Made by a program: the position numbers and the translations under genes. A DNA stretch of 64,000 nt from Hirudinaria manillensis. Taxonomy: Eukaryota; Annelida; Clitellata; Hirudinida; Hirudinidae. Shown here piece by piece: positions 1-64,000 of the stretch; within the stretch, counting starts at the first letter, position 1, and each line of letters opens with the position of its first letter. The notes below the pieces were generated by a model. It saw nothing but the letters and a program-made list of their open reading frames with translations, searched no databases and had not been told where the DNA came from. The stretch spans positions 2,732,501 through 2,796,500 of the forward strand of contig CM067535.1 in assembly GCA_034509925.1 (NCBI GenBank). The letters are read 5' to 3'.

Positions 1-457
1 TGATGAGTTAGATTGCAGATAAAAATTGGTCAAGATTTCTATGCATGTTTATCACATAAGTTTGTTTTTGCATATATGCCTAGCATAATAACTTATGATG
101 TGTTATGATATGATATCTTTAAGCATTTTTCTATGGAAACAAAAGCCATGTTGTACAAGTTGTGTTAATTTCTTGAAATGAATTTAATTATAATTTATTT
201 GCTTTCCTTACCGTTTAACAAAATTACCGTGCATAATCAAAAATAATAAACGTATTAATAACTTATTATTAACATCTTTATTAATACCATGTACATATTA
301 AATGAATTTGACAAGTTAAGTGCATCTTTATAAGTCCACTTTATTAATCTGATTTAGAACTGAAAAAGCTTTAGGCTTTAAATTTAATACATAAATACAA
401 TATCCTTTTCTTAACAAATATAATATATAATTTTGATTTAAATACAATAAAAATGAA
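1..457. other. AT-rich stretch, no gene seen
   Basis: I see no exon, RNA gene or clear transposon here. The seventh exon of the relic gene described at 458-1290 should fall in this stretch on the minus strand, but no recognisable trace of it is visible. Short T and A runs dominate. Confidence 0.5.
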
Positions 458-1290
458 TTTATTACAAGCCCAATTTATGAGTTTGACTTTGAGTGAAAAC
501 ATACAAATAGTCTTTGAAAGAATCCTCCTTACTTACAATGTATATGTTCAGAAAGAGATATTTTTTTATTAACAGCGTTAAAATCCCAAGAACTCAACAA
601 ATGATCTTAAAATCAATGAATGCATTTAAGTAATTATTTTCAAGCAAAATGATATGCTGTAGGAAATATACAAATTAAATTTTGATTGCAAATCAACTCA
701 ATAATTAAATAATAAAAACATCAAATTAAAGACTGGCCTGTGACAAAATCCACTCAACAATGCATAATTACATTACTAATGTAAATGCTGTCTTCAAAGG
801 CAACTCTCCAAACCAGAGGCAACATCTGATGAGGATGGAGCGGATGCACACGTTTCTGGATTTCCATCTGCAATGGCAATTGCTTTATTTCCCGAAAGCC
901 AGGCTACTGTGAAAGGTTGCCTTTCCAAAAGCTTTGTTATTCTTGCTAAATATTTTTTGTTTCATTTGTTGAATTTCTTTTTTAATTTAATACCATTAAT
1001 CAAGCAAAATATATACCAAAGTAATGCACTGTTTTTAAATGCCCCTAAACATTTCAAAACTCAATTTGCATTTAGTTAATCCTAAGAGTGTCACAACTCC
1101 TGGCAGAATGCAAAGACAATCCTTATCCATTAGTAGCCAGTCTCTTGGGGTCAGGATGGGTACAATACACATGCCATCACCGTCCTCATCACCACATTGA
1201 AGCCATCCATTTGCGCAAAATGCCCTCCGAAAGTCGGGATACTCATGCTCCTTTATGTCGATGTTCATTCAAATTTCATAGAATTCCAAG
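458..1290 (-). pseudogene. Decayed FTP-lectin exons of a further family copy
   Basis: Three minus-strand fragments resemble FTP exons of the neighbouring array and lie in the order expected for one copy. At about 1180-1290 a middle FTP exon reads NIDIKEHEYPDFRRAFCA. At about 733-950 a first FTP exon is split over three frames, with GKATFHSSLAFGK, then AIADGNPETCASAPSS, then VWRVAFEDSIYISNVIMHC followed by a stop. At about 460-545 [20 protein letters not shown] closely matches the sixth exon of copies B to E. No signal exon, LDLa, SRCR or protease exon is visible. I read this as the 5' part of a dead copy downstream of copy A. The first fragment is the weakest. Substituted frames and missing splice sites argue against function. 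Confidence 0.55.
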
Positions 1291-1904
1291 TAATTAAATT
1301 ACTTTTATTTCCACAACATGGCTATGAAGATGGCATTTGACTCTAATGTAATGCTCCAAAATAGGAATTATTTTTGCTTATGAATGTTTTATTCTTAACC
1401 AAATATCAATCAATTAATTAATTAAGCTGTAATTTCAATTAGTGCTCCAAGCTCATGGAACACATTTTCCAACAACCCTAATAAAATCATTTATTTCATT
1501 TTAAATTTAAAGCTTAAATTTAATTTGTATTAGATTTGTTAACCAGTTGATGACATCAGGACTTAGACTTTGAAGCTGCAACAAGTACAGTTTGATGTGA
1601 CATTCATTGAGTATAGAGCAAAGAAATAGGTTACGAATACTGTCTCGCCATGTCATCTCTTCCAAATTAAAATCACTCATTCGCAGTCTTGGATGATATA
1701 GAAGCATCCATTGAAATGTATCAATGCCTATTTACACTATAGATCGTTAAACTATTAGCCATTGGTGTTTATTGAATTATTTAAAAGCAATGGCATTCTA
1801 AATGTAAACTATTTTTGGTAAGCAATAAATTTTTTAATGCTGAAAATACCTTTCTGTTGGATCCAGCCAACTAAGTGAAAAATATTATTTTTCATTTTTC
1901 AAAA
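1291..1904. other. Spacer without an assignable gene
   Basis: A minus-strand open frame of 66 codons spans 1507-1707, but its translation matches no module of the neighbouring family and it lacks convincing splice sites. It could be a decayed second exon of the relic copy; I could not align it. Nothing else stands out. Confidence 0.35.
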
Positions 1905-2545
1905 ATGTTTAGTACCATCTAGTGAATAAAATAAAATTAAATTAAAATACATTTTTTATTACAATAATTTTCTTGTAAATATGATGAATATAAATATAGT
2001 CAGTAAAGTAATTTACTGAGCATAATTTACATATTTTTAGTTTTAGAGAGCCATCTAGCGATTAAAGCAAAATATACTTATATCATACTTTTATTTATAG
2101 TAAAAATTGCACTAATTAACATTTAAATATTTCAAAAATAATATAATCAGTAAGATAAGTTACTCCTCTTATTTCTTGTTTTTTAATTTTTAGTGCCATC
2201 TAGCGAATAAAATAAAACTAAATAATTTAAAATGCATTTTTACTATAATGATTTTCTTTTAAATATTGTGAATATAAGTATAATCGGTAATATAATTTAC
2301 TGATCATAATTTACTTTTTTCAGTTTTGAGAGAGCCATCTACCGAATAAAGTAAAAATACACCTACATCAATTTCATCTAGCGAATAAAATAAAACTATA
2401 TGATTAAAACATATTTTTTCATTATAACTTCTTTTTAAATATGATAAATATAAACATAATGAGCATTATGTTTGTTTAAACATAATTCACGATAATTTAT
2501 TTTTTGGAGTGCCATCTAGCGAGGAAAGTACTATGTTCATTTTGA
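1905..2545. repeat. Diverged ~140-bp tandem repeat with CCATCTAGCG motif
   Basis: Six copies of a short core, CCATCTAGCG or a close variant, occur at 1914, 2050, 2195, 2334, 2373 and 2511. Five are spaced 136-145 bp apart and one is 39 bp from its neighbour. Each core is usually followed by AATAAARTAAAA, and the rest of the unit is a similar AT-rich body containing AATATAAATATAATC-like and ATAATTTAC-like segments. This marks an old tandem repeat rather than chance. Read on the minus strand, the core CGCTAGATGGCACT matches the 3' ten positions of the vertebrate CTCF consensus. It lies just beyond the 3' end of the gene array. Confidence 0.6.
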
Positions 2546-3638
2546 AATTGATGTGCGTTCTTTTAATCGTAAGAAAAATACAATTATTTTGGAAAGTCTT
2601 TATTATTTAGAAATTGAAACTTATTCAGCTATATTTGATTAAAAGTCAGAGCATTTTTATCGAGTCTCGTATATTTATATATTCTCGTGTAGATGAAATT
2701 AATAAAATATTTCATTGCGGAGATACATTCATTGCTTTATTGTGGGCTGGAATCTCTATGAATTTCTTCTCCATGGATCTTCTTTCTTCATTACTATTAA
2801 ATTAATTAATTATTAAAGAAATTAATTTTAATTTAATTTTAATTTAGATGTTGAGTTCATTAAACTTCGACACCGTTTACAATTGACATGTCCTCCAAGA
2901 CCAACATTATTTTAGCGGATATTCGCCTATTTTTGATTAAGAGTGATTTGGTTTTTAATAGTAATATTATTATTAATAACAATAACTTTAAGCATGACAA
3001 TTACCAATTAAGTACCTTTTTGTATGATTTTCACATATTTTCTATGGCCTTAATAAAAGTTTGAGATTAAACATTAAAAAATAAAAGTTTATTTATTGAA
3101 CTTATTTATGGCAGAAACATTTTATGGATAATTATAATTCCATTTCAAAGCTTAAGCAGTTATTTTTGTTTTAAACATGTTATTTTTGCTTACGATTATT
3201 ATGTAAAAACATAGCTTGTTTATTCTCTTTTCAAGCGAGAAATTTAAAAACTTTTGGGCTTTCTACATAAAAAAACCATTTAAATAATTTGCCATAATTT
3301 TTGAAAAAAAATTGATAAAACATAAATTTGGAAATAAGTGCCACTTTATCACACACGATTAGATGATTTGTTATTATGAAAAAGGCACATTTCATTTAAG
3401 AGCAACCGTTAACCTTAGATAACGAGTGGTGATTTATTTTCAAGTTTCAATCAAGTTAATCGGAAATTTATTATTTATGTTTGGCTATTTATAATGACAA
3501 TAGCATAAATAACAGTAATTTTATATTTGTTGTATTCATTGACATCATAATTTGATTAGCATTTAATTATAAAAGTTGAATAAAACATTAGCATGTAAAA
3601 CATGTAAGTGATGGTGCATGCAAAAAGGTAAAGACCAT
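2546..3638. other. AT-rich intergenic spacer
   Basis: Between the tandem repeat and the 3' end of copy A I see no coding exon or transposon. Open frames on the plus strand near 2614-2805 and 3618-3836 are short, AT-driven and lack any recognisable motif; the second overlaps the antisense of the last exon of copy A. A degenerate TTTAATTTAATT run sits at about 2810-2847. Confidence 0.5.
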
Positions 3639-3644
3639 TTTATT
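3639..3644 (-). terminator. Candidate poly(A) signal of copy A
   Basis: AATAAA on the minus strand lies 11 bases after the stop codon of copy A at 3656-3658. It is very close to the stop, so a more distal signal may be the one used. Confidence 0.3.
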
Positions 3645-3655
3645 TTCATTAAAAG

Positions 3656-5164
3656 TCATTTCAAATATAATTTGTATTGTTCCTTAGCAATGGATATTAC
3701 TGCGGGGGCGATCAAAAGGATAATATTTTCACGAGCTTTCACACTTTTTGAACTGCCCGACTCTCCTTTCTCCATTACTGTTAAATTTAATGGTTTCAAT
3801 GTTATTGTCCCATTTGATATAAAAAAAAATGTCTAACTTTAAATAAATAGTAAAATACGCTTCAATTTCCCATCACCTACCTCTATAAATGAAATCTAAA
3901 TAATGATCAACGTGTGTGAAGATGCTGTTTGTACATTTATCTCCCGATGATATGAAATAAGACCTAGCAATGCCAACTTGTGTCCATATTCCGCGTTTAT
4001 CTTGACATGCGAATGCATTACCAGTGTCTCCCTTCAACGTAAATTAATTGTTTATGTCGGTTTAATTGCAATAACAATTGATAAAGATAATTATAATTAC
4101 AGTAATAATGATAATTATAATGACATTCATTATACTCAATAGCTTCATAGTTTTACTTCAAACTAAAAAAAACGCAAACATGAGAATTAAATGTAAAATT
4201 GACATTCGTAAATTAACAACCGTGCAGGCATTTGGCCCATACTCGGTGGGAATAGACCCAACGCAGAATATTTTGTTAGAATCCAGCAAATATGCGTACA
4301 TGGCAGGGCTCATATCTTGCAGTAATAAAGACAAATATTGTGCACATTGGGTATTAGACATAATATTCATTCTCCTTTGTTGCAAGAATTTAGCCGGCTC
4401 AGGATTTTCTGAAAGTAAAAACTGAAGGTAAATGAAGTATGAAAACTTAAGAACATAATCCCAGTCATATTAATTATGCATTTTATTATAACAATGAATA
4501 TAATAAAAACTCAACATATTAAAGCTAGATAAAAAAAAAATTAATAGAAATTTATTTCTACCTGCTTTGGTGCTCCCGAGACCAATTGCTACACACTGAC
4601 GGTAAGACATCAGCTTTCTCCATGATAATTCTTTATTAGGCAAACAAATTGGTCGGATTGTGGAAGTGAATTTCAATGGAGACTCTAGTCTCAGTAATGC
4701 CACGTCATTTGAATAGGAATCATTAAAATCAGGATGAATTGCCATGTGAGTAACTGGTAGTTTTTTCCTAAATGGGTCCTTGAGTCTAATAGTTCCAGTC
4801 TTGACTTTTATTTCGGACGGTTGTTTGTTTCTAAAAATTTTATTTGTTTAGATTAGTTTTTGCCATGAACAATATTGCGTAATAATTATATATTTATACA
4901 TGTCATGATCATTTCTTTTTAAATTAATTATAAATTATTGTTATTATATTATTCTGTTTCGAGTGGCAGCTGGAACTTACTGAAGGCATTGTGCTGCAGT
5001 GAGAATCCATCTTTTTGATATAATACTTCCACCACAAAAATGTTGTCCATCACTTAACAATTGGACTTGCCATGGCCAGGCACCCCGCTTTGCTTCCTCT
5101 CCTTTGATTATATACGGACCGAACTTGGGTACAGCATCATCGTCTCGTGTACCGCAGAAACTTT
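3656..5164 (-). other. Pseudoprotease module of copy A (exons 20-24)
   Basis: The module starts with a linker cysteine (FCGTRDD) that would pair with the Cys of RPICLP, as in two-chain serine proteases. The expected activation site reads FGPY then IIKGEEA: Tyr, not Arg or Lys, precedes the would-be new N-terminus. Hallmarks kept are WPWQ, FCGGSII, RPICLP and FCVGS. His57 is Gln and Ser195 is Thr. Asp194 is kept (GDTG), unlike in copies B to E. Peptidase activity is very unlikely; binding or regulatory use is inference from other serine protease homologues. Confidence 0.85.
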
Positions 5165-8100
5165 CTAAAGGTTTAAATAACCAATAAAAGCGGAATTAGG
5201 GCCATTAATGTATGTTTAGAAATTGGAAAAAAATGGAAAAGATATTACTTATGAGTAAATAATTGTTGCTTGCCATCGTGATTTCAATGTTAACTCTATT
5301 GAACTTAATACAATTGTACAATGTGCTCACTAATTTAATGTTTATCGATAAACTTCATGATTTTGTTGAAATTTAAAAAAAATTAATATATGAAAATGAA
5401 AAACTTGACCGGCAATTTACCCGGTTTGTGGTCGCAGTGAATTTTTACAAATTTTTCTGTTTCACATTGGGAACTTCAACAAAAGAAAAATAAATTGTAT
5501 TCAATTATAAAAATTTATTTTAACTATCACCAGTAATAATAAGTAATAAGCAATAATAATTAATTACTCTTGCCTTGGTTTAAATTTGTTCATGATTGGA
5601 ACACTGTTGTGGATGGAGTCGACATTTTCAAGTATTATGAATTTCTGATTTTTATTGATTGAATCATAACTCGTTTCCAGGTGGGTACTAGCAGATAGTG
5701 AGTTGAAATAAAAACGTGAGTGGCAACAAATATTACTACAATGAACCTGGCGTGTTGCTGGCAAATATCAATGCTGTAGTCAATTTTCCATCCTTGCGAA
5801 CATATATAGAAATCTGTTTCTCCCTTAAAAGTTGCGGTTATAAATTCCAGTCCTGTATGTGTTTCAACTAAAAACATAGAGAATATTTCTTATACTTATA
5901 ATATGAAATACTTTAATTATGATATTCTTACAGCAAGAATGCTCGTCAGAATAGTCTTCACAGTCAACATTGCCATCGCAAACAGCCTTCATGTCAATGC
6001 ACAAGTCTCTTTTCGTACATTTGAACTTTCCTTCTTCGCATTTCATTTCTTTGAAACGTTGATTTAGAAGATTTATTGTACACAAATCATTCCTTTCATA
6101 TCAAAATATTAATTTTTACTGCACGATGGAGCCTCATCATCTCCGAGATGACAATCAAGAATACCATCACACAACCATTCTTTAGGTACGCAACGTCCAC
6201 CGTGGCACGAATATTCGTGGAAGAGGCAATCAAAAGAAATTTCATCTTCAGTGGTTGCTGTAAGAACAAATTTATATTTCTTAAAATCTTAATTTGCTTA
6301 ATTTGCAGTAAAAAAAAATTGTTCCATATTATTAAAAAAATTAATTCTTTCCATTGAAAAGAAAAATATAAAAGTAAAATTATACTAATTAAAATATTAT
6401 ATTAAAATATTTTATTATATATATAAATATATATTAATAAAATATATTATGTAAAATTATATTATAATTTAATTGTAATTAAAACGACCTTTAGGATCCT
6501 CTTTTGAAAAAACCTCTACCTCACAAAGTAGTAACAAGTTGCTGCGTAATGTTTTCCCGCGCTTTTTAATGGTTACGTAGGAACCAAAGGTAGCTTTGTT
6601 GCATTTTATGAAGGCGGAAGTTCCTAATTTTATATATAACTTAAATAAATTTTATTTTGGTTTACATTTCGCTATAAAATAATATGGTAACTAATACTTA
6701 AAAAACAAAAAATACATATGAAGTTATAAATAAATGAATAATTACAGAAAGACGAACCATTTAATTTATCAACACCGTGGGAATAAGAGCCACATTGATG
6801 CTCTTCGTAATAGGTTTTGTGCTTTGAAACGTATATGTTAATTTCATAATTATATTTCTCTGGAAAAAAAGCAAATAACTAGTAGTAATAATATTGGTCC
6901 GTATTTAGTCATGTTTATGCATCATAAATTATTTACAATTACGTTAAGAAGAACGTTAGACCTGTTAATTTTCGCAAAAAGTGCATGTTAACATCGGTAA
7001 CGAAATAACTAGAGTCTAGGACAACACGCCACCATGCCACTCTATGTTGATCTGACGAAATAAGAGTACACGTGTCTAACTTGCCATCAACCGAAAATAA
7101 GGTTTCATTTGTGGGCAACGCTCCACTTTGAAAAGTCTTTTTTTTAAAGGCTAGATTAACTGAAATAGATAAATAAAATTTAATTCCAGAGCCGCATTTA
7201 CAAATTGTCAAGCACTTTTGCTAGAGAAATAACAAAAATTGAAGCTCATACTTCTTTACATACGCATTAAACCGTGCTATTAACCGTCTTTGTAGCTAAG
7301 TTTTAACTAAGTCTTATACTTTCAACGGAAAAGATTTCTTTACATGTTCCTCTTTGATAAAAAGCTTTATGATAACAGTATCTATTTATGCAAGACCTCT
7401 TTAATTAAAATCTGTTTCTTTCATTGAGAATTTCAAGTGCCAAAGAAAGATTACGAAGGGATGAGATGGCAATACCAATAAAACTAACACGATTGCCTGT
7501 CTGCCTTTAGTTGAACTTCGCATAGGACAAGCAAGTCCTTTCTGAATCCTCCATTTCTTGTTATTGTTACAAAATTGCCGGAAATTGGTTGTTTGCAATT
7601 CAATTGAATATGTCTAGCTGGATATTAAATACTGATTATCAATATATTGTTCCAAATGAACGAAAATGTCCGAAATTTTCGAAATACGGCTTACAAAATC
7701 AATAGATGGTTTTATAAATGAATTTGCAAGTCTGATATATATTGGAATATCTGACCGAAAAAAATATTGGATGAACCCAAAAACGAAACGCATAAGTCTT
7801 CTTCGAAATTTGAAGCACTTTTTGAAATAAATATGTTCAAAAAGTTCATGAATTGTGAATCTACAGAGAAAAATATTAAATTAATATTAACAGTTGGTAA
7901 CCAACACAATATTAACCTGTTATCTAACAATTTGCGATTTCGAAAATGAATAGATCTTTGCTAATTAGAGAAATTCCATTTTTTTGGATTCAATAATTAC
8001 CTTGCTCAAATTAATTTTAATTTTTCTGTAATAAATAAAAATAATGTAAGAAGTTACATATTTTATGGGAAGCGATGATTAACTCTGATATAGTGTAAAT

Positions 8101-11100
8101 TGTCTCAAGTTCCAATCTCCACCAAGGATGTTCTCCGCTTTTTGATTGTTGTGTCATAAAACAAGTATCTGGATTGCTATCAATAGCCATTTTTGGATTG
8201 CTATTGGAATCAGATTGGTTTTGATAAATTGTGGTTTGAATGAGGTTGACTGAAATCGGAATGAATAGTTGCATCAGAAACAAACTGTTAATAATAATAT
8301 TAATAATAATAATAATAATAATCAAAAACACAAAGAAACTGACAAACATAATGACTATAGACCAATAACTTGTCAGACCACCCTGTACAAAATTCTAACC
8401 TCCTTAATATCTTATAGAATCTATACCCATCCCCAAAATAATAACATTCTACGAGAGGAACAAAAAGGGTGCCAAAAAAAAGTAGAGGATGCAAAGATCA
8501 ACTGCTCATCAGTCAGATGATAGCCCAACACGCAAAAAATTCAAGAAAGACTTGTGCATCACCTGGATCGACTATAAAAAAAGCCTTTGATAGCATCCCC
8601 CACTCCTTGATCAGGCAAATACTAGAAACTTTTAAGATTGATGATGTCACCAGAAACTTCATTGGCCAGTCAATGCTTAGGTGGAGAACCAATGTGATTT
8701 TAACAGTTGGCAACGAATGCATAAAAACAGGAGAAATTTTTGTTAAGCGAGGAATATTCCAGGGAGACTCCTTGTCACCGTTATTGTTTTGCATGTCGCT
8801 GACACCATTATCAAACAATCTTAGGAGAAACGGAAAGGGATATGAAATACATGACCAGCAAATAAGTCACCTGCTATACATGGATAGAAATAAAACAAGG
8901 AAAAGTCATTCATGGAAGGAGCATTCAGCTCACGATCCCTCTGCAAATTAGGTCACTAGAAGCTGAGGAATGTTACAGATACCTTGGGATGGATGAATAA
9001 AGTGGAATAAACGATAGATTGGTGAAGCAAAAGGCCAAAAAAGAATACTTCAGGAGAATAAAGACAATCTTGGCGACTCAACTCAACTCGCGAAATAAAA
9101 TCACTGCCGTCAATGATCTGGCAATACCGGTGCTCTCCTATGGGTTTGGTATAATTCACTGGCTAAAATCGGAAATAGAAAAAAATGATAGAAAAACGAG
9201 AAAAATCTTAACGATTTACAAAATGCATCATCCAAGAGCGGACGTGCAAAGATTATATATTAAAAGAAAAAATGGTGGAAGAGGGCTTCTGGAGATATGG
9301 TCAGTATATCAACATGCGATGTTGGGTCTCTCGGAATATTTAGAAAGAAATGATAGTAAATAAGTTCAATTGATCAGACTCGATGATAGCTTCAAAAAAA
9401 AAATACTCAGTGATAAAGGAAGCTGATAAAACTCGAAATAAATACATGCTGAAGCACAACCACACGGACGTCAAAATCACAGACGAATTCAAGAAAAGAA
9501 TGGAAATAGAAAAGTTGGAGGATTTAAAGAGAAAACCCTTGCACGGAAAGTTTGTCAGGAACACTGAAAGGGCAGGAATGAGCAAGGAAATGACGTTTGC
9601 TCGGCTCAACAGAGGTGGATTGAAGGGAGAGACGGAGAGCTTGATAGTGGAGGCCCAAGATCAAGTATTAAAAACAAGATATTATTAAAGGCATATTTTG
9701 AAACAGGATATTAAAAGTACATGTAGAATTTGTCACAAATCAATAGAAACAATTAGTCATATCATATCCGGATGCCATTAATTGATGGGTAAAATCGCTT
9801 ACATTTTATTGGACATTAGCAATAATGACATTGAATCTGAATAATGCTATTGGAGTTTCTTTTGTTTTTGAAGTTCCAAAGCCACAAAAGTTAATAATCG
9901 TATAATAACAATCGATAATTTAAACTTACCTTGAAAAAGTGACAACTCTTGGACTTCTATTCGAATTGTATTTTGGAAAAGTAAAATTACTTTGGTCATC
10001 CATTTTTTTAAATTATTTTTTCTCTAATACATTATTATGTTATTTAAAAAAACTCCCTTTATTTTTTTGATTGACTTTACCTGAAATGTCTTCTTCTGTA
10101 AATATTTCTACTTCACAAAGAACCATTAGCCAGGTCTTTACTCCCCCGTACTTCTGGATAGTTACATATTGACCGAAAAGTGGTCTAGCGCATTTGACAG
10201 CTATTGAAGTGTCTTTTAAAATAAAACCATTGCTAACCACGTAAGCGGGAATTCAACTTAGACGTGAAATTCTCCTTAATTAATTATGTATTTTTTTAGC
10301 ACTGACCGATCAATTTTTTTTTTATAGTTTGAAATGGGTTTAGTGAAGGCTAAGCTATTGTAAGCAATGCCAACCGCTTAAAAAGTTTGCAAACATTATA
10401 ATATATTGTATGATCTTCTAGGATATTTAACGACATAAAAGCTTACTTTTTTCAACATTGTTGGGAATTTCTGTAAAGCCACATAGATAATCCTTATAAG
10501 ACTCCTCGGTATTTGAAACGTATACATTTACAAGAAACGCTGCTGCAATTTCTGTTAACATCAATTATACGAAATAGAAACAAAAAAAAAATGATGATCC
10601 GATCAACGAGTTTTAAAGTTAATAATTAACTAGCAAGGATATTACATTTTACAACAAAAGAGAAGTCTAAAGATTTTATTTAAAAGAAATCATACTGGCC
10701 TAAGTAATGCTGACTTTGAATGTACGTTTTTACATTGCTAATATAGTAACTGTCGTCTAACGTAACTCTCCACCAAACCAGTTCCATCGGCGAAGCTTGG
10801 ATGTAAGCACAAGTTTCAAGATCCCCATCCACTACAAATTCCTCTTTGCTTCCGATGGCTAAGGAACCGTAAGAGGTCGGCCTTCCGAGTGCAACGTTAA
10901 CTATCCTCGAATCATGAAATGATTTATGCTTATTTTAGGTCTCTATATCTGCGATTACAATTAAATTAGGCACTCACGTGTTTTGACATCAACGTTTATT
11001 TGAACTTCACACAATTGTAACGTTTCATTAGTTTTTTGATCTTTCGTAATCGTAACAACGTGACCTTTAAGAGTTTCTTTACATATAAAACGAATGTAAG

Positions 11101-11998
11101 GTCCTACGGAAAAAATTATAATCTAAAGATATAAATAATTAAAAGGTAAGCAGAATTTGCCCTTATGAGTTAATATTTAATGGATCGTAACGTGATATTA
11201 ACTCACTAGATGTCCCAAACGAGAGACATAAAGTCTCCTCAGTTTTTCGTTCATCTTTCGAAACGTAGACCTTAATGCTGTTGATCGTATGGTTTTCTAT
11301 AATTTTTCAATTTGTATTATTATTATTATTAAAATATCCACAAAAGTAATGTGCGTTTAGCGATATAAATATATCTTACATCAATAACCTTAATGTAACA
11401 CCTTCAAATAAGATGTTATCTCATAAAGGCATAATAAATTTGGATATTCAAAAAATATTCATACCTGACTGATCTGCCGTAAAATGTATCATCAAGTTCT
11501 CAACGTTGTACAATTTATTTAGTACTGCACGCCACCAAGGAGATTCATTTTTCTCCTGGTTCTCTTCAGCCACGGAACATGTTTGCAGATCTCCATCAAC
11601 TGCGAGATCTGCCTCAAATGTGCTTACCGTTTTGCTTTGCGAGACCGTTGATGTCGTTAATGACACTGAAATTGAATAAGAACCTAATTTTAAAAATATA
11701 ATCCCTATATTGATGACATCTTCTCTGCATTGAATTTCATAAATACATTACAAAATGACAATAATTAAATGTTTTTAACATCTTAATTTAGACAGTTCCT
11801 TTGTTTTTCCATATTTATCGATATTTTACATAAAAGTAGAATTTATTTCAAAAATAGTTAAATGAAATAAGAAATTCGTTCGTTTAAAACCAATCAACAA
11901 ATACCTGGTTCGGGTATATTTTCAATATTTCGGATTATTATTAAAATCGTAAAAATCTCGATCAAAAATAAATTTGCATTTAAAAACATGTTCGCCAT
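3656..11998 (-). CDS. Copy A: FTP(x4)-LDLa(x2)-SRCR-serine protease homologue, catalytically dead
   Basis: Twenty-four exons join in one frame (about 1,097 residues): 11905-11998, 11465-11665, 11207-11296, 10978-11103, 10700-10900, 10447-10551, 10081-10212, 9930-9956, 8058-8249, 7756-7860, 7489-7617, 6962-7159, 6758-6859, 6489-6623, 6120-6257, 5932-6048, 5747-5867, 5574-5687, 5421-5473, 4981-5164, 4562-4830, 4221-4408, 3881-4031, 3656-3777. The first ATG gives MANMF; the homologous start is the second ATG, at 11989. Copy A is the most diverged member. The catalytic His is Gln (TAAQC, exon 20), the catalytic Ser is Thr (GDTGNA, exon 23), and Asp remains (SNDVALLRL). All protease cysteines persist, so a folded pseudoprotease is likely. 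Its C-terminal exon is nine codons longer than that of copy E. Introns after exons 5 and 18 begin with GC. Intron 8 holds a LINE remnant. Exon borders are inferred from phase and homology. Confidence 0.85.
8289..8322 (+). repeat. (TAA)n microsatellite
   Basis: About eleven TAA units, with one interruption near the start, abut the 5' end of the R4/Dong-like reverse transcriptase remnant inside intron 8 of copy A. Dong-clade LINEs are known to insert into TAA repeats, so this is probably the remains of the target site. Confidence 0.85.
8323..9800 (+). mobile_element. R4/Dong-like (R2 group) LINE remnant, 5'-truncated and frameshifted
   Basis: Plus-strand frames between about 8330 and 9785 give successive pieces of a reverse transcriptase. 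They include NDYRPITCQTTLYKILTSLI, a degraded EEQKGC motif, KAFDSIPHSLI, FQGDSLSPLLFCMSL (the GDSLSPLLF signature of the R2 group), and a catalytic box corrupted to LLYMD. Further on are ECYRYLG, AIPVLSYGFGIIHW and GGRGLLEI, then a zinc-knuckle remnant CRICHKSIETISHIISGCH at about 9724-9780. At least four frame changes and stops make it inactive. No restriction-like endonuclease domain is seen after the knuckle. It lies antisense in intron 8 of copy A (8250-9929), which is why that intron is about 1.7 kb against a few hundred bases in the copies without large insertions. Confidence 0.8.
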
Positions 11999-13626
11999 TA
12001 CAGTTCAAAATCCCTTCAATTAAATTCATTACGCAATATAAGGGCATCATCCATCAAAAGTGACAACGTGCTTACATTTATAAACGTTTTTATCGTAAAT
12101 GATAAAAAAAGTAAGTTGTTATTGAAAAAAAACCATCAATTTTTTATTAAATAAAATAAAATAACAAGGAATTGCAATTTACTTTGGGATATTTAACTAG
12201 TAACCATAAAATGGTACGTTATATTCACGGACCCAATTTCAATGCCCTCATGGAGTTAAAGACCTTTTAGATAAAATACGGTATGACCTCATCTAAGTAA
12301 TCAATTTCAAATGATATTTTAAACATTTAGGCACAAATATCCACATTCAATCATCGCTTGGCATTTCACTTTCAAAATTTAATCAACCGCAATTATTTAT
12401 ATTAAGTTACATTAAAGTTATTAAGTCTTGCTTAAACAAATTTTATTTAGGCTGGAATAAATTTCTGTTTATTTAATTTCATTTTTAAGTTAAATTATAT
12501 TCATTAAGTAAATATTAAAATAACAAGACATTTTTAAGTTGACCTCCTAAAAAAATTATCCAACTTAATTTTCAATATCAGGAGAGGAGTTGTTTGATGT
12601 TATGCTCAAAATTACTAAAAAAAAAAACACAAAAGACATATTTAACACTTTATTTCAAAGAGATAAATAAAATATAAAATCATTGAATATAAAATCAGTT
12701 CATGAAATTTTAAAGATACGTTGTTAAAAGATGCGCGCAATTGATGAGAAATTTATCGAAATTTTAGATTCGGGAAAATTTCGTTTTGAGAATTGAGGTG
12801 AGTGTAACTTGACATCAACACTTTATGCAAGTAATCTCTCAATCTACAGAACGTATAGCTCTTTTAATTGAAAAAAAAATATCTGCTATCTTGAATCTTA
12901 TTAATTACAATCTTTATTAACATGCACTGGATGACAGTGTGAGGGCGATAAAAGTGATGATAACTGATGACTTCTTGAAGTAAATCACCGAAATCTCCTC
13001 TCGTCTATCCATCACTGCCATACACGATTTATTTAATTAGTATTCTAATTAATTTACAGATAAACTGGTTTGTTATTTAAAAGACCTGATGCTAACAACA
13101 CGTTAAAAATATGATGTCATGAAGCTATTCCTTTGCTCTTCAATGCATTACACCTACATTTTCGTGTATTACTGCACTCAGTAATTGAAGATGTGTAAGG
13201 CAATCTTACACTAATTATTCTAAATAATATAAATTCCAATTTTATAAATTATTCTTGCGATACTCAAGCAGTAAGACATCGATATGGTAGATATTAGCAA
13301 GTTTTGAGACAAAACAAATTTCAGTTTAGTTCTTTGCCGAAAAATTTACCCCACAAAAGATCAAAACCCATCGGTGTTGCACTTTGTATTGTAAACAAAT
13401 TAGAACTTCATTTTCTTTGCGTGGATGATTATATTTAACTAAATTAATAACATTGAAATTAACTATGAAATGTTTAAATTAATGCAAATTATTTGTAAAA
13501 GAGGCTCATCCTTATATCGCCACTAGTACTGTTGAAGTCTACTTTATTATCATTATATCATTGGAAAAAGAATGTTTAAATATTTAAAATGAACAAATAA
13601 ATTAATTAATGACTAAAAATTGTTCC
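11999..13626. other. Intergenic region A/B
   Basis: It holds the copy A promoter block (listed separately) and a shared intergenic sequence. No exon is found. At about 13070-13110 it preserves the uninterrupted form of the site that carries a LINE insertion in the B/C interval (21375-22939), which makes it a useful empty-site reference. Confidence 0.55.
12070..12112 (-). promoter_or_regulatory. Copy A promoter-like block (TATA + GATA motifs)
   Basis: About 80 bases upstream of the ATG the minus strand reads TTTATAAATG, a TATA-like box. It is preceded by TTATC and GATAA motifs in opposite orientation around TTTACGATAAAAA. The same arrangement lies above B, C, D and E, the most conserved part of the 5' flank. 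Function is inferred from conservation and position. Confidence 0.45.
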
Positions 13627-14927
13627 TCAGTAATTGAATATTGCTCCGATAGCCATCAAAACGACCACATTATCATGAGGTTTCACACCTTTTGAAAGCA
13701 AGAACTCTCCTTCCACGGTTACTAATAAATTTAAAAATACCATTATGATCAAGTCGAAGTTAATTTATCTAGTTGATTAGCTAGTAAACTAGTCATTTCT
13801 TCAAGAATCTACCTCTGTGAATGAAATCTAAATATTGGTCAACATGAGTGAACAGGCTGTATGAACATGGATATCCTGGTTTCACTAAAACAGTTGTAAC
13901 AATGCCAACTTGAGTCCATATTCCGCGCTTGTCTTGACATACAAATCCATTTCCACTATTTCCCTATAAATATTCTATGAAGTTTAACACTAGAAAAAAG
14001 CCAAAATCTGATCATGCAATTTAATGAAAACTACAATTTAACAACCATGCATATGTTCCGCCCAAATTCATTTGGAATTGATCCGACGCAGAACATTCCG
14101 TTAGATTCAAGGAAGTAGTAGTAGCGAAATTCGCTCGCACCACCTATGGACACAGATACATATTTTGCACATTCCTGATTAGTCATTATATTCATTCTCG
14201 CTTGTTGCAAATGTTCAGGCGCTATGGGATTTCCTACAAGTATGAGTCCAAACTTGATCGATGACTGATGAAAAATAGCAATAATGCAACTCTACCTGCT
14301 TCGGTTCGTCCGAAACCAACTACCACGCAGTGTCGGTAAGACATCAGCTCTCTCCATGACAATTCTTTATCAGGCAAACAAATTGGTCGGATTAAAGAAG
14401 AAAATATAATTGGAGATGATAATCTTAGCAATGCTATGTCAAATGCATCCGATCCGTCATAGTTAGGATGAGGGGCAACATGAGAAATTTTTAATTTTTC
14501 TCGGTAAGGATCATTAAATTTAACGCTTCCAACTTTGATGTAGAGCTCGGAAAATTGCTTTTCACTGCGAATATTTTTATATAATTTTATTTGTTTATAA
14601 TTGTTTGATGCTTAACTATAGAGATATATAAAACCTAATTACTAATCTATAGGTTTCAAATAATAAATATGTTGATTAAATTTTAAATCAATTTAAAATA
14701 TTCGTTATTATATTATGTTGCTTGTATGGCAGCTAGAACCCACTGAATGCAATGCGCTGCGGTGAGAATCCAACTTTCTGATAGGATACTTCCACCACAG
14801 TAATAATTGCTTTCAATTAAGAAGTGGACTTGCCATGGCCAGGCACCTTGCTTAGCATTCTCTCCTCTGATTATATACGGACCGAAATTTGAATTAGAAA
14901 GATTACTTCGTGTACCACAGAAGCTTG
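13627..14927 (-). other. Protease module of copy B (exons 20-24)
   Basis: His, Asp and Ser of the triad are present, at exons 20, 21 and 23. The residue before catalytic Ser is Asn, the S1-floor position is also non-acidic (GRNIC before GNSG), and the SWG strand is replaced by IVTTVL. These changes predict either no activity or strongly altered specificity. Confidence 0.75.
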
Positions 14928-17900
14928 CTGAATTTTTAAATAAGAACTCTTATTTTAATCATCGCAACATATCAAAATAGTACGGCATAATACATAGTAT
15001 CTACAGCAATATTATGAAACATTATTTTAAATAAGCAATAATTGATTTCAATTAAAATACGTATAACAAGTATTAACTCTTTAATGCAATAAATAAAAAT
15101 TATCAATGCTTACCAAAATGTTTTTTATTTAATTTATTAATACTAAGTATAAATAAGCATAAATTATGATAAAAAAAATTACCTGTTGTATTGTCGCAAC
15201 GAATTTTTACAAAATTTTCTGTTTGACATTGTAAACTTGAACAAAAATGAATTGTATTAAGCTAAAAACATATATTCAAATTGAATCACGATTACCAAAT
15301 TACGTTTATTCACACCTTGGTTTAAATAATTCCATGAACGAAGACATTTTGTTAATGAAACCATCATCTTTGATTATTAAAAACTTCCTTGTTTTGTTCT
15401 CTAATGCTTCAAAACTTGTCGCTAGATGAAAACTGGTTGCAAACAAGTAGGTAGTTCTCAAATATTAGTATATTTTTAAACACCTTAAACATTTGCAGTG
15501 AAATATTTAACATATACTAAATCTACTGAAATTGGATTGACATTTACATGCCTGTCATGCTGTTGGCAAATATCAATGCTGTAATCAATTTTCCATCCTT
15601 GCGAACATATATAAAAATCTGTTTCTCCCTTAAAGGTTGCGGTTATAAATTCCAGTTCTGTATGTGTTTTAACTAAAAATTTGTTGAAGTTTATTAACAA
15701 TGTAATGTAAAATGCTTTAATTTTGATATACTTACAGCAAGAATGTTCATCAGAATAGTCTTGACAGTCAACGTTTCCATCGCAAACAGCCGTCATGTTA
15801 ATGCACAAGTCTCTCTTCGTACATTTGAACTTTCCTTCTTCGCATTTCAATTCTTATAATTGTTATTTTAGAATTTCTTTTTTAATGTAAACAATGTCTT
15901 CCATGTTAATCAACTTAGAAAACTTTACTGCACGATGGAGCCTCATCATCTCCTAGACGACAGTCAAGGGTTCCATCACACAGCCAGTCCATTGGTATGC
16001 AAGGTCCATCGTGACATTTGTATTCGTGAGAGGTGCATTCATAAGATACTTCCGACTTGCTAATTTCTAAGAAAAATATGTTTATTTTGTAATCAGGTCA
16101 TAATATGGATTAAAACATAATTCAATTTTATTCAAACGTTTACTTATTTTATCAAATTAAAATGACCTCTGGGGTCTTCTTTGGATAAAACTTCAACCTC
16201 GCAAAGTACTAGAAGTTTTTTTCTTCCGTGTTTTTTAATAGTTACATAGATACCAAAGGTGGGTTTATTACACGTTATGTTGATGGAAGTTCCTGATTTT
16301 ATATTTAATTTCAATGAAATTTATTACGATTTGTTGCTAAAATAATAAATTAAACGAAATCGTGAAGCGAAACTTTCGATGTGCTAAATAAATATAAAAA
16401 TTTTAAAACATGCCATTATCGTCTTTATCACCACTATAGGAATAGTAACCACAAGTCCGCTCTTCGTAGAAATTTTCATCGTTTGAAACAAATACATAAA
16501 CATCATAATTATCTTTTCCTGGAAAAACATCAAGAAGTTAACATTGACACTATCGAGGCTTAGTTAGTCAAATTAATTACCTAATCAATTATATTATTTA
16601 CAATAACAAGATGTTAAGAATTAGTTTATGGACTAGCCTGTTAAAGGTCGCCAAAAGTGCATGTTAACATCTGTGACATAATAACTATTATCCAATACCA
16701 CACGCCACCAAGCAAAGAGGTGATGAAACGGTGCAATCACAGCACAAGATTTAATTTTGCCATCAACAGCAAAGATTGATTCAGTATCGAACAATGTTCC
16801 GGTGTTATAAGTTGATTTTTTAAAGGCTAGATTAACTGCAATAAGTAAATGTTTAGTTTCAGAAACGTATTTCAATTGTGAAGTATCAATATGTAGTGGC
16901 GCCATATAATTCTTCAGATATATATCAAACCATTATTAAATCCTTGCAATTGCAGACAATTTTTTTGAGTTTTTATTTAATTTTATTAGAAAACAGAAAA
17001 GAGACTGAAATTGCACCTCTTCCTATGTATATCACTCCCTACGATGACAACATTTAAATAAACAATCTATGAAACGATACTTGATTCCATCCACTTTTAG
17101 CGATGAGTTTGTAATAGAAATAGATAGAAATCTAACATGATTTCCTATCTGCCTTTATATAAATTTCGCAAAGGACTAGCATTGTCTTTCTGAATCCTGC
17201 TGTTCTTGTTATAGTTATAAATTTGCCAAAAATCGGTTTGTTGCATATTATTTCGATGTGCTTAGCTGTGTAATCATTTGTGATTAGCAAATTTTGGATT
17301 AATGAATAACAACTCTTCATAGCAATATAAATATGTATACAAAATTATAGTAAGTTAAATGTAAGCCAAGATGGAAATTTATAAATTTCATTAGTGAAAC
17401 TAATATCATTAGATTGACCACATAGAATCAATGAATAAAAAAATATTCACCGACCAAAAAAAATATTGGAGGGACCCTGAAATGAAGAGCATAAGTTTTC
17501 TTCGAAATCCTCGGAATTTTTTGAAATGTATATATTCAAAGAGTTCATAAAGTAAAAATCTATGAATAATATTAATAATTAAAACTCTTGCAATAATAGG
17601 CCTTAATACTAACAATAGGCCTTTTCCATTTTATCAAATTAAAAAATAAAATAATTTTTAATGTTGAGTGAAAATTATTAATGGAGCTAAAAATGTAGGA
17701 TTTAAATATGTAAAAAAATAATTTGTGAAAAATTTAAATATGTATAAACTCGCAGGTTTTATGGGAAGTGATTATTAACTCTGATATATCATAAAATGTA
17801 TCAAGTTCCAATCTCCACCAAGGATGATCTCCAGGTGAGAATTCTTCGGAAATAGAACAAGTGTCTGGGTTTCCATCGGTAGCCATTTTTGAATTATGAT

Positions 17901-20156
17901 TGGAGTTAAACTGGTTTTGATAAGTTATCGAATCAACGAGGCTGACTGAAATCAGAACAAATAAATGCGTCATCAACTGCGACTGTAGTTTAAAAAAAAA
18001 ATAGGTGAAGTATTACCTCGAAAAAGTGTTAATCCTTGGATTTCTATTCAAAAATATTTTGGATGTCATACTTTGAAATTTATTTATTATTTTACAAAAT
18101 TATTTCAATGATTATTTTTAAAACAAGTCATTGCTTATGTTATATTTAACTCAAGTTACCTGAAATATCGTCTTCGAAAAATATTTCTACTTCACAAAGA
18201 ATCATTAGCCAGGGTCTTATTCCTGCATACTTCTGAATTGTTACATACATACCAAGAACAGGTCTGTTGCACTTTACAACTATTGAGTTATCTTTAAAAA
18301 ATGTGAATCATTTTAACAGCATAAATAAGGATTAAGCTGAAAGCTGAAAGAAGTAGTTCCTTTTTAAGTGCTTTTATTTCAAATTGTCATGATATTTTAA
18401 AATTGCGATTTACCTCAGATATAAAAGTGAGGTATGATTGCCTATATTTTGAATTTTTGACACCAAACATATTAAAGAATAAATAAAGAACGTGAAATAA
18501 AAACCTACTTATATCAAGTTTATTGTTCGGACTTTCTGTAAAACCACAAAGATAATCCTTGAAAGAATCCTCATTGTTTGAAACGTAGAAGTTTACAAAA
18601 ATAGACTTGGAAACTTCTGTTAATATTAATTATGTGTTGGAGAAAATTTAACAAAAATTGTGATCAATTCTACAGATTTTTAATTTAATACCATTTGTTT
18701 AAATAACATGACGTATGTTGGCATAGAATTAAACAAATTTAAAGATTTTATATCCAAAACGTCACATTTCAGCTGACCTCCAATTGGATCCTCTTGGAAA
18801 TAAATGATTACTTTGCTAATATAGTAACTGTCATCGAGTCCAACACTCCACCAAACAAGGTCGTCCACTAATGATTGAATTGCAGCACAGGTTTCTATAT
18901 TTCCATCTACTATGGATTCCGCTTTGCTTTTCGCACCTAATGTGTTGTAAAACATCGGCCTTCCGAGGGCAATGTTAACTATCCTCGAATAATTTAATGA
19001 ATTATAAGTTATTCTTTATTGATCATCTGCGAACAAATTAATTACTTACGCTTCTTTAAATCGACATTAAATTGAACTTCACACAATTTTAAGTTATCAT
19101 GGTATCTGATATCTTTTAGAATAACAACAACGAGACCTTGAAGAGGTTTTTCACATTTAACGCGAATATAAGGTCCTAAGAAAGAAATTTAAATCTAAAG
19201 ATCTGATTAGGTTAAGTTAAGGGGTAAACAGAATTCTTTGTTGTCTAACAGTTTATATTCTAACATTTTTTTTGAAGATGTATCCACTCACTCGTTGTCC
19301 AAAATGAATGGCATAAATAATCCTCAGTTTGCTGGTTATCTAACGACACGAAGATCTTTGCGCTGTTGATCTTACTAGTTTCTGTGACTATGTGATTTGA
19401 ATTAAGATTACTTTAAACATAACTAATAAAATGTGGGCATTTAACCACATTAATAAAAATCTTTATAAGATTTCAGTATCAATGGTAAACATAACAAAGT
19501 TTGAAATTTCATTTAAGGTTATATCCCATTAAAATCTTAATAAATGTTTACAATATAAATATATTCATACCAGATTGATCTGAGGCGAAATATATCACCA
19601 AGTTATCAATGTTGTAAGCCTTATCAAATACCACACGCCACCAAGGAGGTTGGTTTGACTCCTTATTCTCTTCAGCAATGGAACACGTTTCCAGATTCCC
19701 ATCAATTGCCAAATTTGCTTCAAAATTGAATGTCGTTTTACTTTGCGATACATCTGAGTTGATGAATGTCACTGAAATTGAATAAAAGTATTATTTAAAA
19801 ATATATAATCCCTATGTTCTTCACTGTAATTAAATATAAACCTTATTTAAAAAAGGTATTATCTTCTTTTCGTGTATTAGCTTTCAACTTCATACGTATA
19901 TTACGCAATGACTATTTGTAAATGGTTTTAATATCTTAAGTTAGATACCTTCTTTAAGTACATTTGTTTTAATAAGTTTCTAGATAATTTAAACAATATT
20001 AGAACTCGTTTAAAAAATAATAAAATGAAATGAGAAAATCGTCCATTTAAAACATAAAAACAAAAACAAACCTTGCTCAGGCGTACAATCGATATTTCGG
20101 TTTAATATTAAAATGTTAGAAATTCCTATTAAAACTATATTTGTTTTTAATAACAT
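13627..20156 (-). CDS. Copy B: FTP(x4)-LDLa(x2)-SRCR-serine protease
   Basis: Intact gene of 24 exons, about 1,085 residues: 20072-20156, 19571-19771, 19292-19381, 19050-19175, 18778-18978, 18509-18616, 18160-18291, 18017-18043, 17754-17945, 17455-17559, 17137-17265, 16638-16835, 16414-16518, 16167-16292, 15929-16066, 15736-15852, 15552-15672, 15316-15432, 15183-15235, 14744-14927, 14296-14564, 14046-14233, 13813-13963, 13627-13721. Start MLLKTNIVLIGISN is a signal peptide. The protease keeps His (TAAHC), Asp (FDIALLRL) and Ser within GNSGNG, with Asn where trypsin-like enzymes have Asp194, and Tyr before the IIRGEN N-terminus. It has no frame damage. Introns after exons 9, 12, 13 and 17 start with GC. 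Exon 14 is six bases shorter than in its paralogues, in frame. It ends in a short hydrophobic tail (VVVLMAIGAIFNY). Confidence 0.88.
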
Positions 20157-21374
20157 CTCCACAATAGTTCAAAAAAATCTGTAAATAAATGTGTTTTATT
20201 ATATTATAAGGACATCCATTCATCAAAGGTGATATCATTATATAAACATTTTTATCGTAAAAGATAAAAGACAACTTGTTTTTTTAAGAAATAACGATCA
20301 ATTTATAATAGTTTAATTAAAATTTATTCTACAGAATTTTAATTATGCCGGATATTTAATTAGTAACTTGTTTTTCACTCATACATTTCCTGGTATAATC
20401 ATGGATCCAATTTCAGTGCCATGATGGAGTTGTCGATGTTTTAGGTAAATTTCAAATTTCAATTTAAATTGCATGTTTGGCCACAAATATACACATTCAA
20501 TAATCGACTGGTATTTCACGTTCACAATTTAATCAATCGCAATTACTTAAATTATATTACATTTTAAATTACATTAAAATAAATACGTTTTAAATCTTAA
20601 AATCTTATCTTTAAAACATTTTTCTTGAAACTTTAGAATAAATGTCTGTTTATTTCTAAGACTAATTTCGATTTTAAGCTTAATTTTATCTAATAAATAT
20701 TTTAATAACGAGGCATTTTTATGTTGACTGCTAAAAAATTAATTAACTTAATTTCTAATATCAATTGGGGAGTTGTTTTGGTATTACGCTCAAAATTACG
20801 AAAAAAAACCCATAAAAGTCATATTTAAATTTTTACTCCAAATAAAATATTTGATATAAATTCATAAAATTTTAATGATATATTATTTAAGGATGTCTGC
20901 ATTTAAAGTTAGTCATAGGTGTTTTCGATAAGTTAAAGGGTAAATTTTGAATTTAATAATGAGATTCCAAGTTTTAATGTTATTATAATCTGACAAATTA
21001 AAAAAAATTATTCCATGTAAATATTTTTAAAAAGTTAAGGTGAGTCAATAAACTTGCTAATTTTTCACTGTAGTTTAAAAAATTAGGGCGTTGTTTTACA
21101 CTGAAACTACAGAAAATAATTTTTGAACAAATTGTTATGCTTAAAATAAGAAGTAAGATTTATTTATAATGACAGTATCGATCTTTAATCTGTTATCTTG
21201 AATATCATTAATTATAATCTACATTAACATACCAGTGTGACGGCGATAAAAGTGATAACTGATAACTTCTTGAATTATATCATCGAACTTTCCTCTTGTC
21301 TATCTATCACTCACACACATGATTTATTTAAAAACGGAATACTAGCTTCATTACAGATAACCTGGTTTGTTATT
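20157..21374. other. 5' flank of copy B and B/C intergenic
   Basis: The first kilobase upstream of copy B matches the upstream region of copy D (40855-41850) nearly base for base, as the left part of a large duplication. No exon is present. The promoter-like block is listed separately. Confidence 0.6.
20234..20270 (-). promoter_or_regulatory. Copy B promoter-like block (TATA + GATA motifs)
   Basis: The minus strand carries GTTTATATAATGATATC at 20231-20247, some 80-90 bases above the ATG at 20156. Just upstream are TTTTATCTTTTACGATAAA, with two GATA-type sites facing each other. Confidence 0.5.
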
Positions 21375-22939
21375 TATTTATTCATTTTCTAAACAAAATA
21401 AAGCGCTATCTGATGACCACTTCCACAGTTTGTAATAGCGTTAGACTACAAAAAATAGTGAAACAGAAACATAATTGTCAACAGAAAATCAAGTTCACTT
21501 AATGGAGAGGTAGTTATTGAGGGCTAAGGATGGCAGGCAAAATTTGAAGCGAGAAAATGTTGAGGGGTTAATAATATCTTATGGTAGTGAGTTTCAGGGT
21601 TTGATAATTCGGTAGATGAAGAAATGCTGCCTGTGACTGGTGAAGTATTTTTCTTGGCGTAAGCGAAGGGGATGACCACGGGTTCTGTAGTTTAGACAGT
21701 TAGGGAATTGTGGAATGCTGCATTTAACATGACCATGGACTATTTTGTAGCATAGGCATAAATCGCAGATGAGACGTCGATGTTCGAGTGTTTTATGTCC
21801 AAGTTGTTGTTTTCCGATATGGCAGTGCTCTGAAGCCGGGGATGGATCTTGCGAAATATGGTTGTAATTTTAAAATTTTCATGATAAGCTGTTTAGAATG
21901 TGGACTCCAGACTAACCCTAACAGTATCCGAGGATTGGTCGATCATATATGCAATAAGCTCTGGTTAAGGCATTTTCGTTTTTCGTGTGGAATCATTTGA
22001 GAAGAAGTCTCAATCTTACAAATGCTTTATGGACAATATTGTAATAACCCGGGGTCCTCAAACTAATTACAGAAGGACAGGTTTATTGAAAGTTGTCAGA
22101 TGCCTTGGAAGATGTACAATGCTCAAATGATTAAGTCTTGAAATCTGCTGTTTCTCTAACTCTCGCTCTGCTTTCCGAGATAAATCCATTTGACAAGGTA
22201 CATAACCAAAGAGTCTGAATAGTAGCAAATAATTAATTCTCAAATTATATTGCCACTAAATTTAATTAATTATTAAATTAATTAATCGGCAATATAATTT
22301 TAATTATTCTTCAATTTATTGGATCTAGGGATCCAACAATATTATTGATATGAGTCTTATAGGTGAGTCCGTTGTCAATGAGGGCACCAAGATCCCGGGT
22401 ATTGTCAGGTAGAGGTAATGTTTGTGAAGCAACTGTATAATGACATGGTGGTGTTCTCGTCTTATTGGAGAGTTGTAGGCATTTCTCAGGAGCTTGCCGT
22501 AATTGTCACTTGTTGCTCGAAAACACGAACCTGTCAACAACATTTTCAGGGAAGAGTTTTGAGGAAGTGATGAATTTGAGTAGAGTTTGATGTCGTTTAT
22601 ATAAATGAGTAAGAGTGTAGGTCATAGAAAGCTCATACACTTTGACTGCCTGATTGCGATTGGATAAGAATGCTTGAAGAAATGAAAGCAGGTTGCCTGA
22701 GATGCAATATGCTTGAAGTTTGGACAGCAGCTTCTGATGGGACACCGTGTCGAAGGCTTAGGACTAGATGAGAGGGATAGTTTGAGACCGATTTGCATGT
22801 TGGTGCATGTAGATATGATGTGATTTAAGCCGTCATCGATTGTGAATACACTGCAAATGAAACTATTAAAAATATTTGCCATTTCCTCGGGGTCCGATAT
22901 TTAGGTTCCACCTTGTTTATTTTAAATTCTTGTACTTGT
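21375..22939 (-). mobile_element. Decayed non-LTR retrotransposon fragment
   Basis: Minus-strand frames give pieces of a LINE reverse transcriptase in order. They are FNSFICSVFTIDDGLNHI (upstream linker), SHQKLLSKLQAYCISGNLL and FLSNRNQAVKV (the segment before the catalytic loop), and then the C-terminal part with PDNTRDLGALIDNGLTYKTHI and ILEYCSPVWSPH. Frameshifts and an internal deletion remove the catalytic core. The flanks (TTGTTATTTA on the left, GTATTTAAAAAGCCTG on the right) join to the uninterrupted sequence found between A and B near 13080, so the limits are fairly exact. A solo LTR at 22040-22338 splits it. A second, shorter copy is at 41850-42871. The clade is not assigned; a CR1/Jockey-type LINE is likely. 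Confidence 0.75.
22040..22338 (-). mobile_element. Solo LTR, 299 bp, with 4-bp target duplication
   Basis: The element reads TGTAATAACCCGGGGTCC at its left end and GGATCCAACA at its right end, so its sense strand is minus (TGTTGGATCC to GGGTTATTACA). ATAT flanks both sides. The second copy of the surrounding LINE near 42230 has the sequence GGACAATATTATTGATATG without the insert, which proves the boundaries. An AATAAA signal lies within. Related LTRs are at 28188, 38273, 43854 and 53046. No internal region of the parent element is in the window. Confidence 0.85.
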
Positions 22940-23544
22940 ATTTAAAAAGCCTGCTGTTAACAACACGTGAAAGACATGATGTCTTGAAGAAGTTGCATTG
23001 CTCTTCCATGCATAACACCAACACTTTCTTCTAATTACTGTAGTCAGTAACTAAACAAGTTTAAGGCAATCTTATACTAATTACTTTAAATAATACAAAT
23101 TCCAATTTTAAACCTTCCTTTGGTCAGTGTAAAACCATTCGCAAAACCTCAAGCAGTAAGACATCGATTTGAAAGATATTAGCAAATTTTGAGACAAACA
23201 AATTTCAGTTTAGATCATCGCGGAACAACTTACCATACAAAAAAAAACGAAACCCAATGGTATTGGACCATTTATTGCATGCAAAATAAAAATTCTTTAT
23301 CCTTGCGTGGCTAATTTAATGTAATTAAAATAAAAACATTAAAACATAAGGGAATATTTAAAAAATGTGATAATATCGAAATATAATAACTTAAATTTTT
23401 AAATAATGCAAATTATTTGTAAAATTCAAAATTATCAATTGTTTAAAAATATATTGTTAATTGAGATAATCAAGAGGTTCATCCATACAACACCCCTAAT
23501 ACTATTAAAATAACTAAATTAATTAAAATGATTAAAAATGTTCC
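22940..23544. other. 3' flank of copy C
   Basis: No gene is seen. The stretch is nearly identical to 42872-43477, as part of the duplication that produced the orphan exons, and similar to the 3' flanks of the other copies. Confidence 0.6.
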
Positions 23545-24845
23545 TTAGTACTTATTGAATATTGCTGCAACAACCATCAAAACGATCCCGTTTTCATGAG
23601 CTTTCACACCTTTTGATAGCAAGTACTCTCCTTCCTCGATTACTATTAAATTTAATAATGTCAATATTATCAGGTTGACCTTTTTTTTTAATATAATTAA
23701 AAATTGATAAGCTAGTAAACTAGTTATTTCTTCAAGTATCTACCTTTGTGAATGAAATCTAAATATTGGTCAACGTGAGTGAATAGGCTGGTTGAACATG
23801 AATGTCCTGATTTCTTCAAATAACCTGTAACAATGCCAACTTGGGTCCATATTCCGCGCTTGTTTTGACATACAAATCCATTTCCACTATTTCCCTACAA
23901 ATAATTAATAAGGTTTAACATCATAATAAACCACAAATTTTATAAAACAGTTTATTGAAATTCGCAAATTAACAACCATGCATATGTTCCGCCCAAGTTC
24001 AGTTGGAACTGATCCGACGCAGAATAGTTTGTTATATTCAAGGTAGTATTTGTAATCAATATCTTTCATGTTACCTATGAACACAGATACATATTGTGCA
24101 CATTCCTCGTTAGACATTATATTCATTCTTGTTTGTTGTAAGAGTTCAGGCGCTATTGTAATTCCTACAAGAACGAGTTCAAACTATCTCAGTGACTGAC
24201 GAAAAATAACATACATGTTCAACCTGCTTTGGTGCGTCCGAAACCAAATACTACGCAGTGTCGGTAAGACATCAGCTCCTTCCATGACAATATTTTATCG
24301 GGCAAACAAATTGGTCGGATTAAGGAAGTGAATGTCAGTGGAGAAGATAACCTTAGCAATGCGATATCATAATCTTCAGCTTCATCAAAATAATTAGGAT
24401 GAGGGGCAACATGTGAAATTTTCAATTTTTCTCGGTAAGGGTCATTGAATTTAACGCTCCCAACTTTGATGTAGAGCTTGGAAAGTTGTTGATTACTATG
24501 AACATTTTTAAATATTATTATTAGTTATTTATAGTTGTGAGATGCGATGCATAATATCTAATTAATAATCTATAGGTTTCAAGTGATAAAAATTATTTGA
24601 AATAATTTATGAATTATTATTATTATTATTATCCTATTCTGCTTATGATGATAGAACCAACAGAATGCAATGCGCTGCGGTGAGAATCCATCTTTCAGAT
24701 ATGATACTTCCACCACAGTAACCGCCGCCTTCACGTATTAATTGGACTTGCCATGGCCAGGCACCTTGCTTGGCATTCTCTCCTCTGATTATATACGGAC
24801 CGAAATTTGAAATAGAAAGTTCATCGCGAATACCACAGAAACTTT
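23545..24845 (-). other. Protease module of copy C (exons 20-24)
   Basis: The triad is present as [13 protein letters not shown] and GNSGNG. The linker cysteine is followed by IRDEL instead of the TRDD or TRDE of other copies. The would-be activation site is FGPY then IIRGEN. The tail is NGIVLMVVAAIFNKY, hydrophobic but too short for a normal membrane anchor. Confidence 0.75.
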
Positions 24846-27800
24846 CTGTTTAAAAAAATCTATTTTTTACTCATCGAAACTTATCAAACGATATTTTAAT
24901 TCTACAACATTGTGACATTATTATGTAACCTTATATTAAATTGGCAATAAGCAATTCCAAATAATTTTTAGCAAGTTATTAGCCAATATGCAACACAACA
25001 ATCGCTAATAAAATTATTTTTAAATTTCCTAATATCAAAACATAAATTTATGATATGCTTAATGCATTATGTTAAAAAAAAATAGCGACCCAAATTTGAA
25101 ATAGAAAGGTATTACCGGCTGCGTTGTCGCATTGAATTTTTACAAACTTTCCTGTTTGACAATGCGAACTTAAAAAATAAATTGTATAAAGCGAAAAACA
25201 TATATTTAAATTAAATAACGAATAATGCTATAATTACTAAATTACTTTTGTTCACACCTTGCTTTAAATAATTTCGTGAATGAAGAACTTTTGTTATTGA
25301 AACCTTTCTTTTTGATTGATAAAAACTTCTTCGTTCTGTTCCCTAATGCTTCATAACTGGTCGCAAGATGAAAACTGGTTGATCAAAAAGTAGACATTTA
25401 ATAAATATTACTATTTTTAAAATTAAAAATAAAACAAATTAAACATTTGCAGTGAAATATTTAATATATATTAAATCTACTAAAAACCAGAATAACTATT
25501 ATAAACACAACATGCCTGGCATGTTGCTGGCATACATCAATGCTGTAGACAATTTTCCATCCTTGCGAACATATATAGAAATTAGTTTCTCCCTTAAAAG
25601 TTGCGGTTATAAATTCTAGTCCTGTTTGTGTTTTTACTAAAACACGTTTATGTTGTATATAATCATAATATTAAATTCTTTTAATTATAATACTCGTACG
25701 GCAAGAAAGTTCATCAGAATAGTCTTGACAGTCAATTTTACCATCGCAAACAGCCTTCATGTCAATGCACATATTTCTCTTCGTACATTTGAACTTTCCT
25801 TCTTCACATGTCATTTCTTAGTATTGTCAATTTAGAATTCTATTTTAATAGAAAGAGTGTCTTCCATGTTAACCAACTTAAAAAAACTTTACTGCACGAT
25901 GGAGCCTCATCATCTCCTAAACGACAGTCAGGGGTTCCATCACACAACCAGTCTTTAGGTATGCAAGGTCCATCGTGACATTTGTATTCGTGAGAGATGC
26001 ATTCATCAGAAAATTCCGCCTTGCTCATTTCTATGATAAATATGCTTATTTTGTAATCAGTTCATAAGGTGGATTAAAACATAATTCAATTTTATTCAGA
26101 CGTTTATTCATTTTATCCAATTAAAATGACCTCTGGAGTCCTCTTTTGACAAAACTTCCACTTCGCAAAGTACTAGAAGTTTTCTTCGCAATGTTCCGTG
26201 TTTTTTAATAGTTACATAGATACCAAAGGTGGGTCTATTGCACGTTATGTTGATGGAAGTTCCTGATTTTATAATTAATTTCAATGAAATTTAATACGAT
26301 TAATTTGTTGCTAAAATAACAACTTAATTTATATCGTGAAGCGAAACTTTCGTTATGTCAAATAGATAAAAAATTTTAAAACATGCCATTATCGGCTTTA
26401 TCACCACTATAGGAATAGTAACCACATGTCTGCTCTTCGTAATAATTTTCATCGTTTGAAACATACACGTTAATATCGTAATTATCTTTTCCTGGAAAAA
26501 CATCAAGTAAATATCATCAAGGATAGTATTGAAGCTTAGTTAATCAGATTAATTACATTATCATATTACATTATTTACAATAAGGAGATGTTAGGAAATA
26601 GTATATGGACCAGCCTGTTAAATTTCTCCAAAAGTGCATGTTAACATCTGTGACATAATAACTATTATCCAATACCACACGCCACCAAGCAACGTTGTGT
26701 TGCAATGCTCCAATAACAGCACATGTTTTTATGTTGCCATCAACAGCAAAGATCGATTCAGTATCGAGCAATGTTCCGGTGTTATAAGTTGATTTTTTAA
26801 AGGCTAGATTAACTGCAATAGATGCAAGCTTGTTTTCAGAAGCATTTTTATGAATTTCATTGTGAAATCTGAAAATTTGGTATTCGTTTAATAAAGTGCC
26901 GTTATATAATTCTTCGTATACTTATCAAACCCTAGTCAATTCAAATAATTTTTTGAAAGACCCATAATTTGACATAGGGAAGATTTGTGTCATTGCTTGA
27001 GATTTTATTGGACAACAAATTTTAAAGAATTGTATGTAAATCAACGAACAAACGAAGCATTAAAAATGCCCGAAGGTATATCTGAAAGGAGACTTTGTGA
27101 TTTTGAGAAGTGCTCATTGGTACATCCTGGGAAACGAAAGTAAATCATAGGCGATTTGGCGAATACGAAAGTCCGAGAAATTTACAAAAAAAAAGAAGAC
27201 TGAAATTCCACACCTTCCTGGATGGATAGCTGCAAACGATACCAACATTTAAATAATCAATATCTGAAACAAAACTTGAATCCAACCACTTTTAACGATG
27301 AGTTTGTAATAGAAATAGATAGAAATCTAACGTGATTTCCTGTTTGCTTTTATATAAATTTCGCAAAGGACTAACATAGTCTTTCTGAATCCTGCTGTTC
27401 TTGTTATAGTTATAAATTTGCCAAAAATCGGTTTCTTGCATATTATTTCCATATGTTTAGCTGTGTAATGATTTGAGATTAACAAGTTTTGGAATAATGA
27501 ATAACAACTCTTCATAGCAATATATATGTACACAAAATTATGGCAAATTAAATATAATCCAAGATTGAAATTTCTAAATTTCATTAGTTTAACCAATATC
27601 ATTAGATTGATCAAATAGAATCAATAAAAAAAATATTCACCGACCGAAAAAAACATTGGATGAACCCAGAAATGAAGCGCATAAGTTTTCTTCGAAATCC
27701 TCGGAATTTTTTGAAATGTATATATTCAAAGAGTTCATAAAGAATGAATCTAAGGATATTTACATTAATTGTAACCCACATAATATTAAACTAACAATAT

Positions 27801-28187
27801 AAAAATTTTCCATTAAATTAAAAAATGTATTAGTTATTCTTTGAGAGACAATTATTTTAATAACCAAAATATAAAAAAAATAAATTATTTTAAAAAGCTA
27901 AAAATAAACTCACAAGTTTTATGGGAAGTGATTATTAACTCTGATATATCATAAAATGTATCAAGTTCCAATCTCCACCAAGGATGATCTCCAGGTGAGA
28001 ATTCTTCGGAAATAGAACAAGTGTCTGGGTTTCCATCGGTAGCCATTTTTGAGTTATGATTAGGGTTAAACAGGTTTTGAGAAGTTATCGAATCAACGAG
28101 GCTGACTGAAATTAGAACAAATAAATGCGTCATCAACTGTGACTGTAGTAATTAAAAAATAGGTTAACAGATTTAAGATGGGGGCAG

Positions 28188-28457
28188 TGTTGTATCCCTG
28201 GATCCATGTAATAAAAGAATAATTAAAATTATATTTCAATTTAATTAATTTAATAATTATTTAATGTTTAGGGTCTATTCAGAGTCTTTGGTTGTGAACC
28301 TCGACAAATAGAGAAATCTTGAAAAGCAGAGCAAGACTAAGAGACACAGCAGATTCCAAGACTTAGACATTTGAGCAATTTACATCTTCCAAGCTATCTG
28401 AACACTTTCAATAAACCTGACCTTCCACAATTAGTTTGAGGACCCCGGGTTATTACA
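28188..28457 (+). mobile_element. Solo LTR in intron 8 of copy C
   Basis: It begins TGTTGTATCCCTGGATCC and ends GACCCCGGGTTATTACA. AATAAA (CAATAAACCTGACC) lies in the last third. It is 270 bp long, the same family as 22040-22338 and in the same intron as the copy D LTR at 38273-38571. No clear target duplication remains. Confidence 0.75.
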
Positions 28458-30811
28458 GTATTAAAACTAAGCGCTAGATATATTTATATTAATTTAAATG
28501 TGTATTATCAATAACGATATTGGATCTGTAATTTAACATAAACGGTTGTTGGAGAATTTTTTATTCAAATTTCAGTGTAACAACAAATAAAATTTCTATC
28601 GAATCTATCAGTTAGGTAACATACCTCGAAAAAGAGATAAGTCTTGGATTTCTATTCAAAAAAAAAAATATTGGAACTTTTGAAACTTTGAAATTTATTT
28701 ATTAATTTACAAAATTATTGTAGTGATGATTCTTTTTAAAAACAAGTCATTGCTGATGTATTATTTAGCCCAAGTTACCTGAAATATCCTCTTCGAAAAA
28801 TATTTCTACTTCACAAAGAATCATTAGCCATGGTCTAATTCCTGAATACTTCTGAATTGTTACATACATACCAAGAACAGGCCTGTTGCACTTTACAACT
28901 ATTGAATTATCTTTAAAAAATGTGAATCATTTTAACCACATAAATAAGGATTAAGCTGAAATACAATTTTATGTTTGCATTATTTAACGTTTATATATTT
29001 CTTTTTTTACGTGCTTTTATTTCAAATTGCTATGACGTCTTCAAATTCTTATTGAATTGCGATTTACCCCTGATATAGAAGAATGGTATGATTGCCTATA
29101 TTTTGAATTTTTGTTAACAAACATGTTAAGCAATAAATAAAGAAGGTGAAATAAAAACCTACTTATATCAAGTTTATTGTTCGGACTTTCTGTAAAACCA
29201 CAAAGATAATCCTTGAAAGAATCCTCATTGTTTGAAACGTAAACGTTTACAAAAATAGAAGTGGATGCTTCTGTTATAATTAATTATAAGTTAGAAACAA
29301 TGTAATAACGAATGTAATAAATTTATTACATTTTTATAAATTTATCATTTTCTAAAAAATAGCATTAAGTATGATGGTCTAGAACCAAAAATAAAAAAAG
29401 ATTATATAACCAAAACGTCACATTTCAGCGGACCTCCAATTGAATCCGCTTGAAAATAAATGATTATGTTGCTAATATAGTAACTGTCATCGAGTCCAAC
29501 TCTCCACCAAACTAAATCCTCCACCAAAGATTGAATCGTAGCACAGGTTTCTATATTTCCGTCTACTATGGATTCCGCTTTGCTCTTCGCACCTAAGGTT
29601 TTGTAAAACGTCGGCCTTCCGAGGGCAATGTTAACTATCCTCGAATCATTTAATGAATTATAAATTATTAAGTTATCATCTGCAAAAATTTAATTACTTA
29701 CTCTTCTTTATATCGACATTAAATTGAACTTCACACAATTTTAAGTTATCGTATGGTCTAACATCTTTTACAATCTCAACAATGTGACCGTGAAGAGTTT
29801 TTTCGCATTTAACGCGAATATAAGGTCCTAAGAAAAAAATTGTAATATAAAAATCTGAATAATTAAGGGCTAAACAGATTTCTTTTTTCTGAGAGTTTAT
29901 ATTATAGCAGTTTTTTTTTAAATGTGTCCACTCACTCGTTGTCGAAAATGAATGACAAAAATTATCCTCAGTTTGCTGGTTATCTGACGACACGAAGATC
30001 TTTGCGTTGTTGATCTTACGGGTTTCTGTGACTATTTGATTTGAAATAAGATTAAGTTAAATATAACTAATAAAATGTGTGCATTTCACCACATTAATAA
30101 AAATCTTTATAAGATTTTAGTATCAATGGTAAGCAGTAACATAACAAACTTTGAAATTTCATTTAAGGTTGTAATCCACTAAAATCTTTATAAATTTTAA
30201 TAGTTTAAATATGTTCTTACCAGATTGATCTGTGGTGAAATATATCACCAAGTTCTCAATGTTGTAAGACTTGTCAAATACCACACGCCACCAAGGAAGT
30301 TGGTTTGACTCCTTATCCTCTTCAGCCATGGAACACGTTTCCAGATTCCCATCAATTGCCAAATTTGCTTCAAAGTTTTACTTTGCGACACCTCTGAGTT
30401 GATGAATGTCACTGAAATTGAATTAAAGCATTATTTAAAATATATAATCCCTATGTTCTTCACTGCATATATTGGTTATTAACTTTGTCAATACATTCTA
30501 CATCGACTTTATGTAACATCTAAGTTAGACGTTTACTTTGTTCTTCTATATATATGGAGCGATATTTTAAACAAAATTTGAACTTGGTAAAAAATAGTGA
30601 AATGAAATAAGAAAATCGTCCATTTAAAACTTAAAAACAAAAACATACCTTGCTCAGGTGTACTAACGATATTTCGTATTATAATTAAAATGTTAGAAAT
30701 ACCGATCAAAATTATATTTGTATTGAAAATCATCTCCACAATAGTTCAAAAAAATCTGCAAATAAATGTGTTTGATTATATTATAAGGACATCCATTCAT
30801 CAAAGGTCATA

Positions 30812-30848
30812 TCATTATATAAACATTTTTATCGCAAAAGATAAAAGA
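30812..30848 (-). promoter_or_regulatory. Copy C promoter-like block (TATA + GATA motifs)
   Basis: GTTTATATAATGATATG lies on the minus strand at 30808-30824, about 80-90 bases above the ATG at 30733. Immediately upstream is TTTTATCTTTTGCGATAAA. It matches the blocks of B, D and E. Confidence 0.5.
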
Positions 30849-31491
30849 CAACTTGTTTTTTTAAGAAATAACGATCTATTTAGAATTATTTAATTAAAAT
30901 TTATTCTACAGAATTTTAATTATGCGGGATATTTATTTAGTAACTCATTAGCATACATTTTATGGTATAATCATGGATCCAATTTCAATGCGATGATGGA
31001 GTTGTCGAGCTTTTAGGTAAATTTCAATTTGAATTGCATGTTTGGCCACAAATATACACATTCAATCAACCACTGGTATTTCACGTTCACAATTTTATCA
31101 ATCGCAATTACTTAAATTATATTACATTTTAAATTACATTAAAATGAATACGTTTTAAATATTAATAATCTTATCTTTAAAAATTTTTTTGAAAAGTTAG
31201 AATAAAGGTCTGTTTATTTCTAAAACAAATTTCATTTTTAAGCTAAATTTTATCTAATAAATGTTGTAATAACGAGACCTTTTTTAAGTTGACCGCTAAA
31301 AAATTAATTAACTAAGTGACTATTAGTTGTTTTGGTATTACGCTCAAAATTACGAAAAAAAAAAACAACATAAAAGACATATTTAAATTTTTACCCAAAA
31401 TAAATTATTTGATATAAATTCATAAAATTTTAATGATGTATTATTTAAGGATGTCTGCAGTTAAAAATAGTTATAGGTGTTTTCGTTAATT

Positions 31492-31560
31492 CATCAAAGG
31501 TGATAGCCTACTTTCATTTTATAAACATATTTATCGTAAAAGATAAAAGACAACTTGTTT
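31492..31560 (-). promoter_or_regulatory. Second, orphan promoter-like block upstream of copy C
   Basis: The sequence TCATCAAAGGTGATA, then TTTTATAAACATATTTATC and GTAAAAGATAAAAGACAACT, repeats the layout of the proximal promoter block about 700 bases further upstream, with no signal exon after it. The same extra block sits at 58262-58350 above copy E. It may be a leftover of an internal duplication or a distal control element. Confidence 0.4.
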
Positions 31561-31692
31561 TTCGAAAAAATAATGATCAATTTTAATTTGGTTAAATAAA
31601 ATATGTACTATAGAATTTTAAATCCGGTGTATCTTCTATATAAATAAAAATGCAATGTAAGTTTGTATCATGTAAATGTTCTCTGAAAGTAC

Positions 31693-32245
31693 TTTTTTTT
31701 TTTTTTTTTTTTTTTTTGAGGTTTATGAGTTTATTCCTTCATTAACACAAAAAACTGAAAAGAGCAGCAAAAAAAAATAAAACTCAAAGGGCCAGCCTTA
31801 AGGAAGCACATGCTTCCGCTAGTAGACTGACCCATGAAACACAATAAGCAGAAACATTAACACAAAAAATTAGGAATGATGGTATATAATTAAATGGTTC
31901 CATTAATCAGAAGGTGCATGTTTTTAAACAATAAATATAGTACAATAACATGTAGTTAAATTAATCCGATAGAGTTAATAATAAAATGTTTTAATGCTTT
32001 CTTATAAGCATAAAGATTAGAAATGTTGGTAATATTAAGCGGAACAGCAGAGTAAATTTTTGGTCCCATACAGACAATAGAACGAGAGCCAGTGACAGAT
32101 TTAGCAAAAGCCGGTCTATAATTATTAGACGTTCGAACAGAGTATTTGTGTAAGGAGGATATTTTTGAAAACAAGCTATCAAAAAGACGAGGCAGCATGT
32201 GATGATCTACTTTATACATGAGAATGGCCAAATGGAAACCTTGCT
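31693..32245 (-). mobile_element. 5'-truncated LINE: C-terminus, 3' UTR and poly(A) tail
   Basis: Twenty-eight T residues at 31693-31720 form the poly(A) tail of a minus-strand insertion. After the 3' UTR, the frame 32231-31956 encodes the C-terminal end of a LINE reverse transcriptase, with YKVDHHMLPRLFDSLF, TSNNYRPAFAKS and GPKIYSAVPLNIT, and then stops. The homologous spot near 58460-58475 reads CTCTGAAAGTAC directly into ATAACC without the insert, so the insertion postdates duplication of this intergenic sequence. It is dead on arrival through 5' truncation. Confidence 0.8.
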
Positions 32246-33574
32246 TTGAAATTTTGATACAACAATGCTATGATGGAGCATTAAATATTTCAGGTAAAAT
32301 AACTAAAGAACTCAAGTAAGGAATAAATTTTATGTGAAATTTTATACGCTTAATATGAAGAAATTTTTACATTGAAATAAATACCTGTTACTGTAAACAA
32401 TTTCGATAAAGGCTGGAATAAATGTTTGCTAAATTTTATTAATTAGATTCTAGCTGCGAAATTTTTTTAAATTTTCTTCAAAATTTTATTAACTGGGAAA
32501 CTATTAATTCCTATGTTAGGATTAAAAAGTTTCAATTCTATACTATTTTATTTTCAAGGATTCGATTTTAATGCCATGATAATAAGTTTGACGAGAAAAT
32601 GTGGATTTAGTTATTGAAGTTCGAAGCTTTGATGTAATCTCAAAATTTAAAGAAAATATACCCTTTTAATATTGTTAAAAAGTTAAGGTGAGTCAATCAA
32701 CATGCTAAATTTTCACTGTAGTTTAAAAAAAAAATTAGGGCGTTATTTTATACAGAAACCACGGAAAATAATTTTTGAAAAAATTAAGATGCTTAAATTA
32801 AAAATTAAGATTAATTTATAATGGTAGAATCGAGCTTTAATCTGTTATCTTAAATATTATTAATTACAATGCTTATTAGCACTGGATTCCAATGTGACGG
32901 CGATAAAACTGATAACAGATAACTTCTTGAATTATATCACCGAACTCTTCTCTTGTCTTTCACTCACGCACATGATTTATTTAATAACTGATTATTAACT
33001 TTATAATTAAGTACTTAAAGATAAACTGGTATGTTATAAATGGTACTATTAGTTATCAATGCCTAGACATTCGTGTGATTACTGTAGTTAGTAACTGAAG
33101 ATGTTTAAGGCAATCCTATACTAATTACTCTAAATAATATAAATTCCATTTTTAAACCTACTTCGGTCTGCGCAAAACCTCAAGCAGTAAGACATCGATT
33201 TGATAGATGTTAGCAAGCTTTGAGACAAACAAATTTCAGATTAGATCATCGCGGAAAAACTTACCACAGAGAAAAAAACAAAACAAAACCCAATGGTATT
33301 GGACCATTTAGTGCATGCCGATTAAAAATTTATTATCCTTGCCTGGCTAATTCAATATAATTAAATTAAAAACATTAAAACATAAAGGCATGTTTCATGA
33401 TAATATTGAAATATAACAACTTATATTTTCAAATAATGCAAATTATTTGTAAAATACAAAATTATCAATTGTTTAAAAATATATTGTTAATTGAGATGAT
33501 CAAGAGGTTCATCCATACAACACCCCTAATACTATTAAAATAACTAAATTAATTAAAGTTATTAAAAATGTTCC
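32246..33574. other. Intergenic region C/D
   Basis: No gene is seen. The stretch is collinear with 58475-59768 (E/F) and its right part with 44124-44993, so it is shared array spacer. Confidence 0.6.
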
Positions 33575-34858
33575 TTAGCACTTATTGAATATTGCTGCAA
33601 TAACCATCAAAACGATCCTATTTTCATGAGCTTTCACAGCTTTTGATAGCAAGTACTTTCCTTCTTCGGTAACTAATGAATTTAATGATATCAATATTAT
33701 CAGGTTGAAGTTTTATTTTAAATATATTTAAAAATTGATTATTTGGTAAACTAGTCATTTCTTCAAGCATCTACCTTTCCGAATGAAATCTAAATATTTG
33801 TCAACGTGAGTGAATACGCTGGTTGAACATGAATGTCCTGATTTCTTCAAATAACCTGTAACAATGCCAACTTGAGTCCATATTCCGCGATTGTTTTGAC
33901 ATACAAATCCATTTCCACTATTTCCCTACAAATAATCAATGAAGTTTAACATCAAAAGAAACCAAAAAATATTATACAACAAATTATTGAAATTCGCAAT
34001 TTACCAACCATGCATATGTTCCGCCCAAATTCAGTTGGAATCGATCCAACGCAGAAGAGTTTGTTAGATTCAAGGTAGTTCTTGTATCCAGAATCTATCA
34101 TGTTACCTATGAACTCAGATACATATTGTGCACATTCATTGTTAGACATTATATTCATTCTCGTTTGTTGCAAGAGTTCAGGCGCTATGGAAGTTCCTAC
34201 AAGTACAAAATAACTCAATGACTGACGAAAAATAACATAAATTTAGTTCAACCTGCTTCGGTTCGTCCGAAACCAAATACTACGCAGTGTCGGTAAGACA
34301 TCAGTTCCTTCCATGACAATAATTTATTGGGCAAACAAATTGGACGGATTAAGGAAGTGAATATCAGTGGGGAAGATAACCTTATCAATGCTATATCATA
34401 ATTTTCTGATTTCTCGGAATAAGTTGGATGAGGGGCAACATGAGAAATTTTCAATTTTTCTCGGTAAGGATCATTGAAATTAATACTCCCAACTTTGATG
34501 TAGAGCTTGTAAAGTTGTTGATTACTACGAACATTTTTAAATATTTTTATTTATATTTGTGAGTTGTGATACATAACATCTAATTAGTAATCTGTAGGTT
34601 TCAAACGATAAATATTTTTTAAAATCATTTATGAATTAATATTATTATACTATTCTGCTTATGATGATGTAACCGACTGAATGCAATGCGCTGCGGTGAG
34701 AATCCATCTTTCAGATATGATACTTCCACCACAATAACTGCCATCAATTATCAATTGGGCTTGCCAAGGCCAGGCACCTTGCTTGGCATTCTCTCCTCTG
34801 ATTATATACGGACCGAAATTTGAAATAGAAAGTTCATCGCGTGTACCACAGAAACCTT
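33575..34858 (-). other. Protease module of copy D (exons 20-24)
   Basis: The module follows the family pattern: a linker cysteine (FCGTRDEL), FGPY then [14 protein letters not shown], and GNSGNG with Asn for Asp194. The strand after catalytic Ser reads [15 protein letters not shown], so the usual SWG substrate strand is absent. The tail ends in [10 protein letters not shown]. Confidence 0.7.
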
Positions 34859-37800
34859 CTGAATGTTGTAAAAAAAAACAAACTATTATTTTGCTCATCG
34901 CAACCGATATTTTAATTATACAACATTATGACATTATTATGTAACTTTATATAAAATTGGCAATAAGCGATTTAAAAATTATTTTTAATTTTATTAATAT
35001 CAAAATATAAATTATGATGAAAAATTACTTTCTGCGTTGTCGCACTGAATTTTTACAAACTTTTCTGTTTGACAATGCGAACTTAAAAAATAAATTGTAT
35101 TAAGCCAAAAACATATATATTCAAATTAAACGCAATTAATAATTACTAAATTACTATTTACACGTACCTCGGTTTAAATAATAATGAAGAACTTTTGTTA
35201 ATGAATCCTCCCTCTTCGATTGTTAAAAACTTTCTCGTTCTGTTCCCTAATGCTTCATAACTGGTAGCTAGATGAAAACTGGTTGCCAAGAAGTAGACAT
35301 TTAATAAATATTATTATATTTAAAGTTAAATTAATCAGTTGTAGTGAAATATTTTATATATATTAAATCTACTCAAAACTAGAACAGCTTGTAAATACAC
35401 ATGCCTGGCATGTTGCTGGCAAATATCAATGCTGTTGACAATTTTCCATCCTTGCGAACATATATAGAAATCTGTTTCTCCCTTAAAAGTTGCGGTTATA
35501 AATTCCAGTCCTGTATGTGTTTTTACTAAAATACGTTTAAGCTTTTTATAATTGGAATGTTAAATTCATTTAATTATAATACTCGTACGGCAAGATTGTT
35601 CATCAGAATAGTCTTGACAGTCAACGTTGCCATCGCATACAGCCGTCATGTTAATGCACAAGTCTCTCTTCGTACATTTGAACTTTCCTTCTTCGCATTT
35701 CATTTCTTATAATTGTTATTTTAGAATGCTTTTTTAATGTAATTCTTTTTAAATATAAACAATGTCTTCCATGTTAATCAACTTATAAAACTTTACTGCA
35801 CGATGGAGCCTCATCATCTCCTAGACGACAGTCATGGGTTCTATCACACAACCAGTCTTTAGGTATGCAAGGTCCATCGTGACATTTGTATTCGTGAGAG
35901 GAACATTCAACAGAATCTTCCGCCTTGGTCATACCTATGAAAAATACGCTTTGGAATCAGGTCTTAATATAGATTAAAATAAAATTCAATTTTATTCAAA
36001 CGTTTATTCATTTTATCCAATTAAAATGACCTCTGGAGTCCTCTTTTGATAAAACTTCCACTTCGCAAAGTACTAGAAGTTTTCTTCGCAATGTTCCGTG
36101 TTTTTTAATAGTTACATAGATACCAAAGATGGGTCTATTGCAAGTTATGTTGATGGAAGTTCCTGATTTTATATTTAATTTCAATGAAGTTTATTACGAT
36201 TTATTTGTTGCAATAATAATAACTTAATTGAAATCGTGAAGCGAAACTTTCGTTGTGTCAAATAAATATAAAAATGTTAAAACGTACCATTATCGGCTTT
36301 ATCACCACTATAGGAATAGTAACCACAAGTATGCTCTTCGTAATAATTTTCATCATTTGAGACATATACATTAACATCGTAATTATCTTTTCCTGGAGAA
36401 ACATAAAGAAATTATCATCAAGGACAATATTGAAGCTTAGTTAATCAAATTAATTACATCATTTACAATAAGGAGATGTTAGGAAATAATATATGGACCA
36501 GCCTGTTAAATTTCGCCAAAAGTGCATGTTAACATCTGTGACATAATAACTATTATCCAATACCACACGCCACCAAGCAACGTTGTTTTGGAATCCCCCA
36601 ATCACAACACATGTTTTTATGTTGCCATCAACAGCAAAGATTGATTCAGTATCGAACAATGTTCCGGTGTTATAAGTTGATTTTTTTAATGCCAGATTAA
36701 CTGCGATGTATAAATGACTAGTTTCAAAAGCATTCTTACCAATTTCAATCTGAATATTTAGTTTTAAACGAAAAGAGGCGTTATATTCTTCCGACTCATA
36801 ACAAACCATTACTAAATCCTGGCAATTGCAAACAATTTTTTGGAAAAATCATATTTTGATCTAAAAGATTTGATTGATTAGGATTTTATTGGACAGCAAT
36901 TTCCAAAGAAAATGCGAAGCAATACAAATGCCCAAAAATATATTCGAACTGAGAAAATATCTAAAGCCTCTGGTGGAAAATAAATATGATTATAATGACA
37001 CTTGTTTTATAATTGAGTAACATAGGATTTATGAATATTTTTTTAAATTGATAAAGACTTTAAGAATGTTAACACTTTGAAGTAAGGGCATTTATGCGCG
37101 GACCAGATCATTCGATCGAAAATGCTTTACGGTTTGTTTTTGTATACTCGGGGCAAAGATCTTGTCAATAGGTCGCAGCAAACGACAGTTAATTATAGAT
37201 AATTTGGCTTCATAAAATCAGAGAAAATTACAGAAAAAAGAAGAAACTGAAATTCCACATCTTTGATGGATCACTTCAAATGATAACAACGTTTAAATAG
37301 TCAATCTATGAATCAATACTCGAACCCAACAAATTTTAACGATGGTAATACCATTAGACTAACATAATTTCCTGTCTGCTTTTAGTTGAATTTCGCAAAG
37401 GACAAGCGTAGTCTTTCTGAATCCTGCTGTTCTTGTTATAGTTATAAATTTGCCAAAAATCGCTTTTATGCATATTATATCGATGTGTCTAGCTGTGTAA
37501 TAATTTGTGATTAAAATGTTTTCAAACAACGAATAAAAATAATTCATTCGAAATGAATATTTAATAAAAATTGAAATGAAATTACGTTAATTCATATGAT
37601 CCTTAAATAGGTTGAAATTTATAAATTTTATAAGTGCAACACCAATAATATTTGACTGACAACATAGACTCACTAAATAAAAAATATTCGCTGACCGAAA
37701 AAAATATTGGAGGAACCCAGAAATGAAGCGCATAAGTTTTCTTCAAAATCCTCGGAATTTTTTGAAATGTATATATTTAAAGAATTCATAAAGAATGAAT

Positions 37801-40800
37801 CTATGAATAATAATATTAATTCTGAGTAAACGTTTTCCATTTTAATGGAATAAAAAATGTATTAATTACTTGTTGTGAGATAATTATTATTAGAACTAAA
37901 ATATATTAATTAATTATAATAAAAAAATAATTATTTTAAAAAGCTAAAAATAAACCCACAGGTTTTATGGGAAGTGATGATTAACTCTGATATATTATAA
38001 AAGGTATCAAGTTCTAATCTCCACCAAGGATGATCTCCAGGTGAGAATTCTTCGGAAATAGAACAAGTGTCTGGGTTTCCATCGGTAGCCATTTTTGAAT
38101 TATGATAGGGGTTAAACTGGTTTTGAGAAGTTATCGAATCAACGAGGCTGACTGAAATTAGAACAAATAAATGCGGCACCAAATGCTGCCTGGAGTTTTA
38201 AAACCAAGTAAAACTGAAGTATTATAACCAAGTGTGAAATAAATTTAAATTTTAAATTTAAATTGTTATTAATGTTGGATCCCTGGATCCAGATAATTGA
38301 AGAATAATTAAAATTATATTGCTGATTAATTAATTTAGTAATTAATTAAATTGAGTGGCAATATAATTTGAGAATTAATTAATTGGTACTATTCAGAGTC
38401 TTTGGTTATGAATCTAGACAAATAGATTTATCTCGAAAAGCAGAGCGAGAGTTAGAGAAACAGCAGATTTCAAGACTTAGACATTTGAGCATTGTACATC
38501 TTTCAAGCCATCCGAACACTTTCAATAAACCTGACCTTCTATAATTAGTTTGAGGACCCCGGGCTATTACATTAATTTAGATGTGAAATATCAATAACGA
38601 CATTGGAATACCTAAGTTTACCTAAATTTAGATGTATATTATCAATAATGATATTAAATCTATAATTTAGCTTAAATGGTTATTGGAGATTCTTTATTCA
38701 AACCTACGTGTAGCAACAAATACAATTTTGATCAAATAATAATTTAGGGAACCTACCTCGAAAAAGAGATAAGTCTTGGATTTCTATTCAAAAAAAAAAA
38801 TATTGGAACTTTTGAAACTTTGAAATTTATTTATTAATTTACAAAATTATTGTAGTGATGATTCTTTTTAAAAACAAGTCATTGCTGATGTATTATTTAG
38901 CTCAAGTTACCTGAAATATTCTCTTCGAAAAATATTTCTACTTCACAAAGAATCATTAGCCATGGCCATATCCCTGCATACTTCTGAATTGTTACATACA
39001 TACCAAGAACAGGTCTGTTGCACTTTACAACTATTGAATTGTCTTTAAAAAATGTGAATCATTTTAACCACATTAGTAAGGCTTAAGCTGAAATAAAAAC
39101 TTATGTTTGCATTTTATACATCCTTTTTATGTGCTTTTATTTCAAATTGTCATGACCTCTTAAAATTGTTATTGAATTGCGATTTACCTCAGATATAAAA
39201 GTGAGGTATGATTGCCTATATTTTGAATTTTTGTTAACAAAAAGTTAAGCAATAAATAAAGAAGGTGAAATAAAAACCTACTTATATCAAGTTTATTGTT
39301 CGGACTTTCTGTAAAACCACAAAGATAATCCTTGAAAGAATCCTCATTGTTTGAAACGTAAACGTTTACAAAAATAGAAGTGGATGCTTCTGTTATAATT
39401 AATTATAAGTTAGAAACGTGATAAATTCTACAAGTTTTAAATTTATTAATTTTCTAAAAAATAGCATTAAGTATGATGGCCTAGAACCAAAAGGGTTCTT
39501 TAGATTTTAAACCAAAACGTCTCATTTCAGCTGACCTCCAATTGAATCCGCTTGAAAATAAATGATTATGTTGCTAATATAGTAACTGTCATCGAGTCCA
39601 ACTCTCCACCAAACTAAATCCCCCACCAAAGATTGAATCGTAGCACAGGTTTCTATATTTCCGTCTACTATGGATTCCGCTTTGCTTTTCGCACCTAAGG
39701 CTTTGTAAAAGGTCGGCCTTCCGAGGGCAATGTTAACTACCCTCGAATCATTTAATGAATTACAAATTATTAAGTTATCATCTGCGAAAATTTAATTACT
39801 TACGCTTCTTTATATCGACATTAAATTGAACTTCACACAATTTTAAGTTATCATGGGATCTGAAATCTTTCACAATCGCAACAATGTTACCGTGAAGAGT
39901 TTTTTTCACATTTAACGCGAATATAAGGTCCTAAGAAATATATTGAAATCTAAAGATCTGATTAGTTAAGGGCTAAACAGATTTCTTTTTTTTCTGAGAG
40001 TTTCTATTATAACAGTTTTTTTAAAATGTATTCACTCACTCGTTGTCGAAAATGAAAGACACAAATTATCCTCAGTTTGCTGGTTATCTGTCGATACGAA
40101 GATCTTTGCGTTGTTGATCTTACGGGTTTCTGTGACTATTTTATTTGAAATAAGAATACGTTAAATATAACTAATAATATGTGGGCATTTAACAACATAA
40201 ATACGTCTTAATAAGATTTTTAGAATCAATAGTCGTAATATATTCAAACTTTGAAATTTCATTTAAGTTTATATCCCATTAAAATCACAATAAATTTTTA
40301 CTATTCAAATAAATTCATACCAGATTGATCTGAGGCCAAATATATCACCAAGTTCTCAATGTTGTAAGACTTGTCAAATACCACACGCCACCAAGGAAGT
40401 TGGTTTGACTCCTTATCCTCTTCAGCCATGGAACACGTTTGCAGATTTCCATCAATTGCCAAATTTGCTTCAAACTTGAATGTCGTTTTACTTTGCGACA
40501 CATCTGAGTTGATGAATGTCACTGTAATTAAATATAAACCTTATTTAAAAAATGTATTATCTTCTTTGCGTGTATTGGCTTTCAACTTCATAAATATATT
40601 ACGAAATAACTATTTGTAAATGGCTTTAATATCTTTATTTAGATAATTTCTTTTAATATATTTGTTTATATAAATTTCTAGATATTTTAAATTAAATTCA
40701 AACTCGTTTAAAAAATACTTAAATGAAATAAGAAAATCATTCATTTAAAACTGAAAAACAAAAACAAACCTTGCTCAGGCGTACAATCGATATTTCGGAT

Positions 40801-40854
40801 TATTATTAAAATGATAGAAATAACGATCAAAATTACATTTGTATTGAAAAACAT
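33575..40854 (-). CDS. Copy D: FTP(x4)-LDLa(x2)-SRCR-protease, 1-nt insertion in exon 4
   Basis: Exons: 40770-40854, 40321-40521, 40040-40129, 39804-39930, 39536-39736, 39282-39389, 38911-39042, 38757-38783, 37960-38151, 37696-37800, 37364-37492, 36503-36700, 36288-36392, 36031-36162, 35797-35934, 35589-35705, 35405-35525, 35168-35278, 35029-35081, 34678-34858, 34253-34524, 34009-34196, 33775-33925, 33575-33672. Exon 4 is 127 bp instead of 126: the T run at 39900-39906 has seven T where C and E have six, and a stop follows soon after. As it is a homopolymer, an assembly error is possible; otherwise this is a pseudogene. Every other exon is open, and the triad is intact ([19 protein letters not shown]). 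Exon 18 is six bases shorter, in frame. The intron after exon 13 starts with GT, where B, C, E and F have GC. The introns after exons 12 and 17 start with GC. Confidence 0.75.
38273..38571 (+). mobile_element. Solo LTR in intron 8 of copy D
   Basis: TGTTGGATCCCTGGATCC to GACCCCGGGCTATTACA, 299 bp, flanked by TTAA on both sides. An internal CAATAAACCTGACC supplies a plus-strand poly(A) signal, antisense to the host gene. It belongs to the same family as 22040-22338. Confidence 0.85.
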
Positions 40855-41849
40855 CTCCACAATAGTTCAAAAAAATCTGTGAATAATTGTGTTTGATTAT
40901 ATTATGGGGACATCCATTCATCAAAGGTGATATCATTATATAAACATTTTTATCGCAAAGGATAAAAGTCAATTTATTTTTTTAAGATATAACGATCAAT
41001 TTAAATTAGGTTAATTAAAATTTATTCAACAGAATTTTAATTATGCGGGATATTTAATTAGTAACTCGCTATTCACGCATACATTTTATGGTATTATCAT
41101 GGATCCAATTTCAATGCTATGATGGAGTTGTCGATCTTTTAGGTAAATTTCAATTTAAATTGCATGTTTGGCCACAAATATCCACATTCAATCATCGACT
41201 GGTATTTCACGTTTACAATTTAATCAATCGCAATTACTTAAATTATATTACATTTTAAATTACATTAAAATAAATACGTTTTAAATCTTAAAATCTTATC
41301 TTTAAAACATTTTTCTTGAATCTTTAGAATAAATGTCTGTTTATTTCTAAGACTAATTTCGATTTTAAGCTTAATATAAAAGTCATATTTTAATTTTTAC
41401 TCCAAATAAATTATTTGATATAAATTCATAAAATTTTAATGATATATTACGGATGTCTGCATTTTAAATTAGTTATAGGTGTTTTCGATAAGTTAAAGGG
41501 TAAAATTTGGATTTAACAATGAGATTCCAAGTTTTAATGTTATTATAATCTGACAAATTAAAGAAATTATACCATGTAAATATTTTTAAAAAGTTAAGGT
41601 GAGTCAATAAACTTGCTAAATTTTCACTCTAGTTTAAAAAATTAGGGCGTTGTTTTACACTGAAACTACAGAAAATAAATTTTGAACAAATTATTATGCT
41701 TAAAATAAGAAGTAAGATTTATTTATAATGACAGTATCGATCTTTAATCTGTTATATTGAATATCATTAATTATAATCTATATTAATATACCAGTGTGAC
41801 GGCGATAAAAGTGATAACTGATAACTTCTTGAATTATATCACCAAGCAT
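40855..41849. other. 5' flank of copy D, duplicated from the copy B flank
   Basis: The stretch is collinear with 20157-21285. A deletion relative to that copy joins it to the LINE relic near 41845. No exon is present. Confidence 0.6.
40933..40968 (-). promoter_or_regulatory. Copy D promoter-like block (TATA + GATA motifs)
   Basis: GTTTATATAATGATATC lies on the minus strand at 40929-40945, 80-90 bases above the ATG at 40854. It is preceded by TTTTATCCTTTGCGATAAA. Confidence 0.5.
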
Positions 41850-42871
41850 TTTTCTTTTCGTAAGCGAAGGGGATGACAACGTGTTCTGGAGTTTAGACAG
41901 GGAATTGTGGAATGCTGCATTTAACATGACCATGGACTATAGGTTGTAGCATAGGTATAAATCGCAGATGAGACGTCGATGTTCGAGTGTTTTATATCCA
42001 AGTTGTTGTATTCCGCTATGGCAGTGCTCTAAAGCCGGGGATGGATCTTGCGAAATATTGTAGTAATTTTTCAATTTTCATGATAAGCTGCTTAGAATGT
42101 GGACTTCAGACTCAACATCCGAGTATTTGTCGGACATAGATGCAATAAGCTCTGGTTAAGACATTTTTGTTTTTTCGTGTGGAACCATTTGAGAAGAAGT
42201 CTCAATCTTACAAATGCTTTATGGACAATATTATTGATATGAGTCTTATAGGTCCATTGTCAATGAGGATACCGAGATCCCGGGTATTGTCAGGTAGAAG
42301 TAATGTTTGTGAAGCAACTGTATAATGACATGGTGGAGTTCTCGTCTTATTGGAGAGTTGTAGGCATTTCTCAGGAGCTTGCCGTAATTGTCACTTGTTG
42401 CTCGAAAACACGAACCTGTCAACAGCATTTTCAGGGAAGAGTTTTGAGGAAGTGATGAATTTGAGTAGAGTTTGATGTCGTTTATATAAATTAGTAAGAG
42501 TGTAGGTCATAGAAAGCTCATACACTTTGACTGCCTGATTGCGATTGGATAAGAATACTTGAAGAAATGAAAGCAGGTTGCCTGAGATGCAATATGCTTG
42601 AAGTTTGGACAGCAGCTTCTGATGGGACACCGTGTCGAAGGCTTAGGACTAGATGAGAGGGATAGTTTGAGACTTCGAAGTGTTTGAAAAGTGCAATCAG
42701 GAGTTAACGTTATTGGACCGATTTGCATGTTGGTGCATGTAGATATGATGTGATTTAAGCCGTCATCGATTGTGAATACACTGCAAATGAAACTATTAAA
42801 AATATTTGCCATTTCCTCGGGGTCCGATATGTAGGTTCCACCTTGTTTATTTTAAATTCTTGTACTTGTAT
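41850..42871 (-). mobile_element. Second copy of the decayed LINE, without the LTR
   Basis: It carries the same reverse transcriptase fragments as the copy at 21375-22939, almost identical. One 33-base segment near 42678-42710, missing from the other copy, encodes TLTPDCTFQT. The 3' end of the LINE is truncated here. It has the clean empty site for the solo LTR at about 42230. Confidence 0.75.
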
Positions 42872-43477
42872 TAAAAAAGCCTGCTGTTAACAACACGTGA
42901 AAGACAAGCTGTCTTGAAGAAGTTGCATTGCTCTTCCATGCATAACACCAACACTTTCTTCTAATTACTGTAGTCAGTAACTAAACAAGTTTAAGGCAAT
43001 CTTATACTAATTACTTTAAATAATACAAATTCGAATTTTAATCCTTCCTTTGGTCCGTGTAAAACCACTCGCAGAACCTCAAGCAGTAAGACATCGATTT
43101 GAAAGATATTAGCAAATTTTGAGACAAACAAATTTCAGTTTAGATCATCGCGGAACAACTTACCATACAGAAAAAAAAAACGAAACCCAATGGTATTGGA
43201 CCATTTATTGCATGCAAAATAAAAATTCATTATCCTTGCGTGGCTAATTTAATGTAATTAAAATAAAAACATTAAAACATAAGGGAATATTTCAAAAAAG
43301 TGATAATATCGAAATATAATAACTTAAATTTTTAAATAATGCAAATTATTTGTAAAATTCAAAATTATCAATCGTTTAAAAATATATTGTTAATAGAGAT
43401 AATCAAGAGGTTCATCCATACAACACCCCTAATACTATTAAAATAACTAAATTAATTAAAATGATTAAAAATGTTCC

Positions 43478-43826
43478 TTAGTACTTATTGAATATTGCTG
43501 CAACAACCATCAAAACGATCCCGTTTTCATGAGCTTTCACACCTTTTGATAGCAAGTACTCTCCTTACTCGGTTACTATTAAATTTAATAATGTCAATAT
43601 TATCAGGTTGAAGTTTTTTTTAATATATTTAAAAATTGATAAGCTAGTAAACTAGTTATTTCATCAAGCATCTACCTTTGTGAATGAAATCTAAATATTG
43701 GTCAACGTGAGTGAATAGGCTGGTTGAACATGAATGTCCTGATTTCTTCAAATAACCTGTAACAATGCCAACTTGGGTCCATATTCCGCGCTTGTTTTGA
43801 CATACAAATCCATTTCCACTATTTCC
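43478..43826 (-). pseudogene. Orphan last two exons of a family copy
   Basis: Exon 23 (43676-43826, coding [12 protein letters not shown] and the C-terminal strand) and exon 24 (43478-43575) are nearly identical to those of copy C. Exon 24 has an in-frame stop four codons in. No exon 22 follows: at 43853 the sequence breaks off into a truncated LTR. This is a piece of copy C carried along by a large duplication that ended here. Confidence 0.85.
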
Positions 43827-43853
43827 CTACAAATAATTAATAAGGTTTAACAT

Positions 43854-44123
43854 CAGAAGGTCAGGTTTATTGAAAGCGTTCAGATGCCTTGGAAGATGTA
43901 CAATGCTCGAATGTCTAAGTTTTGAAATCTGCTGTTTCTCTAACACTCGCTCTGTTTTCCGAGATAAATCTATTTGTCGAGGTTCATAACCAAAGAGTCT
44001 GAATAGCAATTAATTATTTAATTATAAAATTATATTGCCGCTAAATTTAATTAATTACTAAATTAATTAATCAGCAATATAATTTTAATTATTATTCAAT
44101 TATCTGGATCCAGGGATCCAACA
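43854..44123 (-). mobile_element. Truncated LTR at the duplication breakpoint
   Basis: It has the same family as the solo LTR at 22040-22338 but lacks about 29 bases of the left end (the TGTAATAACCCGGGG part). The right end GGGATCCAACA is intact and followed by ATATTG. The left side joins directly to the orphan exon flank, so the duplication junction lies inside this LTR. Confidence 0.75.
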
Positions 44124-44993
44124 ATATTGTTAAAAAGTTAAGGTGGGTCAATAAACCTGCTAAATTTTCACTGAAGTTTAAAAAACATTATGGCGTTATT
44201 TTACACAAAAACCATAATAATTATTTTTGAACAAATTAAGATGCTTAAATTAAGAATTAAGATTTATTTATAATGGCAGTATAGAGCTTTAGTCACCTAT
44301 CTTAAATGTTATTATTTAAAATCCTTATTAGCACTGGATTCCAGTGTGATGGCGATAAAACTGATAATCGATAACTTCTTGAATTATATCATCGAACTCT
44401 CCTCTTATCTTTCACTCACGCACATGAATCATTTAAATACTGAATATTAACATTATAATTAAGTACCTAAAGATAAAGTGGTATGTTGTTTAAAACACTA
44501 TTAGCTATTAAAAACCAGACATTCGTGTAGTTAGTAACTGAAGATGTTTAAGGCAATCATACACTAATTACTCTAAATAATAAAAATTCCATTTTTAAAC
44601 CTATTTCGGTCCGTGCAAAACCTCAAGCAGTAAGACATCGATTTGATAGATGTTAGCAAGCTTTGAGACAAACAAATTTCAGATTAGATCATCGCGGAAA
44701 AACTTACCACAGAGAAAAAAACAAAACAAAACCCAATGGTATTGGACCATTTACTGCATGCCGATTAATAATTTATTATACTTGCGTGGCTAATACAATA
44801 TAATTAAATTAAAAACATTAAAACATAAAGGCATGTTTCATGATAATATTGAAATATAACAATATATATATATATATATTATTAAATAATGCAAATTATT
44901 TGTAAAACCAAAAATTATCTATCGTTTATAAATATATTATTACTTCAGTAACACAATGAAGATGATCAAGAGGTTCATCCATACATTACCCCA
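44124..44993. other. Array spacer 3' of copy E
   Basis: No gene is seen. The stretch is collinear with 58925-59695 and 32685-33520. It includes an (AT)n run at about 44863-44879. Confidence 0.6.
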
Positions 44994-45184
44994 TGTTATG
45001 GGCCGAATTACATAAATAATATTATAAATTTATTATTTATAAAATATTTAGTATTAAGTAGTAATAAAATATTCATAGTCTTTTTTATGAATATTACTAG
45101 AGCTTGTGATATTTATTTTGGAAATAAAAGACACACTTAATACACCAACTTATCTCTTAATTAAGCATTGCCACGGATATAACA
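44994..45184 (+). repeat. 5' LTR
   Basis: Starts TGTTATGGGCC and ends GGATATAACA. AATAAAAGACACAC near the 3' end may be the poly(A) signal region. Confidence 0.9.
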
Positions 45185-45213
45185 TTTGGCGACGAGGATT
45201 TAGAAGAACCATT

Positions 45214-46899
45214 ATGTCAGGAATCTCAGACCCGTTGGAACTGCTGAACCAATACCTGGTTGGACTACTTCGATCTAATGAGGAACAAATGCGTCAGATA
45301 GAAGAAGAAATGCGTCACAGAGAAGAGAAAAGGCGTCAGAGAGAAGAGGAAAGGCGTCAGAGGGACGAATTACTTGTTATGTTAATCGAACGCTTGCGGG
45401 TTAGCCAGAAGCCATCTGTGGAAGTGGAAGCAGGTCAGGTAAAAGAGTTGCCAGAAAGCGGTGGAAATTCCGTGGTAGGAAAATGCAAAGAGACAGTTGG
45501 TCATGTGTCAACGGAGCACAAGGAGGAGCGTTGCGGGAATCTCCTTAGCAAAGAGATAGAGCAAGCTTCTGCCGGGGAATTGTGCTCTAGTAGTTGTGGA
45601 GGTCCCATGCCGTTTGTAGTGGCGAACGGGGCACCGATTGAAGGGGAAGGAGATGTGGAGGCTGAGTGTTGCTGCAGTGGTCACACTGGCCAAGAACGTG
45701 GCTACGTAGATGGCAGTGTTGGACAGATATTAGACAGCAACTGGAGCAGTGTTCCATCCCTCGAGGAGGCCTTTGGAGTCGTCTGCGGGAGAGGAGAGCA
45801 GAGGCTCCAGGAAGAAGGCAATCTAAGGAACGAGTCATTGGAGGGATATTCCAATGGTCGTGGGGACCAGGCATATGGTGCATGGTCTGTTAGGAGTGAC
45901 TGCGCAAGTGCACAGTCAGAAAGGGAGGAAGAGAGAAGCGGAGTGGAGCTGATAATTCAGCATGATCCGCTTGTGTATCAGGCGCATGGTACATGGTCTG
46001 TTAGGAATGACTGCGGAAGTGCACAGTCAGAAAGGGAGGAAGAGAGAAGCGGAGGAGAGCTGATGATTCAGCAGGATCCGCTGGTGAACCGAAGCTTACC
46101 TTCCGGAGATGTGTTCATCTCTGATATTTTACAGGGGGCAATGGAGCGCCCTGAATGTTTAGATGATGTGGTTGTGCTTGGCTCGATAGTGGAAGAGCAC
46201 AACCGGGATTCCAGAGAGACGCTGCAGGAGGAATGTGTGAGGGCTGCCACATCCCTTGTGTCAAAGGGGATCCGAGTGGATTACTATGAATATGGAAAAA
46301 GGAGGTACCGGACAACCTTCGGAGGGTCGAAGGGAGTATCACGGTCGGACCGTTTCCTGGAGTGCTGCGGACCCTTGTCTGGAGAAGATGGTAGCAGCAG
46401 TGACAGTCCTATGTGGAAATGGGACAATGGTTTTGGAAGGTGCAGGAAAGGATGGTTGCACCTTACTAATTATTGGAGAGGTGTGGACAGGGCTGTGAAG
46501 GAAGAAATCAAGAGTCCTGGTCTGCACCAATATGTAAAGGAAGAGAGATGGTCACCAGGGTGGACAGAGATTGGATTGGAGAGGATCCATAAGTGGTTGG
46601 GTGCGGATGCCGGCTCCATGCTCTCTGGGGTGGTGACAATGAGGCGTAGAGTAAAGGTGTTGGGTCGAAGTAAGAGGAGAGAAGAGACGTCTGTGGACGC
46701 ATTTCGGGAGTTTTCCGGTCATCTACCTGGTTGGATGGAGAAAGGAGGAAAACAGGCCGCTTGCCCACTTGGATGGTCTAATAGAATTATACTAGTGCGC
46801 TGGTGCTTTGATCGGGGCCGTCGCTCATGGGAACTATGTAAAATGTTGAGGAAGCATAGGCGGTCGGTCTACGATGTAGACAAGTGGCACCAGAGATAA
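45214..46899 (+). CDS. Gag-like coiled-coil protein of the LTR element
   Basis: An uninterrupted frame of 561 residues starts at MSGISDPLELLNQYL, 29 bases inside the 5' LTR boundary; the frame is also open upstream through the LTR, but that part is not likely translated. Residues about 20-65 are a highly charged coiled coil with repeats of the REEKRRQREEERRQ type. A segment of about 50 residues occurs twice in tandem (GAWSVRSDCASAQSEREEER and GTWSVRNDCGSAQSEREEER). The rest is acidic, rich in Gly, Ser and Cys, with no zinc knuckle or catalytic motif I can name. GC content is well above that of the surroundings. The position of an N-terminal coiled coil in an LTR element suggests a Gag role; similarity is not demonstrated. 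Confidence 0.65.
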   Translation: MSGISDPLELLNQYLVGLLRSNEEQMRQIEEEMRHREEKRRQREEERRQRDELLVMLIERLRVSQKPSVEVEAGQVKELPESGGNSVVGKCKETVGHVSTEHKEERCGNLLSKEIEQASAGELCSSSCGGPMPFVVANGAPIEGEGDVEAECCCSGHTGQERGYVDGSVGQILDSNWSSVPSLEEAFGVVCGRGEQRLQEEGNLRNESLEGYSNGRGDQAYGAWSVRSDCASAQSEREEERSGVELIIQHDPLVYQAHGTWSVRNDCGSAQSEREEERSGGELMIQQDPLVNRSLPSGDVFISDILQGAMERPECLDDVVVLGSIVEEHNRDSRETLQEECVRAATSLVSKGIRVDYYEYGKRRYRTTFGGSKGVSRSDRFLECCGPLSGEDGSSSDSPMWKWDNGFGRCRKGWLHLTNYWRGVDRAVKEEIKSPGLHQYVKEERWSPGWTEIGLERIHKWLGADAGSMLSGVVTMRRRVKVLGRSKRREETSVDAFREFSGHLPGWMEKGGKQAACPLGWSNRIILVRWCFDRGRRSWELCKMLRKHRRSVYDVDKWHQR

Positions 46900-46972
46900 C
46901 ACAAGCGAACCTCAAACAGATTGGAAGTAGATACATCCAATGTCAATTATGAAGGTTTGTGAGAGGGGGAGG

Positions 46973-47163
46973 TGTTATGGGCCGAATTATATAAATAATA
47001 TTATAAATTTATTATTTATAAAATATTTAGTATTAAGTAGTAATAAAATATTCATAGTCTTTTTTATTAATATTACTAGAGCTTGTGATATTTATTTTGG
47101 AAATAAAAGACACACTTGACACACCAACTTATCTCTTAATTAAGCATTACCACGGATATAACA
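46973..47163 (+). repeat. 3' LTR
   Basis: Nearly identical to the 5' LTR and preceded by a polypurine tract. On the minus strand it begins 70 bases after the stop codon of copy E, so it probably lies in that gene's 3' UTR. Confidence 0.9.
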
Positions 47164-47233
47164 CACCAAGTATTATTAAAATAAATAAATTAATTAAAAT
47201 GATTTAAATGTTCAAAATTATTAGAAATGTTCC

Positions 47234-48528
47234 TTAGTACTTATTGAATATTGCTGCGATAACCATCAAAACGATTCCATTTTCATGAGCTTTCACACCT
47301 TCAGATAAGTACTTTCCTTCTTCGGTTACTATTGAATTTAATAATATCTATATTATCAGGTTGAAGCTTTCTAAATATTTTTAAAAATAGGATTATTTGG
47401 TAAACTAGTCATTTCTTCAAGCATCTACCTTTCTGAATGAAATCTAAATATTGGTCAACATGAGTGAATAGGCTGATTGAACATGGATGTCCTGGTTTCG
47501 GCAAATAACCTTTAACAATGCCAACTTGGGTCCATATTCCGCGCTTGTTTTGACAGACAAATCCATTTCCACTATTTCCCTGCAAATAGTTATTGAGGTT
47601 TATCATTTAAAGAAACCAAAAATATTATAAAACATTTTATTGAAATTCGCAACTTAACAACCATGCATGTGTTCCGCCCAAATTTAGTTGGGACTGATCC
47701 GACGCAGAAGAGTTTGTTATATTCAAGGTAGATCTTGTATCCAAATTCTTTCATGTCACCTATGAACTCAGATAAATATTGTGCACATTCCTCGTTAGAC
47801 ATTATATTCATTCTCGTTTGTTGCAAGTGTTCAGACGCTATGGAAGTTCCTACAAGTACAAAATAACTCAATGACTGACAAAAATAACATAAATGTAGTT
47901 CAACCTGCTTCGGTTAGTCCGAAACCAAATACCACGCAGTGTCGGTAAGACATCAACTGCTTCCATGACGATAATGTATCGGGCAAACAAATTGGTCGGA
48001 TAAATGAAGTGAATGTCAGTGGAGAAGATAACCTTAGCAATGCTATATCGTAATTTGCAGATTTATCAAAATAACTAGGATGAGCGGCAACATGAGAAAT
48101 TTTCAATTTTTCCCGGTACGGGTCTTTGAATTTAACGCTCCCAACTTTGATATAGATATTGGAAAGTTGTTGATTACTACGAACATTTTTAAATATTTTT
48201 ATTTGTTGTTTATATTTATGAGATGCTTAACAATAACGATACTTAACATCTAATTACTTATGTGTAGTTTTCAAGTCATAAATATTTTTTAAAATCATAT
48301 ATGAAATATTATTATTATACTATTCTGCTTATGATGATAGAACCAACTGAATGCAATGCGCTGCGGTGAGAATCCATCTTTCAGATATGATACTTCCACC
48401 ACAGTAACTGCCAGCACCTAGCAATTGGGCTTGCCATGGCCAGGCACCTTGTTTGGCATTCTCTCCTCTGATTATATAAGGACCGAAATTTGAAATAGGT
48501 AGGTCATCGCGTGTACCACAGAAACTTT
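47234..48528 (-). other. Protease module of copy E (exons 20-24)
   Basis: Chymotrypsin-fold signatures appear in order: [64 protein letters not shown] and FTHV. The cysteines for the four usual disulfides plus the linker bond are all present. Odd points: Tyr at P1 of the activation site (GPY then IIRG), Asn for Asp194 in GNSG, Asn at the S1-floor position 189 (GRNTCM), and no SWG strand (GIVKGYLPK). The last exon adds a short hydrophobic end ([15 protein letters not shown]). Confidence 0.85.
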
Positions 48529-51500
48529 CTGAATGTTTAAAAAAAAATATTATTTTGCTCATGCAAACTTATCAACCAATATTTTAATTCTACAACATTA
48601 TGACATTATTATGTAGCCTTATATTAAATTGTCAATAAGGAATTCCACATAATTTTTAGCAAGTTATTAGCCTTCAGACAATAAAAACAATACAACAATC
48701 CCTCCTAAAATTGATTTTAAATTTATTAGTATCAAAATTTAAATTATGATAAATAAATATTACCTGCTGCGTTCTCGCATTGAATTTTTACAAACTTTTC
48801 TGTTTGACAATGCGAACTTAAAAAATAAATTATATAAAGCGAAAAACATATATTTAAGTTAAATAACGATGTTTGCTATAATTACTAAATTACTTTCATT
48901 CACACCTTGCTTTAAATAATTTCGTGAAAGAAGAACTTTTGCTATTGAAACCTTCCTCTTCGATTGTTAAAAACTTTCTCGTTCTGTTCCCTAATGTTTC
49001 ATAACTGGTCGCTAGATGAAAACTGGTTGCCAAAAAGTAGATATTTATTAAATATTACTATATTTCAAGTTAAATTAAACAGTTGTCGTGATATATTTTA
49101 TATATATTAAATCAACTGAAAACTAGAATAGCTTATGTATACAACATGCCTGGCATGTTGCTGGCATAAATCAATGCTGTAGACAATTTTCCATCCTTGC
49201 GAACATATATAGAAATCTGTTTCTCCCTTAAAAGTTGCGGTTATAAATTCCAGTCCTGTATGTGTTTTTACTAAAACACTTTTATGTTTTTTATAATTAT
49301 AATATTAAATTCTTTTAATTATAATACTCGTACAGCAAGATAGTTCATCAGAATAGTCTTGACAGTCAACTTTGCCATCGCAAACAGCCTTCATGTCAAT
49401 GCATAAATTTCTCTTAGTACATTTGAACTTTCCTTCTTCGCATGTCGTTTCTTAATATTGTTGTTTTAGAATTCTTTTTTAGTATAATCAATGACTATCA
49501 TGTTAAGCATCTTTGAAAACTTTACTGCACGATGGAGCCTCATCATCTCCTAGACGACAGTCATGGGTTCCATCACACAGCCAGTCCCTAGGTATGCAAG
49601 GTCCATCGTGACATTTGTATTCGTGAGAGATGCATTCATCATTAACTTCAGCCTTGCTCATTTCTATGATAAATATGTTTATTTTGTAATCAGGAAATAA
49701 TGTGGATTAAAACATAATTCAATTTTATTCAGACGTTTATTCATTTTATCCAATTAAAATGACCTCTGGCGTCCTCTTTTGATAAAACTTCCACTTCGCA
49801 AAGTACTAGAAGTTTTCTTCGCAATGTTCCGTGTTTTTTAATAGTTACATAGATACCAAAGGTGGGTCTTTTGCATGTTATGTTGATGGAAGTTTCTGAT
49901 TTTATATATAATTTCGATGAAATTTATTACGAGATATTTGTTGCTAAAATAATAACTTAATTGAAATGTTGATGCAAATCTTTCGAGGGCACAAATAAAT
50001 GTAAAAATTATTAAATTAAATATAAAAATTAACATGCCATTATCGGCTTTATCACCAGTGTGGGAATAGTAACCACAAGTCTGCTCCTCGTAATAATTTT
50101 CATCGTTTGAAACATACACGTTAACATCGTAATTATCTTTTCCTGGAATAACATCAAGTAAATATCATCAAGGATTGTATTGAAGCTTAGTTAATCAAAT
50201 TAATTACATTATCATATTACATTATTTACAATAAAAAGATGTTAAGAAATAGTTAATGGACTAGCCTGTTAAAGGTCGCCAAAAGTGCATGTTAACATCT
50301 GTGACATAATAACTATTATCCAATACCACACGCCACCAAGCAACGTTGTGTTGTAATGCTCCAATAACAGCACATGTTTTTATGTTGCCATCAACAGCAA
50401 ATATCAACTCAGTATCGAGCAATGTTCCGGTGCTATAAGTTGATTTTTTATAGGCTAGATTAACTGCAATAGGTACAAGTTTATTATCAGAAGCACCTTT
50501 ATGAATTTCATTGTGAAATCTGAAAATTTGGTATTCGTTTAATAAAAAGGCGTTATATAATTCTTCGTATACATATCAAACCATCTCAAATAATTTTTTC
50601 AAAGACTCATAATTTGACCTACGAAAGATTTTATTCATTACTTGAGGTTTTATTGGACAACAAATTTTAAAGATTGCACGTAAATCAACGAACAAACGAA
50701 GTATTAAAAATGCCAGAAGGTAAATCTGAAAGGAGACATTGTGAATTTGAGAAGTGCTCATTGGTAGATCGTAGGAAACGAAAGTTAATCATAGGCGATT
50801 TGGCGAATACGATGAGTTTGTAATAGAAATATATAGAAATCTAACGAGATTTCCTATCTGCCTTTATATAAATTTCGCAAAGGACCAGCATAGTCTTCCT
50901 GAATCCTGCTGTTCTTGTTATAGTTATAAATTTGCCAAATATCAGTTTGTTGCATATTATTTCAATGTGTTTAGCTGTGTAATTATTTGTGATTAACAAA
51001 TTTTGGATTAATGAATAACAACACTTCATAGCAATAAAATTATGGCAAGTAATATATATGCCAAGGTTGATATTTCTAAATTTTTGCAACACCAATATCA
51101 TTGGATCGACCACATAGAAATAATAACTAAAAAATATTTACCGACCGAAAAAAATATTGGATGAACCCCGAAATGAAGCGCAAAAGTTTTCTTCGAAATC
51201 CACGGAATTTTTTGAAATGTATATATTCAAAGAGTTCATAAAGTATAAATCTATGAATAATATTAATAGTTATAACTCATACGATATTAAAACTAACAAT
51301 ATAAGCCTTTACCATTTTAATAAATTAAAAAAATATAATAATTTTTAACCTTGAGTGAAAATTTTTATTGGAAATGAAAGAAATAAAAAAGGAAAAATTT
51401 AATTTGTATAAACTCGCAGGTTTTATGTGAAGTGATTATTAACTCTGATATATCATAAAATGTATCAAGTTCCAATCTCCACCAAGGATGATCTCCAGGT

Positions 51501-54140
51501 GAGAATTCTTCGGAAATAGAACAAGTGTCTGGATTTCCATCGGTAGCCATTTTTGAATTATGATTGGGTTTAAACTGGTTTTGAGAAGTTATCGAATCAA
51601 CGAGGCTGACTGAAATCAAAACAAATAAAAGCGACACAAACTATAGTTAACGGTTACATAAATTTACTTATGCTTAGATGTACATTGTCAATAATAACAA
51701 TAAATATATAATTTGACATAAATTATTATTGGAGATTCTTTATTGAATCTTAAATGTCGCAATAATTCAAATTTTGCTCAAATCTATCATTTAAGGAACA
51801 TACCTCGAAAATGTGATAATTCTTGGATTTCTATTCAAAAATATTTCGGAATTTTTGAAACTTCTAAATTTATATATATTTTTTTTTACAAAATACTTCA
51901 AAGATATATTTGTTAAAACTTGCTAATTGTTGTAATATTTAGCTCAATTTACCTGAAATATCCTCTTCGAAAAATATTTCTACTTCACAAAGAATCATTA
52001 GCCATGGTCTAATTCCTGCATACTTCTGAATTGTTACATACATACCAAGAACCGGTCTGTTGCACTTTACAACTATTGAATTATCTTTAAAAAATGTGAA
52101 TCTTATTAAACACATAAATAAGGATTAAGCTGAAATACAATTTTATGTTTGCATTATTGAACTTTTATATAGTTTTTTTACGTGCTTTTATTTCAAATTG
52201 CTATGACGTCTTTTTATTCAATTGAGATTTTCCCCTGATGTAAAAGAATGGTATGATCGCAAAATCAATTTTCAATTTTTGTTAACAAACATATTAAGCA
52301 ATAAAAATGAAATGTGAAATAAAAACCTACTTATATCAAGTTTATTGTTCGGACTTTCTGTAAAACCACAAAGATAATCCTTGAATGAATCTTCATTGTT
52401 TGAAACGTACACGTTTACAAAAATAGAAGTGGACGCTTCTGTTATAATTAATTATAAGTTAGAAACAATTTTATAACGAAAAACGTGATAAATTCTACAA
52501 GTTTTAAATTTATTAATTTTCTCAAAAAAAAAAGATTTTAAACCAAAACGTCACATTTCAGCGGACCTCCAATTAAATCCGCTTGAAAATAAATGATTAT
52601 GTTGCTAATATAGTAACTGTCATCGAGTCCAACTCTCCACCAAACTAATTCCTCCACCAAAGATTGAATCGTAGCACAGGTTTCTATATTTCCGTCTACT
52701 ATGGATTCCGCTTTGCTTTTCGCACCTAAGGTTTTGTAAAACGTCGGCCTTCCGAAGGCAATGTTAACTATCCTCGAATCATTTAATGAATTATAAATTA
52801 TTAAGTTATCATCTGCGAAAAAATTAATTACTTACACTTCTTTATATCGACATTAAATTGAACTTCACACAATTTTAAGTTATCATATGGTCTAACATCT
52901 TTTACAATCGCAACAATGTGACCGTGAAGAGTTTTTTCACATTTAACGCGAATATAAGGTCCTAAGAAACAATTTGAAATCTAAAAATCTGATTAATTAA
53001 GGTGTAAACAGATTTCTCTTTTTTTCTATATATATAGATTTATATTGTTGGATCCCTGACATTAATTAATTAATTGAATAATTAATTAATTGAATAATTA
53101 ATTAATTAAGTTTAGTTAATATTCAGTATCTTTTATTTCGAAGTCGTATCTAGCGATTCAAGTCATTAAGCTGTTCCATCGGGACAAGCAATCGACCAAA
53201 TCGTCCAGACGTATTTGCCATTAGTTAAATCCAATAAAGATATCCTTACGTTAATTAATTCATCAGACCCCGGGTTACAACAATATATATAGTTAGATAT
53301 AGACTTTGTAGTATAATAGTTTTTTTTAAATTTGTCCACTCACTCGTTGTCGAAAATGAATGGCACAAATTATCCTCAGTTTGCTGGTTATCTGTCGACA
53401 CGAAGATCTTTGCGTTGTTGATCTTACGGGTTTCTGTAACTAATTGATTTCAAATAAGATTACGTTAAACATAACTAATAAAATGTGGGCATTTCACCAC
53501 ATTAATAAAAATCTTTATAAGATTTAAGTTTCAATTGTAAGCAGAAACATAACAAACTTTGAAATTTCATTTAAGGTTGTAATCCCCTAAAATCTTAATA
53601 AAATTTAATAATTATTTATGTTCTTACCAGATTGATCTGAGGAGAAATATATCACCAAATTCTCAATGTTGTAAGCCTTATCAAATACCACACGCCACCA
53701 AGGAAGTTGGTTTGACTCCTTATCCTCTTCAGCCATGGAACACGTTTCCTTATTCCCATCAATTGCCAAATTTGCTTCAAATTTGAATGTAGTTTTACTT
53801 TGCGACACATCTGAGTTGATGAATGTCACTGAAATTGAATTAAAGCATTATTTAAAAAATATAAGCCCTATGTTCTTCACTGCATATATTGGTTATTAAC
53901 TTTGTCAATATATTCTACATCGACTTTATGTAACATCTAAGCTAGACGTTTACTTTTTTCTTCTGTATTTATCGATATTTTAAATAAACTTGCTAATAAA
54001 ATAGTGAAATGAATTAAGAAAATCGTCCATTTAAAACTTAAAAACAAAACCAAACCTTGCTCAGGTGTACTATCGATATTTCGGATTATTATTAAAATAT
54101 TAAAAATACCGATCAAAATTAGATTTGTTTTTAAAAACAT
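47234..54140 (-). CDS. Copy E: intact FTP(x4)-LDLa(x2)-SRCR-serine protease (reference copy)
   Basis: Twenty-four exons join in frame, 3,264 coding bases, 1,087 residues: 54056-54140, 53628-53828, 53344-53433, 52836-52961, 52567-52767, 52331-52438, 51953-52084, 51804-51830, 51418-51609, 51146-51250, 50846-50974, 50266-50463, 50038-50142, 49764-49895, 49526-49663, 49334-49450, 49150-49270, 48906-49022, 48764-48816, 48348-48528, 47905-48176, 47662-47849, 47429-47579, 47234-47328. Domains: signal peptide 1-24, FTP1 29-167, FTP2 168-314, linker 315-323, FTP3 324-465, FTP4 466-610, LDLa 611-656 and 657-695, SRCR 696-792, protease 793-1087 with His850, Asp896 and Ser1009. Exons 2-16 are all phase 1 at both ends. 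Introns after exons 9, 12, 13 and 17 start with GC. A secreted multivalent lectin with a protease-fold tail is well supported by motifs; ligand and substrate are unknown. Confidence 0.9.
48764..49270 (-). other. SRCR domain of copy E (exons 17-19)
   Basis: The three exons encode [15 protein letters not shown] and CQQ (exon 17), [16 protein letters not shown] and SSFTKLFKA (exon 18), and [14 protein letters not shown] (exon 19). The spacing of cysteines, the FxxL segment before SSxC and the final V-x-I-x-C match the SRCR domain that precedes the catalytic domain in TMPRSS/hepsin-type proteases. Only the cysteine pattern and a few hydrophobic anchors are conserved, so the call rests partly on domain order. 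Confidence 0.7.
49334..49663 (-). other. Two LDL-receptor class A repeats of copy E (exons 15 and 16)
   Basis: Exon 15 encodes [20 protein letters not shown], then [17 protein letters not shown]. Exon 16 encodes [21 protein letters not shown], in shorter terms the same six-cysteine pattern, then [16 protein letters not shown]. The acidic DxxDxSDE calcium cage is complete in the second repeat and altered (RLGDDE) in the first. One exon per repeat is typical of this module. Confidence 0.9.
49764..53828 (-). other. Four FTP (fucolectin/tachylectin-4/pentraxin-1) domains of copy E
   Basis: Each domain uses three exons of similar size (about 200, 100 and 130 bp). The first exon carries an A-x-DGN-x-TC and a WW(R)V box, such as [10 protein letters not shown] with [13 protein letters not shown]. 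The second carries VYVSNNE or IYISKN and a cysteine. The third carries RVKCEKTL or IICNK and ends in LCEV. They are exons 2-4, 5-7, 9-11 and 12-14. A 27-bp exon 8 links the second and third domains. Fucose binding is known for some members, but the sugar-contact residues are not obviously all present. Confidence 0.85.
53046..53282 (+). mobile_element. Divergent solo LTR in intron 3 of copy E
   Basis: TGTTGGATCCCTG at the left and GACCCCGGGTTACAACA at the right enclose a body unlike the other LTRs of this window. ATAT flanks both ends, and CCAATAAAGA lies inside. It is a related subfamily or a strongly drifted copy. The left part contains repeated TTAATTAATTGAATAA. Confidence 0.65.
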
Positions 54141-54381
54141 CTCCACAATAGTTCAAAAAAATCTGTAGATAAATGTGTTTGATTATATTATAAGGACATC
54201 CATTCAGCAAAGGTGATATCATTATATAAACATTTTCATCGCAAAAGATAAAAGTCAACTTGTTTTTTTGAACAAATAACGATCAATTTAAATTAGGCTA
54301 ATTAAAATTTATTCTACAGAATTTTAATTATGCGGGATATTTAATTAGTAACTCGTTATTCACGCATGCTTGGCCATAAAT
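54141..54381. other. 5' flank of copy E up to the LINE
   Basis: It holds the promoter block and ends at the left flank of the LINE. Relative to copy D, about 117 bases are missing just before the insertion point (after CACGCAT). Confidence 0.55.
54219..54255 (-). promoter_or_regulatory. Copy E promoter-like block (TATA + GATA motifs)
   Basis: GTTTATATAATGATATC lies on the minus strand at 54215-54231, 80-90 bases above the ATG at 54140. Upstream is TTTTATCTTTTGCGATGAA: the distal GATA site is kept and the proximal one has become GATG. Confidence 0.5.
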
Positions 54382-57300
54382 GACTCGGTCATGTGCGCAT
54401 CGTGCGTGTTGGCGGATTGTCTTTTCGTGTGCCCTTAAACCGTTTTTGCGAGTGTAGCGGACTTTTATTTATTACAAATTAGATATATTTCTACTCGTCT
54501 CATTGGGAGCTTTCGAAATATACCACTTTCACTTACATGGGCTCGCGTTATCCAGACTTTCGTTGTATTTACATTTCTTCTCGGCTAACAGCTTGCTGAA
54601 CCTCAGCCTACTTCAGGAGTCCTTCTCAGACCTCTTGATACGTGCAAATGAAGACGTATGATCGCACACAACTTCTCAATTTGAACTATGGGAGGAAACG
54701 ACTTGACAGAGCTATACGAAAGTCGTTGTTCCACCTCCTGATCTGGCGACCGAAGAACTGGCTTCCAAGCATGCCTTTGCCCCCTCGCCAAACACTGATT
54801 ATGAAAGATCAGAACGTTACTCTTAGAATGGGATGTCTGAACATCCGATCGATAAGGAAAAAGTTTGATGCCCTCTCGGATATTATGGCTGCTGGCAAAG
54901 TCAATGTGCTGTCTACGACTGAGACCTGGCACGATGAAGGTTCCTTGGTAATTAATCAGTTACGAGCTCGAGGCTACTCGGTCATTGATCGCCCGAGACC
55001 TCGTGTAGGCTCTGCCCAGAGGTCCCTGAAGACAAACCATGGTGGTCTAGCTGTATTTTCCTCCCCTTCAGTAAAACTGCAGCAGCAAAACCTCTGTTTC
55101 AACCCAACTACCTTCGAATCTCTTGCCGTCCACATAAACAATGACGAAAAACACATAAACCTATTGACAATATACAGGACTGGAAACTTAGAGACTCTCT
55201 TTTTCTCAGAACTCTCGGAGCTACTGCGTCGTTTTGTCATTGGCTCCCCGACACTGTTTGTTACTGGGGACACAAATATTCACCTTGAAAAGACTGATGA
55301 TTCGAACAGCCTGGTTTTCAGTAATCTCATTTCATCTTTCGGCCTTAGACAGATTGTTGCCGGCCCCACCCATGATTGCGGTGGAACCCTGGACATTGCC
55401 CTTGAGAAGGACGATGATGGCTTACCTGTTACGGCGGTCGAAAAGTTTGAAAGTGGTCTTTCTGACCACAAACTTCTAATATGGATGACTTCGTCCTCAG
55501 TCCCTCGTCACATACCAGACGCAAATAGGGTCAGGCTCTGGAGGAATTTTGACATGCCTATCTTCGAACGACTTCTCAGCACCTCTCCTTTGACCAACCC
55601 AGAGACATGGACCTCCATGGATATTGATCGCCTGGCTGATCTTTACTATGACACTCTCAATGAGGTGGTTGAGAGGTCCCTCCCCCTCTCGACTCCACGC
55701 TTCTACAAATACAGACAGCCATGGTTTGATGCTGAGTGCATGAGAGTGAGATCACACCTGACTCGACTCAGAAGACGGCGCGCCAGCACTGACATCATCA
55801 GGGCTTCTGCCCGCTCGTATGCTGCTCAGCTACATCAAAAGCGTCGAAACAACTATGCCAGGCGCATAGCAGAGGTGCGCCATCCTGCCAGAAGATGGAA
55901 GCTCATCGGAGATGCTACTGGACTAGGCAGCGTCACAAGTAGATTGGCTGCTCCGGCCCCTCCAGTCTACCGCGAGTACCTTGATGGAAAACTGATTGCC
56001 ATCCGCTCAGCCAAGAGCGATGCTTCGCCACCTCACTTCCTTCCCTGTGTCACAGGTTCGGAGTTGCAGCAATTTCAGCCAACCTCCATGGATGAGATCC
56101 TGGAGCTCATCAACTCCCTCCCCTTGATCCGATACCCACTTGGTTGCTGAAGAAGGTCTTTCATGTCCTTGCCCCATTCGTCGTTCACCTGTTCAACAAA
56201 TCCTTGCTCCTGGGCCAAGTTCCCCACTCCTTCAAGATGGCACAAATTCAGCCCATTCTTAAGAAGCCCACCCTCGACCTGCAAGCACCTTCATCGTACC
56301 GCCCAATATCTAATCTAAGCGTCATGTCAAAGCTTCTCGAACGACTCGTACTTAGACGCCTCCTGTTCTACCTAAATAGCAATACACTCTTTCCCAGCAC
56401 ACAGTCTGCCTATCGACCGCATCACTCCACTGAGACCGCTTTATTGAAGGTTGTGTCTGACATACGCATGGCACTCGATGCAGGTCAGGTCTCCCTCCTC
56501 CTTCTGCTGGACATGTCAGCGGCCTTTGACACCGGTGAGCCTGGCACCGCCAGTTTGGATGAAACATTTGGAGTTCGTCACAATGCACTGCAGTGGTTCA
56601 GAAATTATTTGTCTGTTAGTGCCATCCATCTTGTGCAATCGGGCGTTCCCCAGGGATCAGTCTTAGGACCAATATTGTTCACACTATATGTGGCTGACAT
56701 TGAAAGCATCACCTCCAAACATAGACTTTTCAGTCATCAGTATGGTGTTGACATTCAGATCTACGGCAACTCCAAACCTGATGATGCCCCTACCCTTGTT
56801 GGTCGTTTGTCGGACTGCCTTCATGATATTATTTCCTGGACAGCCTCCAACAGGCTACTACTCAACCCCGACAAGACTGAAGCAATCCTCGGCTCGACTC
56901 GGTCATATCAGTGACCTCCCGCTCCAGCTGGCGGGTTCTTCCATCACCCCTTCACGGACAGTCAGGAATCTGGGGGTCTACTTGGAATCTTCCATTTCCA
57001 TGAAGTCCCATGTTAATCGGGTTTCTGCCGCCTGCTATGCCAAGCTTCGCATCCTCAAGGAGGCGAAGCCATTCCTACCACCTGAGGCTTTTCGGTTTCT
57101 CACTATTCAATTTATTCTGGCGCGGCTTGACTACTGCAACTCTCTGTTGGTCAATGTCAACCACCAAATCATCAGCATCTTCCAGACCGTCATGAACACG
57201 GCCGCCAGGCTCATACAAGGAGGGAGACCATCGGACCATATCTACCCGGTGCTTGCTAATTTTCACTGGCTGAAGATCCCGGAGCGGGTGCTGTACAAGA

Positions 57301-57798
57301 CTGCCCACCTAGTCTACAAGGCCGCCACAGGTCAAGCCCCTCGGTACTTGACTGAACTACTGACTAGTTCCACAGCTGTCCCTGGCAGGGCATCACTCCG
57401 CTCATCCGAGACTAGGACCCTGGTCGTCCCACGGTCTCGCAGAGTCAGGCAGGGTGATCGGGCCTTCTACGTCGCCGCTCCTGTGATCTGGAACCTGCTT
57501 CCTCCGAACATTCGTCTGGCTCAGTCGTCAGAAGCCTTCAAATCAGGACTGAAAACACATCTATTTGTGACCTCATACCAATAATTCTTTAATCTATAGT
57601 TTGTGTTTTTTCCTTGTCTTTATTATTTTATTTTATTCCATTCCGTTTACTCACTTTTATTTTAACCTCATCTTATTTTATTTTTTGTTGTTTTTTTTAA
57701 TCTTACATTTCATAGACTGCAAACTTGTGAACTCTGCCGCCGTGCCTTTACATCGCGCACGTAAAATATTAGACAAATAAATGTAAATGTAAATGTAA
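54382..57798 (+). mobile_element. Near full-length CR1/L2-like LINE, inactivated
   Basis: A GC-rich 3.4-kb element sits between flanks that are contiguous in copy D's upstream region (TTGGCCA before, AAATATCCACATTC after), with a short AAAT-type target repeat. It ends in ATGTAA repeats, a typical tail of L2/CR1-group LINEs instead of poly(A). It carries an endonuclease-reverse transcriptase frame broken in three. GC content contrasts sharply with the host DNA, which suggests it arrived later than most relics here. It separates copy E from the spacer it shares with C/D. Confidence 0.85.
54801..57584 (+). pseudogene. LINE ORF2: endonuclease and reverse transcriptase, frameshifted
   Basis: Three frames must be joined. 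The part from 54801 to about 56120 is an exonuclease-endonuclease-phosphatase domain (GCLNIRSIRKKF, TTETW, LFVTGDTNIH, GLSDHKLLIW) plus linker. From about 56125 to 56890 is the reverse transcriptase (IPTWLLKKVF, YRPISNLSVMSKLLERLV, LLLLDMSAAFDT, SGVPQGSVLGPILFTLY). From about 56885 to 57584 is the thumb and C-terminal part (VRNLGVYLESSI, LARLDYCNSLL, APVIWNLLPPNIR). The catalytic YxDD box reads YGVD, and a stretch between the fingers and the SGVPQGS motif is deleted. It therefore cannot encode an active enzyme. Confidence 0.85.
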
Positions 57799-59768
57799 TA
57801 AATATCCACATTCAATCAACGACTGGTATTTCACGTTTACAATTTAATCAATCGCAATTACTTAAATTATATTACATTTTTAATTACATTAAAATAAATA
57901 CGTTTTAAATCTTAAAATCTTATCTTTAAAAAATTTCTTGAAACTTTAGAATCAATGTCTGTTTATTTCCAAAACAAATTTCATTTTTAAGCTTAATTTT
58001 ATCCTATAAATATTTTAATAACGAGACATTTTTAAGTTGACCGCTAAAAATTAATTAACTAAGTGACTATTATTCAACTTAATTTCCAATATCAATTGGG
58101 GATTTGTTTTGGTATTATGCCCAAAATTACAAAAAAAAACATAAAAGTCATATTTAAATTTTTACTCCAATTAAATTATTTGATAAAAATTCATAAAATT
58201 TTAAGTATATATTATTTAAGGATGTCTGCAGTCAAAAATAGTTATAGGGGTTTTCCTTAATTCATCAAAGGTGATAGCCTACTTACATTTTATAAACATA
58301 TTTATCGTAAAAGATAAAAGACAACTTGTTTTTCGAAAAAATAATGATCAATTTTAATTTGGTTAAATATAATATGTACTAAAGAATTTTAAATCCGGTG
58401 TATCTTCTATATAAATAAAAATGCAATGTAAGTTTGTGTCAAGTAAATGTTCTCTGAAAGTACATAACCAATTGCTTTGAAATTTTGATACAGCAATGCT
58501 ATGATGGAGCTTTAAATATTTTAGGTAAAATACCGTAAGAACTCATATAAGGAATAAATTTGAGGTGAAATTTTATACGCTTAATATGCATAAATTTTCA
58601 CATTGAAATAAATACCTGTTACTGTAAACAATTTCGATAAAGGCTGGAATAAATGTTTCCTAAATTTTATTAATTAGATACTAGCTACGAATTTTTTTTT
58701 AATTTTCTACAAAATTGTATTAACTTGGTAACTATTAATTCCTATGTTAGGATTAAAATGTTTATAAATTAGTTTATCGATTCTATACTATTTTATTTTC
58801 AAGGATTCGATTTTAATGCCATGATAATAATTTTGACGGGAAATTTTGGATTTAGTTATTGAAGTTCGAAGCTTTGATGTTTATATAATCTTAAAATTAA
58901 AAGAAAATATACCAATTTAATATTGTTAAAAAGTTAAGGTGAGTCAATAAACCTGCTAAATTTTCACTGTAGTTTAAAAAAATTAGGGAGTTATTTTCCA
59001 CAGAAAATAATTGTTGAACAAATAAAGATGCTTAAATTAAGAATTAAGATTTATTTATAATGGCAGTATCGAGCTTTAATCTGTTATATTAAATATTATT
59101 AATTAAAATCCTTATTAGCACTGGATTCCAGTGTGATGGCGATAAAAATGATAACCGATAACATAAATTAAATAAGTACATAAAGATAAACTGGTATGTT
59201 GTTTAAAAAACTATTAGCTATTAACACCTAGACATTCGTGTGATTACTGTAGTTAGTAACTGAAGATGTATAAGGCAATCTTACACTAATTACTCTAAAT
59301 AATAAAAATTCTATTTTTAAGCCTACTTCGGTCCGTGCAAAACCACTTGCTAAACCTCAAGCAGTAAAACATCCATTTGATAGATGTTAGCAAGCTTTGA
59401 GACTAGATCATCGCGGAAAAACTTACCACAGAGAAATAAAACAAAACAAAACCCAATGGTTTTGCACCATTTACTGCATGCGAATTAAAAATTTATTATC
59501 CTTGCGTGGCTAATTCAATATAATTAAATTAAAAACATTAAAACATAAAGGCATGTTTCATGATAATATTGAAATATAACAACTTATATTTTTAAATAAT
59601 GCAAATTATTTGTAAATTCCAAAATTATCTATCGTTTAAAAATATATTGCTACTTCAGTAACGCAATGAAGATGATCAAGAGGTTCATCCTTACATTACC
59701 CCCAGTGTTATTAAAATAACTAAATTAATTAAAATTATTTAAATGTTCAAAATTATTACAAATGTTCC
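57799..59768. other. Intergenic region E/F
   Basis: Array spacer, collinear with 31040-33574 minus the LINE tail. The orphan promoter-like block is at 58262-58350. No exon is present before the last exon of copy F. Confidence 0.6.
58262..58350 (-). promoter_or_regulatory. Orphan promoter-like block upstream of copy E
   Basis: Nearly identical to 31492-31560, with TTTTATAAACATATTTATC followed by GTAAAAGATAAAAGACAACT. It was probably about 0.7 kb above copy E before the LINE inserted, and is now about 4.1 kb away. Confidence 0.4.
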
Positions 59769-61064
59769 TTAGCACTCATTGAATAATGTTGCGATAACCA
59801 TCAAAACGATCCCATTTTCATGAGCTTTCACACCTTTTGATAGCAAGTACTTTACTTCTTCGGTTACTATTGAATTTAATAATATCAATAATTCAGGTTG
59901 AAGTTTTTTTTAATATATCTAACAATTGATTATTTGGTAAACTAGTCATTTCTTCAAGCATATACCTTTCTGAATGAAATCTAAATATTTGTCAACATGA
60001 GTGAATAGGCTAGTTGAACATGGATATCCTAGTCTCGTCAAATAGCTTTTAGCAATGCCAACTTGGGTCCATATTCCGCGCTTGTTTTGACAGACAAATC
60101 CATTTCCACTATCTCCCTAAAAATAGTTATTGAAATTTATCATAAAAAAAACTAAAAATATTATAAAACAATTTATTGAAATTCGCAACATAACAACCAT
60201 GCATGTGTTACGCCCAAATTTAGTTGGGACTGATCCGACGCAGAAGAGTTTGTTATATTCAAGGTAGTTCTTGTATCCAGAATCATTCATTTTACCAATG
60301 AACTCAGATAAATATTGTGCACATTCCTCGTTAGACATTATATTCATTCTTGTTTGTCGCAAGTGTTCAGGCGTTTTTGAAGTTCCTACAAGTACAAAAT
60401 AGCTCAATGACTTACAAAAATATCATAAATGTAGTTCAACCTTCTTCAGTTAGTCCGAAACCAAATACTACGCAGTGTCGGTAAGACATCAGCTCATTCC
60501 ATGACAATATTTTATCAGGCAAACATATTGGACGTATTAATGAAGTGAATGTCAGTGGAGAAGATAACCTTAGCAATGCTATATCGTAAATTGTAGATTT
60601 ATCAAAATAACTAGGATGAGGGGCAACATGAGAAATTTTCAATTCTTCCAGGTAAGGGTCATTGAATTTAACGCTCCCAACTTTGATGTAGATCTTGGAA
60701 AGTTGTTGATTACTACGAAAATTTTTAAATATTTTTATTTGTTGTTTATATTTGTGAGATGCTTAACAATAACGATACTTAATATCAAATTACTTATGTG
60801 TAGGTTTCAAATGATAAATATTTTTTTAAATCATTTATGAATTATAATTATTATACTATTCTGCTTATGATGATAGAACCAACTCAATGCAATGCGCTGC
60901 GGTGAGAATCCATCTTTCAGATATGATACTTCCACCACAGTAACCGCCGCCTTCACGTATTAATTGGACTTGCCATGGCCAGGCACCTTGCTTGGCATTC
61001 TCTCCTCTGATTATATAAGGACCGAAATTTGAAATAGAAAGTTCATCGCGTGTTCCACAGAAAC
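59769..61064 (-). other. Protease module of copy F (exons 20-24)
   Basis: [13 protein letters not shown] and GDSGNG are all present, with FGPY then IIRGEN at the activation site. This is the copy closest to a catalytically competent protease by sequence. It still lacks a basic P1 residue and a normal SWG strand (GIAKSYLTR). Confidence 0.75.
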
Positions 61065-64000
61065 CTTTTGAATTTAAAAAAAAAAAACTATTATTTTGCT
61101 CATCGAAACTTATCAACCAATATTTTAATTCTACAACATTATGACATTATTATGTAGCCTTATATTAAATTGGCAATAAGGAATTCCACATAATTTTTAG
61201 CAAGTTATTAGCCTTCAGACAATAAAAACAAAACAAACAATCCCTCCTAAAATTGATTTTAAATTTATTAGTATCAAAATTTAAATTATGATAAATAAAT
61301 ATTACCTGCTGCGTTCTCGCATTGAATTTTTACAAACTTTTCTGTTTGACAATGCGAACTTAAAAAATAAATTATATAAAGCGAAAAACATATATTTAAG
61401 TTAAATAACGATTAATACTATAATTACTAAATTACTTTTATTCACACCTTGCTTTAAATAATTTCGTGAATGAAGAACTTTTGTTATTGAAACCTCCCTC
61501 TTCGATTGTTAAAAACTTTCTCGTTCTGTTCCCTAATGCTTCATAACTGGTCGCTAGATGAAAACTGGTTGCCAAAAAGAAGACATATAATAAATATTAC
61601 TATATTTCAAGTTAAATTAAACAAATGTCGTGAAATATTTTATATATATTAAATCTACTCAAAACTAGAATAACTTGTATATACAACATACCTGCCATGT
61701 TGCTGGCATACATCAATGCTGTAGACAATTTTCCATCCTTGCGAACATATATAGAAATCAGTTTCCCCCTTAAAAGATGCGGTTATAAATTCCAGTCCTG
61801 TATGTGTATTTACTAAAACACGTTTAAGCTTTTCATAATTTAAATATTATATAATCGGAATGTTAAATTTTTTAAGTTATGAAACTCGTACGGCAAGAAT
61901 GTTCATCAGAATAGTCTTGACAGTCAACGTTGCCATCGCAAACAGCCGTCATGTTAATACACAAGTCTCTCTTCGTACATTTGAACTTTCCTTCTTCGCA
62001 TTTCATTTCTTATAATTGTTATTTTAGAATTCTTTTTAAATATAAACAATATGTCTTCCATGTTAATCAACTTTGAAAACTTTACTGCACGATTGATCCT
62101 CATCATCTCCTAGACGACAGTCATGGGTTCCATCACACAGCCAGTCCTTAGGTATGCAAGGTCCTTCGTGACATTTGTATTCGCGAGGGAAGCATTCCCA
62201 AAAAACTTCCGCCTTGCTCATTTCTAAGAAAAATATGTTTATTTTGTAATCAGGTCATACTATGGATTAAAACATAATTCAATTTTATTCAGACGTTTAC
62301 TTATTTTATAAAATTAAAATGACCTCTGGAGTCCTCTTTTGATAAAACTTCCACTTCGCAAAGTACTAGAAGTTTTCTTCGCAATGTTCCGTGTTTTTTA
62401 ATAGTTACATAGATACCAAAGGTGGGTCTATTGCACGTTATGTTGATGGAAGTTCCTGATTTTATATTTAATTTCAATGAAATTTATTTTGTTTTATTTG
62501 TTGCTAGAATAATAACTTAATTGAAATCTTGATGGAAAACTTTCGATGGCACAAATAAATGTAAAAATTTTAAAACATGCCATTATCGGCTTTATCACCA
62601 CTATAGGAATAGTAACCACATGTCTGCTCCTCGTAATAATTTTCATCGTTTGAAACATATACATTAATATCGTAATTATCTTTTCCTGGAAAAACATCAA
62701 GAAGGTATCATTACTGACACTTTCGATGCTTAGTTAGTCAAATTAATTACCTAATCAATTACATTATTTAGAATAAAAGATGTTAAGAAATGGTTTATGG
62801 ACTAGCCTGTTAAATTTCGCCAAAAGTGCATGTTAACATCTGTGACATAATAACTATTATCCAATACCACACGCCACCATGCAACGTTGTTTTGGAATCC
62901 TCCAATCACAGCACATGTTTTTATGTTGCCATCAACAGCAAAGATCGATGCGGTATCGAGCAATGTTCCGGTGCTATAAGTTGATTTTTTAAAGGCTAGA
63001 TTAACTGCAATAGATACAAGTTTAGTTTCAGAAGCATTTATATCAATTTCATTCTGAAATCTGAAAATTTGTTATTCGTTTAATAAAGTGGCATTATGTA
63101 ATTCTTCGTATGCATATCAAACCGTTCCTATATCCTTGCCATTGCAAATAATTTTTTTAAATACCCATAATTTAACCTAGGGAAGATTTGTTTCATTTCT
63201 GAAGATTATATTGGACAACAAATTTTAAAGAATTGTGCGTAAAACAACGAACAAACGAAGCAATAAAAATTCCCAAAGGTATATCTGAAAGGAGACTTTG
63301 TGAATTTGAGAAGTGCTCACTGGTAGATCGTAGGAAACGAAAGTTAATCATAGGCGATTTGGCGAATACAAAAGTCAGAGAAATTTACAAAACAAAAAGA
63401 AGACTTAATTTCACATCTTCCTGGATGGATCGCTGCAAACGATAACAACATTTAAATAATCAATATTTGAATACTTGAATCCAACCACTTTTAACGATGA
63501 GTTTGTAATAGAAATAGATAGAAATCTAACGTGATTTCCTGTCAGCCTTTAGTTGAATTTCGCAAAGGACTAGCATAGTCTTCCTGAATCCTCCCGTTCT
63601 TGTTATAGTAATAACTTTGCCAAATATCGGTTTGTTGCATATTATTTCGATGTGTTTAGCTGTGTAATGATTTGAGATTAACAAAAATTGGATTAATGAA
63701 TAACAACTCTTCTTAGCAAAAAACAATTGTCCAGTTATAAGTAAGCCAAGGTTGACATTAATAAATTTCATTAGTGTAACCAATATTATTGGATTGACCA
63801 CATAGAATAAATACATAAATAAATATTCACCGACCGAAAAAAATATTGGATGAACCCTGAAATGAAGCGCATAAGTTTTCTTCGAAATACTCGGAATTTG
63901 TTGAAATGTATATATTCAAAGAGTTCATAAAGTATAAATCTATGAATAATATTAATAATTATAATCTATAATTATAATCACACAATATTAAAACTAACAA
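59769..64000 (-). CDS. Copy F (partial): FTP3 (part)-FTP4-LDLa(x2)-SRCR-serine protease
   Basis: Exons 10 to 24 are in the window and open: 63835-63939, 63531-63659, 62807-63004, 62581-62685, 62324-62455, 62086-62223, 61892-62008, 61692-61812, 61448-61564, 61306-61358, 60884-61064, 60441-60712, 60198-60385, 59966-60116, 59769-59866. The signal exon, FTP1, FTP2 and the first exon of FTP3 lie beyond the right edge. The triad is complete and the serine box is GDSGNG, the only copy besides A to keep Asp194. The acceptor before exon 20 has CAA where paralogues have CAG, and an AG three bases further in (CAAAAG then GTTTC) keeps the frame at the cost of one codon. Introns after exons 12 and 13 start with GC; the intron after exon 17 starts with GT. 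Its first LDLa repeat has drifted ([14 protein letters not shown]). Confidence 0.85.

Follow-up and report, generated by a model that had tools for sequence, protein, structure and literature searches.

The Tequila-type mosaic protease SP23 of Apis, as presented in the available part of PMC1761132, resembles the leech gene family described here in combining a lectin-type domain, SRCR, LDLa and an S1A protease domain in one polypeptide. Corin, TMPRSS, hepsin and enteropeptidase have the order LDLa-SRCR-S1A in common with the leech family, in which SRCR lies near its profile cut-off. F-type lectins such as eel agglutinin (1k12), FBP32 (3cqo) and the tachylectins, as covered in the available text of a review (PMC5712786), are alike in fold profile, in tandem domains and in the DG of the cation site. 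The same text gives their fucose motif as HX24RXDX4(R/K) and names C-type lectin, pentraxin, CCP, transmembrane, FA58C and factor I-MAC as eukaryotic partners of the F-type domain, and the word protease is absent from it. Two further systems share traits with the leech family according to the accessible portions of their descriptions, namely the starfish DMBT1-like proteins, a large family that joins F5/8 type C and SRCR in one secreted protein (PMC10448888), and the inactive serine protease paralogues of scabies mites, a cluster of S1 genes that have lost catalytic residues (PMC4641413, PMC4031079).

The leech genes encode, in order, a hydrophobic leader, four FTP (F-type-lectin-fold) domains, two LDLa domains, a degenerate SRCR domain and an S1A (trypsin-fold) domain. 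No paper with the same architecture was found in the literature searched, which left out most subscription journals.

Organization of the Gene Cluster

Exon mapping in the window, that is, the whole 64-kb stretch of DNA analysed, placed six collinear minus-strand copies (c1-c6), as the original prediction had it, and in addition a two-exon fragment. The exon blocks form direct repeats spaced about 10-14 kb apart, with one short spacing for the fragment.

3656..11989, minus strand: copy c1, 23 exons, stop-free joined frame, Gln57 and Thr195
5574..5687, minus strand: c1 exon 17 (second SRCR exon), diverged, GC donor
13627..20156, minus strand: copy c2, 23 exons, stop-free, all modelled introns GT/GC-AG, GNSGN
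23545..30733, minus strand: copy c3, 23 exons, frame lesion in exon 2 (30221-30427)
33575..40854, minus strand: copy c4, 23 exons, frame lesion in exon 4 (39804-39930)
43484..43826, minus strand: gene fragment, exons 22 and 23 only, GNSGN exon open, stop in exon 23
47234..54140, minus strand: copy c5, 23 exons, stop-free, all modelled introns GT/GC-AG, GNSGN
59769..64000 (window end), minus strand: copy c6, exons 9-23 inside the window, stop-free joined frame, GDSGN

The gene model holds 23 exons per copy instead of the 24 that had been proposed, and the last one is doubtful: exon 23 gives dN/dS values of 0.72 and 0.91, and readthrough past exon 22 soon meets a stop in many copies. An earlier set of models, with a longer FTP4a exon and, for some of the copies, one further exon of 27 bases, was dropped as inconsistent from copy to copy. 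The joined frame is uninterrupted in four window copies (c1, c2, c5 and c6), among which only c2 and c5 have GT/GC-AG at every modelled intron, while c3 and c4 carry frame lesions. At some modelled boundary, c1, c3 and c6 lack AG or GT/GC, the non-canonical boundaries of c1 being those of exons 3, 6 and 12, and the modelled acceptor of c6 exon 19 being AA. Copy c1 is the most diverged in the window; 22 of its exons came from the exon search and exon 17 was found by reading the gap. Exons 1-8 of c6 lie beyond the window end and reach window position 66630. At exons 8, 11 and 16 the donor varies between GT and GC from copy to copy; together with Gln57/Thr195 in c1 and the lesions of c3 and c4, this bears out the earlier statement on variation among copies in catalytic residues, frame and splice sites.

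The count of six holds for the window, but the cluster extends far beyond it. A single protease exon searched in the genome gave 94 matches, 63 of them on the window's contig (C10) at 2518250-3257389, a span of about 740 kb, and five on contig C4, which excludes six copies as the whole family. Mitochondrial COX1 of this genome translates well with AGA as Ser, AAA as Lys and TGA as Trp, a code in keeping with protostomes.

Domain Architecture

Copy c5 illustrates the plan:

54056..54140, minus strand: exon 1, hydrophobic N-terminal leader (signal peptide or anchor)
52836..53828, minus strand: FTP domain 1 (exons 2-4)
51953..52767, minus strand: FTP domain 2 (exons 5-7)
50846..51609, minus strand: FTP domain 3 (exons 8-10)
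49764..50463, minus strand: FTP domain 4 (exons 11-13)
49334..49663, minus strand: two LDLa domains (exons 14-15)
48764..49270, minus strand: SRCR_2-like domain by Pfam (exons 16-18)
47429..48528, minus strand: S1A domain (exons 19-22), triad residues kept, Asn194
47234..47328, minus strand: exon 23, doubtful C-terminal tail

The predicted order of four FTP, two LDLa, SRCR and S1A was recovered, FTP, LDLa and S1A being returned by Pfam from joined exons (the FTP protein joined from c4 and c6 exons, LDLa/SRCR taken from c4, the protease from c6), and the domain matches are far beyond chance: F5_F8_type_C_2 (PF22633) in four stretches at 5.4e-33, Ldl_recept_a in two stretches at 9.9e-20 and Trypsin at 3.2e-43. 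SRCR_2 was matched by five of five stretches submitted, from nine on hand, with 1.1e-6 as the best value; the score in c5 is 26.1 bits against a cut-off of 27, and the match was below the cut-off (0.0022) in a c4 query with a misplaced exon 16 end. NCBIfam gave one match, sub-threshold. A Pfam hit to a family without relation to these (E 0.18, 12.2 bits against a cut-off of 27) likewise fell below threshold and was set aside as chance.

In the PDB, the FTP profile matched 3cqo (2.9e-16) and 1k12 (1.5e-11). The table for the LDLa-SRCR-S1A block is headed by LRP2, through its LDLa repeats; enteropeptidase (1.1e-38) and TMPRSS2 (1.6e-35) both align across the whole block, in keeping with the suggested link to such proteases, and hepsin was also matched. 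The profile of the SRCR stretch by itself found a chance-level PDB match only, though Pfam matched the same stretch.

In all 12 full-length copies the intron between FTP4 and LDLa1 is 96-231 bases long, too short for a promoter of its own, so that lectin and protease exons are likely to be parts of a single transcript. Separate lectin and protease genes were rejected on intron lengths and phases, and the exons are symmetric. Secretion, also part of the original prediction, rests on a short hydrophobic N-terminus, which could also be a membrane anchor.

Absence of the Fucose Motif from the FTP Domains

The F-type fold is present by profile, in Pfam as well as in the PDB, and 35 of 36 FTP domains retain DG at the cation site, with the strict cation motif h2DGx in 23 of 36. 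The fucose motif was found in none of these 36 domains (nine copies, loose spacing allowed), and the description of the protein as a fucose lectin was accordingly rejected. The same absence leaves sugar recognition unsupported.

Catalytic and Specificity Residues of the S1A Domain

Residues were counted by eye in exon matches of a 264-kb stretch, with totals that differ by residue. The triad is mostly intact (His57 22/25, Asp102 26/27, Ser195 25/28), with outright losses in three copies: c1 (Gln57, Thr195), a copy at 2.725 Mb of C10 (Tyr57, Thr195) and one C4 copy (Ser57, Asn102). If a serine protease homologue is defined as lacking a triad residue, as in the available text of PMC1761132, these three copies qualify, and c2, c5 and c6 do not.

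Tyr precedes the activation site in all 25 exon matches, within a kept Tyr|(I/V/M); Asp189 occurs in 0/25, with Asn189 in 22/25, and Ser-Trp-Gly 214-216 in 0/28. A conventional trypsin, with Arg or Lys at the activation site and with Asp189, was rejected on these counts. Elsewhere in the same genome, locus L028 keeps Arg|IIGG, Asp189 and SWG, and locus L031 keeps SWG. Among 15 exons from the four-FTP clade, 11 carry Asn194, those of c2-c5 included, while c1 and c6 keep Asp194; such a replacement is expected to weaken the Ile16-Asp194 bond. Asp194 is still found in 16 of 28 exon matches overall and GDSGGP is carried by cluster relatives outside the four-FTP clade, two observations that speak against a pseudoprotease view. 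Proteolysis, as first proposed, is put in doubt by Tyr at P1, the frequent Asn194 and the loss of residues 189 and 214-216, although most copies keep the triad.

Functional Interpretation

The best explanation, to which about an even chance is given, is that the cluster encodes an extensive tandem family of extracellular proteins that bind multivalently and in which the protease domain is moving away from catalysis. Binding would take place through the FTP domains in a row, probably with stabilisation by cations, and away from the classical fucose site. In the four-FTP clade, S1A would have kept its fold with its conventional protease role largely gone, and might act in binding, as a decoy or in regulation; copies would diversify by duplication and by swapping of exon blocks with one another. 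The mostly intact triad counts against this explanation, and the conserved Tyr|Ile-type site could point to a dedicated activator.

It is possible, if rather doubtful, that the products are working recognition proteases, in which FTP domains would concentrate the zymogen at a surface for cutting after Tyr, either by a chymotrypsin-like enzyme or by a neighbouring copy, and S1A would then cleave its substrate with non-tryptic specificity, in parallel to lectin-pathway or factor C type cascades. The triad counts, the invariant Tyr|(I/V/M) and the GDSGGP copies in the cluster would suit such an enzyme, but Asn194 in most exons of the four-FTP clade, the complete absence of Ser-Trp-Gly and Asp189 and the three triad-deficient copies argue against it. 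A role in defence may be proposed for the binding proteins favoured above; that they serve digestion, feeding secretions or reproduction instead is unlikely. The clustered, largely inactive S1 family of scabies mites inhibits host complement and is presumed to protect the mite gut (available text of PMC4641413 and PMC4031079), so that genes clustered in this way do not have to encode immune receptors of the animal itself, but FTP domains are not mentioned there for that family.

Selection and Probable Exchange Among Copies

Purifying selection acts on the family, since dN/dS is about 0.43 and ranges from 0.35 to 0.51 in 36 of 36 copy pairs. Trees of domains and blocks conflict and reject one another, and the view of an array that is still changing is supported. 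FTP2-4 are the most conserved part among seven close copies, a poor fit to fast-evolving recognition. The idea of a recombining repertoire, in which dozens of FTP-LDLa-SRCR-S1A genes would swap exon blocks and so re-pair binding rows with (pseudo)protease ends, forming a germline-encoded, shuffling multivalent recognition set with a zymogen switch repurposed after Tyr, is distinctly improbable. A decaying repeat array or a set of separate short genes, with lectin and protease exons not in one product or most copies dead, is very improbable: truncated copies, frame lesions or an exon insertion in 3 of 12 full-length copies and a non-canonical signal at one or more modelled boundaries in 4 of 9 stop-free copies would favour it, but the joined frame is stop-free in 9 of 12, five of these have GT/GC-AG at every modelled intron, and no pair exceeds a dN/dS of 0.51. 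The non-canonical modelled signals in those four stop-free copies also speak against the best explanation.

A large family with a domain order not found in print bears on the reuse of lectin-fold domains without a sugar site, and on how a protease domain leaves catalysis while still kept by selection. The proposed trading of exon blocks among its members makes it testable whether recognition ends are re-paired with effector ends.

Comparison with Known Systems

Apis SP23, in the available text of PMC1761132, has chitin-binding, C-type lectin, kringle and PAN domains, activation after Lys and trypsin-type specificity residues, whereas the leech family has F-type-fold domains, Tyr at P1 and no Asp189. 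Unlike corin, TMPRSS, hepsin and enteropeptidase, the leech proteins carry four FTP domains in front, have no Arg/Lys activation site and no Asp189, and possess an N-terminus that is only a putative anchor. From F-type lectins they are set apart by the missing fucose motif (36/36 domains), and from the starfish DMBT1-like proteins by their protease domain, none being mentioned in the accessible portion of PMC10448888. The scabies mite paralogues are described in the available texts as proteolytically inactive, whereas most leech copies retain the triad and have FTP, LDLa and SRCR domains in addition.

Architecture and integrity of the tandem copies

In the 148.4-Mb genome of 23 contigs, the window (C10:2732501-2796500) contains exon blocks recurring in direct orientation at a spacing of ~10-14 kb. 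Gene models were built with a purpose-written comparative gene finder followed by exon-by-exon mapping with splice sites, and this mapping bore out the six predicted minus-strand copies and added a two-exon fragment (window positions):

3656-11989, minus strand, copy c1
13627-20156, minus strand, copy c2
23545-30733, minus strand, copy c3
33575-40854, minus strand, copy c4
43484-43826, two-exon fragment
47234-54140, minus strand, copy c5
59769 to past the window end, minus strand, copy c6

The per-copy plan comprises 23 exons, with one for the leader, three for each of the F-type-lectin-fold domains FTP1-4, two for LDLa, three for SRCR, four for the trypsin-fold protease (S1A) and a doubtful tail, and the final model places the introns from the leader through the LDLa domains in phase 1. 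The 24 exons of the original prediction were not upheld, as no 24th exon was found in the modelled copies.

A Pfam search of the joined exons returned the predicted four FTP-type stretches (F5_F8_type_C_2, 5.4e-33), two Ldl_recept_a stretches (9.9e-20) and Trypsin (3.2e-43), with SRCR_2 below the cut-off at 0.0022 and recognized only upon correction of the exon 16/17 junction. With the corrected junction, SRCR_2 was matched by all five stretches submitted, out of nine available (best 1.1e-6), and scored 26.1 bits vs a cut-off of 27 in the stretch displayed. SRCR is the weakest of the domain labels, since its profile alone gave only a chance match in PDB. A profile built from eight FTP domains of two copies, with PDB matches taken up to 0.01, matched six distinct sequences, namely FBP32 (2.9e-16), eel agglutinin (1.5e-11), two fucolectin-related proteins and two forms of Sm-hPAF. 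The C-terminal block matched enteropeptidase (1.1e-38), TMPRSS2 (1.6e-35) and hepsin (2.4e-28), with LRP2 at the top of the table owing to its many LDLa repeats.

The copy survey covered 264 kb (window plus 200 kb), where all 23 exons are present in 12 copies, exon 17 of c1 having been identified by reading the sequence; remaining copies are shortened or more diverged. Consistent with the predicted variation in frame and splice sites, nine of the 12 have stop-free joined frames and three carry lesions, namely c3, c4 and a copy at window position 141354 whose exon 21 contains an insertion; some of these could be assembly errors. Among the nine, five have GT/GC-AG at all modelled introns (123877, 95494, 80759, c5 and c2). 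In the other four (150302, 104300, c6 and c1), between one and four of the modelled boundaries show a non-canonical signal, for which either a lesion or a shifted boundary may be the cause. At the donors of exons 8, 11 and 16, many copies (e.g. c2, c5) carry GC where others carry GT, such that introns at the same place vary between GC-AG and GT-AG among copies.

Two retroelement-like sequences lie on the plus strand of the window. A short LTR-retroelement-like insertion (44994-47163) has two direct repeats of 191 bases (97% alike), a 602-codon open stretch starting within the first repeat with no Pfam match, a purine-rich tract ahead of the second repeat and 63 genome-wide matches to a 1-kb probe. 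A LINE-like element (54639-57581) matches Exo_endo_phos and RVT_1 in Pfam; the start of its first open frame is 499 bases upstream from c5 exon 1, inter-copy likeness breaks off near 54360, and hence the element may affect the c5 promoter. Elsewhere in the assembly, the COX1 match on mitochondrial contig C23:31-1371 is equalled in score by C9:3026446-3027786, which is either an artefact of the assembly or a nuclear copy of recent origin.

Family size and distribution

Using protease exon 19 as query, 94 matches were obtained genome-wide: 63 on C10 2518250-3257389 (two partial), five on contig C4 at 10.62-10.66 Mb and 26 elsewhere, mostly weaker. Of the 90 matches to an FTP exon query (150 of 151 candidates scored), nearly all fall in this C10 region, three on C4 and one on C11. 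Checks of the full architecture covered the 264 kb and, through exon matches, two more pieces (L024, L025). Several plus-strand relatives at 2.64-2.68 Mb (e.g. 2643017-2649160) have two FTP and three LDLa domains ahead of SRCR and protease; therefore, FTP domain number differs among relatives. Separately, C11:1.72-2.66 Mb contains many F5/8-type matches and no protease exon matches, and an 8-kb sample of it (L026) gave weak FTP exon matches only. A protease domain in a single open frame at C10:4016901-4017900 (L027; 517 residues reported, Tyr|IING and GDSGGP), >750 kb away from the cluster, is perhaps an intronless relative.

Protease and lectin-fold domains

Residues were numbered from alignments to plasma kallikrein and prostasin and tallied by eye on exon matches of both strands in the 264 kb. 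The triad is largely retained (His57 22/25, Asp102 26/27, Ser195 25/28), residue 194 is Asp in 16/28 and Asn in 11/28, Tyr precedes the activation site in 25/25, and Ser-Trp-Gly 214-216 (SWG) occurs in 0/28. Residue 189, visible in 25 of 27 exon 21 matches, is Asn in 22 and Asp in none. Within the four-FTP clade, counting fragments, the Ser195 motif is GNSGN in 11, GDSGN in three and GDTGN in one of 15 exons. Catalytic residues differ among copies, as predicted: Gln57 and Thr195 in c1, Tyr57 and Thr195 in the 2.725 Mb copy on C10, Ser57 and Asn102 in one C4 copy (L029). Across five other genome places used for comparison (L027-L031), L028 keeps Arg|IIGG, Asp189 and SWG, L031 keeps SWG, L027 has Tyr|IING in common with the cluster and lacks SWG, and L030 gave no readable match. 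Asn194 is expected to weaken activation of an S1A protease. Most likely, the protease domain would be held by selection yet losing catalysis in the four-FTP clade; the main rival is that the protease is still active and depends on an unusual activator.

PMC5712786 gives HX24RXDX4(R/K) as the fucose motif and h2DGx as the cation motif, and notes FTP domains that depart from them. The fucose motif was found in none of 36 FTP domains of nine copies, even with loose spacing; the cation-site DG is kept in 35 and strict h2DGx in 23. We infer that FTP domains bind a target, and the row of lectin-fold domains would most likely bind a multivalent one.

Selection and probable exchange between copies

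Nei-Gojobori dN/dS was 0.35-0.51 in all 36 pairs of the nine stop-free copies (c1 without exon 17), an estimate biased towards constraint because stop-free copies were selected. In seven close copies it was 0.50 for FTP1, 0.27-0.29 for FTP2-4, 0.39 for LDLa, 0.47 for SRCR, 0.53 for the protease and 0.72 for the tail, with pS of 0.240 in the protease vs 0.118-0.141 in FTP domains. The FTP-protease gap was smaller in all nine (FTP1-4 0.48, 0.32, 0.39 and 0.32; protease 0.48; tail 0.91). The FTP domains do not look like hypervariable binding domains.

Block trees were built for 12 copies from FTP1, FTP2, FTP3, FTP4, exons 14-16 and exons 19+20+22, excluding exons 1, 17, 18, 21 and 23. The protease block rejected all five other trees (AU p <=2.3e-12), and its tree was rejected by all five other blocks (p <=0.0016). 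Some neighbouring blocks agreed in one direction: FTP2 accepted the FTP1 tree (0.18) and FTP4 the exon 14-16 tree (0.14). Several within-block branches have low support. The best reading of these trees is that copies trade blocks with one another.

Comparison with known systems

In the literature searched (titles, abstract starts and selected passages), no publication describing this architecture was found. Nearest in print are Tequila-like and corin-like mosaics (PMC1761132) and likewise starfish F5/8C-SRCR proteins (PMC10448888); the scabies mite inactive protease family (PMC4641413, PMC4031079) offers an analogy.
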